Assembly (NCBI GenBank): GCA_036874045.1
Contig: CM072340.1
Coordinates: forward strand, 2,433,001 to 2,497,000
Length of the DNA: 64,000 nucleotides
Source of the DNA: Cymodocea nodosa
Lineage: Eukaryota; Streptophyta; Magnoliopsida; Alismatales; Cymodoceaceae
Direction: 5' to 3'
Part shown: positions 1 to 64,000 of the stretch, piece by piece
Position numbering within the stretch: the stretch's first letter is position 1
How the letters are laid out: every line of letters begins with the position of its first letter
Notes under the pieces: generated by a model
Seen by the model: the letters and a program-made list of their open reading frames with translations, nothing else
Told to the model about the DNA's origin: nothing
The model's database searches: none
Program-made: the position numbers and the translations under genes

Positions 1-391
1 TAAAATCCAAATGGCTGACTTAAGTGGGTTGCTAAGCCTCAATATAAAATTTTGCATTTAAAATCCAAATGGCTGACTTAAGTGGGTTGCCAAGCCCTAA
101 TATAAAATTTTTCAATTAAAATAAAATCTCTCTTCTTTTTTTTTATTAGTTACCTTCCACAATACCATCTTTTACATAATCACAATCCTTTGCTTAGGGG
201 AAAAATAACTAGTTACTCAATGATAAGTGAGAAGGAGCAACCTTTTTCTTTTTTTTAAGTAGAATCTGAATTACTTGTATAATGAGTTTTCAGTCAATAC
301 ATCCCAAACTAGTTAGTTCAAGTGATTAGGGTTTAAGATCTCCCAATAGACTTAATTACTCAAGTAATTTTAGACCTAAAAATCTAAATAG
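1..391 (-). mobile_element. Edge fragment of a Copia B-type interior
   Basis: Read on the minus strand, this stretch resembles the non-coding interior of Copia element B at about 14730-15385. Shared points are the 'aggcttagca' and 'agggcttggcaacc' units and the CCCTAA-type and 'ttgagtaattaagt' segments, in the same order. It is therefore the remnant of a second B-type element that continues left of the window. Copia A1 was inserted into it at 391/392. No coding sequence is visible. Confidence 0.7.
5..113. repeat. Tandem duplication of a ~55-bp unit
   Basis: Two adjacent copies of a unit containing 'ccaaatggctgacttaagtg' and a gcc-t-a-a-rich tail, differing at a few bases. The same two-unit arrangement occurs, more diverged, in Copia B at about 15283-15385. 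The duplication is thus a trait of the B family rather than a local accident. Confidence 0.75.
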
Positions 392-719
392 TGTTGAGTA
401 TTTTGTTTTGATGATATGTGATAAATGAATATAATCATATTTACTCAATTACTATTGTTTGTGAATGTAAATTAAGAACATCAATTAATATAGAAAAAGT
501 TTACTGATATAAATACTTGTCTGTAATGGATTTGAAATTATGCTAAGTTAAATAACTAGTCGTTACGTTATACTAACTTTTCATTTAACTAAACGTTAAG
601 TTAACGTGTGTTTTTATCGCAAAGCATGATATGTTTTAAAGTTATATTTTCTGTATCATGAACAATGCACGTTTAGACAACTTGTTGAGTTAGTGCGTTA
701 TTTGTATAAAGGTCACGTG

Positions 720-1145
720 AGAACTCGTTAAGTTAGTGAGTAAAAGAGCAAAATAAAGAGACGAACTCATTAAGTTAGTATTGTACATGTGGTGAAATTA
801 AAGTTTACGAATGTTATATTATATCATGTGAGTTACACATGTTTAACTTGTTAAGTTAGCATAACTGCACGTGTTGAGTTGGTATATTGAACACTAAGGC
901 AACGTGTTAGGTTAGTGTTATAAACTTAAAGTTATTTTATTACACGCGGTATATACCTCATTGTAAAAACATTTGTTTATTACTGGTTCGTTGAGTTATC
1001 AATAACACAACGAAGTTAGTTCATTGAGTTAATTGTAACACCATGGAGTTGGTTCGTTAAGTTAGCATAACACCATGGACTTAGTTCGTTGAGTTAGCTA
1101 TAGTACTTGTCACATGTTTGGCACATGATGAACTCGTTGAGTTAG
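720..1145. promoter_or_regulatory. Array of GTTGAGTTA motifs in Copia A1 U3
   Basis: Many near-copies of CGTTGAGTTAG or CGTTAAGTTAG at irregular spacing, mixed with CACGTG-like words (ACACGTG, CACGTGA). The complement TAACTCAACG contains a CAACG core, and GTTAG/AACTAAC words look like plant MYB sites. The tobacco Copia element Tto1 is known to carry repeated MYB-binding boxes in its LTR. A transcription-factor array is my inference. The same array is in the A2 and A3 LTRs. Confidence 0.55.
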
Positions 1146-1218
1146 ATATGTTAAGTTATAAATCTACTTATATTACTCGTTTAGTTAACATTAACACAAT
1201 GACTTCTTATTACATTTG

Positions 1219-1398
1219 ATGAAAAATTTTGGACAAGAAAGTTTATTTTGTAGGAAATTTTTCAAAGATCTAGGATTGATGATTAAAGAAAATTTGAAAA
1301 GAAAACGTAGGTCAGAACGTGTGTATTTTGATGAAAGAAAAAGAGAAGACGTGAAGAGTGGAAAACTGTTAGTGATTAAATGTGGAGGATATGCATGA
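1219..1398 (+). other. Short open frame within Copia A LTR (copy 1)
   Basis: A 59-residue basic open frame starting MKNFG and ending GGYA. The same frame, without length change, occurs in the A1 3' LTR (21007-21186) and the A3 LTR (58957-59136). Differences among the copies often change residues, so protein-level constraint is not obvious. It may simply be LTR leader sequence. No known domain recognised. Confidence 0.25.
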
Positions 1399-1919
1399 AG
1401 TGAATATACAATATAAAAGGCATAGAATTCTCGTTGATCAATTATCTGTGCACACCAAATGAAATATCTTTTTAGGAATCAAAAACATCTCTTTGGGGAA
1501 AAGCTCTCAAATGGAAGAAAATTCAGTGAAGTAGAAAAAGTCAGATTTATGTCACTGAAGATCTGAAGTATCAGAAGAAAGTAAATTTGGTGAAGCAGAG
1601 AAAGTCAGATATTTGTCACTTAAGAATTGTAGAAGAAGAAGAAGAAAAATCTCATATAGGGAGAAATATTTTAAATTCCGTAAATTAGTTTTCTCTATTT
1701 GTAGTTATGAAATTGATTAGATGAAACATGGTATCATTATATAATCACATCTACAATTTCAGAGGAGAATTGAATTGTATATTGTAATTGAAACCTTGAA
1801 TAAAATGATTTAATTATAATAATGTCTCGACTTGTTTTTATTTTTGAAGTTTCAATTATAAATGAAAATGTTGAAAAACGCAATTCACCCCCTCTTGTAT
1901 AGTCATTTGATCCTACAAG

Positions 1920-1931
1920 TGGTATCATAGC
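1920..1931 (+). other. Primer-binding site, initiator Met-tRNA type (A1)
   Basis: TGGTATCATAGC lies two bases after the 5' LTR and differs by one base from the usual plant TGGTATCAGAGC, the complement of the initiator-Met tRNA 3' end. The A3 copy (59723-59734) has the usual form. Confidence 0.85.
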
Positions 1932-2115
1932 TAGTTAATAATCTTTGATAGAAAATCATTACCAACTTAATTAATATTAGAGCTTATTCTACCTTCTTTG
2001 TTTTTAAACAGAAATTAATATTTGAGTATACGCTTAACTTTCTTGATTTTGGGCTCAAGTTGGTTTAAAGTTTTAAATTGTTTAAAATCAAATAAGTTAA
2101 AAAATCTAAGGTAAG

Positions 2116-4199
2116 ATGGCTCTTGAAAATGGTAACTTTTCTTTGTATGAAGGCCAAAATCTTAACCGTCCTCCTTTATTTGATGGAATACATTGTGAAT
2201 ATTGGAAATATAGGATGACAGTATTTTTTCAAAGTATAGATCACAAGTTGTAGTTCATGATCTCTAAACCATATACTTCGTTAACTACTCCTTATAATAC
2301 TTGGACAATTACTGAAAAAGAAAATGAAACTCTGAATGCTAAGGGCTTAAATATCTTATTTTGTGCATTGAGTTATGAACAATTCAGTAAAGTGTCAGCA
2401 TATAAATCTGCTTATGAGGTGTGGCATGCATTAGAAGTTTCATATGAAGGTACTTCTCAAGTTAAAGATACTAAGATTAACATGTTAATTCATAAGTATG
2501 AACTCTTTAAGATGCATGAAGACGAAAGTATTTCTGAGATGTTTTCTAGATTCCTAGATATAATAAACTCTTTAAAATGCTTAGAAAAGAATTTTGAACA
2601 GAAGGATTTGGTGAGAAAATTTTTCAGATCCCTAAGTTTTAAATGGTCTCAAAAAGTGACATCTATTGAGGAATCACGAGATTTAAATGTTTATACTATA
2701 AATGAACTTATAGGAAATTTAACTACTTATGAAGTTCAATTAAATGATTTACTAAGTCACAACAAACTAAATATGAAGAAAGAAATAACCTTTGAAATTA
2801 ATTCAGATTCTGAAATATCTATTAATTCTGACGAGGATTTGATTTTGCTAACTAGGAAATTCAAGAAAGCATGGAAAGCTAGGAAATAGCAAAGGAACAG
2901 AAATGACAAACCCTCAACGTCAAAGTCACTGAATGAAAAGAATTCTTCATCTAGAAAGTATGTATGTTACAACTGTAGGAAACCTAGACATCTTTCTCTA
3001 GATTGTCCTATAAAGAAAAATAAAAAGCAAAGTAGGATAAATCAGAAGAAGTTGGCTCAGAAAACTTAGAAAAAGTTTTACAAAAAAAAGGCTTTGAAGG
3101 TCACTTGGGATGATACGACAAAAGAGTCTGAATCTAAGGAATTATCATCAAAATCTTCACATTCAGAAGAAGAACAAGAGTTAGAAGACATTGCTCATGT
3201 GTGCTTCATGGCAGATGAGTCTGAGGTAATATCTGATCCTGAAAGTCATTCAGATTTTAACTTTAATGAATTATTATGTGCTTATCATGCATTATTATAA
3301 AAACTTAAAGTTTGTAAACTAGAAAATAAGGATATTAGAAACTCTTTGTCTATTTTGGAAGAAGAAAATTGTTTCCTGTCTACTACTTTAGAGAAGTTTA
3401 AATGTGATAATGAAAATCATGCTAGAGATTTGCATAAATTTAGATTTAATGAATGTGTCTTACATGAACAAATACAGAATATAAATGCTAAAAAATTAAA
3501 GATAGAATCTGAAAATGAAAAATTGAGAAACAATATAAATGATCTTGAGTTAGAGATTGGCAGATTAAAAATGAGAGAGCTAGATTTAAATTCCACCATT
3601 GAGAAATGGAATTTAAGTCAAACTAAGTTAGACAAACTAACTAGTATCCCTACGATGTCATATAAATTTGGCTTAGGATTTGATTATCCTGAATACCTTG
3701 AATCTCAAGCCAATAAAGAATTTATTAGTTGCAGTTCAAGTAAATCTAAGATTAAAATTCCTTTTATAATGAAACAAGGTAATAAATATGTAGAAGTAGG
3801 TACTTCAAGGGATGAATCATGTAGTAATAATATAAATCAATGTGATTTGTCTAAATGTACTTCTAACATGACTACTAATGTTTTTAAAAATCTTGTTTCT
3901 TGTTCTGGAAATTCAGTTACTAATGTTTCTAAAATTTCAGACAATTGTAGTAAATTGAAAATTCAGAAACTTGAGCATGAAATTCAAAATACTAGTATTA
4001 GACTAATTACTGGTTCTGCATGTTCTTTATTTGAAAATTTTTATACAGAAAAAGATTTTGTATGAACTGAAAATTTAAATACAAGTACAAAATCTTGGTA
4101 TGAACTTGCTAAATTGTATGAGCATGAACAAAATAAATTAACATCTGATAAAAATCAGTTTGGTCTTGGTTATACTACATTTAAACATAAACAAAATGT
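2116..4199 (+). pseudogene. gag: Copia A1 gag, broken
   Basis: Encodes the nucleocapsid/capsid-type polyprotein that packages element RNA. It starts with a conserved 'RPPLFDGIHCEYWKYRM' block typical of plant Copia gag (DUF4219/UBN2 type). A long UBN2 helical region follows, with 'YELFKMHEDESISEMFSRF', and then a CX2CX4HX4C zinc knuckle around 2965-3010. After that come an acidic serine-rich stretch and a coiled-coil-rich tail, which is long as in Sireviruses. The ATG follows the primer site by about 185 bases. Compared with A2, the gag is recognisable throughout but carries several interruptions. Confidence 0.8.
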
Positions 4200-6503
4200 T
4201 TATAAGAGCTAATGAATTTGAAAATGATCAAATGGATAATTATTGTAAAGATCATGACATTGATCACAAATATTCTTTTCCAAGAGCACCTTCTCAAAAT
4301 GGTGTTGTTGAGAGAAAGAATCGATCACTTTAGGAAATGACCAGAATTATGTTAAATGAACATAATTTACCTCAAAATTTTTGGGCTAAAGTAGTGAATA
4401 CAACTTGTTATATTATTAATAGAAGTCACCTAAGACCTCTTGTTAATAAAACTCCTTTTGAAATTATGTTTGATAGGGTTCCAAAAATTTCCTATATGAA
4501 ACCATTTGGGTGTTAGTGTTTTATCCTTAACACTAAGGATAAAAGGGATAAATTTCAAGCCAAAGTGGATAAAGGAATTTTTGTAGGTTACTCTACTAGA
4601 AGTAAAGCCTATAGAGTTTATAATAAGACTTCTAGAACCATTGAAGAAATCCTTAAGTAAGTTTCAATGAAAATTCTTTGAGAGAATCTCAATTTAAAGC
4701 TGATAATGATGATATGATCAACTTCCCAAAAGAATTAGAGATCAAAAGAGAGATTGAAGATTTATCTGAGAAAATTAAAAATATGAACTTAAATGATCAA
4801 ACTAATGATCAAAGTGACGTACTTTCAGATCTTTTTGAGAATATTGAGGAAAATCATAGAAATTGGCGTTATTCTTCATCACATCCCATCACTCAAGTCA
4901 TTGGTGATATAAATGATGGAGTTAAAACTAGAGTTTTAGTAAATTTAAATAGTATATGTATGTTTGCTTCTATGGTGAAACCAAAGAATATAAAAGAAGC
5001 ATTATCTGATGAAAATTGGATAGTGGTAATGTAAGATGAACTAAATCAATTCATTAGAAATGATATTTGAGAATTAGTTTCTCCACTAGAAAATCAATCC
5101 TTAATAGGTACAAAGTGGATCTTTAGAAACAAAACTAATGAGACTAGTCAAGTTATAAGAAACAAAGCTAGATTAGTTGCACAAGGGTATACACAGGAAG
5201 AAATACTTGATTATGATGAAACATTTGCTCTTGTGGCTAGGTTAGAAAATATTAGAATATTATTAGCCTATGCTTGCTATATGGATTTTAAACTATATCA
5301 AATGGATGTTAAGAGTACATTTCTAAATGGTTTAATTAATGAAGAAGTTTATGTGAAACAACCACCTAGATTTGAAGATATTAATAATCCTAACTATGTG
5401 TATAAATTGAAGAAAGCTTTATATGGTTTGAAGTAAACACCTAGATCGTGGTATGAAAGATTATGTACATTTCTAATAGAACAAGGATATATCATGGGAA
5501 AAGTAGACCATACTCTTTTTATCAAGAAAGATGATAAAGAACAGATTGTTGTTCAAATATATGTGGATGATATAATCTTTGGAGCAACTTCTGATAAACT
5601 GATAAAAATATTTTCTAAAGAGATGACTAGTCAATTTGAAATGAGTATGATAGGAGAACTTTCATATTTTCTAGGACTTCAAATTAAGCAAATGGATAAA
5701 GGTATATTTTTAAATTAGGAAAAATATGCAGTTGAAATGCTTAAGAAATTTAATTTTAATGATATAAGGATTCAAGGAACTCCTATGAGTACTTCTTTAA
5801 AGTTAGATATTGATGACATAAGAAAATCAATAAACCAAAGAAAATACAGGAGTATGATTGGTTCTTTACTTTATTTGACAGCTAGTAGACCTGATATTAT
5901 GTTTGGTGTGTGTGCTTGTGCTAGATTTCAATTTAATCTTAAAGAATCACACTCAATTGTTGTTAAAAGAATATTTAGATATATACAAGAACTAAAAATT
6001 TCAGACTGTATTATTCTAAGGATAGTTCGATCTTATAAGATATACTGATGTTGATTACATAGGATCTAAATCTGATAGAAAGAGTACCAATGGCACGTCA
6101 ATTATTGGAAAATAATTTGGTGTCATGGTTTAGTAAAAAGTAAAACTATGTAGCACTTTCAACCACTGAAACTGAATATGTTGCTGCTGCATTGTGTTGC
6201 ACTTAGATTCTGTGGATAATGCAAACTTTAGAAGATTTTGGATTATCTTATGATACAACTAAGATTTATTGTGATAGTAGTTCTACAATAAATCTTTCTT
6301 AAAATCCTGTATTACATTTTAGAGCAAAGCATATAGAGGTTAGACATCATTTTCTAAGAGATAATGTAATTAAAGGAAAAATTAAATTAGGATTTGTGTT
6401 TAGTAAAAATCAATTAGCTGATATATTTACAAAACTTCTAGATGAAAATACATTCTGCAACATAAGATTAAATTTAGGTATTTGTAGGCTATGTGATATG
6501 TAA
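4200..6503 (+). pseudogene. pol: Copia A1 pol (integrase, RT, RNase H parts), broken
   Basis: Copia-order pol remnants. The integrase C-terminal part has 'PRAPSQNGVVERKNR' and 'LNEHNLPQNFWAK'. A linker follows with 'KGIFVGYSTRSKAYRVYN'. The reverse transcriptase has 'YQMDVKSTFLNG', 'VYKLKKALYGLK' and the catalytic 'YVDDIIFGA'. The RNase H region ends near 'LNLGICRLCDM'. The protease and the N-terminal part of integrase, visible in A2, are not recognised here. Integrase preceding reverse transcriptase is diagnostic of Ty1/Copia. Several interruptions; not functional as it stands. Confidence 0.85.
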
Positions 6504-7570
6504 AATGCTTAAACTCTACAAAAGATAAATATTATTGATGATGTTGTTTACCTCATAGATATTATATACTTATTAGAAATATCTAAGCAATATCTAAACT
6601 GCTACATAAGATACTATGTATTTATTATAAAATTATTGTAATATCTTATTGATTTTACTTATTTTTCTAAGTTTAATGGTTTTTCAAAATTTTAAGTGGA
6701 AATGTCAATGAAAAACATTAAATTCCTCTGAAATCTTGAAATTTTGATTAAGTGTTTTCTTTGGATCAATGAAAGTGCATATGTTCAAGAATGAGTTTGA
6801 CTTGATTGATTAAACTTATAGAATAATTTATACGTAAATCATATTAAACTACTAATCAAGAGTATAAGCTTATTGAAATTGATTCATATTTTCAGTAAAA
6901 TCATAGATGTAAAAATTGTATGAATTTGTGTTTTATTACATCTGTATTAATGAAATACATATATACTATGCTTAAAATAAAAAGTTCTTACAAAGTGAAA
7001 ATCTTTGAGAGTTTATTGATCAGTTTGATCACGAGCCTCTTGTACTTGAGGAGCTAGGTATGTAAGAATTGTTGTCTTGAAAAATGATTCTTTAAATCTA
7101 ACAACCTAAGGTCCTGGTCAAACTTGGGATTGTTGACTGAAAGTTCATTACACAGGTACATTAGAAAGCTCTTGTATGATTCAAGCTTTTCAAACTAACT
7201 TTTAAAGAAAATTATCAATATTTACTGTTTTGAAAAGATAAAAGTTGTTTCATTAATTATAGATATCTTTGAATCGAATACAGTTTCTACCAATATGACT
7301 ACTGATTTGTTGAATCTAAATTAGCACTTTTGAAAGTGTTTATTTGAGATACATTCCTTTATTCTGCTTGAGTTAATCATATTAAGTTTAAAGTTATATT
7401 TTGATTCATATACAATTGGAGTTGATTTTGGAAATCATTCTTGATAAATTCAGAATAACGGAAGTTTCTGAAAAGAAAATTTAAAGTATAGTTATAAGTA
7501 ACACCTATTTTTATACAAATATATTTTGTATTTTATTGAATATATTTGAAGTATATTTGTAGGGGGAGGA
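6504..7570 (+). other. Non-coding block shared with Gypsy elements
   Basis: AT-rich stretch without a credible gene. It is collinear with 25976-27056 in Copia A2 and, unexpectedly, with Gypsy Gy1 (about 36510-37520) and Gy2 (about 53160-54170). Shared landmarks include 'gagagtttattgatcagttt', 'gatcacgagcctcttgtact' and 'gattcaagcttttcaaacta', with equivalents in the same order. It ends in a polypurine tract (agggggagga, about 7560) like those that prime plus-strand synthesis. See the findings for the cross-superfamily significance. Confidence 0.75.
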
Positions 7571-8097
7571 ATTATATTGTCAAAAATAGATTAATATCAT
7601 TCAGAATATAAATCTTAGTTAATCTAAGTTTAGTCCTCTTAAGATCTTGACGAAAAATTTTAACAAACAAATAGACTATTGTATGTTCATAAAAAGAATA
7701 TTAGAATAGTTTACAATTTTCTCAAGATAATGATTATTTAAGTTACTTATAGTCTGTATGCTATTTTCGAAAGCTTTCAGTTGAAAACATTCGAAACTTG
7801 TTTGTTTGGTAAAGTATACTAATTAGACTTTATGTTATGTAAGGTAATGTGTAAAACTATCTCTAGATAGTGTTTTACTCGTTAGGTTAGGTAACTGAAC
7901 GAGTTATGCTTAAATGTTTTGGGTACCTCGATTGAATAAACTTTATTCCATATTCATTTAAAACACAAACTTGACTAATAGACTCGTTAAGTTATTCTAT
8001 AGAAACTCTATTTAAACACTTATTACACAGGAACTTAGGTTATCTCGTAAATATTTTGTTTGAAAATCTTTCCCGCTTGTTTCTATTACAACCTACG
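7571..8097 (+). promoter_or_regulatory. Promoter-like region before the Copia A1 extra ORF
   Basis: About 530 bases between the internal polypurine tract and the extra-ORF ATG. It contains LTR-like words ('actcgttaggttag', 'gaacgagtta', 'actcgttaagttat'), a TATA-like 'ctatttaaac' at 8008-8017 and a short leader. Spacing from the TATA-like box to the ATG is about 90 bases. An internal promoter for the extra ORF is an inference. The counterpart in A2 is 25460-25975 and in B is 15403-16327. Confidence 0.5.
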
Positions 8098-10362
8098 ATG
8101 ATGGTTTCCAAGTTCAACAAAGGGCGTGGCAGAGGAAAAGGAAGAGGTAGAGGAAATGCAAAAGGCAAAGAAATAGATGTAGATGATGTTCCTCGTACAT
8201 GGTTTAAGAAAATTTTTCAAGTTGACAAAAGGTTAGCTCAAATATATTGCGACTATTTCTTTTCTGAAGAAATACTAGATGAAGTTAGACAAGAACTTCA
8301 AAATACAGTTGACAGTATACAATATATGGGTATAAAAAGTAAATTTGATAGAGAGTATCGCATGAAATGTGCAAAGATAGCATTTTTGGAATAATATGCT
8401 AAATACTTAGAAAAAGGAGTAGGTTCATCTAATAGAATTCCTCAAACACCTATCAATGGAACAAGACTACAATCATTTGAGGAATAATATGAATCTACAA
8501 TACCTACACCTTTATTTTCAAAGGAAAAATAGACAAATATTGTCGTTGATCAAAGAAAAGTTGAAAGTCTTCGAAAGGCAATAGCTATAGAAAGTGCCTT
8601 TGAAGAATTAAAACAGAAAACTTTTATAGAACAGATTCAAAAGAAAACAGCAATAATAGTAGAAGAACAACTAACTTGTTACAAGAGACAAAGAGTTAGA
8701 AAAAATGTTTCTAAGGAAACAAATGTTGTTGAAAAAGAAAAATCAGATGAAGATTTAATTCCAAAGGGCAATGTATGTCTAAACATTGTGCCTTTTAATG
8801 CATCTGATAAACTCATCAATTCCGAATACACTGAAACTGATGATGATGATGAGACTTTATCCTCTTTTTCTAGAAAACTTGAAAAGAAATCAAAGCAACA
8901 AATTAGTTCAAGTTTTTCTATAGTTTCAAGCCCTAATGATAAGGAAATGGAACAATTAGAGCATCAGACAACTAATATTGAACAAGTTATTGCAGATGTA
9001 CTTGAAAATATTAAGGCAGTAACTAGTTTAGAGACTGGATTGTCTAGCGTGGTAGCCATTGAAAAAGATAAGACTCTAGAAGAGCTTAATGTTGATCAGC
9101 CTATTTTAGAATCTATAGAACCAAAGTCTGAGAATTCACAGCATGTACAAATGGAAATATCTGTTGAAGAAACTGAAGAATTACAAATAGATATACAGGC
9201 TGTTGAATTTGTGGAAAATTTGAACTCTGAACATTCTATAGAAACTGAACTTATGGATGTAGAAGATATTGAAAATGTTCCTCACTCTATTGAAGCTGAA
9301 GAATCAAGCTTACCTGAGCAGCTTCAAGAACATATTTTGACAGAGGAACATAATGATGTTCATTTTGAAGAAGAGGTTCCTAAAGATAGATTAAATTCTG
9401 AATCAAGATTTCATGTATCACCTTCTATGTATAGAATACTACCCATTCAACGAAATTCAATTTATTTTAGATCTGAGGAAGCATTGCAGAAATACAATAA
9501 TTTGATTTCATGTCAGATTCTACATTCTCAACTAATAAAATTTAGAGGTTTACTACAAATAAGTGATCTATTTGAGTTTCAAGGCTTAATGCAATTCTTA
9601 CCAATTGGAACAAAATGGAAGCAATATAAAGAGTTTATTGCAGCTTTTTACAATAATCTGGTCAAGAATGACAATATGTTGACAACTCAAATACATCAAC
9701 AAGAGTTTACTTTATCTCCTGAATTGATTTTTGAAGTTTTAGGTTTAAGGAATGAAGGTGTTGTTGTTACTAACAGATTTGACATTGTTAGATAGCTAGA
9801 ATGAGACATTCAGTCTTTATCAAAGATTCCAAGTGTATATACCGAAATCAGATTAATAGAGAATCTGAATGCAGAGGCAAGGTTTATTGCAAATATTCTA
9901 CATGCTAATTTATTTCAGAGAGTCAAACATAATCTGGAAGTCAGTAGAAGTTGTTTATATGCAACTTATGGCCTCCTGTACAGAATTCAAATCAATTGGT
10001 TTGATGTTTTCATTTCTCAACTACAACATATGAGTTCAAAGTTATTTTTTGGTGATGCTGTATGTAGAATTCTTGCAAACCAATTAACTTTATCCGACTA
10101 GCCCTCTAAAACTAAAGGCATGAGAATTTTTAGTATAAACAATTTGCAAAAATACTAGTCAATGCAACAACAACAGCAACAACAAAAACTTGACCTTACA
10201 AAACACCAACCACAATAGCAAAACTATTCAAAATAAGTACAATAGCAACCCGAGCTACCTCCTAACTTAGATGCAATACTGAATGTCATCAAAAATGATT
10301 TTAGGCATCTAGGAGATAAAGTCTATAATGCTATTAGTGATATCATTAGGAGGAATAGATAA
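8098..10362 (+). pseudogene. Copia A1 extra ORF after pol (transposon-associated unknown protein), broken
   Basis: Unknown function. The N-terminus is Gly-Arg rich ('KGRGRGKGRGRGNAKGKEID'), like RGG RNA-binding tails. Next come a 'WFKKIFQVDKRLAQIY' helix and a long acidic, low-complexity middle (about 8780-9400). The C-terminal domain has five conserved blocks, including 'LFEFQGLMQFLP', 'LSPELIFEVLGLRNEG', 'ARFIANILHANLFQRV' and 'SKLFFGDAVCRILA', then a Gln-rich tail. The same blocks occur in Copia B (16328-18922), A2 (23218-25459) and, more diverged, Gypsy Gy1 (41794-43999). It resembles proteins annotated as 'putative plant transposon protein'. It has no clear signal peptide or membrane segment, so an envelope role is not supported. 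Roughly eight interruptions. Confidence 0.7.
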
Positions 10363-10808
10363 ATGTCAAGTCATTTGTTTGTTTACTTGATTTTTGAATA
10401 CAAAATGTAATGTTTGTATTTATTGTTTAATTATTTGAACAATACATTTAACTATAAATGTGTTCATTCTTATTAATGGTTACAGAAAGTTTAGCTATAA
10501 ATGTGTCTCTCAGATTTTTATTCTGTGTAATCATCTTTTTGATTAATGACAAAAGGGGGAGATGATTATGAGTTTAAATGCATATATTAAAAAGGGAAGA
10601 TGATTCTGTGGTTGTTGAAAATTTTTTCTGGAAGTTTTACTTCTGAGAGGTGAATTTTACACAAACAATAGAAATAAGCTTAAGTAAACTTAAGTCAACA
10701 AAATTGTTTGTTGAATTAAAACTTAAACCAAAGGAGGTACTTCGTTGAGTTAAACATATTTCATAATTGATTTAATATGATTTTTGTCATCATCAAAAAG
10801 GGAGAGAT
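10363..10808 (+). promoter_or_regulatory. Multiple polypurine tracts before the A1 3' LTR
   Basis: Three purine tracts lie in this 446-base stretch: aaaagggggagatga at about 10551, aaaaagggaagatga at about 10590 and caaaaagggagaga ending just before the LTR. Repeated polypurine tracts upstream of the 3' LTR are a described Sirevirus trait. B (18923-19246) and A2 (22772-23217) have them too. No gene is seen here. Confidence 0.7.
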
Positions 10809-11062
10809 TGTTGAGTATTTTGTTTTGATGATGTGTACTAAATGAATATAATCATATTTACTCAATTAATGTTATTTGTGAAAGTAAATTAAGAACATCA
10901 ATTAATACAGAAAAAGTTTATTGATATAAATACTTGTCTATAATGGATCTGAAATTATGACAAGTTAAATAATTAATCGTTACGTTATACTAACTTTTCA
11001 TTTAACTAAACGTTAAGTTAAAGTGTGTTTTTATTGTAAAGCATGATATGTTTTAAAGTTAT
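10809..11062 (+). repeat. 3' LTR of Copia A1, first part
   Basis: Begins TGTTGAGTATTTTG and matches the 5' LTR. It is interrupted at 11062/11063 by Copia element B and resumes at 20424. Confidence 0.9.
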
Positions 11063-12256
11063 TGTTTGGTATTTAATTTTGATGATATATGCTTTATTAA
11101 CGTTTTTAAATAAGTCTACATAATATTCTCTAAGTATAATAGTTAACAGATTATCGGAAAGTTTCATTTTTATGTCGGATAAATTAAAGATTTCCGAAGA
11201 GTTAGATTTGCAATAGTTAAACTTTCGGATAGTTAACATTTCAGATAGTTAAACTTTCGGATCGTTAACGTCTCGTTTTTGTCGAATACTTTATGTTAAA
11301 AACTCGTATAGTTAAGTTATCTACATGTGTGTTTTTAATGTTTTAAGTTGTCACGTGTTTTCCATGTGCATTCGGTAATGAAAAATCGAATAGTTAGATA
11401 ACTGTTCGAGTTTTTATATGCATGGATAGATAACTATTCGAGTTTTATAAAAGGACTAACGACCAGATAAGTTTCTTTGTTTAGTCACGTGTTTTGCAAG
11501 TGCAAAAACTTGAAGAGTTAAAGGATAAGTGTTTGAGTTTTGCAAGACTTAAAGGATAAGTGTTCGACTAAATCGAAAACTTAGAAGATATTCTACAAGA
11601 CTTTAGGAAGATAAAGTTTCGATGTATCTACGAGTGGAGATCGTGGAAACTCAAAAAGATAGTAATTTGGATTAAAGAGAAAATTAGTACGTGGATTATG
11701 GATTATGGATTGTGGATCAAGTGGATGAACATGCTGAACGTGAAAGACAACAGAGTTCGACTACAAATAGAGAGTACGAGCTACATTACAATAGGGGATC
11801 CCAATCTCGAAAATCAAGTCTGAATATTCAATCCGGATCCCTAACTAAAAAGTTAAGTTTGAATATTCATATTCTGAAAAGTTCTCCAACATCAGAAGAA
11901 GTTCAAAATTCCAAGCAATTTCAGAAAAGGAGCTGTAAACGTAAGAAGTTTGGAAATTCGACAACTGGAGAAGAAGAGATACAGAAGCTGAGCAAAGACA
12001 AAGAAAGATCATGTTTTATACAATTCGAAATTAGTTTTCAAGAAGAGCTTTATTGTTATATTCGAATTGTATATCGAATATTTCTGTATCAAAACCGTCA
12101 AGAAGGGAATTGAGCTGAGAAGAAATTGTAAATTCTGTCTTGAAATAAAAGAATAGAATTTCATTTATGAGTGTTTTGTGCTCTTATTTTATCCGCTAGT
12201 ATTTAATTACTAAAGACACAATTCACCTCCCCTTTTGTGATACAAACGATCCTACA
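11063..12256 (+). repeat. 5' LTR of Copia B
   Basis: TGTTTGG...CCTACA, 1194 bp. It contains repeated GGATAGTTAA and TCGAATAGTTAGATAACTGTTCGAG-type inverted words (about 11150-11460), which differ from the A-family GTTGAGTTA words but have a similar layout. An open stretch at 11691-12113, without an early ATG, also lies in the LTR and is partly shared with the 3' LTR. Confidence 0.9.
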
Positions 12257-12421
12257 AACTAGTATTAGAGCTTCTGTTTTTCACTTATTTTTTTTCAGAT
12301 TTACTACGCTCTGCTACAACTAGTATCAGTGCACTTAAACTATTTAAAGCATTTGAAAAGCCTTCATTTCTCTATTAGGAATCGGTTTTTCTTGTCATTT
12401 ACTTCAAATCATCTGTTTAAA

Positions 12422-14269
12422 ATGGATAATTTTGAAATCTTAGTTATGACTGAAGGACAGACCACTGAATGCTAAAGGTTTAAACATCTTGTTTTGTGCT
12501 TTATCTCATGATCAATTTAATAAAGTTTTTGCATATCAAACTACATATGAGATATGACATGCATTAGAAGTTGCCAACGAAGGTACTAATCAGGTCAAGG
12601 AATCTAAGATCAATATGTTAGTACATAAATATGAGCTTTTTAAAATGCACGAAAATGAATGTATCTCTGACATGTTTTCCCATTTTCTTGAGATTGTAAA
12701 TTCATTAAAATCTTTAGGCAAGAAATTCGAGGAAAAAGACTTGGTAAGAAAGATCCTTAGATCTTTAACTAAAATTTGGGCTCAAAAGACAACATCTATT
12801 GAAGAGTCCAAAGACTTAAATACATATACTCTCAATGATCTCATAGGAAATCTAACAGCCTATGAAGTACAACATTTAGATCCAAAAGGGAAAAATCCTA
12901 GAAGGGATCTGGATTTTGAGGCTGATAAAGTCTCAAAAGTCACTAGTGATTCTAACGATGATTTACTATTGTTGACCAGAAAATTTAGAAATCTGTTGAA
13001 GAAATGTAGGAACTTCAGGTTAGCAAAGACATCTGGAGATATGGAGAAGAAGTCATTCACGAAAGACAAAAGTATATGCTATAAGTGCAACAGGCCAGGT
13101 CACTTTCAAACTAATTGTCCTCTCAACAAAGATAAGAAGAATTCGAGGAGGAATTTTAGAAATAAGAAATTTAGAAAGAGAAGGGCACTTAAAGTGACAT
13201 GGGATGACTCTTCAGCTTCACAAAGTGAAGAAACAAAGGATTCAACATCAAACAATGAATCCTCATTAACATCAGATTCAGAAGAAAATCTGGCAAATGT
13301 ATGCTTTATGGCAAAATCCAGTGAGGTATCCTTTGATCAAAATGCTAATTTTGATAGTTTTGATGGATTACTTGTTGAATACAATAGACTAGCCAGAAAA
13401 TATAAGAAAGTCAAAATAGAAAGAAAGGACACTAGGAAAATGCTAGATGAATCTGAAAATAAGATTGATTTTCTAAACTCTACGTTGAATAAATTTAAAG
13501 AAGAAAATCAAAGGCATGCATAGGAAATTTTAAAGTTCACTACTGTAGAAAGAAAATTACATGCTGATTGTGAAAATTTAATTGCTGATAAGAAGAAAAT
13601 GACCGGTTAAATTGAAAAACTGGAACTGACTATTACTAATTTAGATTCAAAAATTGATGTGTTAAAGATTAAAGTTTGTGATCAAAAGGCTATATTAAGT
13701 AAATGGAATAATAGTCAAACTATAACAAATGAACTTAGTAGTAAAATATCAAATGTAGAAAAACATGGTATTGGTTTACACGATGAATCTTCTGAAAATT
13801 ATATATTGCATGATGGTACTGCTAAAAATAATGTCTTTATTTCCAGTACTAAGAATGGTAAAAGAAAAACTATTCCGTGTGTGATTAAAAACGGAGATAA
13901 ATTGTGCGAATTGATAAAATGCAGCATATAAATGATAGCACACGATGCAAGAATTTCAAAAGAAATTTTCAGAAGAATCAAGCTAAGACATTTGAGAATT
14001 TTAATATTCTTGATCAATTTTCTTCATATTTAAAGAATAACGTATATTGGAATCAGAAATCAAATAATGTCAGAAATGAAAATTTCAACTCTGGTTTACA
14101 TAAAGATAAATGTTCTGATAATTATAACACTAAGAGAAAGAAACACAAGAATAATTATCAAAAAATAGATATGTTGAAGTTTAAAAATATTGAGAATTTT
14201 GATATGACTCTCTCTAAAATTCTTGGACCCACTCAAAAATGGGTTCCAAGAGATAAAATCTCTTTTTGA
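12422..14269 (+). pseudogene. gag: Copia B gag, broken
   Basis: UBN2-type gag related to that of A1 and A2. It has 'MLVHKYELFKMHENECISDM', a zinc knuckle 'CYKCNRPGHFQTNC' (CX2CX4HX4C, about 13078-13120), a Ser/Asp-rich linker and a long coiled-coil tail. It ends near 'LGPTQKWVPRDKISF', which resembles the gag/pol boundary of plant Copia elements. The amino-terminal block seen in A1 is not recognisable. A few interruptions. Confidence 0.75.
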
Positions 14270-15402
14270 TTGTTTTGTAGGTACACAAATTAAAATTACG
14301 ATTAGAACTTGGTATCTGTAGGTTATCTGATATTTAAATGGTCATGTTCATTGTATTTTGATTTGTTATAAGGTAGTTTTAGAATTTAATGTCTTTATCA
14401 TTAAAAAAAAAAAAAAAACAAAACAAAATATCTATTTTCGAATTACAGTTTTCTAGTAGTTAAGAATTTATGAAATTCTGATTTTTATTGAAGTCAATTT
14501 ATTTAAGAAAAATTCAGAAAAGATTACTTAAGGACAGTTAAATTGATTCAATATGAGTGCCAACTATATTTTTGTTACTTATGTATATGCTATTACAGAG
14601 ATTTTAACAGGAAAATACATAGAAAGTATGTACTTTTTATTAAAGGAAAGTTAATAACATTCTGTTAGAAAAATTAAGTCTTGCAGTTGCCTCTAATTTA
14701 AATCTACTGTTTTATTTCTTTTTTTTCTGCAATTACTTGAGTAATTAAGTCCGTTGGGGGATCTTAAACCCTAGTCACTTAAACCAACTGGTTTGGGATG
14801 TGCTAACTGAAAACTCATTTTGCAAGTAATTCAGATTATATTTAAAAAAAAAAAATTTACCTGTTCTCACTTGTCATTGAGTAATTGGTTATCTTTCCCC
14901 TAAGCAAGGGATTGTGATCACGTAAAAAGATGATATTGTGGGAGGTAATACATAAAATATATATATGAATATAAACAAAAAAAAAAGGGGTAATGTACTC
15001 AAGCTTAATTTATCTTTCAAGGTGTTATAACAATCCTACCATAATCTATGCATATGTTCCTTGTTATTTTTTGTTATTATCTACTCTTTACGCATAATGT
15101 ACGATAATTATTGTCTTAAGTTTGTGTACTCATTATTGAATTCTTTTTAAGTTTCTGAAGGTATATCTTTATGAATTATCTTTTGTAAACTGAATAAGAT
15201 AAAAGCCAAAAAGTCCAAATTGTTAACTCTACTACTTATTTCTGTATTTAATTCAAATTAAAAAAAGAAGAAGGAGAGACTCAAATCTATTTAAGGCTTA
15301 GCATCCTCTTTAAGTAAGCTATTTGACCTTTTAAAGCCAAATCTACTTAGGGCTTGGCAACCTAGATTAAGTACGCCATAGATTCTTTACACTACATTTA
15401 TG
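14270..15402 (+). other. Non-coding block of Copia B
   Basis: No gene seen. The first 60 bases resemble the very end of Copia RNase H coding sequence ('LGICRL'-like). The remainder is AT-rich and includes the tandem unit at about 15283-15385 that is also present at window positions 5-113. Similarity to the A-family/Gypsy shared block is weak but includes the 'ctaactgaaaactcattttg' region. Confidence 0.5.
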
Positions 15403-16327
15403 TAGGGGGAGCAATTTCTCGTATAATAATTCATCTCTTATAAACTATTATATGTTTTCATGAAAGAATCTACATAATTTCAAAAAATACACTTTAATTA
15501 AGTACATTTCTGAACTATCAGTGACTTGCAAGTTTTTTTAATTCTTAAGTATCCAAATTTTCTACTGTTTTGGCAAGTTATATTGCAAGTATCAGATAGT
15601 TGTGTTTTAAAATGTTCAATAGACAATTTTATTATTTCCTGAAGTACATGTGTCGAAACCATAATGTATGACTTAAGTGGATTTTCGGTAAGTTATCTAT
15701 AACTCTTCGAAATGCATCTGGGCATCGGAAAGTTAGATTTGTAACTATCCAAAACATCTCTTTATTATAAAACTGCTTAAGTACATGTGTCGTGATCTGG
15801 AAGATTGACTTAAGTTATCTTTCAGAAGGTTATGTGTAACTCTCTGAAATGCACCTGAGCATCGGATAGTTAGGTTTATAAGTCTCCAAAACTTTCTGAA
15901 CACCTTAAGTTCAAATTATGCACGTGTTGAATTTCACTGCTTTATAATGTCTCAGTCGAAACTCGAACAATTATGTTTAACTCTTCGACTTTTCACACCT
16001 ATTCCTTCGAGAAACTCGAACAGTTATCATAAGTCTTCAAGTTTTCTCACTTTTCACTTAGTCTGAAGTTATTTTCTTTATACGAACAGTTACGCTAAGT
16101 ATTCTGCAATTGTTGGTTGTAAAACTTGTACAGTTATTGTAAGCACTCGAGTTATTTATCGGTAACGGATCTTATATTTATGATTTCAATGATTGAATCC
16201 ATTTATAAACTCGAAGAGTTATAAATGCTTTACTAACAACCTTTTGTGTTTCTACCTTGGTAAAACCCTAGCTTCACAATCTTTACTTCCACTAAGTTCT
16301 ATAGTGCAAAGTGAAGATTAATTGACA
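15403..16327 (+). promoter_or_regulatory. Internal polypurine tract and Gypsy-U3-like promoter region before the B extra ORF
   Basis: Starts with a purine tract (gtagggggagca, about 15403-15414). About 330 bases are then collinear with the start of the Gypsy LTRs (complement of about 35935-36270). Shared words include 'tatccaaattttct', 'ttttattatttcctg', 'atgacttaagtggatttt' and 'gaaatgcatctg'. Next are repeated 'actcgaacagttat' words, a TATA-like tttataaa (16202-16209) and a leader with 'aaaccctagcttcac' before the ATG at 16328. It reads like an LTR promoter placed inside the element. Promoter activity is inferred. Confidence 0.65.
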
Positions 16328-18922
16328 ATGTCAAGACATGGAAGAGGACGTGGTAGAATGACAAAAGTGCAGAAAAGAGAGCTGGAAATTCAGAAAATAC
16401 AAAGTGAAATCAACGACATCTACTCCAGGTATACTTTTTGAAACGAAGTACTATATGAAATAAGAAAAGCTGTTCAAGATGAGAAAAATTTCTGTTGGAA
16501 ATTTATTCGAAATTATGCTGAAACATAGTTTAGACTAAAACTAACTAAACTTTCCGCATTGCATTTATGGAAAAGAAATTTACAACCTAACCCTACAGTT
16601 GTAAGTTCTGGACATGTACCAGAGACATCGGTATAGTCTATCACCTACTATGGAAAGAAGTGGGGACCAATGATCGAAAATGCAAATAGAGAATTACAAT
16701 CCTTGTATTCCCAACATTATTTTCCCCCAGTTGTTTTAGATGATATTAAACAGTGTATAGATGAACAAAAAACTACCATTAAGAAAATAGGCCTTCGAAG
16801 TGAAGGACAAAGAGTTTATCAACTCAAAATGGCAAAGGTTGAGAGCTTAAAACTCTATATTCCATTATTACAACTTAGGCATCATGGTGAAGGACCATCA
16901 AGACCCTAGGTGCCTTTAATAGGAGAAATTAAGACAATTTTAGAACCTCCTAAACAACCTGAAACACTACAGACATATAGTTAGAAAAAGAAAAAGACAA
17001 TTGAATATTTTGGACTAACTATAGGTGTACAAGGAATATTGCAGCAAAAAGAAGAATCAATAAAAAATGGAAAACTATGCTCCATTGCAGAAGTTGGATA
17101 GACATTTTTGTTAGGAATCCCAACAGATGTGACAAATATTGGCTTACAAGCATATAATCTAAGGTATTGTGTCACATTAGTACATAATGTATCTTTTCAT
17201 ACAATGGATAGTTTTTTACACAATGCTGCAAGCACACATTCTTTTCCTACGGAAAGAGAGCATGTAGGAAATTTTGATGATACATATACAGATGATATCC
17301 AATTTGATGATATTTTTGATGACATAGACACTGAGTCTATGAATTTTGAAGATATTTCATCTGAAGAGGAATGTACAGATATTCTTCCTCTTACTATATC
17401 TCAAATAGAGACTTTTGAATTTTGGTACAGTTGCTTATACTACACTTTATATATATGGTTATGTCTGTTACAGTATATAGTATACTTGTTGATAAATGTA
17501 TATAATCAACAACATACACAGTTACAAATAGAATATGATACTACCAATATCTCACATATACAAATTTCAGAAATACAGGATGATTCTATTCCACAGACAG
17601 ATATAGAACATTCTTTCATACAGAGATAGTTGTATAGATTAAATATAGATATACATGTTGCTGATATACAGATTATTACAGAGACTGTTGCTAATGAAAT
17701 GTTTCCAAAAGAACACATACAAGAATTTCAGCAGATTATTGATACAACAATACCAGATACTTCAAACATTTATAATAGTTTTGATGGCAATTGCACTAGT
17801 TCTGAAAGATCTGCAAATTTAGATGCTACTGATAATTTTGAAACAAGTCCCATTTCAGAACATCATGACAGGAAAATACCTAATCCTGAACAGAGTTTAG
17901 ATAAAAATACACTATTATGGTTAAGAAATAATTCCTGTTATGACAAATTTCAGACATATAAAACTTTTATAGTTTTATACTTAAGACCAGTTAAGTTTGA
18001 AGGGATGGCACACATACGAGAACTGTTTGAATTTCAAGGCTTGTTCACTCTACTTCCACAATAGCCAGGCCATCTTGCTATACCCGAACTTATCAATTGT
18101 TTTTACTCAAACTTAATAATGGAAGAAATTATTCCTATTTTTAATATACAAGACAATGACATATATTTAACTCCAGATTTACTTCATCAGGTACTTGGTC
18201 TGAAAAATGAAGGAGTTAAATTATCAGAAAGAAAACATGTTTATTGATTAGGATGGGACATTACAAGTTTAGCCAAAGATCCAACTGCCAATAAACCATT
18301 GACATTACTAAATAACTTAAATGGCCAAGCACGTTTTATTGCAAAAATATTGCATGCTACATTGTTTCAGAGGTTTGGTCATGGGGCAGAAGTTGGCAGA
18401 TGTTGTCTTTATGCTACATATGCATTAATAAACCATATACAGGTGAACTGGTATGATATTTTTGTTTCTCATATCTTACATTTGCAGAGTAAATTATTTT
18501 ATGGTGATACAATTTTGAGAATTGTGGCAAGTCAAACAGATATTACACCTTGGCCACAAAAAAGATTAAAGTCAAGATCTTTCTCTGCAAAGGAACTCCA
18601 AAAATACTAGGAAGTAGATACACCTGTCCTCAGACAACAACAACAACATGATCAGCAAACACAGTCACAACAGCAACAGCAACAATCCACACAATTTACA
18701 GAAACATAGCAACATACAGATATACAACAAGGTATACATATAGAAATACATACAGGTATAGATACAGACATACATACTGAATTTTTACAACAACCATCAC
18801 AAGTTTCTCAAAATGATTTAGATCAAGCATTACTTGATCAGATAAATAGAGTTAGTACAGAAATTGCAAAGAAAATTTCAGATACTCTAATTGATATTTT
18901 TCGAAGACAAAGAGGCTTGTGA
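16328..18922 (+). pseudogene. Copia B extra ORF (same unknown family as in A1), broken
   Basis: Starts MSRHGRGRGRM, again a Gly-Arg-rich basic N-terminus. A helical region with two related segments follows (about 16350-16560 and 16670-16905), then an acidic middle. The C-terminal domain has 'PVKFEGMAHIRELFEFQGL', 'LTPDLLHQVLGLKNEG', 'ARFIAKILHATLFQRF', 'SKLFYGDTILRIVA' and 'WPQKRLKSRSFSAKELQKY'. The tail is Gln-rich and ends 'DIFRRQRGL'. These blocks are collinear with A1, A2 and Gy1. Function unknown. The RG-rich start suggests nucleic-acid binding. About half a dozen interruptions. Confidence 0.7.
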
Positions 18923-19246
18923 TTATACAAATTATGTATTACATGCTTTATTTTTTGTAATTTGTAACGAAAACTATTATGTCAACTGCTTACTGATTTT
19001 AATGTTACATGATTATTTTTCACAGTTTATGTTTAAACAGTTTATGCTTAATCCATAAATTTTATGTATGTTTAAAACTATCGTTTTGATTAATATATAC
19101 TTAGTAAGATTTCCTTCCTTACATTTAACTTGCTTAACTTCCTAAAGGGGGAGAAAATAGTTTGTTTATTTTGTTATAATGCCAAAAAGGGGGAGATATA
19201 AATTATGTGACTTATTAGGTTTTGACATCATCAAAAAGGGGAAGAT
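18923..19246 (+). promoter_or_regulatory. Multiple polypurine tracts before the B 3' LTR
   Basis: Three purine tracts (aaagggggagaaaa at about 19145, aaaaagggggagat at about 19185, caaaaaggggaagat ending at 19246) precede the 3' LTR, as in A1. No gene seen. Confidence 0.7.
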
Positions 19247-20423
19247 TGTTAGGTATTTAATTTTGATGATATATGCTTTATTAATGTTTTTAAATAAGTC
19301 TACATAATATTCTTTAAGTATATTTCTCTAAGTATAATAGTTAACAGATTATCGGAAAGTTTCATTTTTATGTCGGATAAGTTAAAGATTTCCAAAGAGT
19401 TAGATTTGCAATAGTTAAACTTTCGGATAGTTAACATTTCAGATAGTTAAACTTTCAGATCGTTAACATCTCGTTTTTGTCGAATACTTTATGTTAAAAA
19501 CTCGTATAGTTAAGTTATCTACACGTGTGTTTTTAATGTTTTAAGTTGTCACGTGTTTTCTATGTGCGTTCGGTAATGAAAAATCGAATAGTTAGATAAC
19601 TGTTCGAGTTTTTATATGCATGGATAGATAACTGTTCGAGTTTTATAAAATGACTAATGACTAGATAAGTTTCTTTGTTTAGTCATGTGTTTTGCAGGTG
19701 CAAAAACTCGAAGAGTTAAAGGATAAGTGTCCGACTAAATCGAAGACTTAGAAGATATTCTACAAGACTCCAAGAAGATAAAGTTTTGATGTATCTACGA
19801 GTGGAGATCGTGGAAACTCAAAAAGATAGTAATTTGGATTAAAGAGAAAATTAGTACGTGGATTATGGATTATGGATTGTGGATCAAGTGGATGAACATG
19901 CTGAACGTGAAAGACAACAAAGTTCGACTACAAATAGAGAGTACGAGCTACATTACAACAGGGGATCCCAATCTCGAAAATCAAGTCTGAATATTCAATC
20001 CGGATCCCTAACTAAAAAGTTAAGTTTGAATATTCATATTCTGAAAAGTTCTCCAACATTAGAAGAAGTTCGAAATTCTAAGTAATTTCAGAAAAGGAGC
20101 TGCAAACATAAGAAGTCTGGAAATTCGACAACTAAAGAAGAAGAGATACAAAAGCTAAGCAAAGACAAAGAAAGATCATGTTTTATACAATTTGAAATTA
20201 GTTTTCAATAAGAGCTTTATTGTTATATTCGAATTGTATATCGAACATTTCTGTATCAAAACCATCAAGAAGGGAATTGAGCTGAAAAGATATTGTAAAT
20301 TCTGTCTTGAAATAAAAGAATAGAATTTCATTTATGAGTGTTTTGTACTCTTATTTTATCCGCTAGTATTTAATTACTAAAGACACAATTCACCCCCCTT
20401 CTTGTGATACAGACGATCCTACA
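19247..20423 (+). repeat. 3' LTR of Copia B
   Basis: TGTTAGG...CCTACA, 1177 bp, about 97% like the 5' LTR by eye over the first 130 bases. Followed by the duplicated target GTTAT and the rest of the A1 LTR. Confidence 0.9.
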
Positions 20424-21703
20424 GTTATATTTTCTATATCATGAACAATGCACATTTAGACAACTCGTTGAGTTAGTGCGCTATTTGCAAAAGGGTTACA
20501 TGAGAACTCGTTAAGTTAGTGAGCAAAAGGAAGAGATGAACTCATTAAGTTAGTATTATGCACGTGGTGAAATTAAAGTTTACAAATGTTATATTTATAT
20601 CACGTGAATTGCACATGTTTAACTCGTTAAGTTAATATTACTACACTAACTACACGCGTTGAGTTGCTATATTGAATACTAAGGCAATGCATTAGGTTAG
20701 CGTTATAAACTTAAAGTTATTATTCTTGCATGTGGTAAATACTTTAGTGTTTAAAACATTTGTATATTTTTGGTTCATTGAGTTATCAATAACACAATGG
20801 AGTTGGTTCGTTGAGTTAACTATAACACCATGAAGTTGGTTCGTTGAGTTAACGTAACACTATAGACTTAGTTCGTTGAGTTAGCTACAGTATTTGTCAT
20901 GTGATTTGACACATGATGAACTCCTTGAGTTAGATACATTAAGTTATAAATCTACTTGTTTTACTCATTTAGTTAACATTAACACAATGACTTCTTGTTA
21001 CATTTGATGAAAAATTTTGGACGAGAAAGTTTATTTTGCAAGAAATTTTTTAGAGATCTAGGTTTGATGATTAAAGAAAATTTGAAAGGAAAATGTGGGT
21101 CAGAACATGTGTATTTTGATGAAGGAAAAAGAGAAAATGTGAAGAGTGAAAAATTGATAGTGATTAAACGTGGAGGATATGCATGAAGTGAATATACAAT
21201 ATAAAAGGCATAGAATTCTCGTTGATCAATTATCCCTGCACACCAAAAGAAATATATTTTCAAGGATCAAAAACACCTCTTCGGGGAAAAGCTCTTAGAT
21301 GGAAGAAAATTTAGTGAAGTAGAGAAAGTTAGATTTATGTCACTGAAGATCTAAAGTTTCAAAAGAAAGCAAATTCGGTGAAGCAGAGAAAGTCAGATAT
21401 TTGTCATTGAAGAATTGCAGAAGAAGAAGAAAAATCTCAAACAGGGAGAAATATTTTAAATTCCGCAAATTAGTTTTCTCTGTTTGTAGATATGAAATTG
21501 ATTAGATGAAACATGATATCGTTATATAATTACATCTACAATTTTTGAGGAGAATTGAATTGTATATTATAATTGAAACCTTGAATAAAATGATTTGATT
21601 AAAATAATGTCTCGACTTGTTTTTAATTTTGAAGTTTCAATTATAATCAAATATGTTGAAAAACACAATTCACCCCCCTCTCGTGTAGCCATTCGATCTT
21701 ATA
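20424..21703 (+). repeat. 3' LTR of Copia A1, second part
   Basis: Resumes the A1 LTR after element B and carries the GTTGAGTTA array (20460-20940), the short open frame at 21007-21186 and the LTR end near gatcttata. It abuts the minus-strand A2 LTR directly. Confidence 0.88.
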
Positions 21704-22771
21704 ATTAACTAAACGAGTAAAATAAGTAGATTTATAACTTAATGTATCTAACTTAATGAGTTCATCATATGCCAAATCATGTGATAAGAACTGTAGCCAA
21801 CTCAATGAACTAAGTCTGGAGAGTTATGCTAACTCAACAAACTAGCTTCATGGTGTTACAGATAACTTAACGAACTAATTTCATTACGTTACAGATAACT
21901 CAACAAACCAGCTTAACCTTTCTTTCAAAAGGTTAAATGCTAACTCACCAAAAATAGTTTAAGTATTAGATAGTTAAGTTTTCTAAGTATCCGAAAATCT
22001 AATAACTCACCGAAAATAGTTTAAGTATCGGATAGTTAAGTTTTCTAAGTATCCAAAAATCTAATAACTCACCGAAAGCAGTTTAAGTATCGGATAGTTA
22101 AGTTTTCTAAGTATCCAAAAATCTGATAACTCACCGATCTAGTAATAAATAAATGTTTTTATAAAAAGGTATTTACCATGTGCAATAATAATAACTTTAA
22201 GTTTATAACGCTAACCTAATGTGTTGCCTTAGTGTTCAATATAGCAACTCAACACATTTAGGTATGTTAACTTAACGAGTTAAACATGTGCAACTCATGT
22301 GATAAAATATAACATTCATAAACTTTAATTTCACCACGTGCATAATACTAACTTAATGAGTTCGTCTCTTCCTTTTGCTCACTAACTTAACGAGTTCTCA
22401 CGTGACCTATTTTAACCTTTAAGCCTATAACTCAACGAGTTCTCATGTGACCTTTTTAGAAATAATGCACTAACTCAACGAGTTATCTTAACATGCACTG
22501 TACATGATATAGAAAATATAACTTTAAAACATATCATGCTTTACAATAAAAACACACGTTAATTTAACATTTAGTTAAATGAAAAGTTAGTATAACTTAA
22601 CGACTAGTTATTTAACATAGCATAATCTCAAATCCATTACAGTCATGTATTTATATCAGTAAACTTTTTTTGTATTAATTAATGTTCTAAATTTACTTTT
22701 ACTAACAATAGTAATTGAGTAAATATGATTACATTCATTTAACACACATCATCAAAACAAAATACTCAACA
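21704..22771 (-). repeat. Partial 3' LTR of Copia A2
   Basis: On the minus strand it begins TGTTGAGTATTTTG at 22771 and runs about 1.07 kb of the family's 1.53 kb. It contains many TAACTCAACGA / TAACTTAACGAG words (about 21740-22480) and extra GGATAGTTA words (21960-22140) of the type otherwise seen in Copia B. A duplicated segment around 'ctcacgtgacc...ctcatgtgacc' (22390-22460) is shared with the A3 LTR at 58433-58500. Confidence 0.85.
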
Positions 22772-23217
22772 ATCTCCCCCTTTTTGATGATGGCAAAACC
22801 ATATTAAATCAATTATGAATTATGTTTAACTCAACGAAGCACCTCCGTTGGGTTAAGTTTTAATTCAACAAACAATTTTGTTGACTTAAGTTCACTTAAA
22901 CTTATTTCTGTTGTTTATGTAAAAATCATCTCTTAGAAGTAAAACTTTCAGACAAAATTTCAACAACCACATAATCATCTCCCCCTTTTTAATATATGCA
23001 TTTAAACTCATAATCATCTCCCCCTTTTTGTCATTAATCAAAAAGATGATTACAAAGTATTAAAACAAGAGACAAGAATGTACATCTAAACTTTCTATAA
23101 ACATTAATAAGAATGAACACATTTATAGTAAAATGTATTGTTCAAATAGTCAAACAATAAATACAAACATTACATTTTGTATTTAGAAATCAAGTAAACA
23201 GACAAATGATAGTGCAT
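22772..23217 (-). promoter_or_regulatory. Multiple polypurine tracts of Copia A2
   Basis: In plus-strand text these appear as atctcccccttttt at 22772-22785, about 22978 and about 23018, three tracts as in A1 and B. No gene seen. Confidence 0.7.
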
Positions 23218-25459
23218 TTATCTATTCCTCCTAATGATATCATTAATAGCATTACAAATTTTATCTCCTAGATGCCTAATATCATTCAGCACTACATCTA
23301 AGTCAAGAGGAAGCTTGGGTTGTTGTTGTACTTGATTTGAATAGTTTTGTTGTTGTTGGTGTTGTTGAAAGTCAAGTTGTTGTTATTGCTGTTGTTGTGT
23401 TGGCTGGTGTTTTTGCAAATCTTTAACATTGAACACTCTCATGCCTTTAGTTTCAGAGGGCCAATCAGATAAATTTAATTGGCTTGCAAGAATTCGACAT
23501 ACAGCATCACCAAAAAATAACTTTGAACTCATATGCTGTAGTTGATATATGAAAACATCAAACCAATTTATTTGAATTCTATTCAGTATGCCATAAGTTG
23601 CATATAAACAACTTCTACTTACTTCCAGATTATGTCTGACTCTCTGAAATAAATTTGCATGCAGAATATTTGCAATAAACCTAGCATTCGCATTTAGATT
23701 TTCCATTAATCTCATTTCAGTATACACCTAGAATCTATGATAAAGATTGAACATCCCATTCCAGTTGTCTAACAATGTCAAATCTGTTTGTAACAACAAT
23801 ACCTTCATTCCTTAATCCCAAAACTTCAAAAATTAATTCAGGAGATAAAGTAAACTCCTACTGAGTTATTTGAGTTTTCCAAAGATTTTCATTCTGTACT
23901 AGATTGTTGTAAAAAGCTGTAATAAGCTCTTTATATTGCTTCCATTTTGTTCCAACTGGTAAGAATTGCATTAAGCCTTGAAACTCAAATAAATCTTTTA
24001 TATCCAGTAAACATCTAAATTTTATTGGTCGAGCATGTAGAATTTGACATGAAATCAAACTATTGTATTTCTACAATGCCTCCTCAAATCTAAAATAAAT
24101 TGAATTGCCTTGAATGTTTCGTGTTCTATACTTAGAAGGTGATACCTAAAGCCTTGATTCAAAATTTAATTCTTCTTTAGGAATCTCTTCTTCAAAATGA
24201 ATGTCATTGTATTCCTTTATCAAAATATTTTCTTGAAGCTACTCAGGTAATCTTGATTCTCTAGCTTCAACAAAGAAACATTTGCAATATCAGCAACATC
24301 CATAAGTTCAGTTTCTATAGACTGTTCAGAGTGCAATTCTTTCACAAATTCAACAACCAGTGTATCTATCTATAATTCTTCATTTTCTTCAACAGATATT
24401 TCCATTTCAACATGTTGTGAATTCTTAGACTCTAGTTCTATAGATTTTGAAAGAGGTTGATGAACGTTAAGCTCTTCTAGAGTCTTATCTTTTTCAATAG
24501 CTGCTACTCTAAACAATTCAGCCTTTGAACTAGTTACTACCTCAATATTTTCAAGTACATCAACAATAACTTGTTCAATGTCATTTGTCTGATGCTTTGA
24601 TTATTCAGTTTCCTTATCATCAAGGCTTGACACTATAGAAAAACTTGAACTAATTTGTTGCTTTGATTTCTTTTCAAGTTTTCTAGAAAATGATAATAGA
24701 GTTTCATTGTCATCATCAGTTTTAGTGTGTTCTAAATTAATGATCTTGTTAGATGCAATGAAAGACAATTTCTAGACATACATTGTCCTTTGGAATTAAA
24801 TCCTCATCTGATTTTTCTTTTTCAACTAAATTTGTTTCCTTAGAAACAATCTCTTTTTGTTTCAAGTTTTTGACTCTTTTTCTCTTGTAACAAGTCAGTT
24901 CCTCTTCTGCTACTATTGCTGTTTTCTTCTGAATTTATTGCATAAAAGTTTTCTGTTTCAATTCTTCTAAGACACTTTCTATAGCTATTGTCTTTCGAAG
25001 ACCTTCAACTTTTCTTTGATCAACAACAATATTTGTCTGTTTTTCCTTTGAAAATAAAGGTGTAGGTATTGCAGATTCATGTTCTTCCTCAAGTGATGTT
25101 CCATTTATAGGTGTTTGAGGAATTCTATTTGATGAACCTACTCCTTTTTCCAAGTATTGAGCATATTGTTCCAAATATGCTATTTCAGCACATTTCATAT
25201 GATATTCTCTATCAAATTTACTTCTAATACCCATTTACTATATACTATCAGATGTATTTTTAAGTTCTTGCCGAACTTCATCAAGTATTTCTTTAGAAAA
25301 GAAATAGTCACTATAGATTTGAGCTAACATTTTGTCCACTTGAAAAATTTTCTTAAACCATATACATGGAACTTCATCTTCATCTATTTCTTTGACTTTT
25401 GCATTTCCTCTACATCTTCCTTTTCCTCTGCCATGCCCTTTGTAGAACTTTGAATACAT
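23218..25459 (-). pseudogene. Copia A2 extra ORF (unknown transposon-associated protein), broken
   Basis: Minus-strand counterpart of 8098-10362. It has the RG-rich start 'KGHGRGKGRCRGNAKVKEID', 'WFKKIFQVDKMLAQIY' and an acidic middle. Conserved blocks are 'ILHARPIKFRCLLDIKDLFE', 'ARFIANILHANLFQRV' and 'SKLFFGDAVCRILA', with a Gln-rich segment near 23340-23400. The ATG at 25459 is in the same place as in A1. Function unknown. The same architecture in A1, A2 and B argues that the ORF is a fixed part of these elements. Roughly ten interruptions. Confidence 0.7.
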
Positions 25460-25975
25460 CGTCGTAGGTGGTCACAGGAACAAGCAGGAAAGGTTTTTAG
25501 AAAGATGTTTTGAAATAACCTAAGTTCTCGTGTAATAAATGTTTAAATAGGGTTTCAGAAGAATAACTTAATGAGTCTATTAGTCGGGTTTGGGTTTTAA
25601 ATGAATATTGAATAAAGCTTATTCAATTGAGGTACCTAAAAAATTTTAAGCATAACTCGTTGAGTTACCTAACCTAACAAGTAAAACGCTATCTAGAGGC
25701 AGTTTTACACGATACCTTACATAACATAATGTCTATTTAGTATACTTGACTAATAAGCAAGTTTTGGATGTTTTTAACTGAAGGCTTTCAAAAAAAGCAT
25801 ACAAGCTATAAGTAACTTATATAAAACATTATCTTAAAAACATTGTAAACTATTCTAATATTCTTTTTATGAACCTAAAATAGTTTGCTTGTTTGTTAAA
25901 TTTTTTTTGTCAAGATCTTAAGAGGACTAAACTCAAATTAACTAAAATTTATATTCTGAATGATATTAATCTATT
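25460..25975 (-). promoter_or_regulatory. Promoter-like region before the A2 extra ORF
   Basis: Counterpart of 7571-8097. In plus-strand text it contains 'ataacttaatgagtc' and 'aactcgttgagttacc' words and, toward the right, the complement of 'agtcctcttaagatcttgac'. No coding sequence. Confidence 0.5.
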
Positions 25976-27056
25976 TTGGACATTTTAATTCCCTCCCTAC
26001 AAATATACTTCAAATATATTCAATAACATACAAAATATATTTGTATAAAATAGGTGTTAATTATAACTATACTTTAAAATTTTCTTTTCAGAAATTTCCT
26101 GTTATTCTGAATTCATCAAGAATGATTTCCAGAATCAACTCCAACTATATATGAATCAAAACATAACTTTAAATTTAATATGATTAACACAAGGAGAATA
26201 AAGGAATGTATCTCAAATAAACATTTTCAAAAGTACTAGTTTAGATTCAACAAATCAGTAGTCATATTTGTAGAAACTATATTCGATTTAAAGATATCTA
26301 TATATAATGAAATAACTTTTATCTTTTCAAAATAGTAAATATTGATAATTTACTTTAAAAGTTTATTTGAAAAGCTTGAATCATACAAGAGCTTTCCAAT
26401 GTACTTGTGTAATAAGCTTTCAGTCAATAATCCTAGGTCTGATCAGGACCTTAGGTTGCTAGATTTAAAGAATTCTTTTTCAGGATAACAATCCTTACAT
26501 ACCTATCTACTCAAGTACAAGAGGCTCGTGATCAAACTGATTAATAAACTCTCAAAGATTTTCACTTTGTAAGTACTTTTTATTTTAAGCACAATATATA
26601 TGTATTTCATTAATATAGATGCAATAAAGTACAAATCTCATACATTTTTTACATCTATGATTTTACTGAAAATATGAATCAATTTCAATAAGCTTATACT
26701 TTTGATTAGTAGTTTAATATGATTTACATATAAATTATTCTACAAGTTTATTCAATCAAGTCAAACTCATTCTTGATCTATGCACTTTCATTGATCCAAA
26801 GAAAACACTTAATCGAAATTTCAGGATTTCAAAGGAATTTAATGTTTTTCATTGACATTTCCACTTAAAATTTTGAAAAACCATTAAACTTGGAAAAATA
26901 AGTAAAATCAATAAGATACTATAATAATTTTATAGTAAACACATAGTATCTTATGTAGCAGTTTAGATATTACTTAGATATTTATGATAAGTATATAATA
27001 TCTATGAGGTAAACAACATCATCAACAATATTTATGTTTTATGGAGTTTAAGGATT
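25976..27056 (-). other. Non-coding block shared with Gypsy elements (A2 copy)
   Basis: Counterpart of 6504-7570. On the plus strand it runs collinear with Gypsy 36510-37520: 'aagcttgaatcatacaagag', 'tcttaggttgctagatttaaag'-like text, 'caatccttacatacctatct' and 'gaggctcgtgatcaaac' occur in the same order in both. A purine-rich tract (complement of ccctccctacaaat, about 25990) marks its extra-ORF end. No gene seen. Confidence 0.75.
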
Positions 27057-30000
27057 TTACACATCACATAGCCTACAAATACCCAAATTTAATCTTATGT
27101 TGCAGAATGTAGTTTCATCTAGAGGTTTTGTAAATATATCAGCTAATTGATTTTTACTAGACGCAAATCATAATTTAATTTTACCTTTAATTATGCTATC
27201 TCTTAGAAAATGATATCTAACCTCTATATGCTTTGCTCTAGAATGTAATACAGGATTTTTGGAAAGATTTATTGTAGAACTACTATCACAATAAATCTCA
27301 GTTGTATCATAAGATAATCCAAAATCTTCTAAAGTTTGCTTTATCCACATAATCTGAGTACAACACAATGCAGCAGCAACATATTCAACTTCAGTGGTTG
27401 AAAGTGCTACACAGTTTTGCTTTTTACTAAACCATGACATTAAATTATTTCCCAATAATTGACATGTGCCATCGGTACTCTTTCTATCAAATTTAGATCT
27501 TACGTAATCAGCATTAGTATATCCTATAAGATCTATTGAACTATCCTTAGAATAATATAGTCCAAAATTTTTAGTTCCTTGTATATATCTAAATATTCTT
27601 TTAACAACAATTGAGTGTGATTCTTTAGGATTGGATTGAAATCTAGCACAAGCACACACAGCAAACATAATATCAAGTCTACTAGCTGTCAAATAAAGTA
27701 AAGAACCAATCATACATCTGATTTTCTTTGATTTATTGATTTTCCTATGTCATCAATGTCTAACTTTAAACAAGTGCTCATAGGAGTTCCTCAAATCCTT
27801 GTATCATTAAAATTAAATTTCTTAAGCATTTCAACTACATATTTTTCCTGATTTAAAAATATACCTTTATCCATTTGATTAATTTGAAGTCCTAGAAAAT
27901 ATGAAAGTTCCCCTATCATACTCATTTCAAATTGACTAGTCATCTCTTTAGAAAATATATTTATCAGTTTATCAGAAGTTGCTCCAAAGATTATATCATC
28001 GACATATATTTGAACAACAATCTGATCTTTATCAACTTTCTTGATAAAAAGAGTATGGTCTACTTTTCCCATGATATATCCTTGTTTTATTAGAAAAGTA
28101 GATAACCTTTCATACCACGATCTAGGTGCTTGCTTCAAACCATATAAGGCTTTCATTAGTTTATACACATAGTCAAGATTATTAATGTCTTCAAATCCAA
28201 GAGGTTGTTTGACATAAACTTCTTCATTAATTAAACCATTTAGAAATGCACTCTTTACATTCATTTGATATAGTTTAAAATTCATATAGCAAGTATAGGC
28301 CAATAATATTCTAATACTTTCTAACCTAGCCACAGAAGTAAATGTTTCATCATAATCAAGTCCTTCTTCCTATGTATACCCTTATACAACTAATCTAGCT
28401 TTGTTTCTTATAACTTGACTAGTTTCATTAGTTTTGTTTCTAAAGATCCACTTTGTACCTATTATGGATTAATTTTCTAGTGGAGAAACTAATTCCCAAA
28501 CATCATTTCTTATGAATTGATTTAGTTCATCTTGCATTGCCACTATCCAATTTTCATCAAATAATGCTTTTTCTATATTCTTTAGTTCCACCATAGAAAC
28601 AAACATACACATACTATTTAAATTTAATGAAGCTCTAGTTTTAACTCTCTCATTAATATTACCAATGACTTGAGTGATGGGATGTTATGAAGAATAATGC
28701 CAATTTCTATGATTTTTCTCAATATTCTCACCAACATCTAAAAGTACATCACTTTGATCATTAGTTTCATCATTTAAGTTCATATTTTTAATTTTCTCAG
28801 ATAAATCTTCAATCTCTCTATTGATCTCTAATTCTTTTGGGAAATTGATCATATCATCATTATCAACTTTAGATTGAGATTCTCTAAAATAATTTTCATT
28901 GAAACTTACATGAAGGGTTTCTTCAATGATTCTAGAAGTCTTATTATAAACTCTATAGGCTTTACTTCTAGTAGAGTAACCTACAAAAATTCTTTCATCC
29001 TTAGTGTTAAGAATAAAACACTTACAGCCAAATGATGTCATATAGGAAATTTTTGGAACCCTAACAAACATAATTTCAAAAGGAGTTTTATTAACAAGAG
29101 GTCTTAGGTGACTTCTTTTAATAATATAACAACTTATATTCACTGCTTTAGCCCAAAGATTTTGAGGTAAATTATGTTCATTTAACATAGTTTTGGTCAT
29201 TTCCTGAAGTGATCAATTCTTTCTCTCAACAACACCATTTTGAGAAGGTGCTCTTGGAAAAGAATATCAATAGTCAATGCTATGATCTTTACAATAATTA
29301 TCTATTTGATCATTTTCAAATTTAGTGCCATGATCACTCCTAAGTTTTTGAATAGAGACACTTTGTTTATTTTGAACAAGATTGCAATGCATTTTAAACG
29401 TTTCGAAAACTTCTATCTTAGTTGCTAGAAAATATACCCAAGTGTATCTAAAGAAGTCATCTACTAAAACAAATGCATACCGTTTACCACCAAGACTCAT
29501 GATTCTTGTTGGTCCAAATAGATCCATATGTATAAGTTCTAAGACTCTCTTGCTTGATATATCAGTTTTGGATTTAAAAGAGTTTTTATGAAGTTTACCT
29601 AACTCACATGCATCACACATGAAATCCTTTGAGTATTTAATCTTTGGTAAACCTCTCACTAAATTTTTTCTAGATAATTTATGCAACAGTTTCATATTTA
29701 TATGTCCAATCCTTCTATGCCAAAGATATGCATCACTAGTTTCAGCTAGCAAACATGAATTTAAATCAACTACACTAGAAGTTAATGATAAAATACATAC
29801 AGAACATTTTCTTTTAGCAATAAACTTAAGTTCATCTGTAATTTTATCAATAATTTTGCATACATTATCTTCAAATAATACATAATATCCATTATCAATT
29901 AGTTTTATAACACTTAGCAAATTAAATCCTAGATTTTCTACATATAGTACATTCAAAATAACACAAGTAGGAGTTATTTGAACATTGCCCATACCTATGA

Positions 30001-30135
30001 TTTTATCCTTGCTTTTATTTCCAAATTACACTCCCTTTCTTAGTATTTGTAAAATTTTTCAATAGGCTTTTTTGTCCAATCATGTGACTTGATGCTCCAC
30101 TATCCAAAATCCATTTGATGTTGTTTTCTCCTGCA
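27057..30135 (-). pseudogene. pol: Copia A2 pol, broken
   Basis: From right to left in coding order: protease with the active-site context 'WILDSGASSHMIG' (about 30085-30125) and a GAG-pre-integrase zinc region ('YLWHRRIGHINMKLLHKLSR' with a later C-x2-C). The integrase core follows with 'IHMDLFGPTRIMSLGGKRYA' and 'RSDHGTKFEN'. Reverse transcriptase has 'YQMNVKSAFLNG', 'KALYGLKQAPRSWYERL' and 'YVDDIIFGA'. RNase H has 'STDGTCQLLGNNLMSWFSKK' and 'IYCDSSSTINLSKNPVLHSR'. Order and motifs are Ty1/Copia, Sirevirus-like. Residues around the catalytic sites are visible, but the reading frame is interrupted at a handful of places. Confidence 0.88.
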
Positions 30136-32240
30136 AAACAAATTAAGAACTATTTCTTAGTACACAATGACTTTGAGGACCAAGTTCATTAAAAGCATAT
30201 TTCTTCTTTTTGTTTAAAAATAGTCTTACATTATCATTTATATTCTTATAGTTGTAAGTACTATTAATTTATCATTAGCTTTATACTCACTTATAGAATT
30301 ATTGCTCTTATTAATATTCTTTTTATTTTTAGATGTAGTATAACCAATACCAAACTGATTTTTATCTGATGTTAGTTTATTGTGGTCATGCTCCAATAAG
30401 TTTGTACCATGATTTTGTACTTGTACTTAAGTTTTCAATACATACAAAATCTTTTTCTGCACATGAATTTTCAAGTAAAGAACATGTAGAACCAGTAATT
30501 GGTCTAACACCAATGCTTTGAATTTCATACTTAGGTTTCTGAATTTTCAATTTACTACAATTATCTAAAATTTTAGAAACATTAGTAAATGAATTTCCAG
30601 AACAAGAAATAAGATTTTTAGAAACATTGATAGTCATGTTAGAAGTACATTTAGATAAATCACATTGGTTTATATTATTACTGCATGATTCATCCTTTGA
30701 AGTACCTATTTCTACATATTTATTATCTTGTTTCATGATAAAAGGAATTTTAGTCTTAGATTTACTTGAACTACAACCAATAAATCATTTGTTGGCTTGA
30801 GATTCAGGGTATTCAAGATAATCAAATCCTAAGCCAAATTTATATGACATCGCAAGGGTACTAGTTTGTTTGTCTAACTTAGTTTGACTTAAATTCCATT
30901 TCTCAATGGTGAAATTTAAATCTAGCTCTCTCATTTTCAATTTATCAATCTCTAACTCAAGATCATTTATGTTGTTTCTCAATTTTTCATTTTCAGATTC
31001 TATCTTTAATTTTTCAGCATTTATATTATTATTTGTTCATGCAAGACACATTCATTAAATCTAAATTTATGCAAATCTCTAGCATGATTTTCATTATCAC
31101 ATTTAAACTTTTCTAAAGTAGTAGATAGGAAATAATTTTCTTCTTCCATAATGGACAAAGAGTTTCTAATATTCTTATTTTCTAGTTTACAAAATTTAAG
31201 TTTTTGTAATAATGCATGATAAGTACATAATAATTCATCAAAGTTAAAATCTGAATGACTTTCAGGATCAGATATTACCTCAGACTCATTTGCCATGAAG
31301 CACACATGAGCAACGTCTTCTGACTCTTGTTCTTCTTCTAAATGTGAAGATTTTGATGATAATTCCTTAGATTTAGACTCTTTTGATGTGTCATCCCAAG
31401 TGACCTTCAAAACCTTTTTCTTATAAAACTTTTTTTGAGTTTTCTAAGCTGTCTTCTTCTGATTTGTCCTACTATACTTTTCATTTTTCCTTATAGGACA
31501 ATTTAGAGAAAGATGTCCAGGTTTCTTACAATTGTAACATACATACTTTCTAGATGAAGAATTCTTGTCATTTAGTGATTTTGATGTTGAGGGTTTTTCA
31601 TTTCTGTTCCTTTGCTGTTTTCTAGCTTTCCATGCTTTCTTGAATTTCCTAGTCAGGAAAATCAAATTCTCGTCAGAATCAGTAGATATATCAGAATCTG
31701 AATTAATTTTAAAGGCTATTTCTTTCTTCATCTTTAATTTGTTGTGACTTAGTGAATCATTTAATTGAACTTCATAAGTAATTAAATTTCCTATAAGTTC
31801 ATTTATAGTATAAACATTTAAATCTCATGATTCCTCAATTGATGTCACTTTCTGAGACCATTTAGAACTTAGGGATTTGAGAATTTTTCTCACCAAATCT
31901 TTCAGTTCAAAATTCTTTCCGAAGCATTTTAATGAGTTTATGATATCTAGGAATCTAGAAAACATCTTAGAAATACTTTGATCTTCATGCATCTTAAAGA
32001 GTTCATACTTATGAATTAACATATTTATCTTAGTCTCTTTAACTTGAGAGGTACCTTCATATGAAACTTCTAATGCATGCCACACCTCATAAGCAGATAT
32101 ATATGCTGACACTTTACTAAACTATTCATAACTCAATGCATAAAATAAGATATTTAAGCCTTTTCCATTTAGAGTTTCATTATCTTTTTCAGTAACTATC
32201 CAAGTATTATAAGGAGTAGTGTATTGGTTGTGAAAAGTTA
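30136..32240 (-). pseudogene. gag: Copia A2 gag, broken and lacking its N-terminus
   Basis: UBN2-type gag with 'SAYISAYEVWHALEVSYEGT', 'YELFKMHEDQSISKMFSRF', zinc knuckle 'CYNCKKPGHLSLNCP' (about 31500-31545), an acidic Ser/Glu stretch and a coiled-coil tail. It corresponds closely to A1 2270-4199. The N-terminal block is missing because the element ends near 32240. Confidence 0.8.
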
Positions 32241-32271
32241 AATCAGAAACTTGTCTATTAGGCGATGCCAA

Positions 32272-33742
32272 AAAACTTGTTTGATTTTGTTTCTATGCTT
32301 ATATTAATAAATTCTTTTAGAAGTAAACAAACAACATTTCACACAAATTTGATATTAAATCCAATTTGTATTTTAACTGCAAGTGCACAATGTATATTGT
32401 ATTTGTGTGTAAGTACAAGTCGAATCTCATAAAGATTGAGTAAGAATTGTGTACTATTTTGATTTTTATATTGGAGTTTATATGTGTTCAGTTAAGTACT
32501 TCATTGAGTTATAGTTAACTCAATAAACTTAGTTCGTAGAGTTATGGTTAACTCAACAGACTAACCTCGTGGACTTAAGTTAACTCCACGAGCCTACCTT
32601 TCCAGTTAAATACTGTTATTCACAAAGGAATTCGGCCAACCATTGAGCGGTTCCATAGAATGTAAATAACATCAATTAAACTCTTTAATGTTAGTTAATA
32701 TTAGATTTGTCATTAAGCAATACTAACATTCAGATATTTCAAATAGTAACCATTAAAATCTTTAAGTATCTGGGATGAATCAATTTCAGTAAACAATAAA
32801 ACTATTTTCTATTTTTCTGAATCAAATAAACATAAAACATTCACAATACTGATAATGATAACATTAATCACAATACAAAACAAACAATACAACACTTTAA
32901 TACTAAATGTAAACACAGATAAATAGTTATTTTTGGTATTTTTGTTTTGATATGTTCTTGAAAATGAGCGAGAGGTGAAATGTAAAAATCTCTATCGACA
33001 ATAAAAACTTCTATCACTACATGCGACGCGATTACACCACTAAAAATTTAATCACTTACAATCTTGCCTCCTCTCCCTATAGAATCGCGAACCAAGAATT
33101 GTAAGTTGATCTCCTCTTCAACATACTAGCATCAATATGAAACCAAGGCTAGAAGCCTTACGATCTCCTAAGATATGAGTCAGTGCTTGCTTGAAATGGC
33201 TTCTCTTCCTATGATGCGATCACTTCTCATAGTGGTTGTCAGTCACCGTGTTTGGCTCGGAATCGACCTGACATCTAGAAAGTATCCTCACAGACCTCCA
33301 ATGGTTGGTGATTTTAGTGGTGGTGTGGAGCTTCAGGGAACTTCTGACGCTTCCTGTAGTTAGCGTGGTTCTCAACCCTCTCTTCCCACACTTTTTTTTC
33401 GTCTTTTATATTTCTTTCAGTAGTAACTGCTTCTAGTTAAATGATCGGTTGGATTTCCTTCATTCCTATCAATGATGATGATTTCTTCTTCATTCCACGA
33501 GTGAATTCCTATGTGATACATGCAATCGTGGTTCCCTTTGAATTTCCTATTTCTGCAACTGCTATAGTGGCATATTAGAAAATAAATGGTCCGTGGAGTT
33601 AGTGTAACTCAACGAACTTACGTCATTGATTTAACTATAAAACACGTGCAATAAAGAAATAACTTAATGAGTTCAGATGTTTCGGATAGTTATAACTATA
33701 AGTATCCAAAACTTATATGCATTTCGAATAGTTAGCACCTAA
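32272..33742 (-). repeat. Gypsy Gy2 LTR, left part
   Basis: Same LTR family as S2 (56469-58432) and, more distantly, the Gy1 LTRs. Landmarks are 'actgcaagtgcacaatg', 'caagtc...atagagattgag', the TAACTCAACGA-type array at about 32505-32610 and 'gtcagtgcttgcttgaaatg'. On the minus strand a PBS-like 'agttttttggcatcgcc' follows its end (about 32254-32271). It is interrupted at 33742 by S1 and resumes at 52509. Confidence 0.75.
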
Positions 33743-34297
33743 TGTTTGGATTAAAATGTTGCATATTTTTATAGGATATTATTGGTTAAATAGATTTACA
33801 TGAGATTTATTAAAGTCATATTATGCATTTATTTCATTATTTAACCAATAAGAACCAATCCCCATTTTATACAATTAAAAGTAGGAAATTATTTCAAACA
33901 TGCATCATTTATGAATTTTATGGATGACTTGATACTTTGATGTATTTATTGTTATGAAAAGTTTATAATTCAATAGAAGATCATGGAAATTGAAGATTGG
34001 AGAAAGAAAATCAAGTGGGATTTAATCCCAATCGTTGAATCAAAGATGGATCTCCAAACTTGGAAACTCTCTATATAAAAGAGAGTGATGCACGTCTAGG
34101 GCTCCTCTCTTGGGCTATTTTGTTTTCCACCTCCAACACCACCAGCCGTCACCCCCTCTTGGAGCTCCACGTCTTGAAGCAAGGAAGGAGAACGTTGGTC
34201 ATTCCACCACCTCTCTTCAACTCAGATCTCATCATCTTCATTCCACAAGTCATCTCCAACGTGAAAGCCTTCATCCCACATCTTGGAGGAGGGATGT
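33743..34297 (+). mobile_element. Solo LTR S1, left part
   Basis: S1 starts TGTTTGGATT here and ends AATCCAAACA at 52508, perfect 10-bp terminal inverted repeats. The 5-bp duplications CCTAA are at 33738-33742 and 52509-52513. This part has a TATA box in 'ctctatataaaagagag' (about 34070) followed by a C-rich, GC-richer leader, typical of plant Gypsy LTR transcripts. S1 is split at 34297/34298 by Gy1. Total length is about 1.6 kb and no interior is present, so it is a solo LTR. Confidence 0.85.
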
Positions 34298-36336
34298 TAG
34301 TTGGATTTTTAGGTGGCACCAGAGAACTTATTTAGTTCCCCGACAACAGTGCCAGAAAATTTGGTTGCCTTGTTAACTTCTATTTGTAACGTAGTTAATT
34401 TATCTTATGCTTATCAGTAATTCCTTTTTAGAAGTCAACAAACCATCTTTCACACAAATTAGCTATTAATTCCAATTTGTATTTTAACTGCAAGTGCACA
34501 GTGTATATTGTATTTGTATGCAACTACAGGTCGATCCCATAGAGAATTGAGGAAGAATTGTGTACTGTTCTATTTTTAATAAGGAAATTTATATCTTCAG
34601 TAAGCACTTCGTTGAGTTATAGCTAACTCAACGAACTAACCTCGTTAAATTGAAGTAACTCAACGAAACTATCTATCCAGTTTAATACTGCTATTTACGA
34701 AGGAATTCGGTCAACCATTGAGTGGTTCCACAGATTGTAAATAACATCAATTAAGCTCTTTAATGCTAGTTAATATTAAATTTATCATTCAACAACACTA
34801 ACATTCAGATAATTCAAACAGTAACCATTAAAATCTTTAAGTACTAGGAACGATTCAATTTCAGTAAACTATAAAACTATTTTCTATTTTCTAAATTTAA
34901 ACAAACATGAAACATTCCAAACACTGACAATGATAACAATAATCACGATACAAAACAAACAATACAACACTCAAATACTAACTATAAAAACAAATAAGTT
35001 GTTTTTGGTATTTTTGTTTTTATATGATCATGAAAATGGGTGAAAGGTGAAATGTAAAAGTAATCTCTATTGATAGTAAAAACTTTCATCACTACATGCG
35101 ACGCGATTACACCACTGAAAATTTAACCACTTATAATTCTGTCTCCTCTCCCTATAGAATTGCGAGTCCAGAATTGCAAGTTAATCTCCTCTTCAGCATA
35201 CTGGCATCAACCCGAAACCAAGGCTAGAAGCTTTACGATCTCTTAAGATATGAGTCGGTGCTTGGTGAAAATGGCTTCCCTTCCCGCGACGCGATCACTC
35301 CTCACAGTGGTTGTCAAGCATTATGTTTGGCTCGAAATCGACCCGACATCAGGAAAGTATCCTCACAGACCTCCGATGGTTGGTGATAATGGTGGTGGTG
35401 GTGGTAGTAGTAGTGTGGAACTTCAGGGAACTTCCGTCGCTGCCTGTAGTTAGCATGGTCCTCCTCCTCTGCACACATACTAGCCACCCCTTTTCATTTT
35501 TTTTCTCCTTGTCTTTTATATTTCTTAGTAGTAACTGCTTCTGCTTCGATGATCGGTTGGATTTCCTTCATTCATATCAACGATAGTGATTTCTTCTTCC
35601 TTTCACGAGCAATTTCCTATGTGATACGTGCAATCGTGGTTTTCCTTCGAATGTCTTGTTTCTGTAACCGCTATAGTGGCATATTAGAAAATAAATGGTC
35701 CGTGGAGTTACAAATAACTCAACGGACTTACTTCGTTGATTTAACAATAAAACACGTGCAATAAAGAAATAAGCCGCTAACATAACACGTTACATTAATG
35801 TGTATTCATGTAACTCAACACGTACAGTTATGGTAACTTAACGAGTTAAACATGTGCATCTCACGTGATATACTAAAGCAATCTAAATTCAACACGTGCA
35901 TAATTCTATCTTAACAAGTTCAAATATTTCAGACACTTACGAACCTAACTATCCGATGCTCAGATGCATTTCGGATAGTTAACAAATAACTTACCAAAAA
36001 TCCACTTAAGTCATGCATTGTAGTTTCAACATATGTAATCCAGGAAATAATAAAATATTTTTTAAGCATTTAAAACATAACTGTTCTATACATTAAACAT
36101 AACTTTCCGAAATAACAGAAAATTTGGATACTAAAGAATTTCACAGCCTGCAATTTACCGATAGTTCATAAATGTACTAAATTAACATTACTTCCCTGGA
36201 ATTATGCAGATTCTTTCATTAAAGCATATAACAGTGCAATTATAACATAATGGCTTAATTCTCGTATGATAAGCTAAATATTATGTAATTAACCATCATT
36301 TAATCGTTAATATTATGCACTTTTTCATTCTAAACA
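34298..36336 (-). repeat. 3' LTR of Gypsy Gy1
   Basis: On the minus strand it starts TGTTTAGAATG at 36336 and ends at 34298. Within it are two diverged primer-site-like units (34306-34370), the U5-like 'actgcaagtgcacagtg', TAACTCAACGA words (34609-34675), a GGT/AGT microsatellite, a Copia-A-like segment (about 35770-35940) and a Copia-B-interior-like segment (about 35935-36270). Confidence 0.9.
35391..35418. repeat. GGT/AGT microsatellite in the Gy1 3' LTR
   Basis: Runs of ggt then agt triplets. The Gy1 5' LTR has the equivalent at 50505-50532 with one more ggt, and the Gy2 left LTR has only a short form near 33315. In the short open frame that crosses it (35250-35453) this would read as Gly/Ser repeats. 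Coding status of that frame is doubtful. Confidence 0.7.
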
Positions 36337-36347
36337 CTTCCCCCATA
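36337..36347 (-). promoter_or_regulatory. Polypurine tract of Gy1
   Basis: On the minus strand 'tatgggggaag' immediately precedes the 3' LTR, the expected plus-strand primer. Gy2 has 'tataggggaag' at the equivalent place (52999-53009). Confidence 0.85.
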
Positions 36348-37615
36348 CTTAAATTTTGCTAGTCCCATAGCAAACTAAGATCTAACTAATTGGTCTTTCT
36401 AAAGTGCTAGATTTAATTCTTCATTTCGCTCTTCTTTAGAATAATAAATTAGATTACTATATAGATATTTTGTATGCTTCAGTAATCTATTTTAACTTTG
36501 TTTTCTCCTCTTCAACCTGCAAATATATTTAGAATATATGTAAATTACATACAAAATATATCAGCATCACATAGGTGTTAATTATATTATCATTTTTTCT
36601 TTTCAACATCTGTCATCCTGAATTTTTCAATATGATTTCTAGAATAAATTTCAAGTACATAAGAATCAAAGCACAATCCAATTCGATATGATTAAGACAA
36701 GTAGAATAAAAAATTGTATCTAAATAAACAACTTCAAAAGTCTATTCTAGATTCATACTTCAGCAATTTTAGATAACAAAACATATACTCAATTCATAAG
36801 ATAGAATACTCAAGTGTATTTCACAAAACACTTGTATCTTTTCAAAACATTATATGCATATTTGTACTTTTAAAAGTTAATTTGACAGGCTTGAATCATA
36901 CAAAAGCTTTTTAGTGTACCCATGTATCGAGCTTTCAGTCAACAATCCCAGATTTGATTAGGATCTTAGGTTGCCAGATTTAAAGAGTCTTTTTCAGGTC
37001 AACAATCCTTACATACCTATCTGTTCAAGTACAAAAGGCTCGTGATCAAACAAGTTAATAAACTCTCAAAGTTTTTTCTTTTTTTTCTTTTTTTTTTCTT
37101 TTCAACACAGTATATGTACGTATTTCATTAATACAGATGCAATAAAACACCAATCTCATATAGTCCTACTTCTATTATTTATTGAAAATATGAATCCATA
37201 TCAATAAGCTCATACTTTTTTCTATAGTTTAATAAGATCTACACATAAATCATTCTACAAGTTTAATCAATCAAATTAAATGCATCATTGATCATATGTA
37301 TTTCCTATAATCCAAAAATCAACATTTCATCTCTTTTAAGATTTCAGATAATTTACTGAGTTTTAGTTAAACATTCTGATTTCTTTTTAAAATCATGAAA
37401 CTGTTAAACTCATAAATTTCAGCAAAAACATAAAATACTATATCTAGATTTGTATAAGTAGTAAAATTTGTAGCATCTTATATAAGATTCTAAATATAAC
37501 ATTCAAGCAGTTACAATTCTTAAAAAAAAAATTACAGTCTCAATTATCAATTTCCACAAAACTTTGCAGTATCATTCTAATTCCTTTAATTAACAAACTT
37601 ACATGGCTGTTACTT
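36348..37615 (-). other. Non-coding block shared with Copia A (Gy1 copy)
   Basis: No gene. It is collinear over roughly 1 kb (about 36510-37520) with the Copia A block between pol and the extra ORF (25976-27056 and 6504-7570). Landmarks are 'ggcttgaatcatacaaaagc', 'caatccttacatacctatct', 'ggctcgtgatcaaacaag' and 'aatacagatgcaataaaaca'. Orientation relative to the pol coding strand is the same in both superfamilies. Confidence 0.78.
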
Positions 37616-38116
37616 TAATTACCTCCCCCCCCATACCTATTTTTTTTGCATTGTACTCAATGTAAAAGATTTGACAATAAATACAGTAATTGTAACAAGC
37701 ATGAATATTGTTTCATTGACTTAACATCTAATTCAACGAACTTAATTCGTTGAGTTAACGAATAACTCCATGAATTGAGTTTAAATCTAAATTCAGGATA
37801 AGTAATCAATTGCATACCTTGTTTCGTTTGTATCTCCTTCTGTATATTCCGATTTTTGATTCTGAAAAACTTTTCATTCATAGATAAAACTAGAATATAT
37901 AACAAAATAACATTTAACAGATATTGATAAATAAGTGTCTTGTGTGGAACCCAAGCTCCTATGCCTTTGGTGGCTCACAAGTAAGCCAGTTGGTTTCCTA
38001 GAACAGATACCAACAAACTGGATTGATATTTTTCTTTTTGTTTTTTTTTTTTTTCTAAAAATAAATGCAAACTACACACATCATTAAAAACACAGAATCA
38101 TACTTTAAGAACATGA
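37616..38116 (-). promoter_or_regulatory. Internal polypurine tract and motif cassette downstream of the F-box gene
   Basis: On the minus strand this holds a conserved GC-richer stretch (about 37930-38025, 'ccaccaaaggcataggagct'), then GTTGAGTTA-type words (about 37710-37785), then an internal purine tract 'tatggggggggaggt' (about 37622-37636). All three recur in Gy2 (54320-54760). Their order (motif words, purine tract) mimics the end of an LTR element inside the element. No gene seen. Confidence 0.55.
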
Positions 38117-39242
38117 CTAAAAAGTAGTAACAAATGGAATAAATGTGTCAATCCAAGCAAACTTTTTTGGCATCATTCTTCTTGTTATCAATTCTGTTTC
38201 AATGTAGTCTATTTTCCTTTTTAATTTGTAAACTTGTAGTATGTTATCAATACTAAATATAAGTGTATTTCCATTAATGAAATGAAATGCAAAAAGAGAT
38301 CCTCTTCTGTTCCAAGATAGTGTGGCTGTTTCTATTTCTACATCTATTTCAATATATTCCTCTTCCCACTTCCATTCATTTAGGTCTTTTATATTCCATA
38401 TTTGAAATTTCTTCAATTCATCTCACCATCTTATCAAACATAGAGTAGGATCATCATATTCATTATACCACATTCCTAATTGAATTTTATCATATTCTAC
38501 AGATGGTGGTTTAGCTATATCACTTGGTATAGGCAAAATTTCTATATAGTCATTATCATAACTATCTATGCTTACTATGTATAAATCAAATCTAAATGCA
38601 ACTGATATATCTGTGACTAAATATATATATCCATCAAGTATGACATGTATGTTGTTAATTAAAGATTTCTATCCTAGATATATCATAGTGTTTTTAGTCC
38701 AAGATCTATTCAGAAAATTATACACTTAAGCATAAATCTTCATCCCAATTTCCAATAGGTCTCCAATAATATAATTTTTCAGGAATGGTCAAATTTTTAT
38801 CAGAAAATATTAAAGTTGACCCACAATTTTTAATTGGTACTTCATATCTATTAGGCCTTCCTATATTCCATTCTTCTCTTGTGAGAGGATTTCTAATCAA
38901 AATATCAGGTAATAGAATTGCATACCTTGGTTTGGTTCTGTATATAATTAATCCTTCATCCATCCTCATAATATGATTTATTCCTTCTAATGCATTGGGT
39001 GGAATTCCAATAGTTTCATCCATATTCAGTTATTCATAGTTGATTGAACTATGATTAAATGACTTCCATAAAAATCCATCTCTAATCTTAGTCATTTTTG
39101 CAGGTTGTAATCTATGAAAATATTTTTCTCTAACATAGTCTTTAATATCTTTTGATACACAACACAATCTACACAGATCTTTAGCTGACAAGTTACTCAG
39201 TACTTCCCTTTGTGTGTCCAGTGGTAGTTTTAAGAATCTCAT
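38117..39242 (-). pseudogene. F-box protein gene carried by Gypsy Gy1, broken
   Basis: F-box proteins are the substrate-recognition subunits of SCF ubiquitin ligases and bind SKP1 through an N-terminal F-box. The start reads 'LPLDTQREVLSNLSAKDLCR' followed by 'LCCVSKDIKDYVRE', a good F-box with the Leu-Pro start and the Cys-Arg-Val-Ser-Lys-like core. The remaining roughly 300 residues look like an F-box-associated region, with 'RPIGNWDEDLC', 'LGMWYNEYDDPTLCLIRW' and 'DLNEWKWEEE'. The ATG at 39242 sits just after 'acaacag'. No introns are evident, consistent with capture of a processed transcript. A related copy is in Gy2 at 54858-55870. It is disrupted at a few positions. Host origin is inferred. 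It is not a normal Gypsy gene. Confidence 0.72.
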
Positions 39243-39473
39243 CTGTTGTGATTTTGTATAATATAAACAAAAAATTTAGCAAAGACAAAAATTAACATAA
39301 CTACTTCACACCCTCGTGGAGTTAGGTCATAACTCAACGGATTAAGTCCATTGAGTTAAGTAATAACTCTACGATACTATTAACTATAAGTAAACTTATA
39401 CCTATATATATATATATATTTTTTATATTTTTCTACTTACTATATTATACATAGTTACTTCAATTATACTACT
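39243..39473 (-). promoter_or_regulatory. Promoter-like region of the F-box gene
   Basis: On the minus strand it contains a (TA)n tract at 39403-39418, then 'tccgttgagttatg' / 'taactcaatgga' words (39312-39375), then about 70 bases of leader to the ATG. It separates the gag end from the F-box start, so the F-box gene could be transcribed on its own. Inferred. Confidence 0.45.
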
Positions 39474-40818
39474 TCATTCAACTACCCTCCTAGAGGAGGT
39501 ATCAATTTCATAAATAGTTTTGTTAATAGGGTTAGGTACTGCTTGCATTGGCAATCCTCCAGTAGGTCTAACTTCTATTGATTCTTTCTGTCTAGGGGGT
39601 ATATTTCTATTTATATTTTGATTTTGAATTACAACATTTCCAAATACAAAATCTAGACAATTGTTTAATTGTTGAATTATCTTTTCTAATTTCTCTATTC
39701 TAGATCCTTGTTCAATTAATGCTTCATAACTTATATTCTTGTCATTTATATTTTCCCCTCCATGGAAATTGTTGTTTCTCCAAGATAAATTTGGGTGATA
39801 TCTCCAATTAGTGTTATATGAATTTCCAAAGTTATCTTTCTAGTTTCTAGCATAAATAATATCTAGATCATTAATGCTTGCATTCTTTTCTGCTAGTTTT
39901 TGATTTAATGATAACTCTTCTATTTTCTTTGTTAATTCAATTAATTTTACTTCTAGCATAGTGCTTGAATCTATTTCATGCATTCTCCTTAGCAATATTC
40001 TTTTATCTACAATAGCTTCAGCTGAGTTCTCTCACTGTGTAGTTCTTTTTGCAAAATTTTCTAAGTATGCCCATGCTTCTTCACTACACAATTTTAAAAA
40101 TCCATTCTGACAAGTAGATTCTAATAAAGATTTTGTTGAAACATCTATGCCTTTATAAATTATACCTATTAATTGTGCTTTACTCATTGCATGATGCGGA
40201 CATTGAGTCATTAAATCTTTAAATCTTTCAAAATATTTTCAAAATGATTCTCCCTATTTTTGACTACACATTAATATTTCCTTTTTCTTTTTAATCGTTT
40301 GATGTGTTGGATAATATTTTTCCAGAAAAACAGAGTAAAATTCAGTCCATGTAGAAATTGAATCAGACGACAGAGTATATAACCATCTCTTAGCTGTGTC
40401 TTTTAAAGAAAAAGGGATATATCTAAGTTTAATAGATACTCATATTCGGCATTTTCATCATTTGACAAACTTCGTTAAATTCTCTAAGGAAATAATAGGC
40501 ATCCTCTCTTTCTAATCCATGAAAATGTGGCAATTGACTAATATAATTAGATTTCAGTTCAAACCTATCTCCCTCAAAGTTTGGCAATCGAATACATGAA
40601 GGCTCATCAACTAATTCAGGATATAGAATTTCCCCTAATGGCTTTTCTACTAGAGTAGCCATATCTTCGTTCTCTTTTAAAGAAAGGTTTGATACACCCC
40701 TAAGGATTTCGTTAAAGTCCAATTCAGAAAATGTTTCAGTACGCTTCTGTGTTGAATACTCCTAGGTAGGTGTTTTTACTAATCATTTAGTGCTAGGAGA
40801 ACGAGTCCATGTGCTCAT
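39474..40818 (-). pseudogene. gag: Gypsy Gy1 main gag region located after pol, broken
   Basis: Athila-like gag (capsid-type, Retrotrans_gag). It begins at an ATG at 40818. Visible segments are 'IRLPNFEGDRFELKSNYISQ', 'LPHFHGLEREDAYYFLREF', then 'RYIPFSLKDTAKRWLYSL', 'FERFKDLMTQCPHHAM', a helical stretch and 'NTNWRYHPNLSWRNNNFHGG'. These are the classical Athila gag landmarks, but no zinc knuckle is seen here. A zinc knuckle is instead in the 5' ORF (48370-49304). The region lies downstream of integrase and the extra ORF. Gy2 keeps a piece of it beside its F-box copy, so the placement predates both copies. A handful of interruptions. Confidence 0.8.
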
Positions 40819-41400
40819 AAACTCTTAACATATAGTAAAACAGTAGAAGATTAATTACATACCAGTCCGAAGCTTTCTATTCGATAAATAGTTGTTGACG
40901 GATGAAGTTGAATCAGCTGCTTCTCCTTCTAGTTCCCCAACGAATTTTCTTTTCTCTCAAAAGTGCTGGTAACTAGTAAATAACATTCTGTTCTATATTT
41001 ATAATGCATGTCCATAAAGCAAATAAATCTCGTTGCAAGAACGTGTCTTGTGACGTGTAGTGTGGTTCCTATTTTTCTAGGTACGTGTGCCACTTCTAAT
41101 TTCAAATTTCAGTAACTGCTAAACCCACGAAGTTTCATTCGTGGCTAAGAGAATAACCGTTTACCTTAATCCACAAACTAACCTCATTGAGTTATAGATA
41201 ACTCAATGGAATAGCTTCGGTTACTACTGCTAACTCCACGAACTAACTTCGTTGAGTTACAGATAACTCAATGGAGTGACCTTATATTATATTACTGACC
41301 TTGTGGAGTTAAGGTTAACTCAACGGACTTACTTCATTGAGTTAACACTTAGCAACCTCTAAGTTTACTCCTCGTAAATACTTTTCTACTCTCTTGCATT
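40819..41400 (-). promoter_or_regulatory. Promoter-like region of the relocated gag
   Basis: On the minus strand a cassette of six or more GTTGAGTTA / TAACTCAACGG words (41169-41346) is followed by a TATA-like 'tataaatatag' (40994-41004) and a leader of about 180 bases to the ATG at 40818. The layout is the same as at the LTR and the extra ORF. It would allow gag to be made from its own transcript, which a gag placed after pol would need. Inferred. Confidence 0.5.
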
Positions 41401-41793
41401 TTTTCAACTTAAATAAAGTTAAATACATGTCATTAACGCAGCATTCTAATTAAAACTCATTTAAATCTGAACATTATATAAATTTTTAATTTGCATTTCA
41501 TTTCATGTTATGCAGAATTTATATTTTACTTTGCAGCATGCAGATATTTTCAAGCATTAATCAATTATCTTTCATTTAATCCTATCATTCAGCAAATTGT
41601 AAATCTTTTAAACAATCTTGCATAATGTTCCACAAATTATAGAATATTCAATATAGTTCATCCATTTCATCATTCTCAAACACGAATGAAAAATATATCT
41701 GAAAAACATATATTCATTAATATGAATAATTTACATTACAACTTAATCAGATATTTTTCATACAAATATATACAAGTAGACGAACAATACAAT
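41401..41793 (-). other. Non-coding spacer between extra ORF and gag promoter
   Basis: AT-rich, no gene or repeat recognised. It directly follows the extra-ORF stop and may be its 3' untranslated region. Confidence 0.4.
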
Positions 41794-43999
41794 TTAGTCT
41801 TTTCTCCTAAGTTCATCTACTTCCTTCTGGAGTTTTTCTACTTGTTGCTCTAATTGGTTAATCCTTTCTACAACTCTTGTAATTCCTCCAAAAGGTTCAG
41901 CAATCTCTACAACTACATAATTTCTGTACTCTTTCACTGAAATGGTTCTTGATCTGATCCTTTTGGATGTCCATTTAGTGAAATCAATACAATCCACCAT
42001 CAGTAGTGGAATCAGATCTCCATAAAACAATTTCTTCTTCACTGTTCTCAACTGCATATGTGGCCTACTTTACAAATTAACTCAGTTCTATATCATGGCC
42101 TTGTCGTTGGAAGACATTCTTAATTAGAATGTTTGCTATCATGTGTGTTGTACCATTTAACTGCTTTAGTCTATTTAATAATGACACACCAGGATTGATA
42201 GCTAAACAATCCTTGATTTCCTGTTCTGTCCACTCAACGGCAGTTGTGCTTTCCAAAATTTCTTTCCCTTCATTTTTCAATCCTAAAATGTTGTGGAGAA
42301 GCTCTGGTGTTATTTGTACATCAGCTTCCTCCACATTGGAAATTAATCCTCCTTCTTCTTCTCTTAAGTTTGCATAAAAGTAGGGCACTAGATTCTCATA
42401 TACTGCATGCCCTCTTTCTTGAGAAATAAACTTCAATAGACCTTGGAATTCAAATAATTCTTTGATTTCTTGCATTCCGTCCCAATTTATTGGTCTATTG
42501 TAAATGATAGTATAACCCCTAATCTCTTGGTATTTGTCATAAGCTTCTTAACTCTGAAAATGTACTTCATTTAAAACTATTGCTTCAGAAGGATCAGGAA
42601 TATGCATTTGTTGCTCTTGAGGGGTTTGTTCTTGAACTTCCTCTTCCAAATGCTAAACTTGTACTTGCTAAAAATGCTCCATAGATTTTGGCATTTTTGC
42701 TTCTACTTTTGTGTATGGTGGTGAGTTGGCAAAACTCTCCACTCTGTCTTGAATTCTTTCCATAAATTGCTAAAGATTTTCTTGCTCTTTAGTGGAATAT
42801 GTTGAGTCCTCTCTTTCCATATATACTTGTTCAACTTCTTGTTCATTTTTTTCTTCTTCTTCTTCCTCCTAACTACCAATCTGCATTGTCACTATTCTTT
42901 CTAATTCTGTGGCAGATTGGGATGGAGTTCCGGGCAAATCAGTTTCTGCCCTAATTTCTGTTTCTTCTATTTGTACAGGCTATAGACTAGTTTCAGCCTA
43001 TTTTTCTTCTTCTCTTTGCTCTTTCTACTGCTGCTCTTGCTCCTCTTCAAAATCAGATAGCAGGTTTACAAAATTTGGCTCTACAGGCCCTACTGACATT
43101 TGTCTTTCAGATTTAATCTCCTCTTGATATTCAAACACTATCTCTTTTCCTTTCCTTTTTCTAATTAATTGTGTCTGGTCTTCCTCTTCCTCGTCTGAAA
43201 TTAAATCTACAAAAATAGGCTTTGCACGCCTTTGAGCCACAGGTACTGACTCTTCCTGTTTAACTCTTTCAATAATTACTGGTCTCGAAGGACCAACTTC
43301 ATCTCCTTTTGTAACAAGTCTGGTAGTAGCTTCTTGATGTTGTTCCACTTTGATTTTATATTAGGCTTTCAACTTTTCTGCAGCTCTCTTTTTGTAAAGT
43401 ACATCGAACACTAGGTGTGCTTTAGCCACTACCAAATCTTCTGATTCTCCTTAGTTTTTCTCAACTCGAACCAGTTCTTCAAATTCTCTTAATTCTTCTT
43501 CGTTTGAAGGCCCCATAACTACCACCCTTTCTAATGGTTTAGGAGGTGGATTTGAAGGTCCTAGCTGCTATTCCTCAGGAACAGGTCTTTTAGCAGTCCG
43601 CTCCTCTTGTTCTTTAGTTGCCTCTTCTTCATTTTCTTTCCTTTCTTGCTCCCAGATCGCCCATCGAGCTCGTCTACCTATTTGTCTTTTGAACCAGAGC
43701 TGGGACTTACGTTGGATTAATTCTAGGGCAACTTCTTTGTTTGGCCTAATTTTTCTCTCTTTACTTACAACAATTTCCATAGCAACCTTTATTCTTGTTT
43801 CCATTATTTGAGGTATTTGTATACCCAAATCTACTAAAACTCTTCTCTAGTTGAAAAGTTCAGATTTTACCTTTTGTAGTTCTTTTTCTCTTGTCATATT
43901 CCTGATTTTCTGCTTCGTGTGCCATTCCTTCGAGTCTTTAAGAAATTCTAAAGTGTCTACTACCTATTCCCAGAACTCATGTGTCATCTTCCTCATCAT
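41794..43999 (-). pseudogene. Gypsy Gy1 extra ORF, homologous to the Copia extra ORF, broken
   Basis: Starts at tandem ATGs (43999, 43994). The N-terminal part is basic and helical ('ERKIRPNKEVALELIQRKSQ', 'KRQIGRRARWAIWEQERKEN') and the middle is acidic. The C-terminal domain has the Copia-type blocks 'MQEIKELFEFQGLLKF', 'ITPELLHNILGLKNEG', 'MIANILIKNVFQRQGHDIE', 'KKLFYGDLIPLLMV' and 'TKWTSKRIRSRTISVKEY'. It ends in a coiled coil ('INQLEQQVEKLQKEVDEL'). 'PYFYANLREEEGG' resembles the family called putative plant transposon protein. Position after integrase is where Athila elements carry an env-like ORF, but no signal peptide or membrane helix is seen. Function unknown. Roughly ten interruptions. 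Confidence 0.7.
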
Positions 44000-44300
44000 G
44001 GAGTTATGCAATAGAACAGAGTCGCTCTGATCTCTACTGTTCTAAGTTCTAAATGATTCTACGAATAATGCCCCCAAACCCTAAGTTTAAGTATAAATAA
44101 GCACTAAGTTTAGGCGGGAATCGGGTCATTTTCCATACAAAACTCTCGCTTTCTCATCCGTGGAATTACGGTTACTCCACGGACTAAGTCTGTGGACTTA
44201 ACTACAGTACTCCGGGTAAGTTCATTAACTAATTCTAGACTCAACGGAGTAAGTTCGTTGAGTTAAGTGTAACTCAACGGACTTCCCGTAAAGTTATATC
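44000..44300 (-). promoter_or_regulatory. Promoter-like region of the Gy1 extra ORF
   Basis: On the minus strand a cassette of 'gttgagttacact', 'cgttgagttaag' and 'cgtggagtaacc' words (about 44160-44285) precedes a TATA-like 'ttatttatac' (44091-44100). A leader containing 'cttagggtttgggggc' follows, about 95 bases before the ATG. The geometry resembles 7571-8097 and 15403-16327. Inferred internal promoter. Confidence 0.5.
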
Positions 44301-44344
44301 TAATAAAAAATACTTAAGATAATAATTTTCTACAGTCAATACCA

Positions 44345-44600
44345 AAGAGTTTCCGGTCTAACCGCTCTTACTTTTTCCATATTTAAAAATTCTTCGATCA
44401 AACCGTTATGTTCCTCGGTTGAACCGAAATTAAATATTTTCTTTCTTTCTTCATTCTTTTTTTTTTCCGGTTGAACCGATACTATGCTTCGGTAAAATCG
44501 ATGTTTTTACTAAAAATTTTTAAAATAATATATAAATATTTTTTTATGTTTTTATGTTTCGATCAAACTAATGGATCTTGTCGGTTGAACCGTAACAATT
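44345..44600. repeat. Cluster of CGGTTGAACCG imperfect palindromes
   Basis: At least four copies of a word close to CGGTTGAACCG (about 44352, 44417, 44467 and 44581) plus several decayed copies ('cgatcaaaccg', 'cttcggtaaaatcg', 'cgatcaaac') lie in 250 bases between the integrase stop and the extra-ORF promoter. Each is an odd-length palindrome centred on the G/A. The word is unlike the TAACTCAACG cassette and is not seen elsewhere in the window. Likely a protein-binding array; function unknown. Confidence 0.6.
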
Positions 44601-44652
44601 TTTTAAATAAGTTTTTTTTTTTTTTCAAGTTATATACTTAGAACTTTTCTTA

Positions 44653-45840
44653 CTAAGTAAAGCTTGAGTAGTCCTCTACTCTTACTTCTTCTACAATTCT
44701 AAAAAAACTTTTTGGTATCTTCAAAATAGGTCTAAGTCTTTGTCCATTTACTTTAAATATATTCTGATTTTTAGGATTTTCAATCTCAATAACTCCATAG
44801 GGATAAATATTTCGAACTATGTAAGGTCTTGCCCATCTAAATCTTAATTTTCCTAGATGGTTATGGAGTCTAGTCATGTAAAGATATACTTCTTGTCCTA
44901 TTTTAAAGGTTTTTGGAATAATTTTCTTATCATGCCAGAACTTCATTTTCTCTTTTTCTCTTATAGTTTTTGAATAAGCTTCATTCCTAAATTCTTCTAA
45001 TTCAATCAATTGTAATTTCCTATTTTCAGTAGCTTGATTTAAATTAGTGTTCAGAGTTTTTAATGCCCAATAAGCTTTATGTTCAATTTCAGTTGGTAAA
45101 TGACAACTTTTTCCATATACTACCCTAAAAGGTGACATACCTAAGCTTGTCTTGTAAGCAGTTCTATAAGCCCAAAGTGCATCTATCAATCTATTAGCCC
45201 AATCTGTTCTAATAGGATTTACTACTTTTTCTAATATTAACTTAATTTGTTTATTGGCACTTTCTACTTGTTCACTTGTTTGCGGATGATATGATATTGC
45301 AATTTTGTGGTTTACTCCATATTTCTTCATTAAGGCTTCAAAACTTCTATTACAGAAATGAGTTCCTCTGTCACTGATAATAGCTTTAGGTATTCCAAAT
45401 CTGGCAATTATATTGGTTCTTATAAAATGTATTACCACTTTGTTGTCATTAGTTTTTGTAGGAATAGCTTCTATCTATTTAGATACATAATCCACCCCCA
45501 ACAATATATAATTAAATTGATTAGACATAGGAAATAGACCTATGAAATCTATTCCCCATACATCAAAGATTTTAACCTCAACAATAGGATTAAGAGGCAT
45601 CATGTTCCTCTTTGATATTCTTCCTATTTGTTGACATCTTAAACAACTTAAGCAATGTTTATGAGCATATTTGAATAGTGTTGGCCAATAAAATCCACAT
45701 TGCAGAATTTTTGTAGTAGTTTTCCCCGAACCAAAATGCCCTCCACACGCTTGGTTATAACAGAAAGACAATATGCTCTGATATTCAGTTTCTGGAACAC
45801 ACCTCCTTAAAACCAGATTAGGACATTTCTTAAATAAGTA
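44653..45840 (-). pseudogene. Gypsy Gy1 integrase, broken
   Basis: Catalyses insertion of the cDNA. The HHCC zinc region ends in 'HCLSCLRCQQIGRISKRN', and the DDE core shows 'FDVWGIDFIGLFP', '[18 protein letters not shown]' and '[18 protein letters not shown]', with Asp, Asp and Glu in the usual places. '[20 protein letters not shown]' and a C-terminal '[20 protein letters not shown]' follow. Integrase after RNase H is the Ty3/Gypsy order. It is close to the plant Athila/Tat group. Mostly open, with few interruptions. Confidence 0.88.
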
Positions 45841-45849
45841 TGGGTCTTC

Positions 45850-47480
45850 TCAATAGTAATATTTTACTCTTGAGAAAAACAATTTCTTATCCTGTCTATT
45901 CCAATCCTTAGGTGTTAAACCAGTAACTAAGTAATTAACTATGTCTGCATACCAAGGCATTGTGTTGATAGTCATTAACTGTTCATTAGGAAAATTATCC
46001 TTAATTTCAATATTTGATTTTTCTATTTGTAATCTTGATAAATAATCTACTACTACATTCTCACAACCTTTTTTATCTTTAATTTCTAGATCAAATTCTT
46101 GTAATAATAATATCCATCGGATCAATCTAGGTTTAGTCTCTTTCTTTGCAATTAGGTGTTTTAAAGCTGAATGATCTGTGTATACTATTACTTTAGCTCC
46201 AATCAGATATGATCTAAACTTCTCTAAGGCAAACACAACAACTAACAGCTCTTTTTTAGTAGTTGTGTAATTAACTTGAGCATCATTTAAGGTTTTGCTT
46301 GCATAATGAATCACTCTTAGAGATTTTTCTATCTTTTGTCCCAACACTGCTCCTATAGCAAAATCAGATGCATCACACATTAATTCAAATGGATGGCTCC
46401 AATCAGGTGCTTGAATTATAGGAGTTGAAATTAAGCTAGTTTTAAGCTTAAAAAATGCTTCTTTGCAATTTTTATCAAAGTTGAATGAGACATCGTTTAA
46501 TAGATTAGTTAAAAGTCTAGCTATTTTGCTAAAATCTTTAATAAATCTTCTATAAAATCCAGCATGTCCTAGAAATGATCTAATATCTTTTACTGATTTA
46601 GGTTCTAGTAGATTAGAAATTACTTCTATTTTAGCTTTATCTACTTCCAACTCCTTCTTTGAAACAACATGACCCAAGACAATTCCTTGATTAACTATGA
46701 AGTGACATTTTTCTCAATTTAGAACCAGATTTTTTTCCACACAGCATTTTAATACTTGGTCTAAATTGTTTAAACACACTTCATATGAAGTTCCATAAAC
46801 AGTAAAATCATCCATAAATATTTCTAAAAAATCTTCAGTCATTCTAGTGAATATGCCCTACATACACCTTTGAAAGGTGGCTGGTGTATTGCATAATCCG
46901 AATGACATTCTCTTAAAAGCATAAGTTCCATTAGGGCAAGTGAAAGTTGTTTCATTTGATCCTCTAATGTTACTAGAACTTGGTTATATCCTGAATACCT
47001 ATCTAGGAAACAAAAATATTCTTACCTTGCTAATTTCTCTAACTTTTGATCTATAAAAGGTAAGGGAAAATTATCTTTCCTAGTTACAACATTCAGCTTT
47101 CTATAGTCTATACACACTTTCCAGCCTGACTGAATTCTAATAGGTATCAAGTCTTGACTTTCATTCCTAATTACTGTTAATCCTGATTTCTTGGGAACTA
47201 CATGGATTGGACTAACCCATGAGCTATCAAAAATCAGATAAATTATGTCATTATCTAACCATTTCACTATTTCCTTCCTGACTACTTCTTTAAGGCTTGG
47301 ATTTAATCTCCTCTCAGGAATTCTAACAAGTTTAGCATTCTCCTCTAAATATATATGGTGACAACATAAAGTTGGACTTAACCCTTTTATATCAGCCATA
47401 GTCCATCCTATTGCTTCTTTATAAGTTTTTACTACATCTTTTAATTTAGCTATTTGATCCTCTTTTAAATCTAAAGCAAT
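45850..47480 (-). pseudogene. Gypsy Gy1 reverse transcriptase and RNase H, broken
   Basis: Copies element RNA into DNA. RT segments are 'GWKVCIDYRKLNVVTRKDNF', 'PLPFIDQKLEKLA' and, further on, '[20 protein letters not shown]'. RNase H shows '[15 protein letters not shown]', '[20 protein letters not shown]' and '[20 protein letters not shown]', ending in 'VVVDYLSRL'. The 'FPLPFIDQ' form is typical of Athila-type plant Gypsy elements. A small number of interruptions. Confidence 0.88.
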
Positions 47481-47723
47481 AATGATTGGACATGTTCATT
47501 TTTCTTCCAGAAATATATAGGTTAATTCAGGAGGTAAAGGTTTTAATTCTAAGTGTTGCCCATCAGAAGCAAAAGCTCCTAATTGAGCATCCTCATTTTC
47601 TAAATTAATTTCTTCTTGATCTCCTTCTATATTTATGCTTTCACTTTCCTCTAAAGTTTCAAAATTGAGTTGCCTATTTAATTCTTCTTGAATCACATCA
47701 TCTAGCATATCTCCTTCATCCTC

Positions 47724-48323
47724 TTAAAAGTCTATGGTATGTAAGGATGTTTCTAACTCCTCAAACTTTTCTGGTTTGAAAATGTTTAATTGAGTATCCT
47801 CATTGCCATATGATAACTTCATTACTCCACTTGTACAATTTATAATTGCCCTTGATGTTGCTAAAAATGGTCTTCCCAAAATTAAAGATGTATCATTATT
47901 TTTATGCTTAATTTGTTGGGAATCCAAAATTACAATATCAATAGGATATATAAAGTTTTTTATTTTAATTAAGACATCCTCTATTTTTCCTCTAAGGTAT
48001 CTTATACTTCTATCAGCTAATTGAATAACTGTACTAGTAGGAGTTAAGCCTTCTAATCCTAAAGATGCAAATATATCACTTGGCATAACATTTATACCAG
48101 CACCTAAGTCTATTAAGGTTCTTTCTAGAATGGTATTTCCTATGGTGCATGATATAACAGGGATTCCCGGATCAGATAACTTTTTAGGAATTTGTGGTAG
48201 AAATAAGGAACTACTTTGCTCTACTAAAAAGATTTTCCTTAAAACTTTTCGCTCTCTTTTCTTAGTACACCAGTCCTTAAGAAATTTAGCATAAGGTGGC
48301 ATTGTCTGCACTAAGTCTAACAA
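47724..48323 (-). pseudogene. Gypsy Gy1 protease region
   Basis: Aspartic protease of retropepsin type that processes the polyprotein. 'QTMPPYAKFLKDWCTKKRER' leads in, followed by 'DPGIPVISCTIGN' and 'ERTLIDLGAGINVMPSDIFA'. Asp-Leu-Gly-Ala stands where Athila elements carry D-L-G-A-S. 'LADRSIRYLRGKIEDVLIKI' and 'LILGRPFLATSRAIINC' complete the fold. This segment of 199 residues is open. It is part of an element that is broken as a whole. Confidence 0.85.
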
Positions 48324-48369
48324 AGGAATGTTAACTTGTACTTTTTCAAAAATTTCCCTAATTTTTTCT

Positions 48370-49304
48370 TATTTTTTAGGAAATGTTTGTTGTAATCTTT
48401 TAGGATAGGGTGCTAATGATTGTGATATAAAAGATTCTTTTTCTTTCATTTGATTTGTTTGATCATTCTTAGTTTCATTTTTTGATTCAGACTTTTCGTC
48501 ATTGATTTCTATATTTTCAGATATTATATTTTCATTATCATTTTGATTTGTGTTCTTACCCATCTTTATATTACTTTCTTTTTGAATTCTTGGTGGTATA
48601 TCAGTTCTAGATCTTAGTGTTATACATACATCTCTAGATTTTCGTTACTCTCATGATGTTCTTATATATTATTTCCGTGATTATGATCTTCAATTGTTTT
48701 TTAATTTTAAAGTACATTCTTTAAATTCTATTGCATTAGTATTCTCTTTTGTCTGTATATATTGCAAATTATGCAAATCTTTAACATTATAATTTTCATT
48801 TGTGTTGTCCTATTGCATAACTTGTAATTTCATTGTATATTCGTCCAATGCTTTTAGTTTTCTTTCTAGATCATCTAATCTCATTGCATTCAATTTTTGA
48901 TCAATTTTCATTATGGTTTTTTCAGTTTCGTAAATGATATCAATTTTAGGTTCTGAATATGCTTCCTTATAGTTTAATTAGTTGACATCTTGTTGCTGAC
49001 ACATAAAGTGTTCTAATTTGTCCATATTTTGCTCTATACTACACTCTAGTCTATCATACCTATCCCAAACTTCCGTGTCTCTCAACATATTACACATTCT
49101 ATACTGACCATCAGTTGGGTAAACCATAGGATTCTCATTCTCGGCTCTATTATATTGAAGATAATTCATTTGTTGTTCATGTCGTCTAACCATTTGCAAA
49201 CGTCTCAGTTTCAAACAATCAGAAATGTCGTGACCTTCAGAATTACAGAATTCACATATGCTAACTACAAGTTTCAGAAATCTTTGAGCATAAGCATATG
49301 CCAT
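48370..49304 (-). pseudogene. Gypsy Gy1 5' ORF with zinc knuckle, broken
   Basis: First ORF after the primer site, where gag normally lies. The ATG at 49304 gives 'MAYAYAQRFLKLVVSICEFC', which runs into the zinc knuckle 'CEFCNSEGHDISDC' (CX2CX4HX4C). It continues with 'VWDRYDRLECSIEQNMDKLE' and a coiled-coil-like stretch. It ends near 'CITLRSRTDIPPRIQKE', like the LRSGK motif before Athila protease. No capsid-type gag region is present here. Gy4 has the same start (61592), so this is a family trait. Several interruptions. Confidence 0.72.
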
Positions 49305-49385
49305 ATTCTCAATTATAGAAGAAAACACACAACACCCCTCTTGCTATTAAAACAAAACAACACTCACAGTTGCTTAGCTACTCAA

Positions 49386-49483
49386 TTCCCCAGCAACGAC
49401 GTCATAAAACTTGGTTAGATTTTTAGGCGGCACTAGAGAACTTATTTAGTTCCCCAACAACAGCGCTAGAAAATTTGGTTGCC
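49386..49483 (-). repeat. Primer site and two upstream primer-site-like repeats (Gy1)
   Basis: The functional-looking site is the complement of 49386-49404 (tgacgtcgttgctggggaa), one or two bases after the LTR end. It is related to the TGGCGCCGTTGCCGGGGA site commonly ascribed to tRNA-Asp in Athila/Tat elements. Two diverged units (complements near 49423-49440 and 49448-49478, 'tagcgctgttgttggggaac') lie just upstream inside the LTR. Gy4 has the same triple at 61425-61515. Confidence 0.7.
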
Positions 49484-51453
49484 TTGTTAACTTCTATTTG
49501 TAATGTAGTTAATTTATCTTATGCTTATTAGTAATTCCTTTTTAGAAGTCAACAAACCATCTTTCACACAAATTAGCTATTAATTCTAATTTGTATTTTA
49601 ACTGCAAGTGCATAGTGTATATTGTATTTGTGTGCAAGTACAGGTCGATCCCATAGAGAATTGAGCAAGAATTGTGTACTGTTCCGTTTTTAATAAGGAA
49701 ATTTATATCTTCAGTAAGCACTTCATTGAGTTATAGCTAACTCAACGAACTAACCTTGTTAAATTGAAGTAACTCAACGAAGCTATCTATGCAATTTAAT
49801 ATTACTATTTACAAAGGAATTCGGTCAACCATTGAGCGGTTCTACAGATTGTAAATAGCATCAATTAAGCTCTTTAATGCTAGTTAATATTAAATTTATC
49901 ATTCAACAACACTAACATTCAAATAATTCAAACAGTAACCATTAAAATCTTTAAGTATCAGGAACGATTCAATTTCAGTAAACTGTAAAACTATTTTCTA
50001 TTTTCTAAATTTAAACAAACATGAAACATTCCAAACACTAACAATGATAACAATAATCACGATACAAAACAAACAATACAACACTCAAATACTAACTATA
50101 AAAACAGATAAGTTGTTTTTGGTATTTTTATTTTTATATGATCATGAAAATGGGTGAAAGGTGAAATGTAAAAGTAATCTCTATTGATAGTAAAAACTTC
50201 CGTCACTACATGCGACGCGATTACACCACTAAAAATTTAACCACTTACAATTCTGTCTCCTCTCCTTATAGAATCGCGAGTCTAGAATTCTAAGTTGATG
50301 TCCTCTTCAACATACTGGCATCAACCCGAAACCAAGGCTAGAAGCTTTACGATCTCCTGAGATATGAGTCAGCGCTTGGTGAAAATGGCTTCCCTTCCCG
50401 CGACACGATCACTCCTCACAGTGGTTGTCAGGCATCGTGTTTGTCTCAAAATCGACCCAGCATCAGGAAAGTATCCTCACAGACCTCCGATGGTTGGTGA
50501 TTATGGTGGTGGTGGTGGTGGTAGTAGTAGTGTGGAACTTCAGGGAACTTCCGTCGCTACTTGCAGTTAGCGTGGTCCTCCTCCTTTGCACACATACTAG
50601 CCACCCCTTTTCATTTTTTTTCTCCTTGTCTTTTATATTTCTTAGTAGTAACTGCTTCTGCTTCGATGATCAGTTGGATTTCCTTCATTCATATCAATGA
50701 TGGCGATTTCTTCTTCCTTCCACGAGCGATTTCTTGTGTGATACATGCAATCGTGGTTTTCCTTCGAATGTCCTGTTTCTATAACTGCTACAATGGCATA
50801 TTAGAAAATAAATGGTCCGTGGAGTTACAGATAACTCAACAGACTTACTTCATTAATTTAACTATAAAACACGTGCAATAAAGAAATAAGTCGCTAACAT
50901 AACGCGTTACCTTAATGTGTATTCATGTAACTCAACGCGTACAGTTATGCTAACTTAACGAGTTAAACAAGTGCATCTCACATGATATACTAAAGTAATT
51001 TAAATTCAACACGTGCATAATTCTATCTTAACAAGTTCAAATATTTCGGACACTTACGAACCTGACTATCCGATGCTCAGATGCATTTCGAATAGTTAAT
51101 AAATAACTTACTGAAAATCCACTTAAGTCATGCATTGTAGTTTCAACATATGTAATCCAAGAAATAATAAAATATTTTTTAAGCATTTAAAACATAACTG
51201 TTCTATACATTAAACATAACTTTCTGAAATAACAGAAAATTTGGATACTAAAGAATTTCACAACCTGCAATTTACCGATAGTTCATAAATGTACTAAATT
51301 AACATTACTTCCCTAGAATTATGTAGATTCTTTCATTAAAGCATATAACAGTGCAATTATAACATAATGGCTTAATTCTCGTATGATAAGCTAAATATTA
51401 TGCAATTAACCATCATTTAATCGTTAATATTATGCACTTTTTCATTTTAAACA
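49412..51453 (-). repeat. 5' LTR of Gypsy Gy1
   Basis: 2042 bp; starts TGTTTAAAATG at 51453 on the minus strand and ends CTAACCA at 49412. About 96% like the left LTR by eye over the first 215 bases at the primer-site end, so perhaps one to two million years old at usual plant rates (inference). Confidence 0.9.
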
Positions 51454-51458
51454 GACGT

Positions 51459-52508
51459 CTACCTTCACAAGGGTTCTCTTCTTCATTTGTGAGGTCCCAC
51501 AAATCGTTTCTCCACTTTCCCCTCTTCTTTGGCTTCAGATGTATCACATTTTTATTATGTTTCACGTAGGTAGTTATTTATGTTCTTAGTTTTCATTGTA
51601 ATAGGGTAAAAGTAGAAAATAGATTCGTTGTTGTTTGTTTGTTCCTTTTTGAATCCATGAATCTTTGTTCTTTTCATCTGGAAATCGTAAAAACAGGTGC
51701 TGTTATTGATATATATTCATATATTGTTGTTTGTTGATGTTGAAATCCGGATATTACATTCTGTTATGTATGGAAAAAAATAGAATTCCTTGAAGGTTGT
51801 GCATGTTGTTTGCAGATTTGTAGTTTTGTTAATCTATTTTTATTTTGAGAATTCATGTGTTCTAGAGCATTTTTGTGTAACTAAAAATTCTGAAAAAAAT
51901 CATAATCATGATATTATAAGTCTTCTATGATTCTCTAAAATTTCATAGCAATCTGAGAAGATTTGATGCCATTTTGAAGCTATAACTATATCGAGCACAG
52001 AATTCGGTCTAAGACTCTTTTTTCATGATTGTAACGCATTTTGCGAATAAATATTTCATTAATATCTACATTCTGTCTATTTTGCAACGCATTTGATTTT
52101 GGAATTTTTGGTTGAGTAATTTGGGATTTATAAGGTTTTTAAGATATTGTTATTAACGCGCAGAAGTTTCCAATTTTATGCATCATTTTCAATATCTGAA
52201 TTTTCAATCATAACATTCGTGCGTTTCTAAGTGTGAATTTTTTTTTTCTGAAGTCCACATTAACAAATATGATTGAGATTAAATTTTTAGTCTAATCTGT
52301 TGATTGGTCGATAAATTAAAAATCTGTGGACTTACCTTTTTTGTAGTCTAATCTATATTTGGAAAGTATTTGCTTGCCATATTCTTGTAATTAAAATCCT
52401 AGATTATCCCCATTTCTCTGTGGTTCAACTCGTACTTGTCGACGTACTTCATTGGATGCCGTGCACTTGCGGTTTATAAATTTAAAACTTTCAAAAAAAA
52501 TCCAAACA
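51459..52508 (+). mobile_element. Solo LTR S1, right part
   Basis: Continuation of 33743-34297 after Gy1. Near its end 'gtggttcaactcgtacttgt' and 'ccgtgcacttgcgg' match the U5 end style of plant Gypsy LTRs in plus orientation. It closes with AATCCAAACA and the target duplication CCTAA. No gene seen in the roughly 1 kb. Confidence 0.8.
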
Positions 52509-54857
52509 CCTAACCTTCCGAAAGATAACTTAAGTCAAGTTTCTAAAATGCGACACGTGTCCCTTGGTAGTTTTATGATAAAAAGATATTTCGAATACTT
52601 GCAAACCTAACTATCCGATGCTCAGACACATTTCAGATAGTAACCAAATAACTTATTGAAAATCTACTTAAGTCGTATATTAAGATTACAACACGTGTAC
52701 TCTAAGAAATAATAAAATATTCTTTAAGCATTTAAAGCATAACTGTCCAATACATAAAATGTAACTCTCTAAAGTAACAGAAAATTTGGAGACTTAGGAA
52801 TTAAAAAGCCTCTAATTCACCGACAGTTCAGAAATATACTTAATTAACACTAATTCCCTGAAATTATGTAGATTCTTTCATTAAAGTATATAATAGTACA
52901 ATTATAACATAATGGCTTAATTCTCATATGATAAGCTAAATATTATGCAATTAACCATCATTTAACCGTTAATATTATGCATTTTTTCATTCTAAACACT
53001 TCCCCTATACTTAACTTTTGCTAGTCCCTTAGTAAACTACCAAGATCTAACTAGTTGGTCTTTCTAAAGTGATAGAATTAATTCTTCATTTTTTCTTCAG
53101 AATACATAAATTAGATTAATATAAATATATTCTGTATTTTTCAGTAATCTATTTTAACATTGTTTTCTCCTCTTCAACTTGCAAATATATTTAAAACATA
53201 TGTAAATTACATACAAAATATATTAGCATCACATAGGTGGTAGTTATATTATCAAATTTTTCTTTTCAAACATCTGCTATCTTGAATTTTCCAATATAAT
53301 TTCCAAAATAAATTTCAACTACATACGAATCAAAACACAATTCAACTCAATATGATTAAAACAAGAAGAATAATGAATTGTATCTCAAATAAACAACTTC
53401 AAAAGTCTAATCTAGATTTATACTTTAGTAATCTTAGATAATAGAAAATATACTCGATTCAAAAGATTTTTGTATTTTCACAAAACACTTTTATCTTTTC
53501 AGAACAGTATATGCATATTTGTACTTTAAAAGTTAATTTGAAAAGCTTGAATCATACAAGAGCTTTCTAATGTACCCATGTATCGAACTTTCAATCAATA
53601 ATCTCATATCTGATCAGGATCTTAGGTTGCTAGATTTAAAGAGTCCTTTTTGAAGTCAACAATCCTTACATACCTATCTGCTCAAGTACAAAAGGCTCAT
53701 GATCAAACAAATCAATAAACTCTCAAAGTTTTTCTCTTTTTTTCCCTTTTTTTCTTTTCAACACAGTATATATAAGTATTTCATTAATACAGATGCAATA
53801 AAACACAAATTTCATATAATTCTACTTCTATAATTTACTAAAAACATGAATAAATATCAATAAGTTCATACTTTTTTTGTAGTTTAATAAGATTTACACA
53901 TAAATCATTCGACAAATTTAATCAATCAAATTAAATGTATCATTGATCATATACATTTCATTTAATCCAAAAATCAACATTTCAGCTCTTTTAGGATTTC
54001 AAATCATTTACTAAGTTTCAGTTAAGCATTTTGATTTCTTTTTAAAATCATGAAATTGTTAAACTCATAAAATTCAATAAAAACATAAGATGCTATATCC
54101 AAATTTAAATTAATAGTAAAATTTGTAACATCTTATATAAGATTTTAAATATAACATTCAAGTAGTTACAGTTCTAAAAAAATTTTTTTACAATTTTAAT
54201 TATTGAATAGTTACAAGAAATTTCAGTTAGTTATAGCAAATTCATAAAAAGAAATTTTAGTTTCCACAAAAATTTGCAGCACAATTCTAGTTCCTCTATT
54301 TAACAAAATTACTTAGATTTAATCTAATTACCTCCCCCCCATACCTACATTTTGCATTATCCTTAATGTAAAAGATTTTACAGTAAATATCGTAAATGTT
54401 AACAGGCATAAATATTGTTTCGTTGACTTAGCACCTAACTCAACAAACTATTAATTAAGTTCGTTGATTTAATGAATAACTTCATGAACTGAGTTTGAAT
54501 GTAAATTCAAGATAAGTAATCAATTACATACCTTGTTCTTTTATATCTCCTTCAATATCTTTTGACTTTTGATTCCAAAAAACTTTTTATTCACACATAA
54601 AAGTAGAATATATAACAAAATAACATTTAACAACAAAACATAAATTATTAAATCAGTGTCTTGTGTGGAACCCAAGCTCTTATACCTTTGGTGGCTCACA
54701 AGCAAGCCAATTGGTTTCCTAGAACAGATACCAACAAACTAGATTGATATTTTGTTTTTCTTTTTTTTCTTATATAAAACAAAAACTAAAATTTTTTTCT
54801 TTCTTTTCTAAAAATAAATGTAGAGTACACACAACATTAAAAGTACAAAATCACAAT

Positions 54858-55870
54858 TTAAGAATATGATTGAAAAGTAGTGACAAATGGAACAAACATG
54901 TTAGTCCAAGCAAACTTTTTAGGCATAATTCTTCTTGCTATTAATTCTGTTTTAATGCAATTTGCTTTCCTTTTTAACTTGTAAACTCGTAGTATGTTAT
55001 CAATACTAAATATAAGTGTATTACGATTAATGAATTGAAATGTAAAAAGGGATCCCTTTCTTTTCCAAGATAATGTAGTTGTTTCTATTTCTACATATAT
55101 TTCAATACATTCCTCTTCCCACTTCCATTCATTTAGGTCTTTCATAATCCATATTAGAAATTTCATCAATTCATCCCACCATCTTATTAGACATAAAGTA
55201 GGATCATCATATTCATTATACCACATTCCTAATTGAATTTTATCATATTCTGCAGACGGTGGTTTAGCTATATCACTAGGTATAGGTAATATTTCTATAA
55301 AGTCATCATCATAATTGTCTATGCTTACTATATATAAATCAGATCTAAATGCAACTGATATATTTGTGACTAGATATATATATCCATTAAGTATGACATG
55401 TATGTTGTTAATTAATGCTTTATGTCCTAGATATATCATAGTATTTTTAATCTAAGATCTATTCAAAAAATTATACACACTTAAACATAAATCCTCATCC
55501 CAATTTCCAGTTGGTCTCCAGTAATACAACTTTTTAGGAATGGTCAAATTTTTATCAGAAAATGTTAAAGCTGACCTACAATTCTCAGTTGGTACTTTAA
55601 ATCTACTAGGCCTTCCTATATTCTATTCTTCTCTAGTGATAGGATTTCTAATCAAAATATCAAGTAACAGAATTGCATACCTTGGTTTGGTTCTATAAAT
55701 AATTAATCCTTCATCTATCCCCATAATATGATCTATTTCTTCTAATGTATTGGGTGGAATTCTAACAGTTTCTTCAGATATTCATAGCTGATTGAACTAC
55801 GATTAAATGACTTCCATAAAAATCCATCTCTAATATTAGTCATCTTTGTAGCTTGTAGTCCATGAAAATA
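54858..55870 (-). pseudogene. F-box-associated gene copy carried by Gypsy Gy2, broken
   Basis: Second copy of the cargo gene at 38117-39242. A stretch of 193 residues is open (54858-55439) and includes 'LYIVSIDNYDDDFIEILPIP', 'LGMWYNEYDDPTLCLIRWWD' and 'DLNEWKWEEECIEIYVEIET'. Similarity to the Gy1 copy is high throughout. The conserved tryptophan-rich F-box-associated motifs are kept, but the amino-terminal F-box itself is not recognised in this copy and other parts are interrupted. Its presence beside gag in both copies shows that the gene was captured before these insertions. Confidence 0.7.
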
Positions 55871-56143
55871 TTTTTCTATTGATAGGGTTAGGCATTGCTT
55901 GCATTGGTAATCCTCTAGTAGTTCTAACTTCTATTGATTCCTTCTATCTAGGGGGTATATTTCTATTCATATTATGATTCTGAATGGCAGCATTTCCAAA
56001 TACATGATCTAGACGATTGTTTAATTGTTGAATTATCTTTTCTAACTTCTCTATTCTAAATCCTTATTCAATTAATGCTTCATAACTTATATTTTTGTCA
56101 TTTATATTTTCTCCTCCCTGAAAATTGTTGTTTCTCCAAGATA
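55871..56143 (-). pseudogene. gag: Gypsy Gy2 gag piece
   Basis: Matches the carboxyl-terminal part of the Gy1 gag (39500-39780), with 'RNNNF', 'NDKNISYEALIE' and 'LEKIIQQLNN' type text. It is cut on its right by Copia A3. It confirms that gag neighbours the F-box gene at the 3' end of the family. Confidence 0.7.
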
Positions 56144-59100
56144 AGTTGAGTATTTTGTTTTGTTGATGTGTGCTAAATGAATGTAATCATATTTACTCAA
56201 TTACTATTGTTTGTGAAAGTACATTAAGAACATCAATTAATATAGAAAAAGTTTACTGATATAAATACTTATTTGTAATGGATCTGAGATTATGCCAAGT
56301 TAAATAACTAGTCATTAAGTTATACTAACTTTTCATTTAACTAAACATTAAGTTAACGTGTGTTTTTATTGTAAAGCATGATATATTTTAAAGTTATATT
56401 TTCTATATCATGTACAATGCACGTTAAAGAAAACTCGTTGAGTTAGTGCATTATTTGTATAAAGGTCATGTTTGGGTTTGAAAACGTCCTTGATTTGTTT
56501 TTATGCTTATATTAATAAATTATTTTAGAAGTAAACAAACAACTTTTAACAAAAATTAGATTTTAAGTCCAATTTGTATTTTAATTGTAAGTGCATAGTG
56601 CATATTGTATTTGTGTGCAAGTACAGGTCAATCCCATAGAGATTGAGTAAGAATTGTGTACTATTTTTATTTTTATATTAGAGTTTATATGTGTTCAGTT
56701 AAGCACTCCGTTGAGTTAACTGTAACTCAACGGACTTAGTTCGTGGAGTTATGATTAACTCAACGGACTAACCTCGTGGACTTAAGTTAACTCCACAAGC
56801 CTACCTTTCTAGTTAAATACTGCTATTTATAGAGGAATTTGACAAACCATTGGGCGGTTTCACAGAACGTAAATAACATCAATTAAACTCTTTAATGTTA
56901 GCATATTAGATTTGTCATTAAGCAACACTAACATTCAAATATTTCAAACAGTAACCATTAAAATCTTTAAGTATTTGGGAGGAATCAATTTCAGTAAACA
57001 ATAAAACTATTTTCTATTTTCTGAATCAAAAAAACATAAAACATTCATAATATTGACAATGATAACATTAATCACAGTATAAAATAAACAATACAACACT
57101 TTAATACTAAATGTAAACATAGATAATTAGTTGTTTTTGGTATTTTTGTTTTTATATGTTCCTGAAGATGAGTGAAAGGTGAAATGTAAAAATCTCTATC
57201 GATAGTAAAAACTTCTGTCACTACATGCGACACGATTACACCATTGAAAACTTATTCACCTACAATCTTGCCTCCTCTCCCTATAGAATCACGAATAAAT
57301 AATTGTAAGATGATCTCCTCTTCAACATACTGGCATCAACCTGAAACCAAGGCTAGAAGCTTTATGATCTCTTGAGATATGAGTCGGTGCTTGGTGAAAA
57401 TGGTTTCCCTTCCTACGACGTGATCACTCCTCACAATGGTTGTCAGTCACCGTGTTTGGCTCAAAATTGACCTGCATCTGGAAAGTATCCTCACAGACCT
57501 CCGGTAGTTGGTGATTTTGGTGGTGGTGTGGAGCTTCAGGGAATTTCCAATGCTTCCTACAGTTAGCGCAGTTCTCCACCACTTTCCCACACACTTTTTC
57601 TTCGTCTTTTATATTTCTTTTAGTAGTAACTGCTTCTGCATAAATGATCGGTTGGATTTCCTTCATTCATATCAACGATGGTGATTTCTTCTTCATTCCA
57701 TGAGTGAATTCTTACGTGATACATGCAATCGTGGTTTTTCTTTGTATTTTCTGTTTCTGCAATTGCTACAGTGGCATGATAGAAAATAAATGGTCTATGG
57801 AGTTAGTGTAACTCAACAGACTTACTTTGTTGACTTAATTATAAAACACGTGCAATAAAGAAATAACTTATAAGCTTATAACACTAACACAATGCGTTAG
57901 CTTAGTGTATATTCAAGTAACTCAACGCGTATAGTTATGCTAACTTAACGAGTTAACATGTGCAGCTCACGTGACATAATAAAACATTTAAATTCAACAC
58001 GTGCATAATTCTAACTTAACGAGTTTATATATTTACAAACCCAACTATCTGATGCTTAGATGCATTCCAGATACTTAGCAAACAACTTATCGAACATTCA
58101 CTTAAGTCATGCATTAAGGTTTCAACACGTGTACTCTAGGAAATAATAAAATATTCTTTAAGTGTTTAAAACATAATTGTCTGGTACATGAAATGTAACT
58201 CTTCGAAATGACAAAAAATTTGGATACTTAAGAATTAAAAAGCTTGTAACTTACCGATAATTCAGAAATGTACTTAATTAACACTAATTCCTTGAAATTA
58301 TGTAGATTCTTTCATTAAAGCATATAACAATGCAATTATAACATAATGGCTTAATTCTCATATGATAAGCTAAATATTATACAATTAACCATGATTTAAC
58401 TGTTAAAACTATGCACTTTTTCATTCTAAATAGGTCACGTGAGAACTCATTGAGTTATAGGCTTAAATGTTAAAATAGGTCACATGAGAACTCATTAAGT
58501 TAGTGAGCAAAAGGAAGAGACGAACTCGTTAAATTAGTATTATGCACGTGGTGAAATTAAAGTTTACGAATGTTATATTGTATAACGTGAGTTGCACATG
58601 TTTAACTCATTAAGTTAACATTACTACACTAACTACAAGCGTTGAGTTGCTATATTGAACACTAAGGCAACACGTTAAGTTAGCATTATAAACTTAAAGT
58701 TATTATTCTTACACGTGGTAAATACTATATTGTTTAAAACATTTGTTTATTTCTGGTTTGTTGAGTTAATTGTAACACTACGAAGCTGGTTCATTGAGTT
58801 AGCGTAACACCACAAACTTAGTTCGTTGAGTTAGCTACAGTTATTGTCACATGATTTGGCACATGATGAACTCGTTGAGTTAGATATGTTAAGTTATAAA
58901 TTTACTTGTTTTACTCATTTAGTTAACATTAACACAACGACTTGTTATTACACTTGATGAAAAATTTTGGACGAGAAAGTTTATTTTGCGAGAAATTTTT
59001 CAAAGATCCAGGATTAATGATTAAAGAAAATTTGAAAGGAAAACATGGGTCAGAACGTGTGTATTTTGATGAAGGAAAAAAAGAAGATGTGAAGAGTGGA

Positions 59101-59759
59101 AAACTGATAATGGTTAAACATGGAGGATATGCATGAAGTGAATATACAATATAAGAGGCATAGAATTCTCGTTGATCAATTATCCTTGCACACCAAACGA
59201 AATATATTTTCAGGGATCAAAAACACCTCTCTAGGGAAAAGCTCTCAAATAAAAGAAAATTTAGTGAAGTAGAGAAAGTCAGATATATGTCACTGAACAT
59301 TTGAAGAGTTAGATAGAAGAAAATTTAGTGAAGTAGAGAAAGTCAGGTTTATGTCACTAAAGATCTGAAGAATCAGAAGAAAGCAAATTTGGTGAAGTAG
59401 AGAAAGTCAGATATTTGTCACTAAAGAATTGTAGAAAAAGAAGAAGAAAAATCTCAAATAGGAAGAAATGTTTTAAATTCTGCAAATTAGTTTTCTCTGT
59501 TTGTAGATATGAAATTGATTAGATGAAACATAGTATCATTATATAATTGCATCTATAATTTCAGAGGAGAATTGAATTGTATATTGTAATTGAAACCTTG
59601 AATAAAATGGTTTGATTAAAACAGTGTCTCGACTTGTTTTTAATTTTGAAGTTTCAATTATATTTAAATATGTTGAAAAACACAATTCAGCCCCCTCTTA
59701 TGTAACTATTCGATCCTACAAGTGGTATCAGAGCTGGTTAACAATCCTTGATATAAAGT
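56144..59759 (+). mobile_element. Copia A3: 5' LTR and primer site, split by S2
   Basis: A-family Copia LTR in plus orientation (56144-56468 and 58433-59720), opening (A)GTTGAGTATTTTG and ending CCTACA. The exact primer site TGGTATCAGAGC is at 59723-59734. Only about 25 bases of interior follow before Gypsy Gy4 begins, so its body is presumably beyond Gy4 and outside the window, or is lost. It interrupts Gy2 gag at its left edge. The short frame MKNFG...GGYA is at 58957-59136. Confidence 0.85.
56469..58432 (-). mobile_element. Gypsy solo LTR S2 inside the Copia A3 LTR
   Basis: 1964 bp, Gy2-type LTR, with 5-bp duplications GGTCA at 56464-56468 and 58433-58437. On the minus strand it starts TATTTAGAATG and ends near CCCAAACA. 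It includes the U5-like 'taagtgcatagtgcat' region, TAACTCAACGG words (56708-56770), the Copia-A-like segment (about 57880-58020) and the U3 start (58130-58430). No interior, so a solo LTR from recombination between LTRs. Confidence 0.85.
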
Positions 59760-61490
59760 TCTTTAGAATGAAAAAGTGCATATTATTAATGATTAAATGA
59801 TGGTTAATTGCATAATATTTAGCTTATCATATGAGAATTAAGCTATTTTATTATAAGTGCACTGCTATATGCTTTAATGAAAGAAACTGCTTAATGTCAA
59901 GGAATTAATGTTAATTTAGTGCATTTCTAAACTATCGGTAAATTGCAAGCTGTGAAATTCTTAAGTATCTGAAATGCACTTGAGCATTGGATAGTTAAAT
60001 TTATGCATGTGTTTTATAGTTAAATCAACGAAGCAAGTCCATTGAGTTATCTATAACTCTACGGACCATTTATTTTCTAATATGCCACTATAGCGGTTGT
60101 AGGAACAGAATAGTTGGAAGAAAAAAACCACGATCGCATGTATCACGCAAGAATTCACTCGTCGAAGGAAGAAGAAATCATTGTCATTGATATGAATGAA
60201 GGAAATCCAACCAATCATTCAAGCAGAAGTAGTTACCACTGAAGAAATATAAAAGAAAAGAAGAAAAAAAGCACTAGGGTGTGGCCGATGGGTGTGGCTA
60301 GTGTGTGCAGAGGAGGATCACCGAGCTGTCTGCAGGTAGCGTCGGTAATTCTCTAAAGTACCTCACCAACCAACTTCACCACTACCATAATCACCAACCA
60401 TCAGAGGTTTATGAGGATACTTTCCTAATGTCGGGTCGATTTCGAGCCAAACATAGTGTCTGACAACCACTGTGAGGAGTGATCGTATCGCGGGAAGGGA
60501 AGCCATTTTCACCAAGCACCGAATCATATCTCAAGAGATCGTAAAGCTTCTAGCCTTGGTTTCAGGTTGATGCTAGTATGTTGAAGAGGAGAACTTGCAA
60601 TTCTAGACTCGCGATTCTATAGGGAGAGGAGACAGAATTGTAAGTGGTTTAATTTTCAATGGTGTAATCATGTCGCATGTAGTGACGGAAGTATTTACTG
60701 TCGATTGAGATTACTTTACATTTCACCTTTTGCCCATTTTCATGCTTATATCAAAACAAAAATACCAAAAACAACTTATCTGTGTTTGTAGTTTATATTT
60801 GGGTATTGTATTGTATGTTTTGTATCGTGATTAATGTTATCTTTGCCAATGTTGTGATTGTTTTATGTTTGTTTTAGTTTTACAATTTACTAAAATTAGT
60901 TCGTTCAATAGACTTAAAGATTTTAATGGTTACTGTTTGAATTATCTGAATGTTAGTATTGCCTACTGATAAATCCAGTGTTTACTAACATTAAAGAGCT
61001 TAATTGATGTTATTTACAATCTGTGGAACCGCCCAATGGTTAGCCGAATTCCTCTATAAATAGCAGTATTAAATAGGAAAGACAAGCTCATAGAGTTAAC
61101 TTAAGTCCACGAGGTTAGTCCGTTGAGTTATCCATAATTCAATGAACTTAGTCCGTTGAGCTAACTATAACTCAATGGAGAGCTTATTGAATATATAAAT
61201 TTGATTGTTAAAAATGGAACAGTTCGCAATTCTTAAGCAATTTTCTATGGGATCAACCTGTACTTACACACTAATACAATAGACACTATGCACTTGCAGT
61301 TAAAATATAAATTGGAATTAATATCTAATTTGTGTAAAAGGTTGTTTGTTTACTTCTAAAAAGGAATTCAGTGATATAGGCATAAAGATAAATTAACTAA
61401 GTAAAAATAGAAGTTAACAAATCCAAGTTTTTCTAGCGCGTTGCTAGGTAACCAATCAAGTTTTCTAATGCTGTGCTGGAGATCCAAACA
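59760..61490 (+). repeat. 5' LTR of Gypsy Gy4
   Basis: About 1.73 kb. It has the same landmarks as the Gy1 LTR in plus sense: 'gcttatcatatgagaattaa', 'gaactatcggtaaattgcaa', the MASLP-type region in reverse (about 60500), 'atgcacttgcagttaaaata' near 61290 and primer-site-like units at the end. It is shorter than the Gy1 LTR and lacks most of the Copia-A-like segment. Confidence 0.82.
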
Positions 61491-61515
61491 AGTTTTCTAG
61501 CACTGTTGCCGGGGA
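61425..61515 (+). repeat. Triple primer-site-like repeat at the Gy4 LTR end
   Basis: Three consecutive diverged units of about 31 bases, each opening 'caagttttctag' or close to it and continuing like 'gcactgttgccggggaattc'. Only the last unit lies outside the LTR and is a full primer site. The first two lie inside the LTR end. The Gy1 LTRs have the same arrangement. Confidence 0.7.
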
Positions 61516-61591
61516 ATTCATATAAGAAACTATTAGAGTTGTTTCGTTTTAATAGCTAGAGTGTTGTGTGTTTTCTTCTATAATTGAGAAT

Positions 61592-62064
61592 ATGGCATAT
61601 GCTTATGCTCAAAGATTTCTGAAACCTGTAGTTAGCATATGTGAATTCTGCAATTATGAAGGACACAACATTTCTAACTCTTTGAAACTGAGACATTTGC
61701 AGATGGCTAGATCCCATGAACAACAAATTAATTATCCTTAGTATAATAGAGCCAAGTATGAGAATCCTATAGTTTACCCAACTGATGTTTAGTATAGAAT
61801 GTGCAATATGTTGAGAGACACAAAAGTTTGGGATAGGTATGACAGATTGGAATGTAGTATAGATCAAAACTTGGACAAACTAGAATACTTTATGTGTCAA
61901 CAACAAGAAGTCAACCAATTAAACTATAAGGAAACATATTCAGAACCTAAAATAGATATAATTTACGAAACTGAAAAAACCATAATAAAAATTGATCAAA
62001 AATTGAATGCAATGAGATTAGATGATCTGGAAAGAAAACTAAAAGCATTGGACGAATATACAAT
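61592..62064 (+). pseudogene. Gypsy Gy4 5' ORF (zinc-knuckle type), broken
   Basis: Begins 'MAYAYAQRFLKPVVSICEFC' like Gy1 48370-49304 and continues with 'VWDRYDRLECSIDQNLDKLE' and 'KLNAMRLDDLERKLKALDEY'. The knuckle region is recognisable but decayed. It is interrupted by S3. A further piece lies at 63804-64000 ('KENTNAREFKECTLKLKTIE'-like), matching Gy1 about 48640-48800. A few interruptions. Confidence 0.75.
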
Positions 62065-63803
62065 TGTTAGGATCGATAGGCTCACTAGAGGGGGGGTGAA
62101 TGGTGAAGGTATGTAAGTTTTTAAATCTTTTAACTTTGAATCGATTGATTCAACAAAAGTGAGATGAGATGAATTAAATGAAAGCAAAACTGTAAGAGGA
62201 AAATAACACATAGCAAATTTTTAGGTGGTTCACCAACTTGGTTAGTCCACCCCCAAGATACACTTGGGCTTCACTAAGTATTCAAATACTTACAACACTT
62301 GCTTTCAGGTTGAAGCAAGAACCAACACTTAGAGCTTTCAGGTATAAGCTCAATAACCAACCTTTCTTTGTTGAGCTTTCAGGTTGAAGCTCTCAACCAA
62401 CAATGAGTTTTCAAGTAGAAACTCACGAACCAACAACTTTGAGTCTTTCTATCAGAGTTTTGGCACACGGAGCTTTTTCTACAGTAAAACTTTTGAGTAT
62501 ACTTGACTGTTTGCAAACTTGAGAATGTAACTTGAATTTGTGTAGCTCACTGTATATTGTATGATCGTTATCTCTGTATAATCTTCTCTTAAACTTCTCA
62601 TATTTATACTAAAAGGTATAACGATCACATTTTTCTTTCAACAGATGTATTCTGCTGTACTTGCTAAATAATCAGACCTAAATATGGTAAGTTACTGTTC
62701 TGTTTGATGTTCAGTAAGTAATCTTCCGATTTCCTTTAACTTTCGGATAGTTATATAAATAACTCACCGAAGAGCATCCATAACTTATCGATTCTTCACT
62801 TACATCCTGTTATCTGTGTCACGTGAGGATTTTAAGTTGCTCATGTGAAATGTCAAGTGATTGGAAACTTGTAGTTTTAACTCACTGAAAAACTCTTGAC
62901 TTTCGAATAGTTAACTACAGTAACTCTCCGATTTCTTTTAAGCTTCTAACTGCTATCTCTTTAATTCTACACGTGCATAAAAGAATAACTTAAGTTTTAG
63001 ATAGTTAGAAATGTAACTCACCGAAACTTCTTGTTTTTCAGATAGTTATCTTTTTAACTCTCTGAAAACTCATTTGAGCTTCTGTTTGGATTTCTGCACG
63101 TGAGAAATTCAATGACTTAAGTTTCGGATAGTTAAACTGTAACTCACTGAAACTCTTTTGAAATTTCGGATGGTTATCTAACTCTCTGATTTTTCCTTTT
63201 AAGCTTTTAACTGTCGTCTTCTCCATTCTACACGTGCGTAATAGGATAACTTAAGTTTCGGAAAGTTATACCTATAACTCACCGAAAAAGTCGGATAGTT
63301 ATTTTCCTAACTCTCCGAAAAATCTTTTAAGCTTTTGTTCTAGAATTCTGCACATGGTAAATTGAATGACTTAAGTTTCGGATAGTTATACCTGTAACTT
63401 ATCGAAAAAGTCGAATAGTTATCTTTCTAACTCTCTGAAAACTCTTTTAAGCTTTCGGATAGTTAACTCCATAACTTTCCAATCATTCAATCTTTCTTAA
63501 CTGTTTGATCATTTAACTCTCCGAAAAACCCTTTAAGCTTTCGGATAGTTAACTCCTTAGCTTTCCGATCATTCAATCTTTCTTAACTGTCCGATAAAAT
63601 TGCTGCTGCTGTAAATTTGCTCTTCGGATACTTTGATCTGTAATTGTCTGATTTTCTATAGCAACACATTTTGGGATTAACTGCAACCTACTTGCTACTT
63701 AGAATTTTCTGTCTTCTGATCTTTTGCTGCACTGACTTATCTATGAAATACAATATGTTTTCTTACATAGGTTTTGCATTATCAAAATACTTGGGTTCTA
63801 ACA
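62065..63803 (+). mobile_element. Solo LTR S3 inside the Gy4 5' ORF
   Basis: 1739 bp, starts TGTTAGGATCG and ends GGTTCTAACA (TGTTAG/CTAACA inverted ends), with 5-bp duplications ACAAT at 62060-62064 and 63804-63808. The opening 'agaggggggGTGAAT'-type stretch and 'gtccacccccaagatacac' are of a kind common in plant LTRs. The empty site can be read from Gy1. No interior or gene seen, so a solo LTR. Among the youngest insertions on the right side. Confidence 0.85.
62720..63640. promoter_or_regulatory. Array of TTTCGGATAGTTA / TAACTCACCGAAA inverted words in S3
   Basis: About twenty copies of CGGATAGTTA-like words alternate with TAACTCACCGAAA or TAACTCTCCGAAA-like complements. Some sit in longer repeated units, e.g. 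'ctttcggatagttaactcc' at about 63452 and about 63538, a tandem of roughly 85 bases. They are related in form to words in Copia B (11150-11260, 19350-19460) and to 21960-22140 in the A2 LTR. Factor-binding array by inference. Confidence 0.6.
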
Positions 63804-64000
63804 ACAATGAAAATACAAGTTATGCAACAAGACAATGAAAATTATAATGTTATAGATCTACATAATTTGCAAGATATACAGCCAAAAGAAAATACTAATG
63901 CAAGAGAATTTAAAGAATGCACTTTAAAACTAAAAACAATTGAAGATCATAATCACGAAAATGATATACAAAAACATCATGAGAGTAACGAAAATCTAGA

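Follow-up and report, generated by a model that had tools for sequence, protein, structure and literature searches.

Sequence comparison points to a common accessory-gene core in SIRE-type Copia and Athila-type Gypsy retrotransposons of Cymodocea nodosa

How do retrotransposons of two deeply divergent superfamilies come to carry what looks like the same accessory gene? The question is raised by a window of 64,000 nt from Cymodocea nodosa (GCA_036874045.1, contig CM072340.1, positions 2,433,001 to 2,497,000 of the forward strand), in which elements are heavily nested. The initial annotation had placed an extra ORF (eORF) of three Copia elements (A1, A2 and B) and one Gypsy element (Gy1) in a single family on the strength of five collinear blocks, and we found all five blocks present. 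Genome searches covered one plant genome, that of the source plant itself. They returned 10728 first-look candidates for a Gy1 piece, 9971 for B and 9676 for A1, of which 150 each, and only these, were scored; all of those scored matched.

On their sequence features, A1, A2 and B are SIRE-type Copia elements and Gy1 is an Athila-type Gypsy element. Copia-type gag or reverse transcriptase (RT) domains (Retrotran_gag_2, RVT_2) were identified in the gag of A1 and B and in the RT of A2 and of L049, a B-type copy elsewhere. A tRNA-Met type primer-binding site, read by eye, adjoins the 5' LTR of A1 (TGGTATCATAGC) and is seen in a decayed form in B (TAGTATTAGAGC); this type of site is common to most other Copia lineages and is not specific to SIRE. 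A sense eORF lies between pol and the 3' LTR in A1, A2, L049, L054, L056 and L057. Finally, the octamer AGGGGGAG, given as a polypurine-tract motif of Sireviruses in an excerpt of PMC2829016, occurs eight times in the window, always inside A1, A2 or B (0.30 expected from shuffling), with six sites past the eORF and two in linkers. The Athila name rests on the Gypsy order RT-RNase H-integrase, with RNase H and integrase taken from Gy1 and RT from the related copies L045 and L048, together with a tRNA-Asp type primer-binding site. The coding features and element boundaries are as follows.

392..1918, plus strand: A1 5' LTR, followed by the primer-binding site
8101..10362, plus strand: A1 eORF, 754 codons including the final stop, single frame with several internal stops, first Met at 8101
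9454..10155, plus strand: shared core of A1, 234 codons; PF20167 E 2.2e-4
25459-23218, minus strand: A2 eORF, in two frames; core pieces 24136-23723 and 23727-23389
11061..12256, plus strand: B 5' LTR (3' LTR 19245-20423, 92.5% identical)
12450..13928, plus strand: B gag-region pieces; gag core 61-74% identical to A, outside it 31-41%
16328..18922, plus strand: B eORF, 865 codons including the final stop, several internal stops
16358..16591, plus strand: N-terminal SIRE module, first copy in B (bounds approximate)
16649..16882, plus strand: N-terminal SIRE module, second copy in B, a tandem duplication (bounds approximate)
17906..18607, plus strand: shared core of B, 234 codons; no Pfam match
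49411..51453, minus strand: Gy1 5' LTR (3' LTR 34297-36336, 94.7% identical)
49387-49404: tRNA-Asp type primer-binding site of Gy1
44656..45474, minus strand: Gy1 integrase piece, PF00665 at 37.7 bits, above its cut-off
41797..43999, minus strand: Gy1 eORF, one frameshift and several stops, with a C-terminal tail that looks coiled-coil-like by eye
42044..42571, minus strand: first part of the shared core of Gy1, 176 codons; PF20167 E 3.8e-5, profile positions 7-116

The placement of the ORF after pol, also part of the initial annotation, holds for A1 and A2. It fails for the B copy of the window, which has gag and the eORF and no piece matching A pol, although the related B-type copies L049, L056 and L057 do have pol. 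Likewise, the RG-rich basic start noted earlier opens the SIRE eORFs A1 (where an acidic middle and the shared core follow) and B, but not that of Gy1. The Gy1 eORF runs from 43999 to about 41984 in one frame and ends at 42069-41797 in another, and its core lacks about 20 residues and contains the frameshift.

As far as sequence comparison can tell, the Copia and Gypsy cores are almost certainly homologous, being collinear over about 234 residues. BLASTP aligned A1 with Gy1 at 31.6% identity over 174 aa (E 1e-30), B with Gy1 at 37.2% over 188 aa (E 5e-40) and A1 with B at 42.7% over 232 aa (E 8e-65), and none of 1000 Smith-Waterman shuffles reached the score for any of the three pairs. The final Gy1 piece (81 aa) matched B on its own (E 4e-9, 0/1000 shuffles) and A1 weakly (3/1000 shuffles as high). 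L010, a naturally open Athila copy elsewhere in the genome, aligned over the whole core with both B (38.5% over 247 aa, E 9e-61) and A1 (33.6% over 247 aa, E 4e-46). Profile comparison had been suggested as a check, with a lack of similarity between the Copia and Gypsy versions as its adverse outcome; instead, hhalign of four SIRE against ten Athila cores gave a probability of 100 (E 3.3e-49, 231 columns). As a control, Pfam-verified Copia RTs (L049, A2; RVT_2) and Gypsy RTs (L045, L048, L041; RVT_1) gave an hhalign probability of 0.3 and a best BLASTP E of 0.03, and the integrase pieces reached 6.3 (E 0.006, 25 columns). The homology is firmly supported because the BLASTP and profile matches are strong and the RT control is near nil. 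When open stretches of 30 aa or longer on the strand of each element (A1, A2, B, Gy1) were compared, we found no Gy1-Copia match with E < 1e-5 outside the eORF. For the N-terminal module, Gy1 ranked 8th of 501, with seven shuffles above it, a result that does not establish homology for this part of the eORFs.

By the same kind of evidence, the core is a remote relative, or divergent branch, of the plant-transposon family PF20167 (Transposase_32, 'Putative plant transposon protein'; curated cut-off 45 bits, profile length 177). A1 (17-151 of 177) and L010 (7-150) align to the greater part of the profile, but A1 (21.6 bits), Gy1 (24.1-24.7) and the other Athila copies (up to 37.3) all score below the cut-off, and the SIRE-B eORF was not detected by this profile. 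A Pfam search had been proposed to see whether the versions lead to different non-TE families: A1 and Gy1 fall, below cut-off, in one and the same family, B in none. Searching the genome of the plant itself with PF20167 gave 14 matches, of which eight were fetched. Seven (L002-L008) are Athila-like eORFs, and the eighth, L001, is the sole sequence to reach the cut-off (45.0). At this locus (L001/L039) the PF20167 ORF lies outside SIRE and Athila, is overlapped by an ORF with an RVT_3-type RNase H, and has no recognisable SIRE or Athila pol within the 9 kb read.

With so much nesting in the window, a Copia fragment might have landed inside Gy1, or a Gypsy fragment inside a Copia element, and the two been misread as one element. 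This reading is refuted by the position of the eORF at separate loci, where it follows the integrase on the same strand in eight of ten fetched Athila-type loci and SIRE pol in four of five fetched SIRE loci, and by the 28-42% amino acid identity between SIRE and Athila cores, which makes neither a recent insert of the other.

The same identities bear on whether a common ancestor of Copia and Gypsy already carried the eORF and passed it down, as its place after pol on the same strand in both hosts might suggest. SIRE-A and SIRE-B cores are 38-45% identical, close to the SIRE-Athila values, which makes such descent unlikely; tree paths tell a similar story (B-Athila 1.38-1.91, A-Athila 1.81-2.30, A-B 1.44-1.51). 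Within SIRE the core evolves faster than the RT and RNase H pieces (67-74% identical between A and B), yet between the superfamilies the core can still be aligned and RT, at this level, cannot. Weighing the other way, several other A-B pol pieces are 40-57% identical, so that the slower pace does not extend to all of pol. According to an excerpt of a pear survey (PMC4668562), Maximus (SIRE) is the only Copia lineage with a third ORF. We consider inheritance highly improbable.

Transfer of the eORF between superfamilies is the likely explanation. The initial annotation had offered transfer or repeated capture: common ancestry is upheld and the relative divergence favours transfer, but in the eORF tree of 17 sequences SIRE and Athila fall into a clade each (ultrafast bootstrap 91 and 94; rooted on one distant sequence, L001, on a long branch), which indicates one old event in this genome rather than repeated recent transfers. 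With the two groups reciprocally monophyletic, the tree contains no nesting that would show a direction or a recent transfer. Also weighing against transfer, four-fold sites differ by 45-47% between SIRE-A and SIRE-B and by 56-82% between SIRE and Athila, placing the cross-superfamily split earlier. In the reading we favour, the two sets of eORFs are one accessory-gene family that passed between SIRE and Athila once, before SIRE-A and SIRE-B separated. Recombination of elements expressed together, by template switching or by read-through across neighbouring copies, possibly brought this about, and Athila would be the somewhat likelier donor.

The main competitor, that the gene entered SIRE and Athila separately from a single third source, be it a host gene or another PF20167 element, we regard as rather unlikely. 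It gains from the PF20167 ORF outside both groups at L001/L039, which stands at the Pfam cut-off, and from Neumann 2019 (PMC6317226), an excerpt of which argues for independent acquisition of plant eORFs from a multitude of sources. However, the L001 core is remote from both (24-29% identity, against 35-42% between SIRE-B and Athila), no closer non-TE relative appeared among the eight of 14 PF20167 matches fetched, and the same two partners also have non-coding blocks in common. These are located as follows.

6639..7644, plus strand: L-block in the A1 linker, which separates pol from the eORF; DNA identity of 73-76% to the final 1 kb of the Athila internal region
25950..26923, minus strand: L-block in the A2 linker
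36433..37440, minus strand: L-block of Gy1, shortly before the 3' LTR (second copy 53094-54091)
15444..15944, plus strand: U-block of B, directly upstream of the eORF, 75-79% DNA identity to the start (U3) of the Athila LTR
35874..36235, minus strand: U-block in the Gy1 3' LTR, with a palindromic box at 35953-35974
15707..15865, plus strand: two copies of the palindromic box CCGAAATGCATCTGAGCATCGG in B, two mismatches each
15404..15411, plus strand: AGGGGGAG octamer in B, immediately before the U-block
7561..7568, plus strand: AGGGGGAG octamer in the A1 linker, the Sirevirus polypurine-tract motif
7877..7994, unstranded: three ACTCGTTAAGTTA-like sites with at most one mismatch, 107-224 bp upstream of the A1 eORF

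The SIRE-A linker thus contains the terminal 1 kb of the Athila internal region (L-block, nhmmer E about 1e-147), and Athila U3 sequence lies just upstream of the SIRE-B eORF (U-block, nhmmer E 5e-65); A and B have no block in common. At further loci we found the U-block upstream of the eORF in 3/3 B copies and the L-block in 2/2 A copies, and U-block identity to Athila U3 was 73-80% over all B loci read. At least six of 40 scored U-block matches, the window's own included, lie 2.0-3.9 kb upstream of a B-eORF match on the same strand, as paired by eye against 150 scored B-eORF matches. The blocks are far more alike (73-79%) than the eORF DNA (46-53%, with one shuffled alignment at 47%), which points to other, probably later, events or to retention by selection; they are themselves no record of the eORF transfer. 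The SIRE-B U-block possibly derives from a nested solo LTR. Tentatively, and with slightly more doubt than belief, we suggest that SIRE and Athila share a stock of exchangeable parts, comprising the accessory gene and, in SIRE, LTR-type promoter DNA ahead of it, although the replication proteins of their superfamilies are unrelated by sequence at this level. If so, Copia and Gypsy RNAs would meet in one particle, or be linked through read-through, so frequently that selection could put one accessory protein to use in both.

The SIRE eORF may be read from the LTR-type U3 sequence just upstream, an internal promoter that we predict with evenly balanced expectations. Other ACTCGTTAAGTTA-like sites in the window are confined to the SIRE-A LTRs, the Athila LTRs and the A2 linker.

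Purifying selection on the eORF is well supported in Athila and more weakly in SIRE. Across 18 pairs, dN/dS was 0.11-0.40, against off-frame controls of 0.455-1.98 in eight of the 18, a single pair serving for SIRE. Some off-frame values in other stretches fell to 0.14, so that low dN/dS alone is no proof here.

We somewhat favour an intracellular accessory factor over an envelope. The basic start (SIRE), a conserved Lys/Arg-Ser block at the core end and the helical tail would suit a nucleic-acid-binding, self-associating protein that might assist late in the cycle, for example in nuclear entry, in targeting or in evading silencing. A retrovirus-like envelope, quite unlikely in our view, would fit the location between pol and the 3' LTR, the env-like label of SIRE and Athila eORFs in the literature, and one hydrophobic segment found in 4/4 B-type copies examined, for which the earlier statement that envelope features are lacking is wrong.

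17444..17500, plus strand: hydrophobic segment TLYIWLCLLQYIVYLLINV of the B eORF, 19-residue Kyte-Doolittle mean 1.83

This segment lies outside the shared core, and only the B type exceeds 1.6; in A-type and Athila pieces of at least 120 aa, mostly not whole eORFs, no 19-residue mean was above 1.2. Two AlphaFold2 models had mean pLDDT of 35 and 37 and were unusable.

Until now, plant 'env-like' ORFs have been regarded as a heterogeneous set with separate origins and a doubtful role. That Athila and SIRE have a core in common, maintained by purifying selection in the former and probably also in the latter, speaks for a genuine shared function. The search for it gains a handle, as the protein's role must serve two unrelated replication machineries. 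In addition, the locus supplies a specific instance of exchange between superfamilies, and a candidate internal promoter that can be tested. The SIRE eORFs here agree with the env-like ORF of SIRE/Sirevirus/Maximus elements (SIRE1, ToRTL1, MtRetro3, LjRetro3, pvRetro3/4) in host lineage, place and sense strand, and in size with those of MtRetro3 (774 aa) and LjRetro3 (793 aa), as excerpted from PMC4093653. As here, the Sirevirus octamers are mostly after the eORF, and LTR-type motifs upstream of it are described too (excerpt of PMC2829016). In the excerpted reports, SIRE eORF sets are compared among themselves, and the likeness is one of description; the eORFs here differ in having the core in common with Athila and a linker with Athila-like DNA. 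For sunflower Athila 14, an excerpt of PMC11728184 describes a sense eORF, ORF(+), that partly resembles PF20167 and is predicted to localise to the nucleus; that report concerns Athila, whereas here the same core is found in Copia as well. One accessory ORF type across unrelated retroelement classes, as here, is also known from ORF3 of bdelloid rotifers, which differs in being a GDSL esterase or DEDDy exonuclease and in pairing LTR with Penelope-like elements (excerpt of PMC5408684).

The extra open reading frames (eORFs) of the window had been proposed to form one family common to Copia and Gypsy retrotransposons, and BLASTP, shuffling and profile comparisons bore this out for a single conserved region, the core, in the Copia copies A1 (SIRE-A) and B (SIRE-B) and the Gypsy copy Gy1 (Athila type). 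BLASTP E-values were 1e-30 for A1–Gy1, 5e-40 for B–Gy1 and 8e-65 for A1–B, and the observed alignment score was reached by none of 1000 shuffles in these pairs. The core measures 234 residues in most of the 53 domain rows and is followed by tails that, as judged by eye, are helical and, in Athila, coiled-coil-like. The core of Gy1 itself is broken; L010, a naturally open Athila copy elsewhere in the genome, aligns over the entire core with B (38.5% identity over 247 residues) and A1 (33.6%). In the profile–profile check that the initial annotation had called for, SIRE (four cores) matched Athila (ten cores) across 231 columns, at a probability of 100 and an E of 3.3e-49, all profiles used being shallow (2 to 10 similar rows each). 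As controls, reverse transcriptase (RT) pieces from Copia (L049 and A2, Pfam-verified as RVT_2) and Gypsy (L045, L048 and L041, verified as RVT_1) gave a probability of 0.3, their best BLASTP match standing at E 0.03, and Copia and Gypsy integrase pieces gave a probability of 6.3 over 25 columns.

Published comparisons of SIRE eORFs stay among Copia elements in the available portions of PMC4093653 and PMC2533021. Env-like proteins of Athila-group elements are described as having little sequence in common (PMC1142308, in part), a review classes sense aORFs as env-like (PMC7264820, relevant section), and a survey keeps the eORF groups of Copia apart from those of Gypsy and suggests that they arose independently (PMC6317226, accessible text). 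Within our partial coverage of the literature, we found no sense eORF common to plant Copia and Gypsy elements. A precedent for ORFs common to different retroelement classes comes from rotifers (PMC5408684, in extract).

Pfam searches detected PF20167 (Transposase_32) in A1 (E 2.2e-4, profile positions 17–151 of 177) and Gy1 (E 3.8e-5, positions 7–116), and did not detect it in B. Other Athila copies scored 24.9–37.3 bits, and all SIRE and Athila matches lie beneath the curated cut-off of 45 bits. The core could nevertheless be connected to this family through L001, an ORF outside SIRE and Athila that stands at the cut-off and matches Gy1 (29% identity, E 3e-17), so that it is a remote PF20167 relative rather than a certified member. 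Among 5.8 billion proteins, in a database that possibly lacks plant relatives, no relatives of A1 or L010 were found at E ≤1. Viral contigs likewise contained none, solved structures gave a single meaningless match (E 0.4), and both AlphaFold2 models were unusable. A PF20167 ORF of 204 codons at L039:3457–4516 (minus strand) overlaps an RVT_3-type RNase H ORF.

The window (C12:2433001–2497000 of a 374.6-Mb genome) consists of LTR retrotransposons nested in each other, with a G+C content of 26–37% in 2-kb bins. A1 and A2 belong to the SIRE type of Copia, with Copia gag and RT, a tRNA-Met type primer-binding site in A1 and, downstream of the eORF, AGGGGGAG octamers, a SIRE-type trait. Gy1, a Gypsy element whose primer-binding site is of tRNA-Asp type, is here called Athila on the basis of that site and the Gypsy domain order. 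B belongs to a related SIRE family. The description of the eORF as following pol holds for the A copies and fails for B, which has gag and the eORF and no piece matching A pol. Pol is present in the B-related copies L049, L056 and L057; its identity to A is 67–74% in the RT and RNase H pieces and 40–78% in the remaining pol pieces, several of which reach only 40–57%. Nesting was observed as follows.

11061–20423: SIRE-B element in the 3' LTR of A1, gag and eORF retained, recognisable pol absent
56145–59757: SIRE-A type LTR, split by an Athila LTR
56483–58430: the Athila LTR that splits it

A nesting artefact was considered as the origin of the common eORF and rejected, because the eORF lies behind Athila integrase or SIRE pol at most of the separate loci read and its two versions are only 28–42% identical.

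Placement was read in loci picked by rank or long open frame, hence non-randomly. On the Athila side, ten 9-kb stretches were taken, seven at PF20167 loci (out of eight fetched) and three at loci from the Gy1 query (out of 30), and Athila integrase lies upstream on the same strand in eight of them. The exceptions are L041, where integrase is on the opposite strand, and L039, where neither SIRE nor Athila pol is recognisable. SIRE pol precedes the SIRE eORF in four of five stretches, L055 having an LTR fragment there. A first look at the genome returned 10728 candidates for the Gy1 piece, 9971 for B and 9676 for A1, figures that are unscored beyond 150 each and are not copy numbers; the 150 scored per piece all matched.

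In 18 hand-picked copy pairs, core dN/dS (Nei–Gojobori) was 0.11–0.40. Because A+T-rich DNA alone can yield low values, eight of these pairs, one of them SIRE, were also read in the two wrong frames, which gave 0.455–1.98 against 0.11–0.33 in frame, although off-frame values fell to 0.14 in other, shorter Athila stretches. Third-position changes were commonest in all eight. The eORF protein has been maintained in Athila. The case is weaker in SIRE, since its five pairs (0.20–0.40) are of more closely related copies and include a single off-frame control (0.33 against 0.52 and 1.14). Further candidate coding regions were noted in Athila.

54861–55439 (minus strand): 193-codon ORF between the eORF and the 3' LTR
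38120–38668 (minus strand): second copy of this ORF, 77–90% identical in protein; Pfam found nothing in either
39477–41108 (minus strand): stretch that follows the Gy1 eORF and may be another accessory gene, with largely similar translations in other Athila copies (most pieces 65–93%)

The coding status of the 193-codon ORF is weakly supported, as is that of the pieces of the third stretch, because their in-frame dN/dS often overlaps off-frame values, some of them down to 0.14.

Outside the core, the N-terminal halves are unlike. A basic, RG-rich start was confirmed in SIRE, together with a module tandemly duplicated in B; profile comparison did not support N-terminal homology between SIRE and Athila eORFs, although when B repeat 1 was compared with Gy1 the score was reached by just 2 of 1000 shuffles. 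The reported lack of envelope features applies to the SIRE-A and Athila pieces examined, in which we saw no hydrophobic segment, and not to SIRE-B, whose eORF has one in four of four copies, outside the core. On these grounds, we lean towards a putative intracellular, nucleic-acid-binding accessory factor rather than an envelope protein.

As to origin, core identity is 28–42% between SIRE and Athila and 38–45% between SIRE-A and SIRE-B, and tree path lengths are 1.38–1.91 for B–Athila, 1.81–2.30 for A–Athila and 1.44–1.51 for A–B. Had a common Copia/Gypsy ancestor already carried the eORF, SIRE–Athila core divergence should far exceed that between SIRE-A and SIRE-B, as seen for RT; we therefore rejected vertical inheritance. 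At four-fold sites, which are few, SIRE and Athila differ by 56–82% and SIRE-A and SIRE-B by 45–47%, which shows the cross-superfamily split to be the older one. A rooted tree of 17 of the 53 rows (near-identical Athila copies and repeat fetches of the same loci omitted) placed SIRE cores in one clade and Athila cores in another (ultrafast bootstrap 91 and 94), suggesting that transfer predates the SIRE A–B split; its root is one distant sequence, and its topology gives no direction. Transfer between superfamilies, as initially proposed, is thus the probable reading from relative divergence, and the two separate clades speak against repeated recent transfer in this genome. Its main rival, separate capture by SIRE and Athila from a common source, seems to us unlikely. 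For a transfer, Athila is slightly favoured as donor, only because PF20167 is reported in sunflower Athila (PMC11728184, pertinent passage).

SIRE and Athila also have DNA in common beyond the eORF, irrespective of mechanism. The L-block, the final kilobase of the Athila internal region, matches the linker that separates pol from the eORF in SIRE-A (73–76% identity; nhmmer E ~1e-147) and recurs in both further A-type loci. The U-block, with which the Athila LTR begins (U3), has 73–80% identity to a stretch of at most 500 bp that immediately precedes the SIRE-B eORF (E 5e-65) and recurs in three of three further B-type loci. Among the 40 U-block matches scored and the 150 B-eORF matches listed, paired by eye with computed gaps, at least six U-blocks, the window's included, lie 2.0–3.9 kb upstream of a B-eORF match on the same strand. 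Since eORF DNA is only 46–53% identical between SIRE and Athila, far below both blocks, these may be later exchanges or held by selection. The U-block could equally stem from a fragment of an Athila LTR that inserted into an ancestral SIRE element or from template switching, for which plants offer a precedent (PMC1950507, in part).

The blocks upstream of SIRE eORFs look like LTR control DNA. A palindromic box (≤5 mismatches) occurs seven times in the window: five Athila LTR copies have one each, and the B linker has two. ACTCGTTAAGTTA-like sites number 33 (23 in SIRE-A LTRs, five in Athila LTRs and five in the two SIRE-A linkers, which are homologous to each other), against 0.1 expected from block shuffles rather than true dinucleotide shuffles. 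Both motifs were chosen after alignment, ACTCGTTAAGTTA from that of the LTRs, and occur in their source LTRs by construction. For the Sirevirus ENV, LTR-type boxes upstream have been described and an internal promoter argued, with none pinned down (PMC2829016, available sections). The SIRE eORF would similarly be transcribed from an internal promoter of LTR-type DNA upstream, a proposal whose chances we consider even. Finally, a SIRE-A LTR (763–955) and an Athila LTR (35777–35921) have ~150–190 bp in common at ~75% identity, and the CACGTG-like sites there have the same orientation in both.
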